Positions 1 through 64,000 of a stretch of 64,000 nucleotides of DNA are shown here, piece after piece. A model generated the notes under the pieces. That model was not told where the DNA came from. It was given only the letters and a program-made list of their open reading frames with translations, and did no database searches. The stretch is taken from contig KK106981.1 in assembly GCA_000611775.1 (NCBI GenBank), positions 3,400,672 through 3,464,671 on the forward strand, read 5' to 3'. A program made the translations under genes and the position numbers. The stretch comes from Umbilicaria muhlenbergii. Lineage: Eukaryota > Ascomycota > Lecanoromycetes > Umbilicariales > Umbilicariaceae. The stretch's first letter is position 1. Each line of letters opens with the position of its first letter.

Positions 1-683
1 CGGTACGGTATATGCTGTTTCGTCTTCGGGTCTCTGTATTGCTTCGCCATACCAAAGTCCACTACATGTATGACATTTGCCGATTTTGAACCTGGTCTTC
101 CAATGAGGAAGTTGTCCGGCTTTATGTCGCGATATATCAGATTCTTCTCATGTATCGTCTGGACGCGCGATAGCTGTAATCTTATAAGCGAAATGCCTCA
201 ACATGTATCAGACTATGATATGTACCATTTGCTTGGCTACCATGACAACTGTTTTCGGCGAGAATCTGCGATTGCAGTGGTCGAAGAGGTCTTCGAGAGA
301 GGGCCCGAGGAGGTCGATGACGAGGATGTTATGCAGGCCTTCCTGACCAAAGTAATAGACATTGGGTATACCAGCTAATACCGTCAGCGAATACTAACAT
401 GGTGCTTATTTGCGTAGACTTACGGCACCCGACGAGGATTTTGTAAGTTCGGTACTCATCTCGTAGCTGAGGCGCATCACTTTTGCGAGGTTCCTGGTAT
501 CACTTGGTATAAGCATCCTGGACGAGTAGATATTCGAGGATGCGGAGCGCATACAAATTTTATCGCAACTTGTTGGTTGTTGAGTAGGTTGGTCCCTTCA
601 AAAATGACACCAAAAGACCCTTCGCCGATCTTTTTGCCGACTCGATAATGCACGCCAACGACGTTCGACGAGGAAGACGCCAT
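1..683 (-). CDS. ckiA: Casein kinase 1 (CkiA/Yck-type), 5' part, runs off the window
   Basis: Serine/threonine kinase of the CK1 family, in yeasts and moulds usually lipid-anchored at the plasma membrane and involved in membrane traffic, morphogenesis and nutrient signalling. Four exons can be read on the minus strand: 683-555, 493-424, 374-226 and 173-<1, joined by GT..AG introns of 48-61 nt. The start at 683 gives [10 protein letters not shown], the usual beginning of this subfamily. Visible motifs are the glycine loop [12 protein letters not shown], the VAIKF lysine, the catalytic loop YRDIKPDNF and the DFG triplet in VVDFGMAK, about residues 20-150. The rest of the kinase domain and the expected C-terminal cysteine cluster lie beyond position 1. 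The family is certain; the Yck/CkiA subgroup is likely from the N-terminus. No oddities seen. Confidence 0.93.
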
Positions 684-2425
684 TGGAGTGGTAGATATGG
701 AAGTCGTAAAGAACGTCAGGTTATTGAGAGGCGCTTCGGGGAAATGAACGTAGAGCGAGGGCGAGTGTCGTTGTCGAATGGGTTGGTAGCTAAACTTAAG
801 AGCTCTTTGAGTCGCTACCCGCAGCGCAGGACTGAAAGTAGCATTGGCTTTAGCAAGATGACCGGTAATGAATACGTGTGGCCTTGGGGGCGTGAGACAG
901 CACCGTGAAGCGGCCACGATGAGGTCGTCGGCTTGTGTTGTTGATTCATGAAGTGAACTTTAAGAATGGGGTGATGTCCAGCACTCAGACTTACTTTGGT
1001 CCAGAATCCACCAGCACCGCAGTGCAACCGGCTCTTTCCGTGCACGGCTGACTCTGGCTTTTGACTCCCAATCCACGACGTCAAGAATCGCGCGCCCTGA
1101 GACCCCACGGGATGTGCTCAGTATTTTTGTAGCATCAGACCTTGCGAACGTGTTTGACGTTATGCAAGCCCACGTCTAAAAGTAGAGACACGCAAGGTGA
1201 ACCAGGATCTTTTCACGGCTGGGAGGGCGATCGGAAAAGGGAGGGGATGAAGATTCGCTTGTCTACCACTGACCGACACCCCTCGACAATGCACGACGCG
1301 CAGAAAGGATGACGAGCGTACAGAGCGCACGACGATGAGAGGACGAGGACGACGTCGAAGAGCGGAAAAGCAGCAAGGGACTCAGGGAGGATACGAGTAG
1401 GACTCGATACTTTGGCGACGGTGAAGACCCTGAAGGGCGAATTAGCACGAGGTGAGGTTTGGCACCTAATCTGGCTGGGTCCAGCGCTTCCGCTCCGCAC
1501 CGCCGTCTCTGCACCCAATTTGGTGATCAAACAAACCGGGCGCGCAGGGATGCTCCAGCTTTGCATCAGCCCACAACATCACTACCCGCACTTATCGGCA
1601 CCACCTGCCCATAGGCCGCAGAATGAGCAGACTCATAAGTCGAGGTATGGAGTCGAGGGAGCCCGAGCCACGCGAAGAGTGCTTGATCTACTTCAGGTGT
1701 TGCAACAATCCGGGTAAGCATGGATTCCATCTCGAGCTGGCATGCCCAGCACTCTTCCCGCTCCCCAACTCGAGAGGACCGTGAGTGGAAAGCCGGCGAT
1801 GGAAGAGACAGCACCCAATCACCACCACAATGTCTGGCGGCACAGTTCTGCATACCCTTGCTCAGAAACCGTTCGACCATGTCTCTGGGCATCCAATACA
1901 TGTGCAAAAGGCGCATCTGTGGCCCAGAAGACTTCTTCACGCAGTCGAGATTCCACCTATGAGGGTGTGTATGGCTGCACTGCCGTTCGAATTGGCTCAA
2001 AGGTGCCTGATTGCGATCAAACTCATTGGTCACTTGCCCATACCATACTACGACCACGTAGGATTGCGCTCGTCTGTATATTGCTCATACTCACGATTGC
2101 GATGCTAAAGGGCAGCTCCATTTTATTTACTGAGAACAAGATTCCCAAGGGCGATTCTTCGGACACACCTGTCTTACACATAAACTATTTACCTTAGACT
2201 TTGATATTTCGTTGTATTGAGCCCTCGGCCCTCGGACAGGAACGGAGTAGTGCTGGGCCTGGCACGAAAGACCCACCGAGAGCGGGGTTTTCCCGCGCCC
2301 GCTACAGAGGATCGTAATCCTTGATTCCATGCAGATTGTATCCTGAGCTGGCCGAATCCATCAGAACGCCATTGAACAAGTGTAGGTAGTCTGCTGTGTT
2401 ATCCAAATTGTTTTTATAGGAAATC
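684..2425. other. Intergenic, no supported gene
   Basis: This 1.74-kb stretch separates the divergent casein kinase and dehydrogenase starts. Reading frames of up to 163 codons occur (minus strand 1,566-2,057), but I recognise no family, no exon chain and no codon pattern that sets them apart from chance. It presumably holds both promoters. A lineage-specific gene cannot be excluded. Confidence 0.4.
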
Positions 2426-3632
2426 ATGCCTTATGCACTTAAAGGCAGAAAGGTGCTGATCACTGGAGGCTCCAGGTAGAGTAAACCCCACGCTGAATTG
2501 CGGGGATCCCCACAAAGAGGCTGAGTATGAAACCAGAGGACTCGGAGCCCTCGTGGCAGAGAAATTCGCCGCCGAGGGCTGCAGTCTCGCCATCAACTAC
2601 GTCTCCAATGCCGACCGGGCGAAGCAGACAGCGGAAAAGCTAGAAAAGGAATACAACGCCAAGGTTGTGCTCATTCAGGGGGTATGTACGAGTAGTGTTC
2701 GAATAGTGCTTCAAGAAGCACAGGTGACTAACCAGAGCAATCGAACAGGATGTCGGAGTTTTGGCGGATTGCGAGAGAGCGGTCAAAGAGAGCATCAGCG
2801 GGTTAGGAGGGCTTGACATCATTGTCTCCAATGCTGGTTGGACGAAGATGAGTGAATTTGGTGACCTTCACGCATTGTCCGAAGTGGACTGGGACAAAGT
2901 ATGCCTACTCTATGAGCACGCGAATGGAAGACCGTGTTATTGACCTCTAGCGCCAGTGCTGGGCCGTCAACGTCAAAGGCAACATGCATCTCCTTCGCGA
3001 AGCTGTTCCGACCTTCAACGCAAATGAGGAGGGTGGCGTTTTCCTAATGTCCTCGTCGATAGCAGTATGCAGATACGCTTATGGGAGCGGTCAATTAGCT
3101 GATGAAGTGTAGGGTGTTGCTCCGGTTGGTAGTACGATGGCATACTCGGTCTCTAAAGCTGCGGGTGAGTTTGCGAAGGACGCACCCGAATCGAAGGAAG
3201 CGCTAATATGACATTCCAAAGGGCTTCATCTGATGAAGTGCCTTGCCTCCACGCAGGGGCCGAAGATCAGGGTCAACGCCGTACTGCCTGGCCTTTTGTT
3301 GACTGAATGGGTGCGCTCCGTCAGCTTGCATCTGATTCATTGACAAGAACTGAAGCCGGTTAGGGTTCCCGATTCGGCCCAGAACGCATAAAAGCCATGG
3401 AAGAACGTGCAGTGCTGAAGAGAGTGGTACCAAGCCTCTACCGCTTCAACCGTCCTTCGAGACTCTACTGACCACGAGCAGACTGATCTTGAAGATACCG
3501 CTGACGCTTTCGTGGCTGCGGCGAAGAACTCGTCGATGACTGGACAAAGTATCCAGATAGGTAAGAGTGAAACTGTTCTCGGTTACGTATCCGGCTGATA
3601 ATTTTGCAGACTGTGGTCTTGTCATCAGGTAG
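2426..3632 (+). CDS. Short-chain dehydrogenase/reductase, nine exons
   Basis: Probable NAD(P)H-dependent oxidoreductase of the classical SDR family; the substrate is unknown. Exons inferred at 2426-2475, 2537-2681, 2749-2898, 2951-3064, 3113-3164, 3222-3310, 3364-3426, 3479-3560 and 3610-3632 sum to 768 nt and keep frame, giving 255 residues, the normal size. The Rossmann motif TGGSRGLGA, completed across intron 1, is the dinucleotide-binding turn. NAG follows at about residue 95, and YSVSK is the catalytic Tyr-x-x-x-Lys. The C-terminus DCGLVIR is typical of sugar/polyol-type SDRs. Eight introns of 48-67 nt in so short a gene is dense for an ascomycete. It meets the formyltransferase gene tail to tail with 65 bp between stop codons. 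Confidence 0.85.
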
Positions 3633-3697
3633 CCTCGTCACTGGTAATTTGGTCAGGAGCTGCAGATAGTGGAATCGAATCTTGAGCTTTGGCTAGA

Positions 3698-5019
3698 TCA
3701 TTTTAAGATATCAAAGAATATGTCTATCGGCCTGTGTGAAACGCTATCACCTCTAAGCATACCAGCGCGACGGGCCGCATGGCATGCGTCTTGTGTCCCA
3801 CCTCCTTCGACTTTGGCCTTGTCAACCCTTAGCAATGCGTCATCACAGGTTCTTACTGCTAAGCCTGACATATCTGAGTCTTGAGGCTGCTCGACGAATG
3901 GTGTCCCGGCCCCTAGTGACAGTTGGGAGGGAGTTGTGGACCTGGAGAAGCCCGAGACCCAGATTATCCTTTTCTCCGTAAACTTTCCATCTGAGTGACT
4001 GCTGGCTGTATTCCACAATGGACCAATGACGCGATGCCGCCGTATGATCTCGTCAGCACTCCAAGTATTCCAGTTGATGTGCCGGTCCTCCGATGTAGTC
4101 TTTGGCGCTCGTCGTAGGGTCCCCGTAGTCTGCTCTTTCTGGATGATATCTGGGTTTTCCTTTTGAGGAACGAACAGACCTTTCCTGATGCCATCTAGGA
4201 GCAATTCAGCTCCCTTCGGCGCTACGTGTTTCATGAGATCCGGCACCGTGGAAGATTCTGGAAACGGGGTCCCGAATTTGAAGGGAGGTGTTTGTGCCAG
4301 GATCTTGCCATGATCGAATTGTGTGGGGTGTAAAGTCTGTAAGGTCACCCCGGTCTCTGTGCAACCGGCGAGCAATGTGTGGTGAAGGGGTGCCGGACCA
4401 CGAAAGCTATACTGGTAAGTCTTGCACAGAACAAGCTCTGTGGGTCGCAAGAGTGCCTTACTCTGGCAACAATGAAGGGTGGACATTCACACCTCCATAT
4501 CTTGCGCCACGAAGAATGCGTGGGGGCACGAGAAGCCCAAAAGAAACGGCTACGATGAGGTTAACGGGCTCGCCATGAGGGCACGGGGGCTGCGTTCAGT
4601 CAATGCAAGTCACGAGGCTGATAGAATCAGCACTTACAGTCCATCCCGTAAAAGTGTCGATCTGATGCAGGGGAAGAGATAGCTCCCTTGCTACACTAGA
4701 TATGGGTACTTGGGACAATAAGCATCTGCATACAGCATCAAGAGCGGGTAACCACACCTTCTCGAATGGCTTTCAGTCCCCTACCCACGCGCTTCCCGGG
4801 CCGACACACCACATCGATAGAGGCTATCAGATCTGGCCGATCAATGCGCTCTTGATGCAAAGCTCGCAGCGAAGCGATGCTGAACTCCTCCGACCCACAG
4901 AAGAGGATGTGTAACGGGTCGAATAATCGACCAGTGGCATATCGCCTGTGAGGGTGCCGCCACACAGACAAAGAATTCAAGCGTAGGAACGGCTTGCGCA
5001 GCCGTCCGTGCAGGCGCAT
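3698..5019 (-). CDS. FMT1: Mitochondrial methionyl-tRNA formyltransferase
   Basis: Transfers a formyl group from 10-formyl-tetrahydrofolate to initiator Met-tRNA for mitochondrial translation. Exons inferred on the minus strand: 5019-4758, 4690-4638, 4589-4462 and 4406-3698, total 1,152 nt, 383 residues, in frame. The arginine-rich start (about residues 1-30) looks like a mitochondrial targeting sequence. DPLHILFCGSEEFS begins the formyltransferase fold, VVCRPGKRVGRG follows, and the join between exons 3 and 4 yields SLLPDFRGPAPLHH, the family's folate and catalytic-site motif. The C-terminal half carries the LLRVDKAKVEGGG motif of the tRNA-binding domain. The first splice donor is less certain than the others. 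The start at 5019 is chosen because it precedes the presequence; an upstream in-frame Met at 5133 is possible but less likely. Confidence 0.88.
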
Positions 5020-5493
5020 CAGATTAGATGGACATCGAAGATCAAATGTTGCGAAGCTTCGGAGATTTATATCACGGCTGGAGCTACTCGCAAGCTCCTT
5101 GAGGACGGGAACTTCGTGGCGCTTTCTTGGCATCTGAGACGGCCCAATAGGGCTAGTAACGAGATGGCATGGGTGGTGAGCAACGTCGGAGGCTACATCA
5201 GACGGCCTGGCACCGCCATATTTGCCCCCCGAGGGTCTGCGGAAACTTCATCGCATGCAGAGCTGAAACCCCCCCACCCCATCCGTGGTCGTACTGCATA
5301 CCACAGTATTTCCCAATCGGCAGCTACATCACCACCCACACCCGCTCTTGGCACCTGCACTGCCATCCTCCCATCAATCTCCAGGGCCCGCGCAGGACCC
5401 CCACCCTTTCACTCTATAATACATCGTGACCCTCCCTGGACCTGGGAAGTAAGAGGGCTATACGGCCTATCACAAGTACAGGGGTTCTTCACC
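5020..5493. promoter_or_regulatory. Divergent promoter region, formyltransferase / proton channel
   Basis: A 474-bp head-to-head interval. It is pyrimidine-rich on the plus strand from about 5,270 to 5,410, with a TATA-like TATAAT at 5,415-5,420, about 75 bp before the proton-channel start. Open frames here are taken as untranslated or chance. No other element is recognised. Confidence 0.4.
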
Positions 5494-6258
5494 ATGCCTG
5501 CCGACGAGGTCCAACCTCTCCTGCGCGAGGATCGCCAGGCGCAGCGGGACGCCGAGAACGACCACATCCACGAGCATATTGTGTGGCTTTCCCCAGCAGG
5601 CGAAGACTCCGTGCTCCATGCCACCCGTACTGACACACAGCGCTTCCTTACCTCCAAATTCGGGCATTATGCGGTCCTGCTACTGGTATCACTCGATGTG
5701 AGCTGTATCTTCGCCGATTTCTTGATCAATCTTTATACTTGCGAGCAGTCTTGTGCAAAGGGCAAGGAGGTGGATAAAGGGTGGAGGGAAGCACAAAATG
5801 CTCTAGGTATTGTGAGCTTGGTGTTCAGTTGCCTGTTCATGGCGGAATTGTTGGCAAGCATATGGGCCTTTGGATTACCGTGAGTCGGTCTGGTCCAAAC
5901 CTCTACCTTCAGCGTGCTAATGACAATCGACAGGTACTTCAAATCCAAGTTTCACTGTTTCGACGCCATCGTGATCGTGGCCGGCTTCGTCGTGGACGTC
6001 TGTCTGAAGGGAATATTGGAGGAGGTCGGGAGTATAGTCGTTGTTCTCCGATTGTGGCGGGTGTTTAAGGTTTGTAGATCTCATCAAGGAATAGGGAATG
6101 AAAACTAATCTATAAACTATCAGATCATCGAAGAGTTCAGTGCTGGCGCTGAAGAGCAAATGGATACGCTTAACGGGCGAATCGATCAGCTGGATGCGGA
6201 GAATAAGGAGCTCAAGAAGGAAATCAATGCCATCAAAGTGAATGGGATCAGTGACTAA
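5494..6258 (+). CDS. Voltage-gated proton channel (Hv1 type)
   Basis: A four-helix voltage-sensor protein predicted to conduct protons out of the cell or across a compartment membrane on depolarisation. Exons 5494-5879, 5934-6069 and 6124-6258 give 218 residues, typical for fungal Hv1. S1 (about 58-80) has acidic residues D68 and D75, one of which should be the selectivity-filter aspartate. S2 is about 104-126, S3 about 136-152. S4 reads VVVLRLWRVFKII with R168, R171 and K174, so the third gating position is lysine rather than the arginine of animal Hv1. Residues 183-215 form a heptad-like charged coiled coil, as in dimeric Hv1. The start at 5494 is preferred over an upstream in-frame extension because MPADEVQPLL begins a plausible cytosolic tail. 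Function is inferred from the S1/S4 signature. Confidence 0.88.
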
Positions 6259-7470
6259 GCGGGCGGGTCTTTGACGTGATAAGGTACTGTGGATTGTGGA
6301 CTTGGGTCAGGTAGAGGCAAGGAAAAGTGTATGCGTGCGGCTAGACTCTTTTTTAGGAAGGAAATATGCCGATGTTATTTTGGTGCCGTGATAGCGTTTG
6401 CATCCACCACAATATGATGTTGCAGAAGTTTGATTCGCAATCGACCTCGACAACTCCATTGTTCGCATTTATAATGTCTGCGGGAATGCGATCAAATGAG
6501 GCCACTGCAGGGACGACGTTCAGACGTCCAGGGAAGGCTTCAGTCAAGGAGGTGTCTAGAGGATTGAGGAGTCACATCCGTCCCTCCTCTCCAAGCCCAT
6601 TACTATGGGACTTTTATTGCAGGCCGTTGCCCAAAATAAATGGCAGTCTCCAGCTGGAGGCATTTTCGATTCTACAACAGCGAAAGCGATATAATATAAA
6701 TCGTTGAAGTGGATGTTGTAGGCATCCATGTCTTCTGCCATCGTTGCATTGATCAGTCCTCCAAATCTGTCTTTACTGTTGAGTGGTTAAGGGGATCCCC
6801 AGCTAAAGCCTGACACTTATTGTGTGCACAAGCCTGATTGATATGGTGAATGGTTGCACAGCTTCGGAATAATGTTGTCGCGATGCTGGTCTCATTGGAG
6901 GGCTCCATGTCTCTAAATGTGCGAGGAAGCCATGGATGGTCACAGACGGTGTATATTTGACAGTCATTTGAGGTGGGGAACGAAGCAACATCACTGTTGT
7001 AGTTGTAACGCTTTTCTCGAAGACTGGACGCTGGGCGATGGCCGAAGTCTCTAGTCTTTGACATAGAAGACAAGGGGCCCGTCCGACTACGGGCGACTGT
7101 ACGGTGGAACGGACACGGAATAACAGCTTAGCCGCATTCGGTTGTGGCAGGTTAGACTGGGTACTGCACTTGGAAGACCCTGCCGGATTTCTTCGTCATC
7201 AGGGCTGTCTCTTTCTCACGCGACAACCTCACAACTACTTCTCGGCTTTACCAAGACTGGCATCGCAATCCTCATACCTACGCATAGGAGAGACTCTCTT
7301 TGCTCTGCAGCGTCTTTGCCAAGTCATTCGGTCTTCTTTACCTCCATTCCTTCATCCCAGCCCCACCACCTTCATTTCAGTAACAACGCCGCGGCATTCG
7401 CATCGCACCACTGTAGACTTCATAAACTGGACAAAAAACTATCTACTTAAGCTGCTGTGGTATCGCTATC
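6259..7470. other. Intergenic, no supported gene
   Basis: A 1.2-kb interval between two same-strand genes. Only short frames without recognisable similarity occur. It presumably contains the 3' untranslated region of the channel gene and the promoter and 5' leader of the phosphatase gene; the 200 bp before 7,471 are pyrimidine-rich, as is common upstream of fungal starts. Confidence 0.4.
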
Positions 7471-9332
7471 ATGGGTCAGACCTTATCAGAGCCAATCGTC
7501 GAAAAGGTGGGTCGTCCTTTGTGTGTCAGAAGACCTCGCCCCCGCTGTCATCCACACCTGTTGCCGAGACTCTGTGCGCATACACGAATCCACCCGGATG
7601 TGGCTCAGAGCCATCTGTACGATCTCGATTGCATGCTGATCCTGTGAGTCAATAGACGTCGGATGAAGGCCAAGATGATCGAGTCATATACGGAGTATCT
7701 GCGATGCAAGGGTGGCGTATCAGCATGGAGGACGCACATGCGGCAGTGTTGGACTTGCAGGTAGACAATGGCGGGAAAGATTTCAAAGCTGCGTCTCCGG
7801 AGGATAGGCTTAGTTTCTTTGGTGTATATGACGGGCACGGAGGGGACAAGGTTGCCATGTTCGCAGGTGAAAATATACATAAGATCGTTGCAAAGCAAGA
7901 AGCGTTCAAGAAAGGGGAGCTGGAGCAGGCGCTCAAAGACGGCTTCCTAGCGACTGATCGAGCCATCCTGAATGGTGAGATTCAGGGACGTGCCGCAAGA
8001 TGTAATGCACATCTGACGATGTGTTGCAGACCCTAAGTACGAAGAGGAAGTGTCTGGATGTACTGCATCAGTGGGCATCATATCAAAGACGCATATATAC
8101 GTGGTATGTTAGCCCTATGCCTGCGCGCCGAGATACGCTTACTGATGAGCTTCAGGCCAACGCCGGCGATTCGCGGTCTGTCCTTGGTGTAAAGGGTCGT
8201 GCAAAGCCTCTATCGTATGATCACAAACCTCAGAATGACGGTAAGCCCATCCGAAATCCTCCCGGACAAGAAATGTTCTTTAACATCGTAATTAGGGGAG
8301 AAAGCCAGAATCTGCGCCGCTGGCGGCTTCGTCGACTTCGGCAGAGTAAACGGCAACCTCGCCCTATCTCGAGCCATAGGCGATTTCGAGTTCAAAAAGA
8401 GTGCCGAGCTGTCACCAGAACAACAGATTGTTACCGCGTATCCCGATGTTATCACACATACAATCTCTGATGATGATGAGTTTCTCGTCATTGCATGCGA
8501 CGGTCAGCAGACTAAACCTTACTCACTATATTCCATACCTTTATTAATTCTTGCGCATGCAGGCATTTGGGATTGTCAGTCCTCACAAGCGGTAGTCGAG
8601 TTTGTCAGACGTGGCATTGCTGCGAAGCAAGAGCTCCACAAGATCTGTGAGAACATGATGGACAACTGTCTAGCTCCGAATAGCGAGACCGGTGGTGTTG
8701 GATGCGACAACATGACTATGATTATTATTGGCCTTCTGCAAGGCAAGAGCAAGGAAGAGTGGTATAAGCAGATTGCTGATAGAGTGGCGAACGGCGATGG
8801 CCCTTGCGCGCCGCCTGAGTACGGCAAGTCTGAGTCAGCATCCATAGCGTAGTACAGTTAGCTAAGAATAATCACAGCGGAGTTCCGTGGCCCAGGAGCT
8901 CGTCGCAATTTCGAGGATAGTGGAGATGATTATGATGTTGACTTAGACCATCGCAACCGTGGCATGGGCGGCCGTTCGGGCAAGGTCTACCTTCTCGGAC
9001 CCGGCCCTACCGACCTGGTGGGCGACAGCGAGTACACTGAGATGTTCGACCATGATGACGAAGACAAGGATTTGGAGAGTCAGGTCAGCAGAGGCCAAAC
9101 CAACTCGACGAACGAGAAGGCGGGATCGAGGACTGAGCGTGAAGAGACACCAGCACCGGCATCCAGCGAGACGCAGCAGACGCCGGAACCAGTAGAAGGA
9201 GAAAACCCTTTCGATACTCCATCTTCAACGACCTCGGAAAAGTCTGCGACCTTTGAGTCCCCAACGAAAGCGGAGATGACTTCTCCCACCGCACTGCCCA
9301 CCAAGCTGGTCAATCCACCGAAAGAGAATTAG
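7471..9332 (+). CDS. PTC2: PP2C-type protein phosphatase (Ptc2/Ptc3-like)
   Basis: Metal-dependent serine/threonine phosphatase; Ptc2/Ptc3 of yeasts damp stress MAP-kinase and DNA-damage signalling. Exons 7471-7506, 7656-7974, 8030-8103, 8156-8240, 8296-8502, 8563-8823 and 8878-9332 sum to 1,437 nt, 478 residues, in frame. The start MGQTLSEP keeps the Gly-2 typical of these enzymes (possible myristoylation). Motifs: GWRISMEDAH (about 31-40), FFGVYDGHGG (about 66-75, metal aspartate), GCTAS, ANAGDSR, LALSRAIGDFEFK, IACDGIWD across intron 5, and CDNMTMIII. The C-terminal tail beyond about 370 is acidic and Ser/Thr/Pro-rich. Intron 6 (8824-8877) starts with GCAAGT, a GC-AG intron; if retained, the protein would end nine codons later at 8852. 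Confidence 0.93.
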
Positions 9333-10498
9333 TCACGCTCCTGCTCGATTTCTTGATCTATTCCGGTCGTCTACAGCCCCGTCTCATCACCTCCCCGATG
9401 TTCACATGCTACGAATTCTCAGAATTGCCGGACCCAGCTCTGACTGGGCTCGATTCCGGCAATGGTGGTGCAGTGCCCGCATCACATCGTCCATGGGAGG
9501 GCGGTTGCAGTCCATTTCACGAGATGGACTCTTCGATATTTCCTTTCTACACCATAAATATGCCGGACGGCCGAGACGCATCAATCTGCTCGCGGGATTA
9601 TCTACTCATCGGGAAGGTATCGTCATCTGTCACAGATACATGGGCCACCCCGGCTGTTCTCGGCTTACACTGATTCCCTCATCCTGCCCCCTGCCCCTCG
9701 AATCCTGTTCTTGCGATCACTGTCCATGTATCGGTGTGGGGGAGTTTACTTAAAGCGTGCTATGTCTGCATTTGATACCATGGCCTGTTCTCCTCAGAGA
9801 AGATTTTCCAAGAGCGCAAGCAATTCGATCCAGCTCTCTCCACGGAACTTGGTTTTTTCGATTGAAGAGAGACCTATGGAATCATCTGGGGTTGCGAATT
9901 TATGCCGCTGCTCTCTGGTTAGTATCTGGAAATCTTGGTGCGCGTGACTCGGGAGAGTATGTAGACCCAGGTCATCAACCAATTTAGCCACTTCCATATG
10001 CACATATCTAAGCAACTTCCATCCAATTACGTCTATTCGAAGTCTCGTTTCCTTAGTATCCCCCTGACTCCCCGAAATAACATCAATTCAGAATCCATAA
10101 CTTCTAATCATCAGTATCTAGTCACAGTACAAAACGACCGGATGAGCTGCAATGCCATGCCATGCCCAACCCGTACACGAACCAAAACTTCTATTGTATC
10201 GCGCACCAGCACTTCTGCAACACATCTCGCCTCACAGTAGGGCAACTAGTCGCAAAACTCTCATACCGCCACAAGACTCAAGCAGAGAAATGCGATTTTT
10301 CCCACCCCCGGTAGGTATTCCGACGTAGCAACACCTACCTACCACCACCCTTCGCGACCCCACCAATGCATCTATAATACAAGCTAAACCACATGCCCGG
10401 CACCCCGGCCCTATTCCACATACACAACCCGTCACCCTTTTCGAAACGCCCCACTCAACCCAGCACACCCTCCCTCTACCTTCCTGCCCTCGACCACC
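9333..10498. other. Convergent intergenic region, no supported gene
   Basis: 1.17 kb between the phosphatase and Nup133 stop codons. Short frames on both strands (for example 9,406-9,753 plus) lack any recognisable motif. It should hold two 3' untranslated regions. The last 250 bp are C-rich on the plus strand. Confidence 0.4.
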
Positions 10499-13400
10499 TC
10501 ATCCCATAAGCACATCCCCCTCCGCATCCTCAATGGGCGGACTAGCCGGCGGCGACATCATCCCATCCGTCTGCTCCGCGGCCTCCCAGTCCCTCTGCTC
10601 CACCGCCCTTGCCACCCCCGCCTCGACGCTACGTCTGCGGCTCATCTTCTCGCCTGCCTCGTCGGCGGCCGTGCGGACGGATCGTTGCGCGGCCGCCACG
10701 ACGCCCGCGCACCACATTTCGAGGCGGCCCTTTTCGAGTTGGTGTTCGAGGGCCGCGTCTTCGGTTTCGAGATCTTGGGCTAGCGGTTCGAGTTGGGCGT
10801 CGGGGAGGTGGGGGTAGCGGGGGCGGAGGGAGGGGATGGTGGTGGCGGCGCCGAGGAGGGAGGTCGGGGTGGGGATGGTGTTGGTGTCCCAGAAACCTGG
10901 GGGTGGGAAGAGGTGGTTAGATTTCTCATCATATAGTATGGTCTGGGAGAGCAGACATAACATACCTGTATTGAAGCCTTCTCTCAAGGTCTTGAATAAA
11001 GCCGTCGCGCCAGTCTCAACCTCCACTTCCGTGTCCGGCTTGAGTTCCGTCCGATTGATAGATTCCCAATCATCCTTGATCATGCAGCGTCTCCAGATGA
11101 GCTTCTCGTTCAGCTCGTAGCGATCTTGCTCAGACGACCCGAGGCCCATGTGTTTCAAGACCTTTAACGCGAGGAAGAATCTCTTGTCTGCAAAGCCGTC
11201 GCTATCCAAATGGGTCTCAACGTCGTCAATGAGGGTGAGCATGTCGATTAGCAGTTCTGGTTCGAGCACTTGGCGTCGCACCAGCATGGATAGATTCCGC
11301 TCCATGAACTTTCGTAGGGTGGGTTTGGATTTGACAAAGCTTCTGCAGCATTGCTCTGTCACAAGCTCTGCCCCGGCTTCGTCGTCAAGGGCGTCACGCA
11401 GCGTAGGCTTGATATAGGCGTACAGCTGCTCCTGCACGGCCAAAATAGACATTCGGCGCTCACTCTTGTGAATCAAAGCCTTGTTCACATTCTCGTCCTT
11501 TGCTTTACCCACTTCGGAATCTGCGAGCAAAGCCAGCTTGCACATGCTGAGCTCGATTTTTTTCGTCCACACATTCGTTTCATCTTTCTGGGCTATAGTC
11601 AGATAATGTGCTGCTGTACGGTAGTTGTTCTCCTGCGCAATTTCATTGATCCAGGCGATCTTGGCGTATGAGGAATTAGCCCTGAGAAATCGAGTCAGGA
11701 ACGGTTGAAACTCTACACCGTGAGCGAGCAGCCCGGACAATCGCCCTGCTTCGATATATTGAGTGAAGAGAGCATTCCCCCACTCAGTTCCAAAGCGGCC
11801 GAAATACAAACTTGTACGTTCTTCATTGAGCGTCAACCTCTCTCTAAGCTCCGACTCCTCCTCATCAGTAAGACCTTCCGTTTTCAGGCGGTTTGCAGTA
11901 TCCGTCGTGTTCCGTACTAGAAGTTCCACCAGTGCCCCCATGTCGTGGTACTTTTCCGCAAGCGTCATGCCGCTGTCGGCCAGGCTGAGGTCGATAAGCT
12001 TAATGAGTAGTTCCCTGCGAATCTGGAGATATGCAGCTTCGAGAGCATCGCCCCTGGCTCTCCTCTGCGGGTCAGACTGAGCTTTAAGCCACCGAAACTT
12101 CTCGGTGTATGTTTGGCAGCAGAGCTGGATTTGGCGAGGATTGTCTCTTGCAATTTTCAAGATGATCTGCGGATCTGGCTCGCCGGTTTCCCCAGTATCG
12201 TTCTCGTGACTGATGGCCATTTCTCTTGAAAGGTCTACCAATAACTTGATTCGCTCAGGAATCCCAATTGCCGATGTCCAGAACACGGGTAGTTCTTCGA
12301 ATCCGCTGGTTAATATACCATCTTCCATTTTCTCGTCGTCAAGACCATACACCACGACGTTTTCTTCTCGAAATTTGAAAGCTGTTTCCAAAGCCGAGAT
12401 TTGGATGTCGTTGGCTTCACTGATCAATCGCGCTTGCCTAGGAGCGTCTTGGATCCCTTCAGAATATAGTTCCTCTATAGCTTTTTGAGCCCAAGGTATA
12501 ATATATTCTATGCGCCAGATGTCGTGGGTGAACCAATGCCTTACAGCATCCGTCTCTGCGTGCTCGGGTCGATTTTCGACTTTCAGATCTTCGTGCACCA
12601 TATCCACGAGTTCGGCAAGCAGGGTGGTTTTGCCTTCGTTTTTGCTAACTGCCGAGTCGTAACTGCTCCATACTGAGCTAGCGGCGGCCATCTTCTCTGC
12701 GTTCCATAGCAACTTCCATCGTGTTAGGCGACTTAAGGGAGTAAAATGTTGCTTGAGGTGCTTGGCTAGGTCTGCCAACGCGGTCGAGCGAAGACTCAGT
12801 TGGTGTTCCATAGAGGGCGTGATTGCGGGAATGTACGAGGATGTGGCCTTCATAATCTCATCACTAAGCTCCAATGCGGCCGACTCTACCTCCTTTGGCA
12901 AGAACGTTATCTCAGGCCTTCCGGAAAAGTCAAGCAAGTTATGCTGCATGCTTCCATAGAAAACAGCCTGTTCTATCTTAGTCTTGGCGGTAACTCTAGC
13001 ACGTTCCGAGGCGGAAATATTGTCTTTTTCTGGCAGAGCAGCTATTCGGACGATGCCGAAACCGTGTACCATAACCAGGCATGCCGCGTGTTCACGGTCC
13101 CGCTCCAGCATCTCTGCACTGCATCCGACTGCTCGAAAAGTCCTGTCCTTGCGGAAGTCGATGGTATCCTGGAATGGTTCCGGTAGTGTATGCGCCTCCG
13201 TTTGAAGTTGGGAATCTGGAGACTCCTCAACTTTAGAGAGCGATAACAATACTACGCTCTTTTCGAAAATGATAAACGCTGTCCTACCCGGTTCTGGCAA
13301 TTGGACTTGTGGTCTCCAGGACGCTTCCGCAGTTCTTGGGGTGGTATAGCACGAGATTGGATGTGCCACATCAATTTTCAAGGAACCGTTTGTGATAGTC

Positions 13401-14791
13401 AGACCGACCAAGCCATAGCGAGAGAGACCTTTTCCCGAAAGAGCTGTCAAGACAAGGAGTTTGAATCCCCCTGCATGACCAACCTTGGCTACCTCCTTGC
13501 CATTAGGGATGAACGTGAAGTCCAGCACCTCAAAGAGGTATTCATTTTGGTCACTGGATGGTTGGCCGCCTTCCAAGATTGCTTGAAGTAAGTCCTCTCT
13601 TCCGTCGATCTCGTGTATCAGGGAGTCCATGCCATCAAAGTTCAAGTCCCATATCTGAAAAATGCCTCTGGTTGTTGCGACGACGATGTCTCTCTGTGTC
13701 TTCTGTCTACCACCTGCAGCTTTGACAGTGGCTACATCTCTTCTCCAGCCAGTACCGCCGAAAACGTTCTTCAGACCGCCGAAAAGACCTCCGCTAGAGG
13801 CGCCATTGCCACGAAGATACTGGACATTTATCAACGGCCTGTCCCGTGCATCTTTAACAGTCAAATGAGCGACCCTTCCAGTGCTGAAAGTAAGAACGAA
13901 GCCCGCTAGTCCAGCATTCGTGACCTGGGTAACAATTTCTCCTGACACCATCCCTCCAATAGTACCATGCGTGCCCTGCTGCTTCTGCCGAACCGGGTCC
14001 TCATTCCCGGCACTTGAAATACTGTCCCAGTATGTGATCTTCCCGGAGTTCGGCATCACTACCAGAAAGCCGGGCTCTGTGGTAACCGTTGTCAATGTGC
14101 ATATTGGTAGAGGATGACGGCTATTATTTGGGGGCTGTGGCAGCCTGACAGTCAGAGGCTTGAAGCCATCAGATGGTGATGCGGACTGGGTATAACGCCA
14201 AACGATAGCTTGCGTCTGAGTAACGGCGAGAGCATAGCCACGATCGTGAGATATTTCCCCTTGCCATCGTTCTTCGCCTGCATCAGTTTCGCTCACCTCG
14301 GAATGGAGTGGATCAAGTCATACCGGTGTTCTTGTAGTCACATAGACGTTCTGGTGTCGTAGGTAGCTGGGTCACGACATAATTGTCGTTCTTCGTCTGT
14401 AACACCAATGTCAGCCTGCTGGCCCACCAAGTCTCACATTCATAATTGTCCAACACACCAGCACAATGCTTCCGTCTGCTTTGTTGCCTCTAGCTGCTCT
14501 ATCCACCTTTGGCCCCTTCTTCCTAATGGAAAGATCGGTAGGCCCCACGCTCACACCTGCTTGTTGGTTTCCAGCATGGCCATTCGGCAGAAGATGACCG
14601 TCGCCATGGTGGGCGTATCCATTCTCCTTCTTCGATTGAGGAGGCGCGATGAAGGTTTCTTGTGTCAAGCCGCTACGTTTGAGCTTCTTCGGGTTGCGTT
14701 GAGCTACGGAGTCGTCTGAGCCTGTCCGCTGCCGTCTTCGAGGGTTGCGCGCAGCAATGCTGGCGTGAGCGGAGGCTTCCGGAGAGAACAT
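10499..14791 (-). CDS. NUP133: Nucleoporin Nup133
   Basis: Scaffold nucleoporin of the Y-shaped (Nup84/Nup107) complex of the nuclear pore. Exons inferred: 14791-14459, 14396-14324 and 14277-10499, about 1,394 residues, in frame. Exon 1 begins MFSPEAS and is basic and disordered. Exon 2 reads TKNDNYVVTQLPTTPERL and joins to GEERWQGEISHDRGYALAVT, the start of the seven-bladed beta-propeller (about 130-520), followed by the alpha-helical stack to the C-terminus. The assignment rests on overall resemblance to fungal Nup133 (propeller blade words such as QAIVWRY and IFQIWDLNF) rather than on one catalytic motif. A 69-nt segment at 10,965-10,897 has intron ends and a CTAAC branch-like word and is a multiple of three, so it may be spliced out, giving about 1,371 residues. 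Confidence 0.85.
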
Positions 14792-15309
14792 GATCGAGAT
14801 GACGGTTTCAGTGAAGAAGCATGGTAAGCCTGACCAGAGAAGTCATGCAATCTTCCTCCGGTAGTGACGCTGAAGCATGCAGAACGTTTGTTGATTTTGG
14901 GTGGTAGATGCTTGAAAGCTCTAGCGCGGGTACTGCACCGAGAACTTTTTGAGAAGTCGCGTCAAAGATTTGGAGGATCTCACAACAGCTCTCACTCAAT
15001 TTAATCATCGACCCAAAGCATGAGGCATCAAATGATGATAGACCTTCATCGATGATACTTTCGTAACTCTACACAGGCTGCTCAAGCCATTTTCCGGTTT
15101 GTGGGACTTCACTCAAGATTAACGAAGCACGCCAGAGATCTCATTGACAAGCACACTTCTATTCATACTAGAATACACAGCTAGATTTCAAGCCAACTCC
15201 GTGAGCCTACTCCGCATATATCTGCAAAGCACTGAAGATCATCAAGACGCTTCGCAAAGCCAATAGAGCCCCACGTCGTTGGTCGGTGTTTCTCCGTATT
15301 TCAAGCTTC
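14792..15309. other. Intergenic: Nup133 promoter and Stf2-like 3' end
   Basis: 518 bp between two minus-strand genes. No reading frame with recognisable content. It should contain the Nup133 promoter and the terminator of the gene at 15,310. Confidence 0.35.
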
Positions 15310-15975
15310 CTAAACCTTCTTGGCCAGGTCCTCTTCTTCGATGCTCGCACCACTAGTACTATCTGCACTCTCCTCCTTCTCGAGGATCAAGTTTTCGCCA
15401 TCCTCGGGATCTTCATGATGCCCATGGAACTCTTCCTCGAAGACCGGGTCGGCCTCGACGGCCTCGAATTTGGTCTTGAACTCTCCCAGGCCGTGAGAGC
15501 TACTATTGGAGCGACGACGAGCGTTGGTGAAGTTGTAGCCATAGTCCTGCATCTCGTCTCCGGAACGACCCCTAAAGAGCAAAGTCCATCAGCTACCAGC
15601 GATGGGTAAGAATGAGGCCAGTGCAGAATGGAGTACCAGTTGCCTTTACCACCACCCTCCTTCTTCACCTTCTTCGGATCAGCATCGACGTGACCTGACT
15701 TGGCAAAGTAGCGAGGGAGGTGCTCTTCGGCTGGAGCAGTGCCGTCCGCGAGCGCAACGTGGTCACGGTCGTTGGATTTATGGGAACGAGTCACTACAGA
15801 CCAGATGTTAGCTACTCGATTCGAAGCTAAGGAGCAAACCAGTTATCAGAATCCTGGACGTTTGCTAGATGCCGCCGCGACGTGTCACCTTTGACAATTG
15901 TCCGAGAGCTTTCGGACAAACCGGATAGCATGAAGCTGACGACAGGAGTGGCAATGTGATGGGCTCTAGCTTACT
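15310..15975 (-). CDS. Stf2/Tma10-family small hydrophilic protein
   Basis: Relative of yeast Stf2 and Tma10, small hydrophilic proteins linked to F1F0-ATP synthase stabilisation, ribosomes and desiccation tolerance. Exons 15793-15637 and 15571-15310 read MTRSHKS.., then YFAKSGHVDADPKKVKKEG, GGKGNWGRSGDE across the intron, then an acidic tail. The MTR start, the YF(A/S)K-G block and the GKGNWG-GDE block match the family in order. No ATG precedes exon 2 in frame: the exon starts at TG after a CTGTAG acceptor. An upstream CTACCA followed by a GTAAGC donor at 15,974 supplies the missing A, so the start codon appears split A|TG by a 181-nt intron (15,974-15,794). That model gives 420 nt, 139 residues, exactly in frame. 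Yeast proteins are about 85 residues; the extra length is the acidic C-terminus. Confidence 0.78.
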
Positions 15976-17429
15976 GGTAGGTTCTTAGACTGATCTTGTG
16001 CAGATGGAATTGCTGAGAACTGATAGGTTGCCGGTTGGATGATTTGTTGGATGTAGAGTAGTTGGTGGTTGTCTAGAGGTAAAGGTGGGTTGAAGTAAGC
16101 CCAGGGTGAGCTTAGTGGTATTCAAACAAGGGAGCTTTGGGCAGGGCGTGACGAATAACAAGAATGCATTGCGAGAGCTTAAATGCATCGAACCGGATAC
16201 CAATTGCAAGGACATACCTCTCCAAGTTGATCTTACCGAACAGCTGTTCCAATTATTCCGGGCCAGTGATGGAATGGAACTTTAGGCAAAGGATGGTCGT
16301 CGCAACAGAAGTCTCAGGATGTAGAGGGTCTGGAAGCTACGCCCTTGGCCCATCACGCGACTCTCTACGCAACGGGATTCCGTATGGGGATTTCCAAAGC
16401 TTACCCCACACTTGGAGCGGCACCCCTGCCACTAGCAAGCGCCAGTGCCTGAAGGCCGACGGAGCAGCCCAGCCAGATCACGAGTGAAGGCATGGCCGAT
16501 GCCTGTCTTCACCGAATGCACTTTGGTCGCATATATTGTTCATAGTCATGCTTATATGTCATTGGACCAGGGCCGGGGGGACACGGCGAGGTTCGTGGGG
16601 GGACGACTGTTTGACGATTGGTTTAGTGAGAATACCCCACAGTCACTATGCATCGGGTGATTGTTCGTTTTCCCGAACCAGGCAGAAGGATTGGAAAGAT
16701 CCAACCCATGGAATCAAAACACATTTCCCCTTCCGGGAGCTCATGCAGCATTGATCAAGGTAAAGCAAAGGCAAATAGCAAAGAAATTGAGCCATTCTGT
16801 GGTAGATACCTCAGGTAAAGTACTCCGTACGGGAGACTTGTTTGCAGACACAACAAATGCTGTCGATCGCCGCCTCACTAAGGTAAGGTAAGGTAAGGTA
16901 AGACTGGAAGGTTGTCGTCATCGGTACGCTAAACCCTAGTTGGCCACCCATTCAGCCTTATCAAGGACTGCTCGATGCTCGGGCAGCTTGTACCGGAGTG
17001 CGCAGACAAGCAAGTTAGAACTGTGGCTTTGCAGAATACCCTCCCAACATGGCCATACTCACGGAGACCCTCAGCTGCAAATATATAGAGCAACGTGAAC
17101 CTTACACGCATACAGCCGATGGCCTTTTTATCCACGCCAGCTCACTTGTCAAGTCTGAGGAGTCCAACCAGTACCAGAAGTTCGCTTCTGAGCACTCCGG
17201 CAAAATCCGTGTGAGTAAGCAATTATCAACTTCACAAATCGTGAACGCGGAGCCTTAACTTGTTCCACAACACCTTCAGCGATTGTAAGACTCTTCACGG
17301 CACACACGGAAAGTAACTCTCTACTGAGGCTAGGCTCCACTCGCATTGTTGCTTTCATCACATGGTTCTTCTCAGAGATCATTGTCACTGCTTAGTTCTC
17401 ATCGTCACATCCATCCTTCTACAGTCACC
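15976..17429. other. Divergent intergenic region with AAGGT pentamer run
   Basis: 1.45 kb between the starts of the Stf2-like gene and Dre2. A run of nearly five TAAGG/AAGGT pentamers lies at 16,879-16,903. Nothing else is recognised. Small frames of 65-107 codons have no supporting motif. Confidence 0.4.
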
Positions 17430-18522
17430 ATGGCGCCCTCAGTAACGCTTGACACAACTTCCGACTTCAATCCTTCCTCAGAGATGCCATCTAAATCCAA
17501 CTCAGTTTCTCGTACATTACTTCTTTCCCCGCCATCTCTCTCATCCCATCCAGAAAAGCTCAACAATGTCCTCGAAGCGCACGACCGAAACGCCACTGAC
17601 ATGCAAATGCTCGACCGCCTATCTCTCTCTTTGGTATCTCTTCCAGACTCTACCTACGATGCCATCATCATTCTTTCCGACGTCGACGCAACACGATCAG
17701 AGTCCCAGAGCCTCATAAACCGCGATGTGTTAGCCAAGATAGTAAAGGCTCTCAAGCCAGGTGGGCGACTGCGGAGTCAAGACGGGTCCTTTGCTCGCAC
17801 CGAAGGCGTGGAAAGGACAGAAGCCATCTTGGCAGGTCTTATGGTGGAAGGTAGCGACGGGATGGTTAAGCCGAACTACGAAGCAACGCAATCTGTACCC
17901 TTGAGGTTCGGCAGGAAGAAGAGCGAAGGGGCTGCAACGGCTCTAACGAGCGCGGCTGGCACCGGTGCCGTTACTCTAAACCTGAACGGAAAGAGGAAGA
18001 ATGGGCCTCCCGTGAACACGCAACCGAATGGGGTTGGATTTGTGGATTTCAGTGACGATTTCGACGTACTCATAGAGGAGGAGGATGATGAGCTTATAGA
18101 TGAGGACACCCTTCTTGATGACGACGATCTTTCTAGGCCCATCATTCAGCGTAAGTCCACTAGGCTACTCTTTGCGTTGCTCTTGCTGACACCGGCCCAC
18201 AGCACCTGAGTGTCGTCCTAAAGCCGGCAAGCGTCGTCGTGCCTGCAAAGACTGTACCTGTGGTCTTGCCCAAAAGTTGGAAGCAGAAGATGCCGCTAAA
18301 CGCGCTAGCGCAGATGCTGCCCTGTCCTCTCTTAGCTCCGCTGCGAAGCTAAAGTCCGATGAACTAGCCGAAGTTGACTTTACGGTGCAAGGGAAAGTGG
18401 GAAGTTGTGGCAACTGTGCGTTAGGAGACGCTTTCAGGTGCGACGGGTGCCCATACATTGGTTTGCCCGCGTTCAAGCCTGGTGAGGAGGTGCGGCTCAT
18501 TAATGATGAGGTGCAATTGTAA
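17430..18522 (+). CDS. DRE2: Anamorsin homologue Dre2, cytosolic Fe-S assembly
   Basis: Electron-transfer component of cytosolic iron-sulfur cluster assembly, working with the diflavin reductase Tah18 at an early step. Exons 17430-18150 and 18203-18522 give 346 residues. The first about 150 residues are the methyltransferase-like N-terminal domain ([15 protein letters not shown]), without need for catalysis. A Gly/acidic linker follows, with DFSDDFD at about 205 and a stretch of Asp/Glu before the intron. The CIAPIN1 domain is encoded by exon 2: the first cluster motif has cysteines 244, 255, 258 and 260, and the twin CX2C motif has 309, 312, 320 and 323, ending in [14 protein letters not shown]. 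All eight cysteines are present, so it looks functional. Confidence 0.95.
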
Positions 18523-19269
18523 GGCCCGGGTGACTTTGGTAATGTTTTACGTTAGGCATGAGAGTGGCGTTCAAAGGCTTAGAGGAATACTATTGGCGGA
18601 TCCTGTACAGGTGCATGCTCTGGAGTCAAGCATGAATTCGTTTGTTGAAAATTAGGGCTAGCGGGTACATACCCAATCTATGCGATACTAGATACTATGT
18701 CTATGACTACTCCTCCGCACTGCCCCAGTTGATCATCATTCAATTAGATGTACTCCGAAGAGCACCTGAATCAATCCCCGGTGTATCAGTCAGGGTCTCG
18801 TTGCTGCCTTCGAAAGGTCTGAAGAGCCGGACTCCTCAGACTAGCCTCTAGGCTATCATTGTTGCCCAGGTCCCAGCCAATGTCACTATACAGACTAAGC
18901 CAACGGAAGCCACTCTAAAGATGGCGAATTCATGGGGTCAATATGATCTCCTCTCTGGGGTTCGACTCTCCTAGAGATCGAAGGAAGAAACCCTATGGAT
19001 TTGGCGAAAACGGACCTCAGGGCTGGGGCAGAAGCTCCTCTGCCTCAACCCGGACTGCGAGAGACTGATGCAGATAGCTGCGCAGCTTCTGCTAACGCAA
19101 TTCTCAGAGAGAAAGGATGAAGAAGCAGTGAAACATCCAAATACAGAGTCACTGATCGGCAAAGAGATGTATAGCGCATATCTGTAGTTTACAGGATTAC
19201 CAACCATACCACGTTGAACGACTGAAATGCATAAGACCTCATAATACGCCACCATTGCTCTTGCAACCG
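18523..19269. other. Convergent intergenic region, nothing recognised
   Basis: Tail-to-tail interval of 747 bp between Dre2 and the p24 gene. No gene or repeat recognised; expected to contain two 3' untranslated regions. Confidence 0.35.
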
Positions 19270-20096
19270 CTATGTGAGCTTTTGCTTGATGAAGAATGCC
19301 CTTAGATGCGACAACTGCCACGCGCACGTGACCCCCAATACCAGTAGCTGAACGAGTGTCCACCTCACCACCCTAGCGTTCGTCGATTCAGACTGGTCTC
19401 TGAACTCCGCTTCTCGTTCCTATAGCACGCCCCTGTCAGTATCGATGCCAAATCGGCCCAAATCAACAACTCCGACTTACTCTCTGAAACACTTGCTCCC
19501 TCCTTATATCTTGCAATCTCCCATTAAGATCCTTGACCCTCTGGACCAAATCCATAATCTTCCCCTTATCTGTACTCTCGATCGCGCTCGTCTCCCCAAT
19601 GGCGATGTCCAGCGTCAACTTGATGCCTCCCACCGGCTGGCCCGAGCTAAGCCAGCCGCCAGTGCTGGGCGGGCCCAAGGGCGTGAAGCAGATTTTGTGG
19701 TCGCCACTGTCGGCCGCGCTGAAGGTGAAGCGGCCGGCTGAAGAGCCTTTTTGTGCGACGACGCGGTGGTCGTTGTCGAAGACTTCGTCGACGGAGATGA
19801 AGATGCCGATGTCGGGGTGAGAGGTGAAGGTGTTCATGGCAGTGTCGAAATGTTCTGCTTTGTAGTGGCCTGGATGATGGGTAAGCCCAACACTATCGGA
19901 ATAGATGAGTTTATATCGCGGTCGACTCGTCCTTACCAACGACAAGGGTGTCCTTTGGAAGCTCCTCGTAGAAGCATTTGGGCGTCGTGCCCTCCATGTA
20001 GAAGTAGAGGGCATCTGCAGGGGCGACGAGGGCCAATATGATGGAAAGAAGCAATGACTGTAGCAGCCGTGATGGCCGTCGATATGATCTCTCCAT
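19270..20096 (-). CDS. p24 (emp24/gp25L) family cargo receptor
   Basis: Type I membrane protein of early secretory vesicles (COPII/COPI), involved in selecting GPI-anchored and other cargo. Exons 20096-19937, 19869-19481 and 19419-19270 give 232 residues. Residues 1-29 are a signal peptide. The GOLD domain follows, starting [17 protein letters not shown] with its partner cysteine in HKICFTPL. A coiled-coil neck comes next ([19 protein letters not shown]), completed in exon 3 by [11 protein letters not shown], then one membrane helix ([14 protein letters not shown]) and a short tail [11 protein letters not shown]. The tail has the FF exit signal and a lysine-based retrieval-like end. The opening words resemble Erp1-type members, but the subfamily is not certain. 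It shares a 277-bp divergent promoter with Swc4. Confidence 0.92.
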
Positions 20097-20373
20097 CTTC
20101 AGGGTACGGGGGGTGGAGTGGAGGAGCGGAGAACACGCAGCCTCCTTTCGCGAAGTGGAAGTTGACACCCTTTCGGTTGGTGACCCGTGAATTTCTGACA
20201 GGGGTCGTGAGTATCGCCTTTGTTGCCGTTGCCCTCGACTTCCCGATCGATCTGAGGCACTGCGGATCATTCAACAACGGCGACTTGTTCGTCTACATTG
20301 GTGGCCATTTTTTGCATTTACGGTTGCAAAAGAAGATTGACAAGCCTGCCCTGTGCAGCGCCAGCCTGTCACG
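20097..20373. promoter_or_regulatory. Short bidirectional promoter, p24 / Swc4
   Basis: The 277 bp between two divergent start codons must carry both promoters. No TATA box was identified. Confidence 0.4.
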
Positions 20374-22561
20374 ATGACTTCCGCCGATGTGCGCGACGTG
20401 CTGGACCTGCCCACAAGCGACGGGCACCCACGACCAGCAAAGAAACAGAAAACAGTTGAGAAGAGACCTGGTAAATATACTCAAGGCGCATGTGTTTAAT
20501 GGGATAGTCTGACAGTGAATAGAGGGTATTACTCGAGAGTTGTTCGCTTTGCTAGGAGAAAGGGCACCGCCGGTAGCAATCACAGACCACATCAAGTATA
20601 AGGAGAGGCCGAAATCGAGACATAAGGCTCAGCGATGGTTTGTCACGGCCGTAGATCACGAGCGTGTCACGGGTTGATGTGCTGACCGATGTAGGGTGAT
20701 GACCCCTTTTACCAACCCGGCTCGCAAAGACGGACTGGTCCTAAGACACTGGAAGAGGGCCCCCGACGCAACTACAACAGGCGTACCTCCTGCTACTCCA
20801 GCATCCGCAGAAACCCCAGGTGGAGCCAATGGTGTACCTGAAAGCTCCCAAGATAGTAAGGTGACGCAGACGGAAGCCGACTACCACTTTGCCAAATTCA
20901 ACGTTAAAGTAGAGGCGCCGGAATACAACGACGATCAGTATGAGGCGTATTTGAAAAGTGATGAATGGAGTAGGGAGGAAACAGATTATCTGATCAACAT
21001 GGCTAAAGATTACGACTTGCGGTGGATTGTCATTGCTGATCGGTACGACTACCAACCAAACAAGACACCGGCAGAGGAAAACTCGAAAGCTGTCGTGATG
21101 CCGCTAAAGCAAAGGACTATGGAAGCCCTCAAAGCGCGATACTACGAAATAGCAGCCAAGATCATGGCTCTCCACCACCCCGTCTCCACCATGTCCACCA
21201 TCGAATTCGACCTACACGAAAAAATGACCAAGTTCAAACCGGACCAAGAAGCCACCCGAAAACAACTCGCCGAAGCGCTCCTCTCGCGCTCCCCCGAAGA
21301 AATCAAAGAAGAAGAGATCCTCCTCGGCGAGCTCAAGCGCATCGTCACAAACGAAGAGCGCTTCTCCCTCGAACGGCGCGAACTCTACGCCCGCCTCGAA
21401 GCGCCCCAAAGCTCCGGCAACACCGCCATGTACCAATCCAGCCAGGGCCTTGCCCAACTAATGCAAACCCTCCTCAGCGCCGACAAGAACAAGAAACGCC
21501 GCTCACTCATGGGGCCCAGCGAAGGCGCCTCCAGCCCCGCCACCGCCGCCGGCGGCACTTCCACCCAAAACCCCAACACGCAACCCGACCGCTCCTCCCA
21601 CCGCGACTCCCTCGGCGGCTCCGCCGTCAAAAAACCCTCCTCCAACCCTGCCACCCAACGCCAGCTCACCCCGCGCGAAGAAATCAAATTCGGCATCTCC
21701 CACCACGAGCGCCTCACATCCGGCGTGCAGTTCCGGCACGAACGCGTCACGAAGCTCGCACAGGCGAAATCGAACGTGCAGGCGGCGAAAATCAGCGCCG
21801 CGCTGGCGGAGTTGCAGATTCCGGCCCGGCTGGTCATGCCGACGGCTAAGGTGGTGGCGGAGTATGAGAGGTTGATTGCGAGTATTCATACGCTTTTGGA
21901 TGTTAGGAAGGTGGGGGAGAAGGTTGAGGGGGAGATTAGGGTTGTGAGGGCGCAGAGGGAGATGGTGGGGGGGAGGAGGGAGGGGGGTGCGGATGAAGGG
22001 GGGGAGGGGGATGGGGGGAAGATGGAGGGGGAGGAGGCGCAGCGGGGTTCTAGTCCTGCGGCAGCGGGGGTGGAGAAGCGGGGTGGTGACAGGGAGGATG
22101 TGGAAGCTGTAGAGGGAGATGAAGAAGAGGCCGGAGCGGAAGAGGACAAGGAAAAGGAAATGGCGAAACTCGGCCGCGCACGGGCCGAGAACGATGATGG
22201 CGACGAAGACAACGACGGAGAAGAGGGAGACGAAAACGACAACGAAGACGAAGAAGAAGACGAGCGGGACGAAGAAGCAGAAGAACAAGCCAGCCTCGAC
22301 GCCGACGCCGACGGAGTTGAAGAGGAAGACGAAGAGAAAGCCAGCACCGACGAAGACGAGGGAGACGGCGATGATCAGGACGGGAACTCGGACGGTAACG
22401 AGGAACCCGACGATGCGGTGGAGGAAGCCGCCGAACGCGCGAGCGTAGCACCAAGCACCCGAAGCGGCGGTGGTGGAGGGGGATCGGCGCTGAAGCGCAG
22501 CGCGAGCGAGTTGAGTGTGAGTGCTGCTAGTGACAAGAGCGCGAAACGGCCGCGGAAGTAG
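20374..22561 (+). CDS. SWC4: Swc4 (DMAP1 homologue), SWR1/NuA4 subunit
   Basis: Chromatin protein shared by the SWR1 remodeller, which deposits H2A.Z, and the NuA4 acetyltransferase. Exons 20374-20470, 20523-20637 and 20695-22561 give 692 residues. The N-terminus reads MTSADVRDVLDLP, followed by the conserved KYKERPKSRHKAQRW end of exon 2. A SANT/Myb-like domain (DEWSREETDYLINMAKDYD, about 155-190) comes next. The DMAP1 domain follows, and the C-terminal 150 residues are almost purely Asp/Glu. From about 21,900 to 22,050 the coding strand becomes very G-rich, changing codon use; this is read as low-complexity coding drift, not transfer. The overlapping long minus-strand frame at 21,503-22,564 is a shadow of this bias. 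Confidence 0.92.
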
Positions 22562-23224
22562 CACAGCGGTAGTAGTGTGACTGTTTCATATGCTATGAAA
22601 GCAAGGTCAGAGTTTGAATTTCTGATATCTCCCCTTTTCTGATTGATTGATTGATTGGTTGATTGATCGAATACCCCCTGGTTTCCTCATCCCCACCCAT
22701 CACAATCGCAAGATGTCAGCGTTCAATTTCAATGATTTCCATCAGAAAGAAACGCAATATCCATTAATCTCGCAAGAACTATCTACCTCAACCTCAACCT
22801 CAACTCAGATAATGCAGTGGATCATCGCCCTACTCAGTAAGTAGAACTCCCCCGAAACTGCGGCACCCAAGTACACGACTAACGTGTGTGGTATTGAAAA
22901 AAAAAAGCTGGCTGGCATCGCTACACGAGGGGGGTTTCGTGTGTCCATAATAATGGACAATTAATCCCCTCAGTAATCGATGCCTGCCCCCCCCCCGTAC
23001 ATGAAAAGCAAAGCAGGAGAGCCTCCGAACCAGATCAGTGGGTATCGTTGAGGAAAGCACTTGCCGCCCCCCTGCGCCGGCTACAAATGCTTCCCCCCCT
23101 GCCCCTGACCCTCCAAGAGGCGCCTCGTCAAGCCTATCGCGCGTGCCAGGTATTAGTGTCTGTCTTTAAGTGAATGTGGTATGACTTAGGAAATCCGGTA
23201 CAAGCAAAACGCACCACAAGCTCC
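22562..23224. other. Convergent intergenic region with simple repeats
   Basis: Contains a TGAT tetranucleotide run at about 22,640-22,669, a short CTCAAC run near 22,786-22,806, an A-run near 22,898 and a C-run near 22,986. No gene recognised. Confidence 0.5.
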
Positions 23225-25560
23225 TCAGCTCCTTCTTCTTCTTCTCCCGCCGATCTGGTATGCACTTACATCCTTTTCCAACTCGTCCGTGCTCATGTCC
23301 TCACCACCCGTGAAGTGGTACGGTGAGGTGCTGCTTGTCTTGCGCTCGGAGCGGACAGGGTAGTTCGCGGCAGGAACGGGCCTGGGGATGTACGAGCGCT
23401 TGGCCGGTTTTGCAAGGCGGTTAGGTTGCGGTTTGGAAAGAGTGACCGTCTTGTCGGTCGTTGCTGCTTCTGCCTTGCCGGAGTACGAGATGCCCAAGCC
23501 TGTACCGGTGGTGTGACGTGAAGCGCGAGCGATCTTTCCGTTCGTATTCTTCGACGCCAATATGCGCGCATCTTCCGCTTCCGCGTCGAGATCGCTGAAG
23601 ATTTTCGCAATGTGTTGGTCCTCCGTGGTGATTGCTGCGCCATTCTCGGCTTTGTGGGTTTGGGGGAGGCTGCTTGTACGAAGGCCTCTAGCGTTTGTCT
23701 TCTGCTTCTGGCCATCGACTTCACAATAATGCTCTTCCTGGTCCGTGTTGTCCTCATCCCAACCTATGGAGTGGAAGACGGCGGCAGAGGGGCGATTGTT
23801 GGTTGTACCGGTCAGTCTCTTCTCGCCATCCCTATCGATCTGAGGTTCAAAGCGATCACGCGGTGTCGAAGTTCCAAGAGGACTGCTGGAGAAGACGTTG
23901 ACTTGCGGATGCTGAGCCAAGCCAGATATTGTATTCGAGAACTTCGGCATAGGCGGGGGAGGCGCTGTGTCGATGCGTCTGCTGGCGTGTGGGTTCTTGT
24001 GTGGGCTGAGATCGATTTCGGGACTGGACTGAGAGTACGAAGAGCGGACGTAATGAGCCATTCCCAGCTTTTCTGTGAAAGGATCGTCCGGAGAACCGGA
24101 GCGCAGCCACTCGGTACTCTTGTAGGTCGGTAGAGGCTTGCGTGGTACACGGCCATCTCCAGTCAAGTATTGTACTTTAGGGCTACCGAGGTTGTTACCC
24201 TCAGCCACGCGACGATTGATTCGTTTCTCGGAGTCGGGGTCGTGGGAGCTCGTGTCGAGGAAACTGCTGTTATCCTTTGCCTTCATCTTCATTTCCTTCT
24301 CTGCGGTGCTACTGAATCGACGCAATACAGCTTGCTTCGCGTTTAGGAACATACTCTTGCTCTTGCTTAGAGACGACAACTTGTCACCTTTCTTGAGGTT
24401 CACGGTCTCCAGATCCTTCTGCTCGCTTGCTAATTTCTGAAGGTTCTGAAGGTTGGTGATCATCTCTTCCATGTGCGCGGCATCTGCTGAGGTGGTTACC
24501 GGACTGGAGGCTCCCTCAGCATTTTCCGAGTGAGCTATGGGCGTTTCGACGCGTTCTAGATTGTGGGAAGAAAAGCCATAGTGTCTCACGGGCCCAACGG
24601 GGCTTGAGATGGAAAGGTTGGCTGTGCGCTCTAGAGGGTGGGGAGCATAGCCAGTGTGTATGACCGGTCCAACTGGACCTGAGATGGTGAGCTCCGTTAC
24701 GGGCTTCTTGCTCCGGCTAAATATGTCAAAGGACATTTTTCTCTTCGGCGCCTTCGGTGGCAGGATTGTTGTCGCACGTTTACGACTTAGAAATCCTTTG
24801 CGACGAGGTTCTGGACGCTGACGTGGTAGATCTCCATCCGCTTCCTCGGGCATGTGCGTGAAAGCGACGAGATTGGGGCTCGAGACGCTCACGGGGCTAG
24901 AGACGTTCAAGCCAAGCATCCTCTCACCCATCTTCTCGGCCTCGCCTTCAGATTCGCTATACTCTATCTGTGAGTCCCCATCCCAAAAATCTGTGTCGTC
25001 GTCTTCCGTCTCTTCGACTGGCTCGTTGGCTAACACAAGCATTAAGGCAGATCTTCGACCGCACAGTGTGATACTTACTAGGCTGAACCTCGCGGTTGCG
25101 GCGCACCCTTGACAGTTCGTTAATACTATCTTGCATCCGTGGGATCTGTCTCCAATACACTTCGTTTGAAGTTTCTGCATCCTCGACTGGCTGGTTGGCT
25201 AACACACGCGTCAAGGTGGATCTTCGACTGCGCAGTATAGTACTTACTCAGCTGACTCTCACCACCAAGAGGTATGTTTGTCAGCTCGTCAACGCTCTCG
25301 TTCATCTGGAAGAACCGAGTGGTAGACGGCATATCGGAGGCTTGGATGGGCTCATTGCCTAATACACGCGTTAGGTAGATCTTCCACTCAACGGCGCGAC
25401 ACTTACGGCGCTGCTTCTTAGCCAGCTGCTTCTGCCGCTTGGCTTCCTTTTTGAGCTCCTTTTTGATCCTCTTACTACTCTTCTCGCTATCGGGGTCGTC
25501 ATTGCGGGAGGAGGTCAGGGAAGCCAAGAAGGCTCTCTGTTTCTTGCCGAAGATGGCCAT
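23225..25560 (-). CDS. Unrecognised disordered protein with tandemly duplicated exons
   Basis: I do not recognise this family. Exons inferred: 25560-25407, 25358-25248, 25198-25079 and 25029-23225, total 2,190 nt, 729 residues, in frame. It begins MAIFGKKQRAF with a Lys/Arg-rich helix-like segment (about 20-50). Exons 2, 3 and the start of exon 4 each begin with the same phase and a related peptide: NEPIQ, NQPVE and NEPVE, followed by an acidic stretch and an aromatic pair. The three introns are 48, 49 and 49 nt and share GTAAGT at the donor, GAAGATC in the middle and TGT.TTAG at the acceptor. Exon 4 is Ser/Pro-rich with two related blocks, TISGPVGPVIHTGYAPH and SISSPVGPVRHYGFSSH, a possible coiled coil near residue 300, and a basic end GGRRRRRS. 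It looks cytosolic or nuclear and mostly disordered. The gene model is good; the function is unknown. Confidence 0.8.
25030..25406 (-). repeat. Tandem exon-plus-intron duplication, three related introns
   Basis: Introns 25,406-25,359, 25,247-25,199 and 25,078-25,030 align along their whole length, and the exons between them start with alignable sequence in the same phase. The repeat unit is therefore an exon plus its intron, about 160-169 bp, present two to three times. Seen by direct comparison of the three copies. Confidence 0.8.
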
Positions 25561-28039
<2,479 letters not shown>

Positions 28040-29148
28040 GGGGTGCATTTTGCGGCTGGGAATTGGTTTTTTTTCTTCTTGAGATTTCGGAGGTGGCTAG
28101 ATCTTGGGGGGTCAAAAGCGATGGGGTTTGATCTATCAGCTACTGAGTCGTCGGGTCAGATGGGACTCGCATGGCATATCAGAATTGTATCATAATGCAT
28201 ATTTTCTGCATTCGCACCGCCCTCCTCATTTTGCTCAAACCTTATTGGCTTCAACGGCTGTATGCGTAGTTCTCCAACAGGCAAAAGTAGAGTTGGAACA
28301 GACGGGAATTTCAAGAGGAGAACCCCCCGGTGAGTCAAGCAGTAGAAAAGCGGCTAAGCAAACATCAACCGGGCGGGTTCCATGAAGAAGTCACTGGGCT
28401 CTCCGACGTTCGCCTTTCCTCGGTGAGCTGTGCTGGGGATCACCTGGAGCTCTTTTACCGCATGTGCCCTACCCTACTTTCTGCCACCCTGCGCTTGCCA
28501 TGTCGGAGCTGAAGGGGGCCCTCACTGTCACTTCCATGCAGTTTCACATTTAGTTACCAAGAGGCTTTGAGATTGCTGATTTCAACACTGGCTCTGTCTC
28601 CTTGTACAGTCAAACCTGTGTGACAGACGGCGTAGATATCACTACTGCATTGACATAGCAATCGCTGTTTGATAGGGGCTGCGCGTTGCGGAGAAGCTTT
28701 AAATTCACACGCAAGACAACGAAGCAGGGCTGATGCCCTCCAAGAAAGCTCAAACGACTAGCTACTGCAGAATAGTATATCAACGCATTTACTGCAGTCA
28801 AGAAACCAGGGAGATGAATCAGTGAGTATTCAATAGCGACATGAGCGTATTGCTATAGTCGTCGAAACCAGTCCTCAAGGAAGAAATGTCGTAGTTCCGT
28901 TTCCATATGCAAGCCAGCCCTGTCGGTTCGAGCCGGTGGCCTGTGCTCGTCATGGACGTCATCCCTTATAGAGGGTGGCCGTAATTACGCGAGGGGCTCG
29001 CGTCATTACGCCGGCCCCCTGCCTCTGTTTATCTCCCATACAAATTTGGTGTGATAAGTACAATATCTCAGGGTCCGCGTAATGTGTCAACCCTCAATAA
29101 TCATGCTTATTGCTGCTCATCACCCCCCTCACCCCTGCTTTTTGAAAA
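28040..29148. other. Gene-space border, no gene; imperfect palindrome at 28,974-29,016
   Basis: Last stretch of normal composition. It begins with the HEM2 3' region. At 28,974-29,016 an inverted repeat with arms of about 20 bp (inner arms 13 of 14 matching, CGTAATTACGCGAG against its partner) and a GGG spacer sits just before the AT-rich block. The AT-rich, CpG-poor DNA starts at about 29,050-29,150. Confidence 0.6.
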
Positions 29149-29225
29149 GAGAGCGCTTCTGAATAGACCTCTTCACCTTTCACATAAACCTCTGAACTTT
29201 CACATAGACCCTACTAACCTGATTG
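29149..29225 (+). repeat. MULE left terminal inverted repeat
   Basis: Pairs with 31,984-32,060 in inverted orientation, with about 5 differences, all transitions. Confidence 0.85.
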
Positions 29226-31983
29226 AGTATAAATATGTGTAGTAGACCACGTCACTGCCTCATGAGCTTCATGAATGAAGCCTGCCCTCTTTAATCATGA
29301 CAGAATTTTCTGATTCTCTTTCAAGTTCTGTAGCAGAATTCCATGACGTCATGAAGGACTTTGTGAACGTTCAAATATCAGATTTCAATGAAGAATTGAA
29401 TGAAGAAAACTCTGACAAGTCATCTTCTGAAACTGCTGTTAATTATCCTCTTATGCAGCTGCTTTCTTCACTGACTGATCAACCCTTTTCTACCCTCACT
29501 GCCCTGATTCAGAAGGTGAATCTACATGCTGTCAAGCAAGATTACATCATCATCAAAGCAGGGTATAAAAAGAATGAAAATAATGAAGTGATAAAAAACT
29601 GACTAAAATGCTCTCAGAGTGAAAAATATAAGAATCATGTAAACCTTGATTTAAGAGTTAAAGAGGAAGCTGTTCATATGACAGAATGCTCATGAAAGAT
29701 GTACAGCAAAAGAAGTAATGATGTATGAGAACTGATTATAAGAAATGATAATCATAATCATTCAGCTGCTTCACTTGAAGCTTACTTCACTCATAGAAAA
29801 TGAACTGAAGACAACATAAAACAAGTGTGCTTAAATCAGCAATGAAGCTTTACTGCTCTACAAATTGCAGTGAGACTGCACATGAACAATCTCAATCAAT
29901 ATTTTAAAAAACAGGATATATATAACATTATAAGAGATATAAAGAGGGAGGAGCTCTGTTTAATGACTTTTTTACAAACCTTACTGCAAGAACTTCAGAC
30001 CTCAGAGAAATGATACATTGCTTATCAATTAAACCTCTGAGATCAACTGTGAAGCCTGTTTTTTGCTTATCAGCCTGCTCTGAATTGATTAAAGAAATAT
30101 CTTAACATTCTATTCATAGATGTCACTTATAAGATGAACAAATATAACATGCCTCTTATCATATTGATGTCAACAATCACCTGCAACAAAATCTTCTATG
30201 TGAGGTTTGCTTTTCTTCATCATGAGGATGCTGAGTACTACAGCTGACTTGTCTCTCATATTAAAATCATACAAGTAAACATAGAATGTTCAGATGACCT
30301 TGAAACAGCAATCACAGATAAAGAAGAAGCTTTAATTGAAGCTTTAAAAGAAGAACTTCCTGCAATCAAACTTCTTCTTTGTCAGTGACATATTAACAAG
30401 AATGTTCTGACTCAGGTAAAGACAGAAGCTTACTTCACTGATGTTGAAACACAATAAACTTAATCACAACTTTTTTTTGCAGTTCACAATGCCTTTATTG
30501 TAACAGGCTTTCATGAAGTGCTTGTCAACCTGACTCTTGCTGATCTGAACTCTGAGGTTAACTCTCATTAATTTACTACCCTTTATAAATACCTCCTAAA
30601 GGAGTGATTCATTGAGGGCATGTGAGAGAAGCATTGCTGAGCCTGAATGAACATCTACCTTCACTTCAATAAGTTAGTGACATCAACAGCAGAAGGAGGG
30701 CATTGAGGGATTAAATAAAAATTAAAAAGCAGTCTTGAAGATCTGACAAGTGTTATAAAGTAAGTGCAATATAAGTTTGAGCATTAATTGCATGAATTGC
30801 ACCTTCTTCATGAAGATCAGAAGACTGAGATCATGCTTCTTCATCATAATGCCTCAATTTTTTGATATCTACAGTAAGAGATTAATATTCAAGTCATTGA
30901 GCTTATGCATGAGCAGTGAAAGGAGCTTATCAAGAAGTTCACATGCTTATTATCTTGTATCAGGATTTTCTGAATCATCACAGGTCTCTCATGCAAGCAT
31001 GATATTTAAACTTTTCTCTTCATCAAGGAAGCTCTGAAATGAAATTACATACATTCTCATTAATGATTAAATTCACTTGCAGAGGTTCAGCCCGTGAACT
31101 TTGTGACTGTGGTTCAGAACCTCATTCAAGTTCATTAATGTGAAAGATTAACTGAGGCTTTCATCAGGTGAGACCTCTCACAGTGAAAGCTTATCTTAAA
31201 TTAAGTTAATCAGTGAGAGCAGTGAGAGCAGGAGGAGCAGAGGAGACAAGAGAGACAGAAAAAGTAAAAAGATCAAGAAGCAAGTCAACAAAAAGGAAAT
31301 GAACAGCAACAGCAAGCTTCACAGGCTCTGTGAGCCTCAAGTCAGTAAACAAGAAGAGCAGCAAGTCAACAAGCTCAGCAGCAAGAAGAAACATCATCAG
31401 AGCAGATAATTTTATTTTAATTCATCAACTTTACTCCTGTGACAGACTGTCTTGAGAACATGAGACAGCAGGAACAGTGACCTTCAACTGTGATGAACAC
31501 ATTAAACATCCCTCATGAGATGCTTGATGTGTGAAACATCCTCAATTAGTCAGCTAAATCTTCACCTCTGAGGCATGTCATAAAGGTGATGATTTAGCTG
31601 ACTGTCAGATTTTGACAGCACTTCATTGCTTGAGGCTGCCTCAGAATTCTGATTGAGGGGGGTTATGAGGTGATGAAGGGGGTGACAGCAGCAGGTGAAG
31701 AGAATGATGACAACAGTCAGAGGAAGCAACAGTGACAGTCAGAGGAAGCAGCAGCAGCAGTCAAAGAAGAGGTGATGACATCAATAGTGAGAAGACAGCA
31801 GTGAGGGGGGTGAAGATCTGCATGCAATTAACATATATTCATCTTTTGAATGACTTTTGAAAGTCAAAATTGAACTTTAAATCTTGAATAATTGAGCCTT
31901 TTAATTTAATCTTCATTTTCATTCAGATTTTGAAGAAATTATCACCTCTGATGCATAAAAATGACGCGCTGAGTAATACTGCC

Positions 31984-32060
31984 TGATCAGGTTAGTAAGG
32001 TCTATGTGAAAGTTCAGAAGTTTATGTGAAAGATGAAGAGGTTTATTCAGAAGTGCTCTC
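31984..32060 (-). repeat. MULE right terminal inverted repeat
   Basis: Inverted partner of 29,149-29,225. It is followed by a probable diverged 9-bp target duplicate at 32,061-32,069. Confidence 0.85.
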
Positions 32061-32399
32061 TTTCAGAAATTTAACTTTTTGTCCCCTCAATAACATCATT
32101 TCATCTTCACTTTTTGCATATTTGACTGCTTGCCTCCTCAATAACACTTTCCTGCCTTCACTTTGCTTTTCATGCTTTTCATGCTTTTTGTAGTGTAGTG
32201 ATCATCATCTTAGCTGATCAGCTTTGCTTCTTTCTTTATGAGTCATGAGAATTATAAACCTCTTCTCTTCCTTCAGTCTGCTTTTTTATTTTTACTTCTC
32301 TGTTGTTTAAATGCTCCTGTGACTCTGTATTCTTTCTGTTGATAATTTTCATCATTTAATCTTGTTTTTGAGCTCTACTCATCATTCAGTCTTGAGTTT

Positions 32400-35300
32400 T
32401 AACTCTACTTGTTATTTAATCTTTTTTAATAATTTTACTGATGCCTGCTTCATCTCCTCACTCAACAATGACTCTGAGAAGACACCTCAGGGTGACTTTT
32501 ACAGTTGTCACTGCATTAATGATGATCAGAGCTTCAGAAGCTCCTGCTCTGAACTTTATAATAAACTCAGTGATCATACAAATGATTAATAATGACACTG
32601 ACGCTGCTGCAATCTGTGCAGTCATGATCATGAAGCAGAAAAACCAGCTGAAGAACATCACATGAACATACTCACTTTCATGAAAGCTCTGAACAGTCAG
32701 TTTCACCTCTTTCTCATTTTGCCCTTGACAGCAGGTGTTAACAATTGGCTTAAAAATTCTGTCATGAGCATCATTATCAGGATGATGTTTTAATCAGTGA
32801 GGAAAAGCTTCTTTAATTCATGAATGAAGAGATTCTCCTCTGCAGGGTTTTCACAAAGAAGCTGAGAAAGATGAGAAAGAGGATCAAAAAATCATTAAAG
32901 AGGAAGATCACTTGATTGAAGAAGAACAAGCTGAAGTTAAAGACAATGAACAGCAGTGACAATGATTAAAGCAGTGATGATGACAGTGAAGCTCATGTCT
33001 GCAATCCTGAAGATACTCCCCTGAAGTGAAACACTCTGAAGAATTATATTGCAGTCATAATGAATATTTATAATGAGCAGGTAAGTGATCTCTGCTTTTA
33101 TTAAAACTTTTATATTTATCTGACATCTGATAAAAGTCTTCTTGAAGCTCAACAACAACTTGATTCTCTGCTTCATCACTGTCAACACCTGACTGAAGGA
33201 CTGAAAGCGGCTTACAGATCAACAGCAGCATGAAAGTTATGAGGATCAGAGATTAAAGATGCTCCTCAACAGTTATTCAGACCTGAAGTTGATCATGATG
33301 TGTAAAAACTTGCTGAAGCAGTCATTAAAGTACTTCATGTATCTTCAGACCTGCCTTGACATTCTCATCAGTCATTACTACTTGATCAGAGGAGAAATAC
33401 ATCATGATGCTGATCTTACAGACCTTTACCTCATCATATTTAATCAGAGACAAAGCTTCACCCTCTGTCAAGTCACTGTGCTTATTATGTGCAACAGCAA
33501 GATCAACAAGAACAGTTGAGTTGAGCATATGAAAATTATTTAACACAAGAATGTCCTCATCTGTTCTGTTAAAACTTTAACTCAATACCTCTTCTTCTGT
33601 TGACATCAGACTGATGAGGAATTCTTGTCATTTTAAAATCATCAGTGATATGATCTGAAGCTGCTTGTGAGTCAAGACTCTGTTTATGTTATGAAGTATC
33701 ACATGCAGCTGAATCAGATCAATCAGCTGTTTGAGTGCTGTGATATTGCATCATCAAAGAAGACGCATGCAATGCATGTTTTAACACTGAACATTAAGTA
33801 TTTAAATGAGACAACTGAGGAGGATGTGAGTTTCACTTCTCTTTTTCATTTTATATGTTTCAAGTTTAACCCCTTGATTGAGGTGTCTCTACTGTTTTCA
33901 TTCTTATTTTTCAGTTGAGAGGTCAGTGTTAAATTTTAATCATGTGATTTTTTATGACAGTGAGTCCTCCTTCTTCTTCTTGACTTCATGACTGACAGGC
34001 CTTTTAGCACTATCATACATATCAATTAGAAGTCACTTTGCATGAAGAACAAAATTGAACTGAATTTTTAAGAGCCTCAAGTTGAAGAAGCACATCAGCT
34101 CTGAATCTCTGAGATTAAAACTTAAACTTTTTTTTAAGACTGTTGAGGCTGAATCTTCTGAAGAGCTTAAAAGCTTACTGCAAATCACCTTCAACATCAA
34201 AGTTTGAGCTCAATCAGACAAGATTGAATGAAGGAACAAGACTGATGAGAAGAGATCTTTGAAATGTTAAAGAGAGTAAATGCTTCACCTTTCTCTTTCA
34301 TGATGAAGTACTTACTTACTGCATCTTCAGAAAGACTTATTTCTTGTCTTTAAAATTACTTCACAGCCTGTTCAGACATGATTTAAATTTTTAAAAGTCT
34401 TCACCCCTTTACTGCTTGTTTTAAACTTTTCATCAGATACTCATTCATCTCTCTCTGCATGTCAAAAATTCAGACTGAACACTACAGCTCTCAAATTAAC
34501 ACACATAATAAATTTATATGTGCACAACAAAGATCACATTAATCACTGAGCTCAACTACAAAGCCTCTTAAAAGTGTCACCTCTTATGAACTTTTCAGGC
34601 AGCAGGCAGACTTTTTTCACTTTTTAAAGTTCTGCATGAATTTCTGCATATTATTGTCTGAGCCTTGTTTTTACACTGTCTTTCATATGTTTCAGGTTCT
34701 TTTTAGTTAATTATTACATAAATTTAATGAACAGGCGGCTGAGACTCTTCTGTCATGATTAAAACATATTTAACAGCCTTGCTTTACAGCTACATTTACA
34801 GGGCAGCTGAATTTCAGTTAAAAGATGATTATCATCTTAAAAGAGTGCAGATGACTTCATCAGAAGCTTTATTATACTTGATTTAATTAAAAGTTGAGGC
34901 ATGACTGAAGCACTTTCATCTTCATACAGCCTGAAACATCAGCTATTAAAAGAAAGATATTGATGAAAGTGATTTAATCACTTAAGACTTTCTTCATTTA
35001 TTGAAGTCTCTGCAGCTCATCTTCTTGCAAGATTTCATCATCTTGCAGATTAAATTCCCTGATCATTCTCTCTTCACTGCTGAGATTTTTCAGCATTCAG
35101 CATGAAAAAACTTTGCTGATGCTGTTGTGATCATGAAGCAGACTGAAGAGGAGCTTGTGAATGTTTAAATTCAATGAGTAATGTTTTTACTCACTGATCA
35201 GATAAGCCTGCTCAGTCAGACCCTTATAATGAATCAGAATGTTAATTTTAGTCAGATGAGCAGAGTGATCAGGCAGGTATTAAATTATCAGTGAAATTAA

Positions 35301-35439
35301 ATGAAAAAAAGAGTTATTTTATATGCTCATTTATTTCATTAAGTTTCTTCTTCTTCTTCTTCTTAAGTCCTGACTCTGCTGTTGCTGTCTATGAGTGACA
35401 CTTTAAAAATTAAGTCAGATTTAATGCCTGTGCTCTCTG
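32400..35439 (+). mobile_element. Crypton-type tyrosine-recombinase transposon, decayed (ends uncertain)
   Basis: The plus strand at 33,259-33,830 resembles fungal Crypton / Ndc10_II-domain recombinases. In order it shows LLNSYSDLKLIMMCKNLLK, then ISHYYLIRGEIHHDADLTD (the conserved RGE block preceding the first catalytic arginine region), a K(I/T)N block near 33,500, a HKNVLIC block near 33,545, and the LFECCDIASSKKTHA block near 33,735 with the KTH catalytic motif. The order and spacing match the family. Cryptons have no inverted repeats and use a recombinase rather than a DDE transposase; no terminal repeats were found here, so the limits are only those of the surrounding AT-rich stretch. 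Coding sequence is broken by many stops. Family call moderately sure; limits are guesses. Confidence 0.6.
35342..35366. repeat. TTC trinucleotide microsatellite
   Basis: About six TTC units in AT-rich DNA just before the inverted-repeat element. Confidence 0.7.
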
Positions 35440-35445
35440 AGCTGT

Positions 35446-36694
35446 CTACGCTGCACCATGGGTTGGGTTTTACCCAGTGGGTTTGGGTTTGAGTTGGGTT
35501 TGGGTTGGGTTTTGGGGTGGGTTATACGTGTCAAAACCCAACCCAGAAAAAACCCAACCCATTTAACCCAAACCCAGAAAATTCTGGGTTAACCCAGTAC
35601 ATACAAATAGTTATGGTAGTCTTTATGGTAGTCAAGAAAGTCAGTTCAAAAGGCGCCTTCTTAAGCCATTTTCAAGGCCATTTTTTGAGGCCGTCGTCGA
35701 AGCCATTTTGAAAGCCGTTTTGGAAGTCACTTTGGAAGCTGTTCTTCAAGGCCGTCGATGAAGCCATTTTGGAAGCGTTTTGGAAGTCGCTTTGGAAGCT
35801 ATTTTTCGAGGCCGTTTTGGAAGCCGTTTTGAAAGCCGTTGTTCGAGGCCGTTTTCCAAGGCCGTTTTCCAAGGCCGTTTTCCAAGGCCGTTTTCCAAGG
35901 CCGTTTTCCAAGGCCGTTTTCCAAGGCCGTTTTCCAAGGCCGTTTTCCAAGGCCGTTTTCCAAGGCCGTTTTCCAAGGCCGTTTTCCAAGGCCGTTTTCC
36001 AAGGCCGTTTTCCAAGGCCGTTTTCCAAGGCCGTTTTCCAAGGCCGTTTTCCAAGGCCGTTTTCCAAGGCCGTTTTCCAAGGCCGTTTTCCAAGGCCGTT
36101 TTCCAAGGCCGTTTTCCAAGGCCGTTTTCCAAGGCCGTTTTCCAAGGCCGTTTTCCAAGGCCGTTTTCCAAGGCCGTTTTCCAAGGCCGTTTTCCAAGGC
36201 CGTTTTCCAAGGCCGTTTTCCAAGGCCGTTTTCCAAGGCCGTTTTCCAAGGCCGTTTTCCAAGGCCGTTTTCCAAGGCCGTTTTCCAAGGCCGTTTTCCA
36301 AGGCCGTTTTTCAAGGCCCTCGTCAAAATTGTTATGGTAGTCTTTATGGTAGTCAAGAAAGTCAGTTCAAAAGGCGCCTTCTCAAGTCATTTTCAAGGTC
36401 ATTTTTTGAGGCCGTCATCAAAGCCAGTTTGGAACCCGTTTTGGAAGCCGTTTTTCAAGGCCGTTTTTCAAGGCCGTCGTTGAGGCCGTTTTGGAAGCCG
36501 TTTTGGAAGCTGCTTTGAAAGCTGTTTGGATGAGTCATATACGTGAACTTGAACTGGGTTACCCAGTGAAAAACCCAACCCAAACCCAAAAAAACCCAAC
36601 CCAGTGTGACCCAACCCAAAAAAAACCCAACCCAGTCTGGGTTGGGTCACAATAGTCAAAACCCAACCCAAACCCAACCCATGGTGCAGCGTAG
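35446..36694. mobile_element. Non-autonomous inverted-repeat element filled with a minisatellite
   Basis: A 1,249-bp element. Its ends are exact inverted repeats for at least 25 bp (CTACGCTGCACCATGGGTTG and its complement), and similarity continues for about 100 bp of TGGGTT-rich sequence. It is flanked by a 6-bp direct duplication AGCTGT at 35,440-35,445 and 36,695-36,700, so it inserted as a unit. Inside are two direct repeats of about 96 bp (35,609-35,705 and 36,330-36,425) around a 13-bp tandem array. No transposase is present. The element keeps CpG sites while the DNA around it has lost them, suggesting that it arrived after, or escaped, the mutation process. Superfamily unclear; hAT-like organisation is possible but a 6-bp duplication is not the hAT norm. 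Confidence 0.82.
35847..36314. repeat. 13-bp minisatellite, about 35 perfect copies
   Basis: The unit GGCCGTTTTCCAA repeats about 35 times without change from 35,847 to 36,301, then one variant unit. The preceding 180 bp hold degenerate relatives (GGCCGTTTTGGAA and similar). Because 13 is not a multiple of 3 and the unit has no stop, all six frames stay open. The long frames here are therefore a by-product and not evidence of a protein. Confidence 0.95.
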
Positions 36695-36700
36695 AGCTGT

Positions 36701-38424
36701 CATCATCTTTAATAATGAAGATCAATTGAACTCCTCTTCATCATTCTGCTGCTGCAGTGTCTCAGGCCTCATTCACTCATTAAATGAGTGTTCATATCAA
36801 CACTGTGAAGGACTTGTGATGGGAGTGAAAGATAAATGTGAGCTTCAGATCAGTAATTAAGTGACTGAAAAAAACATACAACTCATCTTGATGACTCATC
36901 AACAGAGCATGAACCTGATTTAGCTGACAGAAGATTATAATTAATGAGATAATCATCAAGGCACCTTACAGGACTGATGAAGCAGACAGTGTTATTAAAA
37001 ACTTAAAGACTTTTCAGGTTTCATCAGAGTGTAAATCACTGAATTGACTTTCAAACTACCTGAAAAACTTGAAGAAGTCTTCACAGCACACTTGATTATT
37101 ATATGCTTCAGATCTGACCTCATCTTTCTTTTCACAATCAATGAGAAAGTTAATTTTGTGACAGGTTCTCTTTCACCTCCTCTTAAACATTCACATCAGT
37201 CTGAATCACTCATGACTTTCAGGCCGTTTAAAGGGTTTTAATAGTTAAAGTTGAGGCAGGTTTGCACTGATGAAGACATTTTAATCATGAATGACTCAGT
37301 GAGTCCTGTTTCAAGCGCACTGTTTTATTATTTCTTGCAATATACTCTCAGTGTTTTCATGTGTTCAAGGCTCCTGTCATCAGGGATTATAATTTAATAT
37401 ATACTTCATCTTGCCTGAACATCTCATGCCTTTACTGTGATGTGTGTGATTGTACTGATTATGTTTCTTCATCAGCCAGGAAAAAAATTAACTCATTGTG
37501 ATTACTTGAGGCATGAGCTTGCTGACTGACTAAGCAGAAAAGAAGTCAGCAGCAACATGATGAAAATTTATGTATAAACTTCTTTATTACACAAGGCGTC
37601 AAGCGCATCATCATGCATGTGCATGCATGAGCATGCAGTTTCAGAATAGTGCTTTTGACATTCAATTATAGAATTTCTATATAAATCTCATACAAACTGC
37701 ATTGATTGATAATCATTTATGATTATACATGCTTTTCACATGTGATGTTGCTGTTTCTGAAGGCGCTGTTGCTACTGATTTTAAAATGAGCAGTTTCAGC
37801 TGTTTTTATATCAGTGTTTCACTGCCTTTAATCACTTTTATAATTATTATTACTGTTATGATTCTGCCTTTTTTCTTTCTTTCTTCATTAATCATGTCTT
37901 GAGCTCATACACCCTCTGAACATACTGCAGAACATCAATTAGGAGAAGTAAATTTTCATCAGATTTGTTATTTTTTAAATTGTTTTGATTCAAAGTCTTT
38001 TTTTATTGATGACTGTGTTTCAACTGTGATTATATTCTCACTGCACTTTCACTTCTTCATCTCTGATGAGACTCTTCATTTAAATCATCTTCACTGCTGA
38101 ATCACCTCCTTCACAGTTGATTTATCTTCACAGCAGAACTTTCTTCCTCTTCACTTCTCCTCTTTTCTTTCATCATGTTTTTTTTTCTTTTTTTTCATCA
38201 CACCTCTCCTCTTCTTTCTTTCATCATGTTTTTTAATTTTTCTTCTCTCTTTCTGTTTTATTTTCTGCAATCATTTTGAGCCTGTTTCTTGTCTGATTAA
38301 GCTGATTTTAATGCACATGACATAACTTTATACAGTGAATTCATTTCTGAAGTCAGAAGTCAAAATTAACAGAGTTTAAAGTTTAATATCAGATGTCATC
38401 TGATTAAGTCTGTTTTAAACCTTA
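36701..38424. other. AT-rich, CpG-poor DNA, no gene recognised
   Basis: Decayed repeat-like DNA. A plus-strand open stretch at 37,044-37,241 has no recognisable domain. T-rich runs and CTTTC/TTTCTT simple sequence occur at 38,140-38,260. It may include the far part of the Crypton or another dead element. Confidence 0.4.
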
Positions 38425-38745
38425 TATCAAAAACACCTCCTGTTTCAACCTCAGGCCTTCATCACATCACTGAAGATTCTGACAGCTGACAGGCAATGTT
38501 AATAGCTATAATAAGCAGATGAGACTTCTCAAATAAGTAATTTTAAGCTCACTTTTGATATTATAAATAATAATATTTATTATACAGTTGAAGACTGTAT
38601 ATCATATCAAAAGTGAGCTCAGAATTACTTATTTAAGAAGTCTCACCTGCTTATTATAGCTATTAACATTGCCTGTCAGCTGTTGAAATCTTCAGTGATG
38701 TGATGAAGATTTAAAGTGACTTTATATGCTGTTTTTGATGAATCA
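38425..38745. mobile_element. Foldback element: long inverted repeat with short loop
   Basis: Arms 38,458-38,562 and 38,602-38,707 are inverted copies, with only a handful of differences and those transitions. The weaker outer similarity extends to about 38,425 and 38,745. The loop is about 40 bp of AT-rich sequence. No coding content. It fits a foldback element or palindromic MITE, or a head-to-head duplicate; no target duplication was identified. Confidence 0.75.
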
Positions 38746-38839
38746 GCTTGATTGTTGAAGAAGGAAGTGTGTCAGATTTGTATGAAATATCAGTATAAAA
38801 CTGATGTTGATCAAGCAACTTGACAGAGGCAAGTTATGA

Positions 38840-39065
38840 GGTGAAATTTCAAGTGACTTGAAGGCAGAGAAGAAGAAAATTGAGGGGAGGAAGGAAGAAG
38901 AAGGATGAGGAGATGAAAAAGAAAGCAGAAAGCACTCATGAAAAAAAGATTAAAATGAGGAGTGAAGAGAGAATGAGAGAGATGATCATCAAAAGTCTGC
39001 AAAAAAGGAAAGAAGGGGCTGAGGGTGTAAAAAGAGAAGAAGAGGAGGAGGGAGACCTGATCACT
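38840..39065. repeat. Purine-rich low-complexity tract
   Basis: About 220 bp almost free of pyrimidines on the plus strand, giving Lys/Glu/Arg-rich frames on plus and Ser/Phe/Leu-rich frames on minus. It is treated as low complexity; a transposase tail is possible but unsupported. Confidence 0.5.
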
Positions 39066-39329
39066 CAAGGTAATTTATAATATATCAACATTAATTATCA
39101 CCTGATCTTATTCATACTTTGAGGTCTTCAATTGATCAATATAAAGCTTCTAAATTCAAATTTCTAAACCTGTAGCAGCCATGCTGATGTTGCATGACAG
39201 TTCACTAGTAGGGCTACAGGACTGCATATATACTTCATGTAGAAAAAAATTCATAACTCAGTCAATTTTGCACCAATTCAAGTGAACCAAAGATGAAGTG
39301 TGATGATTATATTGCTATGAAGTTGTTCC

Positions 39330-39933
39330 GCGCCTTAGAATTAAATTGTGATGCTGAGGTGATGGCGCCAGTGACCACCTACTGCCTCAGCGGCTTATTG
39401 TCCGGCGTAATCACCTTAGCGGCGTATTCATGTAATAATGCACCAAAATTCACCCCCAGATAAGTCCTCCATATCACCATCGGTTGAGAGGCCCCCGCTG
39501 TCTTCGAGATTAATGGAGTAGGCACGGCATTTGTAGCTTGAACAGTGTTAAATGGGAAGAGCTGTCAGGAAGTGTTTTCTATGGAACTGTCTACGGCGGT
39601 TAGATGGGATATCAAACCAGCAGCGGTGCAGGTGCTCGACTGCGGACATACATCCGGTTTAATGGTAAACATTGGCTCGCGGGGTTCCCGCATGCTGGAA
39701 ACATGCAACTCTATTGGCGGACAATAGTGTTGACGTAGGTAGGGTAGGTAGGCGAGGCAAGGTAGGCAAGAAGCTTGTATGGAATAGTCCGACAATGCAG
39801 TGGCGATGATATCATGCTCGTTCATTCCATCATCGCCAATGAAGTCATCTTTCTTCACCTCCACCAACTCCACAGTTCTACTTTCTTCTGATACCATCCT
39901 TCGATCTTCATTCTACACACCAATACCGCCATC
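39330..39933. promoter_or_regulatory. Upstream region of the island dehydrogenase
   Basis: Composition returns to normal here, with CpG sites. It contains a GTAGG/GTAGGC-type short repeat at about 39,734-39,772. Presumed promoter of the gene at 39,934. The open frames at 39,545-39,897 have no motifs and are not called. Confidence 0.4.
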
Positions 39934-41041
39934 ATGGAGGCCGCAAAGAATGTCGTCAAGTCAGCCACGAGCTCAGAATCCCAGTTCGCGGATGGTGAGC
40001 TATGTAGTTGACACTTGTACTCACATAGTTGCTGATGATGTGAAACAGGGCACTCAATCCCAATCTCTCACCAAGAGCAGCCCGGCCTCCAATCAGAGAT
40101 GAAAGGACCTGCTCCAGTAACCACTGAGATCCCAACCGAAGAAGGCGGCTACCAAACCTACAAAGCAGCTGGAAAACTCGAGGGCAAGAAGGCACTCATC
40201 ACTGGCGGTGACTCCGGCATTGGCCGCGCCATTGCCGTTCTATTCGCCATGGAAGGTGCGGACAGCACGATCAACTACCTCCCTGAAGAAGAGAGTGACG
40301 CACAAGAGACGAAGAAACTCGTCGAGAAATACAAAGGGAAGTGCACGTTGTGCCCCGGCGACATCCGAAAGCAGGAGAACTGCAAGAAGGTCGTCGATAC
40401 CGCCGTGTCTGAAATGGGGACCATCAACATTCTCGTCAACAATGCAGCGTTCCAGAACATGATTAACGACATCTCCGATCTTACCGAGTAGGTCCCACTC
40501 GTACCCCTAATGGTGCAGATACTTGAAGATAACTGAAGCTAACAACCTGGATAGGGAGCAATGGCTCAAGACTTTCGACACCAACATCCACCCTATGTTC
40601 TATATCTCGAAGTACGCTCTCCCCCACATGAAGAAGGGTGACACCATCATCAACTGCGGTTCCATCAACGCATACGTGGGACGACCCGACCTTCTCGACT
40701 ACACTTCAACCAAGGGTGCCGTTGTAGCCTTCACCCGTGGATTGTCAAACATGCAAATCAGCAAGGGCATCCGCGTGAACTGTGTCTGCCCCGGACCCGG
40801 TAAGTGACCTTCTTTTCAACAAGCATTGCTTCAGCTCATGCTAACCTAATCCACAGTGTGGACTCCTCTCATCCCATCCACCATGAACGATGAGGCGCAG
40901 GATCAGTTCGCCTCGCCAATGGGCCGCCCTAGTCAGCCGTCGGAGATCGCAACGTGCTTCGTGTTCTTGGCTAGCCAAGATAGCAGCTCCATCTCCGGGC
41001 AGAGCTTGCACCCTAACGGTGGTGTTATTGTGAACGGTTAG
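39934..41041 (+). CDS. Short-chain dehydrogenase/reductase, intact gene in a repeat island
   Basis: Probable NADP-dependent oxidoreductase resembling the glucose/ribitol-dehydrogenase-like SDR group (bacterial YhdF relatives); the substrate is unknown. Exons 39934-39994, 40049-40487, 40555-40799 and 40857-41041 sum to 930 nt, 309 residues, in frame with good splice sites. The N-terminal extension (about 1-70, ending KLEGKKALI) is typical of this group. Motifs: TGGDSGIGRA (cofactor turn, about 79-88), NYLPEEE, NNAAFQN, YTSTKGA with the catalytic Tyr and Lys, and a C-terminal GQSLHPNGG. There is no sign of decay, although AT-rich repeat DNA flanks it on both sides. It is not close in sequence to the SDR at 2,426. 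Confidence 0.92.
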
Positions 41042-41885
41042 ATGAGCTTTGTAGGTTAGAAATAGGTATGACGAAATGGCTTTTTGCTTCATGATAGATG
41101 GAAATATTGAAACGATCCGAATTTCATTGCTAGTCCAACCGTGCAGCTATTATCTTGATATCAAATATAAAGCATGACTTGTAGATATTGAAGAATTCCG
41201 AGAATTCATAACCAATTAGCCAACGTGAAGAAAAGGATACATATAACTTCATACCTTTAGGTAATTCATCACTATTTGTATTGTAAAACAAGATCAAACG
41301 TAGTATATATATCTATATATAGTATCCGTCTGTTCCCGAACTGATGCTGATTAAGAATGGCCGCTTTGCTCCCGCGCTAAAGCCTGGCTTATCTTCCTGC
41401 TCTCCCATGCTTTCTCCATGCTCCCTTGCTACTCTCCCGTGCTCCCCTATGCTCCCTTCATGCCCCCCCTTGCTCCCCCTTGCTTCCTCGCTGCTCCCTC
41501 TGTTGAATTTCGCCGATTCGCCGCCGAGCAGACGTCATTGAGGCAGGGGTTTAGGGCAGGGGTTCAGGGGTTCTAGCGTGAAAAGCAGTCACGTCATGGG
41601 TGTACGTACGTCTAGGCTTAGTGAAAAAGCTCCTAAACGTGTATATTAATGGCTCAAAAGCCTCAAGTTTCTGCTTTCTTCCTTACGTTCATTTATTCAA
41701 TATCGGAGCGATATTTAGCAAGTGCAATAATATATTTATTTGGCTTCTAAATAATCATCTCATTACAACAGGTTATGAGCTCAGTCAGTGTCTAAACTAC
41801 CGCCTGTTGCTGTTGTCTACTGCCTCTGCTCTAACCCTCACTGCCCTAACCCCCGCTGTCATCAACCCCGCCGTCGCCACCCCCG
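41042..41885. other. Island flank with C-rich simple sequence, no gene
   Basis: The 3' side of the dehydrogenase. A pyrimidine-rich run of TGCTCCC-like words fills 41,398-41,505, and AGGGGTT-like words lie at 41,543-41,575. A sequence near 41,768 (CAGGTTATGAGC) resembles the primer-binding region of the copia element at 42,382, suggesting another LTR remnant here. Confidence 0.4.
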
Positions 41886-42006
41886 CTGAAAGGGTGGTTT
41901 CAGGCAATAATGGTTGAACAGCTTGATTGCTTAGGTATGCTCGAGGTGTTGTTCTAACGAGGAGAAATTCTAGCTAATAAGCAGGCGGCTGACTAATCCC
42001 TCCACA
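41886..42006 (+). repeat. Left copy of a 121-bp repeat flanking the copia insertion
   Basis: Aligns without gaps to 47,416-47,536. About 16 differences, all transitions and all with the C or G on this side, so this copy looks close to ancestral and the other mutated. It ends CCTCCACA, an LTR-like end. Probably part of an older LTR-type element into which the copia element inserted. Confidence 0.75.
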
Positions 42007-42284
42007 GGCTCCCCAACCCTGTTTGATCACCGCCCACGGTGATGTCAAAGCAAATGCAATGGGTAGAGAGATAGTGCTAGTAGTGTAGGGCCCGATAACA
42101 GTGTAGTGAGCAAGGGGCTTGACTCATTCCTTCTTTCCTCCGCATTGTAATGATGTATGCCTTTTTCAAAGGTCTTGATTCAATACACAATCCTCAGTCC
42201 TTCAATTTGTTGTGTCATCTGCTCTCTCGGTCCTTCGATACCAGCAGGATTACCTCAGTCCATTGAGGTCTTATTTGCAATGCT

Positions 42285-42381
42285 TGTTGGATAACACGCG
42301 AGGTGGTCCATGCACACCCACAGTAGAATAGTTATCTTGTAGTTAAAATAGTGTTAATCAATTCAACATCTACAAGCAATA
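42285..42381 (+). repeat. Copia left LTR
   Basis: Direct partner of 47,107-47,212. It retains CpG sites and normal composition. Confidence 0.8.
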
Positions 42382-45300
42382 GGTTATGAGCCTGGAGAGC
42401 TGAGTAACTTGAAAGCAGTCATAGACATCAGGTACTCACCGCCGTCAAATAGATGAAAACAGAATAAGGAAGAATTTAAATCACAAATGACAAACTTCCT
42501 CAAGGACTTCAACAATGATTGAAGCAAACAACATACACCCTTTTAAACACAAAAACCCCGCGTTTCCTTCATACTCTACAAGAAATAAAGTCATAGAAGC
42601 AAATATGACATCCTCATCCTCATCACTGAACTCAATACCAAAACTGAGTGAAGCAGACAACTATGATGACTGAGCTTATACTGTCACAGTGACTTGCAAA
42701 TATCTGAGCATCTGAAGGACACTCCTAGAAGGCTTTAATGAGTCAACATTAATCAAGACAGCATTTGATGAAAATATACCTTTGTCCTCAGAGCAACAAC
42801 GCGATTATGAGGTCAAAAAGGAGAAGTTTGCAGCAGTGATGAAGAAAATTGAAGGAATCATATAGTTCACTGCTGACTCAGGACCCTGAGCACACCTCAA
42901 AGTCATCATGAACAGCTCAGAGATGTTTCAGAAGCTGAAGGACATCTATAATACAAAAGAGTACACAGCAAGAGAGATAATCTGAAGAACAATAACTCAC
43001 TCAATTCTGTCTGATTATAAATCTGTCACTGAATATGAGGAAGCTGTAAAGAAAGCACAGTTTAAATTAAAGGATATGAGAGATGAATTACTGAACTGAG
43101 TCTTTATTATCAGCTTGCTTCATGGCCTTGAAGAAGGATATGAAGAGTTTGTCATCATGATTTTTAACAGCCAGTCAAAGAATAAAGATGAAAAGCATCA
43201 GAAGCTTATCTTTGATGAGGTTCTGTCACAACTGATAAATACAGAGAAATGACAACTGATCATCTCAGCAGAGACAACAAAAGTGTTCAAGTTAAGCAAC
43301 TTTTGATGTAATGTCTCAAACTTCAGAAGCCCTGACACAGGAGACAGGTGCAATTATTGCAGAAATTCACAACATACAGAGGAAAACTGCTGATTCAAGC
43401 ACTCAGACAAAGTCAATGATAAGTTTCAAGAGAACAATAAAGGTCAGATTGAAGACTTAAGAAGAAGAAGTACTCAGAGAAAGATGAACATCACTTGAGA
43501 ATAAAACAACAATGATGATGATAAGAAAAACTCTGTCTCAATTAAAAGAAAAGGCAGTTACCTTGCTCAAGCATTTACAGCAGTTATTAACCCTCATTAA
43601 GACTGAGCCTGATGTATGAATTCAGCTGCATCATATCACATGATGTTCAGTCAGGACAACTTTATATCATTTTTTAAACTCATCTTCAAAATGATGTTTC
43701 TTGCAGACGGAATGAGAATAGCTGTTGCAGGCGTAAAGAGAATGACTCTGAGGATGTTGATTAATCAAAAAGTCTCTGAAATTCATCTCTCTGAAGTGTA
43801 TTACTTTTCAGAGCTTGACAGCAACCTGATTTCCCTAGAACTCCTTGAACAAAGAGGCTTAACTTGAGCTGAAGAAGGCAGAAAACTTCAAGTCTTGAAC
43901 AAAACAGATGTAATGATGAAAGCTGCTTGAAAGGACACCCTTTATGTTCTAAATCAACCCCTCATGAAGTGAGTAATGACAGCAAAAGAGACCTCACAAG
44001 ATTAAAATACCTGACATCAGCGTCTAAGACATTTAAACAAGGCAGACATGCAACATTTAATTATAATGTTTACAGGTATTAAGAAGTTGAAAGGGAAGCT
44101 GAAGTTCTGTGAAGCTTATGCACTGAGGAAGCAACATCAACAACTGAGTCACAACTCTGTGATTAGAGCCACAAAACCCTTTGAAAGAGTTCATACAAAC
44201 TTAAAAGATGATGAAATCACTCTCTCACAAAGTAATGAAGGTTATTTGTATTACATCATCTTTACAGATGACAATACATGCTTTCACTGATGAGAGTCAC
44301 TTCAGACAAAGAATGAAGCATTGTCAAAACTGAAATCTTTCAACATCATGATCAAAAACCAATTTGAAAAGTTTATTAACAAGCTTCAGAGTAACAATGA
44401 AGAAGAGTTTTCCTTAAAAGAAGTTAAATCCTGAATGACAGAAGAAGGAATTCTGTGAGAGTCATTAATATCTTACACCTCTGAGCAGAATGATATTGCT
44501 GAGAGATCAAACTATACTTTATAAGAAAAAACTCACACTCAGTTGATTAATGCTAACTTGCTCAAAACATTGTGAGGGGAATCACTGAATACAGCAGTTT
44601 ATTTATTCAATTGATCTTTCACATCTGTACTTGAAACAACCCCTTTTGAAGCACTGTACAACAAGAAGTCAGAAATGAAGAATTTATAAATCTTTAAATG
44701 TGATGCTTACATTCATGACTCACATGCAAAATCTCATGAAAAAATGACATCATGAACTTGAAAAGGCATGCTTCTAAGCTACAGGACTGAGTTAAATCAA
44801 TATTAAGTCTGAAACTCAAATACAAAGCAGGTTTTCATATGATGAGATGTTACATTTCATGAAGGAAAGAGCTCCCTGACAGAGGAAGCAGTGAGAGATA
44901 TGCAAGAAAAAGAAATTATCACATCAGATCTTTCTCCTCCTCTTGTGTTGACATTCATACTCACTAATTTAGAGGATAATGAAGATCAAGGAAATCCTGT
45001 CACAATGACTGAGACAAATCATAACTCACAAACAGACAATATTCAAGTGAGTGATGAAATCAAGGAGGTCATCCTTAATAAGAACATCAACATAAAACTT
45101 ATGCTGTTACTCACACCTCCTTCACAGCGTTCAGGATGAAATACTGTTCAACAAGATTACATAAAACTGAACTCACATGAATTTGCTTAAATTGCAAAAG
45201 AAGCGTCAGATGAACTCACATTAAAAAAAGCTTTAAAAGGACCTGAATCAATTAGATGACTTAATGTAATGCATGAAGAATTAACTTCTCTTGAAGAAAA

Positions 45301-47106
45301 TGAAACCTGAGACCTCTTGAAAGCACTGAAGAATCAAAAAGTTCTCACAGGCAAATGAGTACTTAAAAAGAAGCTTCACTCAGACAACAACATATATTAT
45401 AAAGTGAGATGAGTTGTGAGAGGTTATGAGTAATGAGAGAATGTAAATTACACTGAGACCTTTACCTCTGTGATTAACAAAACCACTACAAAGGCACTTC
45501 TTGCAGTGACAGCAGCAAAGTCTTACTTTATAAAGTAAATAAATATAGTAACAGCATTTCTATACAGCTTAATTGATGAGAAAGTTTATGTTGAGTACTT
45601 AATGAGCTTTAAAAACTCAAAGGAAAAGGTCTGCAAGCTCAAAAAGGCATTATATGATCTCAAACAATCTTCATGACTTTGATATCAGATCATCATGAAG
45701 ACTCTGAAAGCTTTAAAGTTCTCATGATCAGCTTATGACTACAGTCTGTTCTTGAACAAGGTGAAGGAGACATACATCACACTGTATGTGAATAATGTGC
45801 AAATTATGAGGTCAGATAAGAGGTTCATTGATTAAATCAAGAAGCAGCTGACATAGAAGTATAAGATGACAGATCTGAAAATCAGTACAATGTACTTAAA
45901 CATGAAAATCTCTCAAGACTGAAAGCAGAATACAATAACAGTCACACAGATGAAACACATTGAAAAAGTCTTAAAGGCACATGAGATGAAAGATTACAAT
46001 CACAGTTTTACTTCAATGAAGTCAGATATTGCTTTAACAAAAGCAGAGGAAGAATATACAGTTATTTAAAAGAATGTAACTGCTTATTCATCTTCTCTTG
46101 ATTCTCTAATGCACATTATGTTGCACTTAAGACTGAATATCACATTTCTTGTCTTAAAATTAAGTTAATACTCAAGCAATCTCACTGCTCAACATTAAAA
46201 GACTCTCAAAAGAGTCATTCATTATCTCACTGACACAAAAGAGTGAGGAATTACATATGAGACTGAGGAAAAAAGACTCAAGCTGTCAGGATGAACAGAC
46301 TTAAACTGAGCAGCAGATATTAATGACAGTAAATCAACCTCTGATTATATTTTTCTTCTGAACAGAGCCTTCATAAGTTGAGCCTCAAAGAAACAGTCAA
46401 GTGTTGCTTTATTCACCTGTGAAGCAGAATACATGACACAGACATCAACTGTCACAGAAGCTGTATGATTATGAGAGTTATTAAATGAACTGAACCTCTT
46501 ATTAAGCGGCTCAATCACTATCTACACTGATAATCAAGGGGTCATAAGACTCATCAATAATCTGAAGTTTCATAGACGCTCAAAGCATATAGCAATCAAG
46601 TATCATTATACACAGGAGAAAATTAAAAATGAGACTGTTCATCTTGTATACAAGTCTACAGCTGACATGCTTGCTGACAGCCTCACAAAGCCTCTTTTCA
46701 TGATTACTTTTCAGAGGTTCATTGACCTCCTGAGATCAACAACTGCTGACTTTTAACTCATTATCATCAACCTCTGACTCATCACCCGCCGCGCTCACTT
46801 GTCATCAATCACGCTTACTCATCAGTCTTGCTTATTAGTCAATGAGACCCTGAGGCTGCTTTATTATTCCTTTTACTGCATCAAACCTCAAGGCTCACGT
46901 GGCTCAGTGATTTAATGTGAGATTAAACCAAAAGAACATTTAACTTAATTGAGACAGACTCATGATGAACACTTAACAATGTATGCCTGTCAGGACTGTC
47001 TACTCTGATGAGGAAGATAAGAACAGTATGATGTCAAAAATCACCTTTTTGACTATGAAAATAAACATAAAGCAAAAAATGTCATGTGTCTCACCTGCAG
47101 TGAGAG

Positions 47107-47212
47107 TGTTGAATAGCAGACTTAACACATGAGGTGATTCATGCACACTCACAGTAAAATAATTATCTTGTAGTTAAAATAATGTTAATCAATTCAATAT
47201 TTATAAGCAATA
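47107..47212 (+). repeat. Copia right LTR
   Basis: Direct partner of 42,285-42,381. Differs by about a dozen one-way transitions and one short length difference near the start. Confidence 0.8.
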
Positions 47213-47215
47213 ATG

Positions 47216-47320
47216 CTCAGTCCTTTAAATCATATGCTGAATTCAGTCCTTTGAACCCGTCCCTCAGTCCTTTGAGGTTTAATTAATAAGGTATGTCTCA
47301 GTCCTTTGAGATAAGTGAGA
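47216..47320 (+). repeat. CTCAGTCCTTTGAG-like repeated motif
   Basis: Four copies of a TCAGTCCTTTGA-like word lie to the right of the copia insertion, with two related copies to its left at 42,190-42,265. They belong to the older host sequence that the copia element interrupted. Confidence 0.6.
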
Positions 47321-47415
47321 GGAATGATTGAATTCATTCAATTAATAAAATGATTAAAGATGACTGACCTGAGCTGCTCTTGAATGACACAGAGACAGCT
47401 CCGCCTTCAGCTTCA

Positions 47416-47536
47416 ATGAAAGAGTGATTTCAAGCAATAATGATTGAACAGTTTGATTGCTTAAATATGCTCAAGGTGTTGTTCTAACAAGGAGAAATTT
47501 TAATTAATAAGCAGGCAGCTAATTAATCCCTTCACA
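47416..47536 (+). repeat. Right copy of the 121-bp repeat flanking the copia insertion
   Basis: Ungapped partner of 41,886-42,006, carrying the mutated state at essentially every difference. Confidence 0.75.
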
Positions 47537-48318
47537 ATACACAATTTATTTAATTATGAAAGTCTGTAGTCATTCTCAGTGATGAAGAAGAGTGATTATG
47601 AATCAGTTCAATTCAGTCAATTACTTGAATAAGAATCACTAGCAAAGAAGTGCTTTATTTAACTTATTAACTGATGATTAGAAAAGTTTAAAGCAAAGCT
47701 TAAGAAAACTTCTGTTTTAACATTAATATATTAAAGTGTTGATTAACTTCTTCACAGGCTTCCTCTTCCTGAAAAGATCATCACTCTCAGTGATGCTCAC
47801 ATTTGTTAATTGAATCAATCAAATTATTCTTTTCATGTAATATTATTTTCATTAACCTTCATCACAATCACAACTGTCTGGTTCAGTACTTGGTTCATAA
47901 TAATCATGTACTCATTAACTGCCTTCAGCTGCTTAACTTTCAACAAGCTTCATGCTGCCTCTGCTGCATGTCTGATCATGATTAGCTTGATCACCAGTGA
48001 GGCAATCTGAATATAAATTGTAATGACATAGTTGATGACAGCAGCTCTTGTAATCTTCTGATGTTTAAAGATCTGAGCTGATTCATAAGCCTCTTCTTTA
48101 ATCTCATAATGTAAGTGCTTCTTGAACTCATCTAGTTGCTCTCTTCACTGCTTTAAGAAAATCATATGATGAAAGTCACAGTATCTTCACCTTGATGTTC
48201 AGCCTTTTTCATTTATTTTCTTAAAGATGAGTGCTTCCTCCCCTTGTTCATCTCTGAGTGCATTAACTTAATTCACGCAGTACTTTATATCCTCATGCTT
48301 GATTATAAATTTATGAGT
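47537..48318. other. AT-rich DNA, no gene recognised
   Basis: Decayed repeat-like sequence downstream (in minus-strand terms) of the open frame at 48,319-49,068. Nothing identifiable. Confidence 0.35.
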
Positions 48319-49068
48319 TTAAGGATAATTTAAATCATTTGTCTTATGAATCATCACATCATGAATGTCATAATCAATGAGGTGACACATGATTGACTCA
48401 TTCTTATTAAAGGACTTAAAAACAACATGTTTAAGTTTTAAGTTCAATCTCATGATCCTCAAGATCACTCCCTTTTTCAAGTTATTTTTAAAAAATATAA
48501 TCTTTAAGTTTATTAATGCTGAGGTCTCAAGTTCCTCTGAGTTGAATGAAGCAGCATGATGAGAGTTAATTAATTTAAGTACTATCTTAATGATGTTTCT
48601 TATAAGCTTATCAGTGATTTTTATAATCTTGATCACTGCTTTCTTTGCTGCTTTTGCTTCATTTAAAACATCAGGCCCGGTCTCTTTCTTAATATGATAA
48701 GCATTCAGGTCAAGAGACAATGAGTCATTCACTGCATACTCAAGAATCTCCTTAATCTGATTAAGGAAGTGAGTGAAGTACTTATGATGTTCATTCTCAC
48801 ATGTCAAGGTATTGAAGCAGGATGTTAAGTACTTAACATGTTTAATGCAGATTATCTTTTCTTGCTCAGTGAGATTTCTGATCAAAGCAGAGTTCATGAG
48901 GGTGTTTTTATGACATTGAATCAATCTCATCAAGTCAGTCTTATCAGTGATGTTCAGAGCAGTGAAGCAGTTGATGAACTTTATTCTGCTGACTGAAAGT
49001 TTATCTGCTGAAGTGTTGCTCACAGAAGCACCTGAGGCATGATTCATTAAAATGAAGCTCAACATCAT
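48319..49068 (-). CDS. Unrecognised 249-codon open frame inside the mutated block
   Basis: An uninterrupted 249-codon frame beginning MMLSFILMNHASGAS. It is Asn/Ile/Lys/Leu-rich as expected from AT-rich DNA, mostly predicted helical, with a basic middle (EAKAAKKAVIKIIKITDK). I recognise no domain. It is one of the longest open frames in a region where most frames are interrupted within 80 codons. It may be the Gag-like or accessory frame of a dead element, a captured gene, or chance survival. No splice or promoter evidence was found. Confidence 0.3.
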   Translation of the reverse strand: MMLSFILMNHASGASVSNTSADKLSVSRIKFINCFTALNITDKTDLMRLIQCHKNTLMNSALIRNLTEQEKIICIKHVKYLTSCFNTLTCENEHHKYFTHFLNQIKEILEYAVNDSLSLDLNAYHIKKETGPDVLNEAKAAKKAVIKIIKITDKLIRNIIKIVLKLINSHHAASFNSEELETSALINLKIIFFKNNLKKGVILRIMRLNLKLKHVVFKSFNKNESIMCHLIDYDIHDVMIHKTNDLNYP

Positions 49069-49216
49069 GAATTAATTAAGTTAATCTGATAAAAGTGTAT
49101 AATTCATAAGTTGATGATGATGATTTTTAAATTTAAACAACAGCTTCTTTTATCTGACTGAGTTAAGATGCTTAAGTTAAACATTTCTTTAATGGGAAGT
49201 GAGATGAGGTTTAAAG

Positions 49217-49743
49217 TCAGGTTTTGAAAAAGAGTTTAAAGTGAAATTTCTGTGAGCTCAGAGACTAATCTTCAAGTGAGTTTGAGGTGAAATTAATGTC
49301 AAAAGTGACTTAAAGCTTGATGACTTAAAACTTTAATAATTAAAGGGGAAATGATGACAGAATGATGATTATAAAAGTCAGGTTTAAATTATCATCACCT
49401 CATCATTTAAATCACTTTAAATGAGGTAAGGCTGAGAGAACTTCATCATTAAATGTCATATCAAAGGCAGGTTTTGAAGAAAGGTTTAAAGTGAGATTTT
49501 CATGAACTTAAAGACTGATCTTCAAATGAGTTTAAAGTGAAATTAATGTCAGAGGTGATTTAAAGCTTGATAACTTAAAACTTTAATGATTAAAGAGTGT
49601 TGTGAGCTTATTTGTAAATCATGATGACTGATTATGATAAAGAAATGATGATGAAAGGTGATTATAAAAGTCAAGTTTAAATTATCATCACCTCATCATT
49701 TGAATCACTTTAAGTGAGGTAAGGCTGAGAGAACTTCATCATC
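49217..49743. repeat. Tandem direct repeat, two copies of about 235-277 bp
   Basis: Copy 1 (about 49,217-49,450) and copy 2 (about 49,467-49,743) share the same order of words, from CAGGTTTTGAA through TTAAAGCTTGAT to GAGGTAAGGCTGAGAGAA. Copy 2 carries an extra segment of about 40 bp. Could be an LTR array or satellite remnant next to the gypsy fragment. Confidence 0.75.
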
Positions 49744-50249
49744 AGACATTATATTAAATCTGATCTGTGATTTTTAAATTTTAAATAAAGTTAAACTTCT
49801 CTGCTGTTCTACTTTGATTTAATTAATTTATTTAATTAATTCTGGCAGTCTCCTCTTCTTGATAAAAACTTAATGTTAATGCTGTTTAAGTAATGATGTG
49901 ATAATTCTATTGATGCAATGAGCTCATATTAATGTGAATGTCAGGAGCTCAGTCAGGAGCTCAGTTTAATAATAAGTAAATATAAGCAATCATGAGCAGT
50001 AATCATGAGCATGAGCAATCATTATATTGAAGACATTCATGATAACATCATCTCCTCATTATCATGAAATACTGAGCTCACTCAGTATGTTGTTATTGAC
50101 AGTATCACTGTCCTTTGACTCAGTACTTCTGCATACTTCATTTCAGTTCACTTCATTTGAACAGTAGAGGTGGTGTCATAAAATGAATGTGATAAGACTG
50201 TCATTACTGTTTCATTCATGAGCTTTAAATCATCTTGATTATCATCATT
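49744..50249. other. AT-rich stretch with short direct repeats
   Basis: Contains a doubled GTCAGGAGCTCA word near 49,938-49,962 and several CATGAGCA words to 50,020. Possibly the 3' terminal region of the gypsy fragment that follows; no clear LTR pair seen. Confidence 0.35.
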
Positions 50250-53200
50250 TAATGATTTATATGTTTAAATCTCTTCTTTTTTTCTGACTTGAAGTCAGAT
50301 TATGTACTTTTTCATGTCTTGCATATAATATCTCTTAAGCTTCTCATCACTGTAAAGTGTTTTTATTCAGTCATTAAGATTCTCTTTTATTATTTAAATC
50401 AATATTCTCAGTTTTTTTCATCTTGCTTTCAATTTTCTTTCTCATTAATTATTTAACTGAGTATCTCTCATTAACATTAAATCCCTGGCTTTGAGTAATT
50501 CTTGAGTCATAATTTACATTACTTCATTCTTGCCTTGATGTGTCATCAGTGAGTCAGTAGCACATCTTCAGTTTTCATCTTTAATAATCACATAAAGGTC
50601 ATGAGCTTTGTTCACTTTCACTTTTATTTCATCAGTTCATGTTGATAGCTTAAGTGAATATGTGTTGAAATGAGTTAATCTCAGCTTATACCTTAAAAGA
50701 AGTTCAGCAGGACTGTATTCATGAACTTGAATTAATCAAATGTTGATGCTCAGTGTGATTTCAGGTATATATCAGGATCAAGTGTTCAGTGTTGCTGCAT
50801 TTATGCAATTCACTCATAATTGAGATAGCATTAATTGCACATTTTATTCAATTAATCTCACTGATGATGAATGATTTACTGATGCTGTCATGTGAGTTAC
50901 ATCATGAGTTTTAAATATCACCTTGATATCTTTCTCAGTAAAGTGAGATTCATTGTCATTATAAATCATCTTTGCTCATTCAAATACTGAAATAATGTGA
51001 TTACAAAGAAGGTCAGTGACTTCTGCCTGTATGCAGAACTTGTATGACATCAATTAAATAAACTGAGTATAATAATCAATCATCAGAAGGATGTATTTAT
51101 GCTCAGTAATGCTGCAAGTCAGCTTGATTAATTTAAAAAAGTTAATACTTATCATCAACATGAGTTCAAACTGCTGCAGATGCTTTAATTCTTCTTTTTC
51201 AATTTTATGCCTCTTGAGCTGATAAGTTGAACAGGAGCAGCATCATGTCTTGACATCATGAACTTAAATTAATCAGTATGCTTCATCAATTAACCTGTTC
51301 AAAGTGATCAAATCACTGTAGTGCTCACAAGTGTCATGCATGTATGATAGAATTTTGAGGATTTCCTCTTCAATCAAGCATGATGACTTAACCTTATTTA
51401 CTTTTGTATAAAGTAGTTGACTTGATCTGTTTATGAAACTGTATCTTGAAATCTTCCTCATAAGTGCATGCAGTTTAATTCAAGAAATATCTCTGAGACC
51501 TTCTCTTTTAAACCTCAGGTATTGAATTATTCATTTCATTAATTTTGATTTATTAAACTTTTATCATTCCTTTTCTGCATATTCATCAATCAACAGTCTT
51601 GCATTGATGTGTGTGATTCAATCATCAGGGAGTATGAGCATGATCATGCATGAAAAGTCTTTCAGAGTGAATTCATTCATTAATTTAATTAATAATCAGC
51701 TCAATTCATCTGTGATGTTTATCATTGAATCACTGACCTGGTGGTGATGAATGATGTAGTCATACTCATTTAATTGATCTTGTCATGCTGTTATGCATTC
51801 ATGATCATCTGTTTCTTGAGTGAGTATAAACTTCAACACTTGATGATTAGTATAAATTATTACAGGAGATTTGTTACTCATAATTAATCATCAGACTTTC
51901 ATTAAGCATCTCACTACTGTCAAACATTTTCTTTTCATGTTTAAATAATAAGTTTTGATGTCATTCAGTTGATATAACAGAAACATTATGATCTTGACTT
52001 TTGCTTAATTCTTTAATATTAAATTCTCATTCATTGAGGTGTTCTGCAATTGAAATAATATCTCCCTGATACAGTTTTTGCTTGTATCAGTTGTGAGGTG
52101 ATACTGAACCTTGAGGTCTGCTTTAATCATGACATTAAATAATATGCTCTGCTTAATGTGATTAAAGGATTTCTGCTGTTCTTCCCCTCATATGAAATCA
52201 TTTAAGCTTATTCATTTCACTCATTTTTTCTGTATGATGATATGATGCAATCTTTTCAATTGAGTGAGTTTTATAAAATCTTTATCACAGTTCTTAATAT
52301 TAAGTTTTACTTTTTTTTTAATTGAGTCTGCAGTTACCTGCTTTAAGTATGCTTGCTTCATTATGAGTACATGCTTCACTCATCTCAGTATGAAATTTTG
52401 AAGGAAGGGGATTAAGTAAAGAAATTCATTCAATTGTGCTCAGTTCTGTGATATTAATTAATTTAAAATTTTCTCATGATGCTTTATAAAGGGTCTGATA
52501 TTTTCAGGCTCATCAGTGAAGTTTAATAAATTCAAGTTATCAGTAAATATGACAGTCTTGAGAAGATTAAAGTATATCAGTCTGAATGCTACCCTCAGGA
52601 AGTAGCTAAATTTCAGAAATTAATAAAGAGTTTTGAAGTCAGTAGCTGATGCTGCATGATCATTTATAAATGAGATCATTATTACATTTTCATGATTCTT
52701 GATAATAATTGACATTCTGACCTCCTTGATGCATTCATTTTAAGGTATTGGCTTAAAAATCAAGTCTGTAAACTGAGAGTAAGTGTGTGAAGCACCTTTG
52801 AGGCCTTGACTCATTCATCAGTATGCATATTAATCATGTGAGGTGATGATGCCGGCTTTATACTCATCTTCAGGTTTGATTGAAACAGCTTAATAACTGT
52901 TTGAAGCATCAGTGCTGAAATAACAGAAGGATTTCAACTTGATCAGAGTTTTCAACACTTTTTTCAACTGATGCATCAGATATTCTGACTTGATGATGCA
53001 TTTGTTGACTGAGATGAAGTTATATATTACTTTAAGCTGATCAGATTTCTTCTTCTTTGAGGGGAATTTAATTCTTGCTGCTCAATTGTTATTCATTTAA
53101 GTAATAATGCCTGCCTTCTTTAATTCTGAGAAGATTTAATTTGTGAATTCCCTCTCTTGTGAAGTATATTGAGGTAGTTTCTCTCTGCATGACTTCACAT

Positions 53201-53287
53201 CAGGAGTCAAGTTGATTGAATGTTTTATTAAATCAGTTGATCAGATTTTCTGCATGATGATGATAAAGCAGTTCTTTCAGATATACA
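50250..53287 (-). mobile_element. Ty3/gypsy fragment A (RT to integrase), fossil
   Basis: Minus-strand gypsy Pol remains: reverse transcriptase region (about 52,400-53,270), RNase H (about 51,800-52,300), then the integrase zinc-binding domain in an open 62-codon stretch at 51,461-51,273 (His/Cys pattern), and the integrase core below it (about 50,500-51,200). RT before integrase fixes the Ty3/gypsy order. The 5' part is missing because another element abuts at 53,288. Left limit approximate. Many interruptions; old. Confidence 0.7.
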
Positions 53288-54218
53288 TAGAGTGACCGCC
53301 AGGACGGGAGTCCCGGTTCAGGATGAAGAGATGAGATGAGACAGAACAGGATATGAGATCAAGCAGTAATCTCATCCTCTGAGACTGAGATGAGAGTCCT
53401 GTCCCGTCCCGTCCTGTGATCTCAGCAGGATCCTGGTCACGTGACTCCTTATATGACTGTCAGTGGTTTTGGGACACGGAAAAGGGAAAAACGGCTTTCA
53501 AAACAGCTTCAATGACGGCCTCAAAAAACAGCTTCCAAAACGGCTTCAACGACGGCCTTAAAAAACGGCTTCCAAAACGGCTTCAACGACGGCCTCAAAA
53601 AACGGCTTCCAAAACGGCCTCAACGACGGCCTCAAAAAACAGCTTCCAAAACGGCTTCAACGACGGCCTCAAAGAACAGCTTCCAAAACGGCTTCAACGA
53701 CAGCCTCAAAAAACAGCTTCCAAAACGGCTTCAACGACGGCCTCAAAAAACGGCTTCCAAAACGGCCTCAACGACGGCCTCAAAAAACGGCTTCCAAAAC
53801 AGCTTCAACGACAGCCTCAAAGAACAGCTTCCAAAACAGCTTCAATGACAGCCTCAAAGAACAGCCTCAAAAAACAGCTTTCAAAATGTGACTGAGAGTC
53901 AGTGAACTGATTATTACATGATGTTGAGATTCAAATTAATAATTTTAATGATTCAATGTAATGATCTATGATGAAATGTAAACTGATGACTCCTTAGATG
54001 ACATTTAACTTAATGTGATACTGTATCAAGCCTCTTTAGGTTAAGCTTAGGTTATTGTCATCATGACATATCAATAATGCTGAGACAACAGGACTATTCC
54101 CATCTCATTCAGTCAACAAAATCAGGACTGAACTGAAAATTCATCACTGAGACAGGATGAGATTGAGATGAGACAGAGATTAAAAATCTGGTTCTGTCTC
54201 ATCTCAACAGTCATCATA
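53288..54218. mobile_element. Inverted-repeat element carrying a 37-bp minisatellite
   Basis: About 931 bp. The ends can be paired as 22-bp inverted repeats (left TAGAGTGACCGCCAGGACGG..), where 13 positions are identical, 8 differ by transitions and one by a transversion. GATGAGACAGAAC-like words then recur inside both ends. The left end and the minisatellite keep CpG sites, while the right half is mutated. No transposase. It sits between gypsy fragment A and gypsy element B. No target duplication was found, so the exact limits are uncertain. Confidence 0.55.
53490..53885. repeat. 37-bp minisatellite, about ten copies
   Basis: CTTCAACGACGGCCTCAAAA followed by AACGGCTTCCAAAACGG, period 37 bp, with variants. 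Its core GCTTCCAAAACGGCC is the reverse complement of words in the degenerate part of the array at 35.7-35.85 kb, so the two arrays are related and in opposite orientation. The 159-codon plus frame across it is a by-product of the repeat. Confidence 0.85.
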
Positions 54219-54239
54219 GTGAGTGAGAACTTGACATTC

Positions 54240-54519
54240 TGTAAGAGGCTGAGTGTACGACGGTCATTGTAGTGATGTTTGAACGGGGTGTCGTAGGCAA
54301 TATAATCATGATGAGGTCAATGCAATGGTTATACATCTTCTATTCAGTGGCAAAACTGATCACTGAGGAAGCAGGTTTCTGAACCTCCTTGTGAAGAGTT
54401 TTACTTGATGTCAAGGCGCTAGGCGCTGAGTCATCATGTTTATATAATGTCATACTATAGTGTCATACTATAGTGTTGTACTTGTTGTACTGTCATACTA
54501 TTATATGATGACTCTGACA
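54240..54519 (-). repeat. Gypsy B LTR, left copy
   Basis: Direct partner of 62,209-62,482. Differences (about 13) are all transitions and all lie in the first 125 bp; the remaining about 150 bp are identical. Internal 13-15-bp repeats of GTCATACTATAGT at 54,448-54,505. Confidence 0.9.
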
Positions 54520-54939
54520 CAGCATTCCCCTTCTCATGATGTCATCTCTGAGGTCAATTGACTTTGAATCTGTCATCATAGACATCATCATGATGACCTG
54601 ATAAGTGATTGATCATGTAGAGTGAGGGTGTGAAACTGCACTAAGGTAAGGCTGATCACATGCCTCACTTAATTGTGATGATATCACACCTGGCAGTAAG
54701 TTCCTCCTAACATAAACATTGAAATTAAAATGTTTATCATAGATTCAAAATGCTCTTCTCTTGTGTTTCTTCTTTGTCATCTCTCTTACAACATGTCATC
54801 ATACTTCTCATGATTTTTTCACAGCTCATTGAGTGACTTAATGACTTCATGATGTCATCCTCATTGCAGAGGTGTTCACCTCATGAAGGGAGCATCATGA
54901 AGCTTGCAGCTCACAGCTCAACATTCTTGTGATGTCATA

Positions 54940-55600
54940 CTTCCTGTTGTACATTGTATGAATGCTAACATGATATATAAGCAATCAATAATTGAACTCT
55001 TGAACTCACAGCCATGAACAACAGTGAAGACCCGCCTTCATCAGGGAAGCTCATCAATCTCTGAGCTCAATGTGATGAGGAGGGCTCTGAATCAGAGTTA
55101 ATGAGTGAAACTGTGATGATCAACACCTTCAGAAAGAGATGAGGAAACAGAGTGATAAAACTGACTGTTCAACACTTGAAGAGAGTTAAGCATCTACCTT
55201 TGAATGACATCTTCAGCAGCAGTTCTTGCTCTGTGTGATGTCATGATGATACCTCACTGCTGGCTCACGTGCAGCAGGCTCATCATCATGAGCGTGTGAT
55301 TTGAGAGAACCTCAGTCACATGTTGTCAGGTACTGCTCACTGTGGCTCTTGTATAAGAATCAGAGTTGATCACTGCTTTGTGTTGAACAGAGGAGCCTGC
55401 ACGTGTTGCATATCTCTCTGCAATTCTCATGAGTAATGCATGACAGAGCCTTTGATCATCACTGCTCTTGACTTTGAAAGCTCTGATGTTGTTGTCCTGA
55501 TGCATGTTTATGATGATCAGAGGGGTGACAGCACACTGTAAGTCTGTCTTTTTTAATTTCCTTTTGTTTTGTTTAATATGACAAAGTGTCATACTTTATG
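54940..55600 (+). other. Plus-strand coding-like stretch antisense to gypsy B, broken
   Basis: In the Pol-free part of element B, a TATATAAG box at about 54,974 is followed by a plus-strand ATG at 55,014 and a coding-like stretch with a Cys-His-His pattern (SLLAHVQQAHH near 55,255) resembling half of a C2H2 finger. It is interrupted and treated as a fossil accessory frame, possibly an antisense gene of the element or a separate insertion. Weak evidence. Confidence 0.3.
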
Positions 55601-55625
55601 TCATACTTTTGTCATACTTTATGTC
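55572..55625. repeat. GTCATACTTT short tandem repeat
   Basis: Four GTCATACTTT-like units in AT-rich DNA of element B. Confidence 0.7.
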
Positions 55626-56258
55626 ATACTTTTGCATTGCTAACTAGTCATAGTGTTCAATGACTGATCATCAGATTCTCATGCTGTCACTTCTTATCAG
55701 TCATTATCAGCATCCTTCACACCCCCTGCAGCTGCTCCTCAACATGAGTCTCATGACATTCATAATGAGGTGATTAATGTTAATTCAGTAGTTCTGAGAA
55801 GCTCATTCAAGCTCTTGCTGTCTTGTTGAAAAGCACTGCTCACACTCTTCACATCCTCAACACTCATTAATCTCATCATCATCAAGAGTATATTGAACTC
55901 TGTGAGCAGCATCATGTTGAGGAGATGAGATCAGAGGCTTCATCAAACAGCAAAAAAGAATTTGAGACAGTGAAAGACAAGTAGATAAATGAGGATGACT
56001 TGATGTGACACTGATGAGAAGTTGAATGCAAGGTGTTGATCTCAAGTTCATTTTAATCTTCAGACCTGAAATGAAATGCTTCTGCACTTAAGTGTTCTCT
56101 GCAATGTGACACATCTGTGATAATATAATTTATGCAGTAATTCTATTAAAGATCCTGTTATAATGTTGTAGTGTTGTAGCTCCTGTCATACTTGTTGTAA
56201 AGCACAAGCTCTGTCATAGAAGATTAAGTTAACAAAGTTGACAAAGTTTTCAGTTCTT

Positions 56259-56370
56259 AAGACTCATGACTTTTGTGACAGCTTCTCAATTGATCTTGAA
56301 GGGTCACATCTTAAAGCTCATGACTTTTGTGACAGCTTCTCAATTGATCTTGAAGAATCACATCTTAAAG
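56259..56370. repeat. Two tandem 54-bp copies
   Basis: The word CTCATGACTTTTGTGACAGC recurs 54 bp apart, and the whole unit is repeated nearly exactly, inside element B. Confidence 0.85.
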
Positions 56371-58162
56371 CTCACCTGAATTTCTGTTTGTCAGAGTTGT
56401 CAGCATGAAATTTTCACATTTTTGCCTTTACATTGCAGATGAAGTGTGTTGATTCTCATGTGTCATCTCACACCTGATCTGTCAGCTTTCATTTGATGAG
56501 GTATTGAAGCCTGTCATCATGAACATGATTATTCACAATTGCCTTGACTTCTCACTCATCATCTCAGTTGAGTAGTAGGTCTTTTCCTGCCAATGCAGAG
56601 GACACATGACATGTGCCTTGAAATGACTTCAATAAAGTGATGTTGAATACATTATAAATGTTTTGATCCTCTGAGAGGTCAAGTTCATACAATGATTGAC
56701 TTATCACACATCATATCATGAATGAGCTGAGCTTTTTTCAATGCAGTTTCTTTGTCTGCTTGTTCACTGACACATTCTTTTCATTGATCAGTACTAAATC
56801 ACCTTCTTTGAATGTTATCTCTGTTCAGCACTGATTATAATAATTTGCATACATCTTGTTGACCTGTCATAACTGCTTCTGAGTTGTTGCAATTTGATCT
56901 TGAAGCTGCTGTGCATCTGCATAGAGTCTTATTTGTTCATGTGAGTGCTGTATAAACAGCCTACTTAAGCTCATCTGAGGGTCTCACCTTAAATTAAGCT
57001 GAAAGGGGCTCTTTCTTGTAGCAGCATGTATGAAGTTGTTGTATGAGAACTTCATGCAGAGTAAAAGCTTCACTCAGTCCTCTTGCTGCTCATCAATGAA
57101 TATGCATAAATACATCTTCAGGGACTGATTCTGCCTCTCTGTTTGACTGTCAGTTTGCGGGTGAAAAGCTGTTGACATGTTATGATGACATCACATGTGA
57201 AAGCAGAAGCTGATTCACTGCTTCAACATAAACAGCTTGTCTCTGTCTGTGATTAAAACTTTTGACACATCATGATGCTTGACTATGTCCTGAATAAACA
57301 CTTCAATAAAGTCAGCAATCAACATTGTCTTCTGTACTGAAATATAATGAGCCATTTTGATCAACTTATTAATTATGATGAGGATTGAATCTCATGTCAT
57401 ACTTTCATATGTGCTGCTCAGTGGCAGGTCCGTAATGAAGTTCATTGTCATCATATGTCATGACACTTTCAGGACTGATAATGAGTTTAATAATTTATAT
57501 GATTTGTGATGAGCTGACTTCACCTTTTGACATTCAACACAGTCATGACAGTAACATCATACATCTCTAACAGTGTCAAATCAATCATAAGATCATCACA
57601 TCAATTCTGCAGTTCTTGACTTCTTGAAATGATCTGCAAAAACATCATCATGAAATCAACTGATCATTGCATTGTGAAGAGCAGAGTTCTGCAGAACATA
57701 AATCTTACTGTTATAATGTATGACATCATTTATTTCTTGCTAACATTTTCATATATCTGACAGTATAAATGCCATATTTGGCTGCATTTCTGATGTCATG
57801 ATCATCTCAAGGTTCATGTCTATATTCATATTTGTCATCTCAAACTCAGTCAAGTTGTTTTTATCCTTGAAAGAGGTAGTTAATCCCTGTTGTACTCATC
57901 ATATCAAACTGTCTTTTGACTGCTCAGTATGAATTGCATGTTCAAGTTGTTTAATAGACATTCTTATATAAGCTGTTATCTCCTCACCTATTGATGAGCA
58001 AGTAGACATGAGTTGAAGCACTTCAACAGTGTCAGCAGAAGCACTATCCTCAATTTGAAGATTAATAGAAACATGACTTGCATCATCATTCATAACTGCA
58101 GTGTTTGCTGAGTTATTCTTAATTAAGTGCTGCTGAGGCTCTGCATATTTAAACTTTCTTAT

Positions 58163-58441
58163 TCAGTCACGGCTTGCTTCTTGAGCATGTAGGTAACAGA
58201 CTGCTGATGTTTCAGTCATATCATCAGCTTCAGTATTCATTATATTAATATATTCATCACAGCTTGCTTCTTGAGCATGTAGATCATGAACTGCTGATGT
58301 TTCAGTCATGCTGTCAGCTTCAGTATTCATCATATTGACATATTCATCATGGCTTGCTTCTTCTTGAGCAGATAAGTTCTGCATCACTGATGTTCTGATG
58401 AGACTGTCATCTTCAGTGTTCATCATACTGATAATATTCAT
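58163..58441 (-). repeat. Three tandem repeats of about 93 bp in an open stretch of gypsy B
   Basis: A 92-codon minus-strand open stretch consists of three copies of a 30-31 residue unit with the words MNTEADSMTETSAV and HAQEAS. It lies between the RNase H and integrase regions. The repeat has kept its frame. Confidence 0.75.
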
Positions 58442-61400
58442 TGTGACAGGTATGATGTTCTCTTGTTATAACTTCTGTCATACTGAGTGTCTTGACTGCA
58501 GCATCATTGCAGCAAGTGTGTATAATTTCTCCTGCACTGACTTATAATCCTTGCTTCCTAAATGGAAGGACTGTTGCATTATTTCAGCAGCAGTTGAGGT
58601 ATTGACAGCCTTCAGCAGTTCATAATCAGGTCATCTTGACAGACTGTCAGTAAAGTTCTTCTTGCCCTCTTGATATGTGATCTTAAAGTCATACTCAGTG
58701 AGCTTTTCAGCTCACTTGAGCTGCCTTCATGTGAGATTTGAGGTAGTCATGAACCAAACAAGGTTTGCATGATCAGTCAGTATGACAATTTGATGTTTAG
58801 CACCCTGACAGTAGTGCTGTTAATGATGCATGACTTTCATGATGACAAGGAGTTCTTGCTCACTTGTATCATATCAGGTCTCAGTATTTAGCAGCTTCTT
58901 GCTGTAGTAAGTAACTGATAATCAGTGCAATTGATCATCAACCTCAAAGTGTTGTGTCAAGATTTCATCAATTGTGAATTCAGAGGCGTCTGTTTCAACC
59001 CTCATGAGTTTGTTTTCATCAAAGTAGTGTAGTAATGAAGCACTCATGAAGATCTCCTTCAGAGCATTAAACACTTTCAATGCAGCTTCTGAAAGTGAAA
59101 AAGAGACAGGTACAACATTTTCTTGTTATAACTTTCCTCTGACTTGCAGGCTGCATGCTGAATAATTTGTATTAAACCTTTACAATGAGATCAGGCTGTT
59201 CTGCTTTCTTTTAATAACAATCTGTTGAGACTGAAGAGAAGAGAGTGATGTATTCTCAGTCTCCTTTTTATTCTTTCCTGTTTTCAGGAGATTTAACAGC
59301 AGTGTTGCAATTCATGAATAATCTCTTATAAACCTTTGAAAGAAGTTAATGAAGCCTAAAAAGACCTGCAATTCATGAACATTCTCTGATGATAATCATT
59401 CTTCAACAGCGTGAATCCTTTCTGAACTCATATGTATGCCTTCAGTATTGATCTTAAACCTCAGGAAGTTCACTTAAATTGAATTAAAAAAGCATTTGCT
59501 GATCTTAAGATGAAGATCATGACATCATAATGCAGTTAATACTTGTCATACATGCTCCTCATGTTCAGATTCATCTTTGCTGAAGATCAGGATATCATGT
59601 AGATAAATCATGCAGATTATATCAAGGAACTCATTAAGAGCCTTATCAATGAATGCCTGAAATGTAGCAGGAGCATTCATGAGACTGAAAGACATGACAA
59701 GATATTCAAACAGGCTGAATCATGTTTAAAATGCTGTTTTTCACTCATCTTCACCTTTGATTCATATTTAATTATATGCATTCTTGCAGTTCAGCTTAGT
59801 GAACTTCTTAACTCCTTGAAGATGATTCAACATGTCTGATATAAGTGATAATGAGTAGTGATTTTTAATGATAATATCATTCAAGCACTTATAATCAATG
59901 ACTAGTCATAAGCTGCTGTCTGATTTTGATACAAACATAACAGGTGAAGCTGCAGATGATATTAATTTACAAATTATACCTGCCTTCATAACATCATCTA
60001 GATATACCTTCAGTACATCAAGCTCAGTCAGAAACATTAAGTGTAACTTTCTGAATGAAGATTGCTGCTCTGATTTCAAGTCAATGACATGATCATGTGA
60101 ACCTCTCTCAAGTAAAGACTGCTTCTCAGCTGCCTGAAATATGTCTGTGAAGTCATGATATTCAGGAGGTAGACTGTCATAAACATTGTTGTACTTTTTG
60201 TCATATCACAATGAGTTCATCTGTAGGGTATATTTTTTCATATCAGTCACTAAGTCCGCCGGCCCTATAAAGCAGTCAGTAATGATGAGGTTGTTCATAT
60301 GTAAAACATTCTTCAACACCTTCTTTTCACTGATGATGAATATACAGCATGTGATAATATGTTTTGACTTTCTTCATAGGAATTTACCTGTATCATAGTA
60401 GTGATTTGGGTTTGCATGAATTAGAAATGATAACTCAAGAACAAAAGGAGCTGATGTGTTGTCTTGTGTGATAAAAAAATGATTGCTATAATGATAAGAT
60501 TAACTGTCAGTGTCATAAACTGTAATCATCAGTAAAACAGACTCTGATAGCTCAATCACATTACCTCATGCATTGCCTTGAGCCTCATAGGATTCAGTCA
60601 GTAGGGACAGCTTATTGACAACATCTCATGTGATTGTATTGCCCTGGCTGCTGTTGTCAATAATATATGAATATTTTTTCTTCAGATTATTTCTTGTTGT
60701 ATGAAAGTTCACCTCTAGCTGCCCTGATATCAGATGTGAGATATCATGAATGATAAATAAGAAGGTGAGCTGAAGATTAACTGTGAATCATTTATTTACA
60801 TCAATCATGATAATGACTACTGTTGATCATCCTGTTGTACATTCATTTGTTCAATGACTGATGACTTCACACTTGATACAGAGGCCTGCTGCTTTTCATG
60901 CATTCACTTCATTCTTAGAAATAAAGTCTTCTTGTCAGCATGAAGGTCTTGTGAACATCTGTGTTGTTGTCATGATCACTTTCTTCACAACTGATATGTG
61001 ATTTGAATTTCAGCTTTGATCATGATTACTTTCTTGATAAAAGCCTCATGAATTGTTTCCTTTTTCATGATTGAATTGTTGAGGGTGAGAAGTTTATTGT
61101 TTGATGAAAGATTCTTTTCTGTCATAGTATGACGTCTGTGTTGTACTTTTGTTGTTGTTGTCAGTTTTGCTTTGATGATCCTTTTTGATGTCTGAGCAGC
61201 TTCAGAATGATTCATGATTGATGATGATGTCAAGATGTGCTGAAATTTCCTGCACTGACTGTCTTGCAACCTGCGTCAGATCTCAACATCATAGTTCAAT
61301 CAGAACATGATGAGGAAGTCTTAATCATCAGTGATTTCAAATGAGCATCTCACTGATTTCCTTATGTGAAGCTGAAAGGAAGCAGTAGAGTTCTGATAAT

Positions 61401-62208
61401 TTGTCATATCAGGAGGTGATTGTATCATGACTGTGAAGTTCAACTACATTAAAGGTGATGATATTTCATTCATTCATGTCTTCATCAGGAGATAGGTTCT
61501 TCTCTAGAATCTTTAAAAAGTTGTTGTAAATGACTTAAATGTGATCATGCTGCTTCTTTTGCTTTCATCAGTCACTCATGACTGTTTTCTCAAGGTAGGT
61601 GCCTGCTCAGATGATGAAATCTCATTTGATAGAAAATTGCTCTGACATCAGCTCCTGATTCTGATTGATTTCATTCAGATATTCTTGAAGTTTTCATCTC
61701 ATGACTTTAACACCTCCTGCATAGAGATGAGACTCTCATGACTTTATAAGATGTCAAAAAGGGGGAGGTGTGATATCTGTCATAACTCAACATCATAATT
61801 CATGTGATGAACCTGCGTCATTTCTTGAGTTTATTGTAGTTGAAGGATCTTCTTGCAGATGTTAATTGAGCTCTTGAAGCTTCTTTTTATTGTTCTTAAA
61901 CTTAATTTCTTGTCATATGCATCATAATTGTAATCACTGACGCTTGATGACCTCCTGATTATGAGCAATGACTGCCTCAAGATCTTCAATGATGTCATCA
62001 GGGTTGCCTGCAGCAATATGTTTGTCATCATCAATGATGTCAGAAGTAAAGGTATTAATGACTGATAATGTAAACCTGTTAATTGAAGAGCTTGCCTCAG
62101 CTTAATTATCAACTGTTTCACTGACCTGATGAGATTGAAGTGTTGATGTCATCATGTCTTATTTGCTTTCAATGTGACTGTTCACCTGAAGGTACTGAGT
62201 GATCAGTA

Positions 62209-62482
62209 TGTAAGAGGCTGAGTGTATGACAGTCATCATAGTGGTGTTTGAACAGGGTGTCATAAGCAATATAGTCATGATGAGGTCAATGCAATGATTA
62301 TACATCTTTTATTCAGTGATAAAACTGATCACTGAGGAAGCAGGTTTCTGAACCTCCTTGTGAAGAGTTTTACTTGATGTCAAGGCGCTAGGCGCTGAGT
62401 CATCATGTTTATATAATGTCATACTATAGTGTCATACTATAGTGTTGTACTTGTTGTACTGTCATACTATTATATGATGTCA
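62209..62482 (-). repeat. Gypsy B LTR, right copy
   Basis: Direct partner of 54,240-54,519. Confidence 0.9.
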
Positions 62483-64000
62483 TCTTTCTTTTGTATAAAC
62501 AGAATTGATGAGGCTACTGATGACTGACTGACTTCAATGAAACTTTTTCATAAGTTGTCTTCTATGTAGTTCTTCACTGCTACCAGTTCCTCATGTGATA
62601 TATTGTAGAGAAGTGTGTATTCAAGCTTTTGCTCACCTTTTAAGATGATTTTGTGATCATAAGGTTGATGCAGAGGGAGTTCATTTACAGTCTTTTTAGA
62701 AAAGACATCAATCAGGTCATGATATTCAGAAGGGAGAATCATCTTGATATTTAATTCACTTGACTTCAGTTCAAGGTTCAATGCTTTCTCAATCTGTTGA
62801 ATAAAGATAACAAAGATTTTGTTGCCTTCCTTCATATTCAATGTGAACAGTGCTGCACTGATCATCTTGATATTGACTGCATTTAATACAGAGGCTGGTT
62901 CAGGATCTGCTTTTGTGATGAATTTCTTCAAGATCTGATGAAGTTTCAGTGATTCAAGTTCAGTTGTTTAATTTGTTTGTTCATTTGATGTTCAGTTCTT
63001 CAGTGTTGTTCATTTATTTGGTTGTTCATTCAGTTGTTCAGTTTGTTCATTTAATGGGAAAACCACTACCTGGTTCACAGGGTTGATTAAAATTCAGGTG
63101 TGATTCATTTAAAGTAATCTCAATATAATGCTGAGATCTTTCATGTCTACAATCATCATGAGAGTGAGTCACTGAGAATAACTGCAGACCTTCATGATTG
63201 AATAAATTATGTGTGTAACTCATCTCACTGTCTTCTTCTGGAAATCATGTAGAGTTCAGGGCTTTGACAGTGACATTGTCTCAATTTCAGATCATTCAAT
63301 CAGAGTCTTTGCCAGGTTAATATTAATAAATGCATATTCAGTTGACTCAGTATCAAGTAGAGCCTTGACTTGTAACTTAACCTCATTCAGTGTGAGCTTG
63401 CAATTCACTTTGAATGATGTTCAGGTGAACAGCATGTCTTCATTAATCATCAGTGCTGATATTACAAGGGGATTATCATCAATTCTTATCATGACTTTGA
63501 TAGGGGAACGCCTTTTCCTAAACCTGATTCAGAATCAGAATCAGAATCAGAGTTGAATATGATTCATTGCATGCATTTTAATGTTGAAGTCTCTTTCTTT
63601 TTGTCTTTGTTTGAATAATTTAAGGCAAGGTGCCTCTGTTTATTGCATTTAAAACAACATTCTTCCTTTATCTGTTGTTTATCAGCAATTTAGCAAGTTA
63701 GCTCTGAGTTAGTTTTTAGCACTTTGAGCGCTCTGAGCTTCTGATCTCATGTTTCAGCTAACAGCCGCTCTTAGCACCCTTTGAGCACTTTGAGCTCAAC
63801 CTTAAATCTTGAGCGGAACATCAAAATTTTGTGATAAAAAAATAATTATTAAAACAATTGTTTAAACAAGTACAGACACAGTGTTATAATAACAGTAAAA
63901 CTTATAATAAGTAAACTTTTGCTAAAGTTCACTTTTCTGCAATAAAAAATCATGATTTGTTGAGTCTGCAAGCACTGTATAAGTGTTGAGTTCTGAATAT
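62483..64000 (-). mobile_element. Ty3/gypsy fragment C (zinc knuckle, protease, start of RT), fossil
   Basis: Minus-strand remains running off the right edge: a CCHC zinc knuckle (about 63,630-63,670), an aspartic protease region (about 63,300-63,500), and the segment leading into reverse transcriptase (62,931-62,548, an open 127-codon stretch with YHDLIDVFSKKTVNELPLHQ). It stops where the LTR of element B begins at 62,482. Sequence differs from both A and B, so it is a third gypsy lineage. A run of ATTCTG/CAGAAT hexamers lies at 63,524-63,552. Broken; number of interruptions not counted. Confidence 0.75.

Follow-up and report, generated by a model that had tools for sequence, protein, structure and literature searches.

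C-N-A rather than CpA is the main mutated context in repeats of an AT-rich transposon block

We analysed a stretch of 64,000 nucleotides (the window) from a genome of 34.8 Mb in 7 contigs that looks like that of an ascomycete. A Nup133-like frame in this genome is matched weakly by solved structures. The right part of the window is occupied by a block of dead and damaged transposons, in which the following features were located.

28999..64000: AT-rich hypermutated transposon block, interrupted by an island and minisatellites and running past the window end
29139..32069: candidate MULE at the left edge of the mutated block, with 85-bp inverted repeats (29139-29223 / 31986-32069; 91.8% identical, 6 transitions, 0 transversions)
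35688..36527: spared minisatellite cluster, 13-bp unit, 39 copies at 35,809-36,318, degenerate flanks
39480..42284 (about 39.48-42.30 kb): unmutated island within the block, with normal CGA/TCG density
40039-40491, + strand: open frame in the island, presumably a short-chain dehydrogenase
41887..42284, + strand: left part of a 716-bp element, nearly unmutated, 96.5% identity to copy L018
41887-42006 / 47417-47536: 120-bp repeat pair, the terminal repeats (about 121 bp) of the 716-bp element
42285..47211, + strand: mutated copia element inserted into the 716-bp element, LTRs 42292-42381 and 47123-47212 (87.8% identical, 11 transitions)
45299-46018 (G000:C1:3445970-3446689): reverse-transcriptase (RVT_2) match in this copia element
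47212..47535, + strand: right part of the 716-bp element, heavily mutated, 86.4% identity to L018
53487..53873: 37-bp minisatellite, 10.5 copies, retaining CGA amid the mutated block
54235..62479: gypsy element with 276-bp LTRs (54235-54510 / 62204-62479; 94.6% identical)

Over 28,400-64,000, GC content was 0.37 and CpG stood at 0.28 of expectation, in agreement with the CpG depletion described in an earlier sequence-only reading of this DNA. AT-rich sequence extends past the window end (L029, GC 0.332). The block is marked by long stretches free of CGA/TCG (28,998-35,694; 36,477-39,480; 42,802-53,550; 54,291-64,000), and gaps between such triplets reached 3.0-10.7 kb inside it against a longest gap of 285 bp outside. 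The last CGA/TCG left of the inverted-repeat element lies at 28,998, the minisatellite cluster retains CGA/TCG at 35,694-36,477, and the island (39,500-41,900) has a GC content of 0.488 with CpG at 0.82 of expectation. Mutation edges are fairly sharp at some repeat boundaries. For 43,000-64,000 two composition indices stood at 0.59 and 1.73; CpG observed/expected was 0.24 and 0.12.

The sequence-only reading had proposed, from four repeat pairs in the block, a RIP-like or other cytosine mutation process that mostly leaves CpA alone. All four pairs (gypsy LTRs, 120-bp repeats, copia LTRs and 85-bp inverted repeats) were recovered. Counting sites with an equal 3' base, dropping pairs that touch a minisatellite and summing the pair rows by hand gave 43 C/T-type events: CpA 4/87, CpC 11/30, CpG 10/14 and CpT 18/78. 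The earlier by-eye counts (about 4, 14, 12 and 16, respectively) agree with these. Per available site, change decreased in the order CpG, CpC, CpT, CpA; CpT is prominent in the raw counts because CpT sites are common.

We extended the comparison to copies elsewhere in the genome, using 16 of the 20 returned loci in pair sets (L033, L039, L044 and L047 are in none). CpA was the least changed next-base context in all four transposon families tested, and CpG the most changed. A dominance of CpA, which would have refuted the earlier proposal, was looked for in the repeat copies examined, and the idea of an altered context stands, as CpA came lowest. A description by the next base is, however, incomplete, since most changes require A at the second position 3' of the mutated C (+2). 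In copia A, copia B, gypsy and the 716-bp element, CGA and CCA were changed most, followed by CTA and then CAA. Whatever the +1 base, an A at +2 raised the frequency of change in both copia A and copia B; in copia A the effect was about ninefold between CGA (119/267) and CGC (8/163). Polarised copia A pairs behaved alike, with 85/486 CNA sites changed against 45/1283 others in one set and 114/467 against 47/1217 in another. The +2 base weighs at least as much as the +1 base, where G or C is favoured. The C-N-A pattern was seen again on other contigs, and 2 of 17 preset tiles showed it too. Transversions were not negligible in copia A (470 transitions and 50 transversions among 520 differences), copia B (2,019 and 118 among 2,137) or gypsy (8,115 and 776 among 8,891), so these copies also have an ordinary age. 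Runs tests on the copia A pairs revealed no strand clustering of changes, the mark of one processive event.

The 716-bp element gave the cleanest picture. Nine alignments of at least 300 bp were obtained, one being the reference L018 against itself, and the triplet table was built from the three heavily mutated ones (L026, L027 and the right part in the window). Across 1,743 positions these show 205 transitions and 2 transversions, which bears out the near-exclusive C-to-T/G-to-A change claimed earlier. CNA sites were changed in 107 of 209 cases and other sites in 81 of 597, with CCA at 43/47. CGG (10/21) and CCG (9/21) seem to be exceptions to the +2 rule, but they form one duplex site and were treated as co-mutation: 9 sites were changed on both strands, 1 on one strand and 11 on neither, and co-mutation there follows the +2 rule. 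The window right part alone differs from L018 by 39 C>T or G>A changes, 2 in the opposite direction and 0 transversions; L018 is an imperfect ancestor, for it has some changes of its own, which appear as T to C where other copies are compared with it. The remaining five alignments carry fewer changes and are partly or wholly spared. The most changed of them, L022, had CpG 6/30, CpC 12/90, CpA 3/108 and CpT 2/104, while L019, L024, L017 and the window left part had 2 to 7 such changes each, without clear order.

The consequences for coding repeats are visible in their stop codons. The 205 listed reverse-transcriptase matches contain 913 TGA, 203 TAA and 19 TAG stops, and the RVT_2 match of the window copia element contains 8 TGA, 1 TAG and 3 TAA. 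The interior of the window gypsy element (57950-61425) aligns to L052 with 86.5% identity over 3,495 columns, and its RVT_1-type match is likewise to L052. Classical RIP thresholds were passed by 0 of 69 windows. As the target appears to be mainly C-N-A and not the C directly before A, the usual RIP indices miss the hypermutation. Copia A rates taken from elsewhere in the genome largely predict the composition of the block (30.2 kb modelled, without minisatellites and island), although the model leaves more CpG than was observed (0.20 against 0.08). When a CpA-led process was simulated with rates of our choosing, TpA/ApT came to 1.18-1.40 and CpG exceeded expectation, contrary to what the block shows.

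A dependence of mutation on repetition is hinted at by few cases, namely two unduplicated elements: the two transposon frames for which no other full copy was found were stop-free (n=2). The multi-copy copia and gypsy families are mutated, yet several repeated 716-bp copies are hardly changed. A length threshold would fit the sparing of five 716-bp alignments (partly or wholly) and of two minisatellites, but not the heavy mutation of three other 716-bp alignments.

The search for RID- and Dim-2-type methyltransferases, suggested with the earlier reading, returned RID-like, DIM-2-like and DNMT5-like genes. L014 carries PF00145 (DNA_methylase) in both exons and matched no other family; its PPCQ and EQT motifs, which we take to be of the RID/Masc1 class, together with its domain content make it a putative RID-like methyltransferase. 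L013 combines PF00145 with DUF7893 and a weak BAH region just under cut-off (29.7 of 30.8 bits), and matches the solved structure 9bap_A (E 1.1e-178), which we take to be Neurospora DIM-2. With a BAH region, a DNA_methylase domain and DIM-2 as nearest solved structure, L013 is predicted to be a DIM-2 enzyme. L015 shows DNA_methylase, SNF2 and weak RING (21.3 of 27.9 bits) matches in successive frames of one locus and resembles 7r76_A (titled Rad8; E 9e-190), presumably Cryptococcus DNMT5; read from frames, it appears to encode the fusion of methyltransferase, RING and SNF2 that defines DNMT5. L016, a decayed DNMT5 paralogue, was considered as a gene-level case of RIP and rejected: at 79% identity over 956 bp its changes are of many kinds without CNA bias, so that it looks like an old duplicate.

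We consider RIP-like enzymatic hypermutation of repeats with a C-N-A target, most likely dependent on RID, to be the probable explanation. C would be converted to T in repeated DNA where A stands at +2, more readily if the base between them is G or C. The hottest sites would then be CGA and CCA, with CTA and CAA behind, and the CpA sites favoured by classical RIP would mostly survive. Both hot sites would finish as the duplex triplet TGA/TCA, so that coding repeats gain TGA stops at CGA codons (Arg) and, when the opposite strand is struck, at TGG codons (Trp). The writer may be a cytosine methyltransferase related to RID or DIM-2, with the RID-like enzyme as the likeliest candidate, and we infer that it acted in several rounds and before meiosis, as in Neurospora. 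Going further, we lean on balance towards the view that a RID/DIM-2-type methyltransferase in this lineage evolved a three-base readout, needing A at +2 rather than +1, and thereby became a writer of TGA stops that passes over CpA and goes unnoticed when RIP is surveyed by indices.

Decay without dedicated mutagenesis, by spontaneous deamination of cytosines methylated by DNMT5 (at CpG) and DIM-2 in silenced repeats, is unlikely. It would draw on the DNMT5-like and DIM-2-like genes, on CpG being the most changed next-base context and on the transversions in copia and gypsy, which mean that these copies are not brand new. CpG methylation, however, explains neither the change at CCA nor the excess of CGA over CGC in copia A. 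In the heavy 716-bp copies, with nearly every CCA changed beside two transversions, a hand calculation puts the per-site excess at about 2,000-fold, well beyond the usual decay of 5-methylcytosine.

Somewhat less credible still is a DNA cytosine deaminase, such as an OTT_1508-like protein, in place of a methyltransferase. Four OTT_1508_deam matches exceeded the cut-off, and one of them lies in an open frame of 622 aa, while a search with the APOBEC_N profile gave no match but also lacked any control signal and is uninformative either way. Known mutagenic deaminases of AID/APOBEC type take their context from the 5' side of the C, whereas bases 3' of it dominate here. Hardly better or worse placed than the deaminase is an overlay of two processes, one specific to CpG (mutation or methylation decay) and the other a RIP directed at CCA. 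CpG lacking the +2 A does still exceed CpC lacking it (CGT 35/228 against CCT 17/361 in copia A); against this, the effect of a +2 A whatever the +1 base in these two copia families, A and B, fits one graded preference, and a single rate set reproduces most of the block composition. Classical CpA-directed RIP misread through a small sample or assembly error, though RIP fungi typically combine AT-rich transposon blocks with RID-like and DIM-2-like genes, as this genome does, is barely conceivable given the low rank of CpA in four families, the near absence of TAG stops, the opposite outcome of the CpA-led simulation and the recurrence of the pattern on other contigs and in preset tiles.

If such a three-base readout with A at +2 is real, other AT-rich fungal genomes that were called RIP-negative may have to be reassessed, for the usual indices assume a CpA preference and the heavily hypermutated genome studied here would score as RIP-free. 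Long CGA-free stretches together with TGA-dominated stops in dead transposons would make a simple screen for hidden RIP. With few candidate enzymes and a sharp target of three bases read on the 3' side of the C, the system offers a clean handle on what sets the RIP target.

The process resembles RIP of Neurospora and other Pezizomycotina in its C:G to T:A change confined to AT-rich transposon blocks, its RID-like and DIM-2-like genes and its many dead transposons. The near-exclusivity of that change is found in the heavy copies of the 716-bp element; the copia A, copia B and gypsy families show it less purely. A CpA preference is typical of RIP, though reported to vary between species, and gives way here to C-N-A, with a G or C favoured at +1. 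A recent survey of 1,239 fungal genomes concludes that a CpA preference is common to RIP-like defences (PMC12543289). The excerpted orders for Neurospora (CpA>CpT>CpG>CpC) and Trichoderma reesei (CpA and CpG above CpT and CpC) (PMC5496416) both differ from ours, with CpC second and CpA last. In Tuber melanosporum and Aspergillus, excerpts describe CpG-biased transposon mutation together with RIP (PMC4352252, PMC2621366), so that there, too, an ascomycete with RID has CpG among its leading targets; CpA is the secondary target in those excerpts, which report no +2 base, whereas here CpA is spared and the +2 A needed. A triplet-targeted RIP-like process is already known from excerpts on Microbotryum and other Pucciniomycotina, where hypermutation of transposons is directed at TCG (PMC5381629) in species reported to lack RID (PMC4352252), while a C-N-A or CCA/CGA mutation target was not found in the literature searched, as excerpted. 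TCG and CGA are one duplex triplet, but by those excerpts the C of TCG changes (giving TTG), whereas here it is the C of CGA (giving TGA), in addition to CCA. A TCG preference is also absent from copia A, in which CpG was changed in 42/200 cases after T, 75/232 after C and 59/263 after A, and CCA is hot too. By target alone, the process can finally be likened to the plant chromomethylase CMT2, a cytosine methyltransferase that reads a +2 A and methylates CAA and CTA; CMT2 methylates with a preference for A or T at +1, whereas here the outcome is mutation and G or C is preferred.

All four repeat pairs from which the sequence-only reading had proposed a RIP-like process sparing CpA are present in the window, and its count by eye of changes by the next base is matched by the 43 C/T-type events that we summed by hand over these pairs. 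Per available site, CpG (10 of 14) and CpC (11 of 30) ranked on top, followed by CpT (18 of 78), with CpA lowest (4 of 87). One of the repeats, 121 bp long, bounds a 716-bp element as its terminal direct repeat; copies of this element lie on several contigs. The copy in the window is interrupted by a copia insertion.

Features around the insertion (window coordinates)
39480-42284: island of normal composition with one open frame, flanked by mutated transposons
41887-42284: left part of the 716-bp element, 96% identity to the reference copy L018
47212-47535: right part of the 716-bp element, 86% identity to L018

The open frame in the island is presumably short-chain-dehydrogenase-like. Whole copies of the 716-bp element and lone 121-bp pieces lie on contigs 1, 2, 3, 4 and 7, many of them near-identical (L017-L027). 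With L018 as polarity reference, three of nine alignments (one of the nine being L018 itself) were heavily mutated, namely L026, L027 and the right part in the window. Over 1,743 aligned positions these three contain 205 transitions versus 2 transversions, and C was lost at 34/74 CpG, 82/222 CpC, 40/257 CpT and 32/261 CpA sites.

The contrast became much sharper once the base at +2 was taken into account. Among the three copia A copies, which share about 95% identity, 132 of 407 CCA sites were changed, compared with 0/208 CCC and 0/144 CCG; likewise, CGA was changed at 119/267 sites versus 8/163 for CGC. Taking the least changed copy as reference gave 85/486 at C-N-A sites versus 45/1283 at others, and 114/467 versus 47/1217 in a second pair. 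When the bases from -3 to +3 were fitted by regression, the +1 base (G, then C) and an A at +2 had the strongest effects in copia A and B, one gypsy family and the window's gypsy element (54235-62479), with lesser effects of G, disfavoured at -1 (copia), and C, disfavoured at +3. In the three heavy 716-bp alignments, C-N-A sites were changed at 107/209 versus 81/597 for other sites. By triplet, changes affected CCA at 43/47, CGA at 16/22, CTA at 24/47 and CAA at 24/93, with low values for CAT (2/51) and CAC (0/40), while CGG (10/21) and CCG (9/21) were high despite having no A at +2.

CCG and CGG form one duplex site, in which either C acquires an A at +2 only after mutation of the opposite strand. 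The three alignments contain 21 such sites: both strands were mutated at 9, one strand at 1 and neither at 11 (Fisher p 3e-5), so the high CCG and CGG rates are explained by co-mutation of both strands. Coupling was weaker at the 72 CAG/CTG sites (both 3, one 8, neither 61; p 0.016), and control CNC sites showed no clear strand coupling (p 0.13). Such coupling is a prediction of the +2 rule and suggests mutation in more than one round.

The same footprint marks the AT-rich block. The window (bases 3,400,672-3,464,671 of contig 1; genome of 34.79 Mb in 7 contigs) has a GC content of 0.53 in its left 28.4 kb and 0.37 in the remainder, where observed/expected ratios are 0.28 for CpG, 0.70 for CpC, 1.41 for CpA and 0.59 for TpA. 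Counted on both strands, 30.2 kb of block contain 3 CGA, 93 CCA and 266 CTA, whereas CAA (1,213), CAG (1,364) and TGA (2,865) are numerous. CGA/TCG is missing from four block stretches (6.7, 3.0, 10.7 and at least 9.7 kb), whereas no gap in the first 28.4 kb exceeds 285 bp. On the left, the block boundary lies between the final CGA (28,998) and an inverted repeat starting at 29,139. A second boundary is at most about 100 bp away from where copia inserted near 42.3 kb; a single CGA remains at 42,802. Two minisatellites within the block, 35809-36318 (13-bp unit) and 53487-53873 (37-bp unit), retain CCA or CGA. They may be young or unrecognised by the mutation process: either short-unit tandem arrays are skipped or these arrays are younger than the mutation. 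Across 204 1-kb tiles from chosen, non-random loci, those with GC 0.50-0.54 held 36 CGA each and those with GC 0.30-0.38 about 0.2, while CAG held steady at 35 to 45 from GC 0.54 down to 0.30; the 12 tiles with GC below 0.30 averaged 1.2 CGA and 29 CAG. A further sample at preset round coordinates gave 2 AT-rich tiles without CGA and 15 of normal appearance (17 in all).

The gene region of the window served as starting sequence for 14 rounds of mutation at the rates measured in copia A.

Composition of the model output and the block
Model: GC 0.374, TpA/ApT 0.63, (CpA+TpG)/(ApC+GpT) 1.61, CpA 1.44, CpC 0.65, CpG 0.20, CpT 1.24, CGA/TCG 0.11 per kb
Block: GC 0.349, TpA/ApT 0.60, (CpA+TpG)/(ApC+GpT) 1.73, CpA 1.49, CpC 0.55, CpG 0.08, CpT 1.24, CGA/TCG 0.10 per kb

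This single process goes far in accounting for the block composition. A CpA-led model with rates of our choosing gave TpA/ApT of 1.18 to 1.40 and CpG over expectation. At the thresholds in an excerpt of PMC7882544, none of 69 1-kb windows over 29-64 kb, island and minisatellites included, scored as classical RIP. Stop codons bear on the same alternative. TGA is the common product of the +2 rule, since CGA becomes TGA and CCA becomes TCA opposite TGG. RVT_1 matches carried 682 TGA, 15 TAG and 106 TAA (150 scored among 877 first-look candidates), and the 55 RVT_2 matches listed carried 231, 4 and 97. The longest frame in the examined part of a stop-free copia has 31 CAA, 25 CAG, 18 CGA and 14 TGG codons; with CAA and CAG so plentiful, TAG would be expected to be common if CpA were the target.

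The genome has four DNA_methylase matches, and the proposed search for RID/Dim-2-type methyltransferases recovered both a RID-like gene, spanning at least two exons, and a DIM-2-like gene (9bap_A, E 1e-178). A DNMT5-like gene (7r76_A, E 9e-190) has a decayed partial second copy, L016 (G000:C1:6527376), with 79% identity over 956 bp, across which the C-N-A pattern is absent. Together with the gene content, this methyltransferase set is consistent with a filamentous ascomycete. Because RID is required for RIP in Neurospora (PMC12543289, section 9), we infer the RID-like methyltransferase as first candidate mutator and the DIM-2-like as second. OTT_1508-like deaminases are a weaker candidate: of four domain matches in the genome, one (G000:C3:3633925-3634104) lies within an open frame of 622 aa, and two of the other three have internal stops.

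Reverse-transcriptase frames of two transposons, L033 (G000:C3:352855) and L044 (G000:C3:3998714; GC 0.61, well over the rest of the genome sampled), are free of stops. A DNA search, which could miss a strongly mutated relative, found no other full copy of either. That multi-copy families are mutated and these two intact counts for repeat-induced action. Other observations count against such action or have no clear bearing on it, among them the two spared minisatellites and the transversions, which show that the copia and gypsy copies are also of ordinary age. Several 716-bp copies, too, are barely changed though repeated, while three alignments are heavily mutated. Excerpts give RIP length limits of about 400 bp linked and 1,000 bp unlinked (PMC5381629) and report elements of about 730 bp spared in Cladonia (PMC12542154); the little-changed copies would fit such limits, but the three heavy alignments do not.

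In known systems, CpC is lowest among the RIP preferences of Neurospora and Trichoderma (excerpt of PMC5496416), and a 2025 survey describes a CpA preference as common to RIP-like defences (PMC12543289, section 9). A C-N-A target was not found in the literature searched (non-subscription papers), where the sole trinucleotide case was TCG in Microbotryum (excerpt of PMC5381629). The hypermutation described here appears to work like RIP, and its membership in RIP proper, with sexual timing and a need for RID, is putative.
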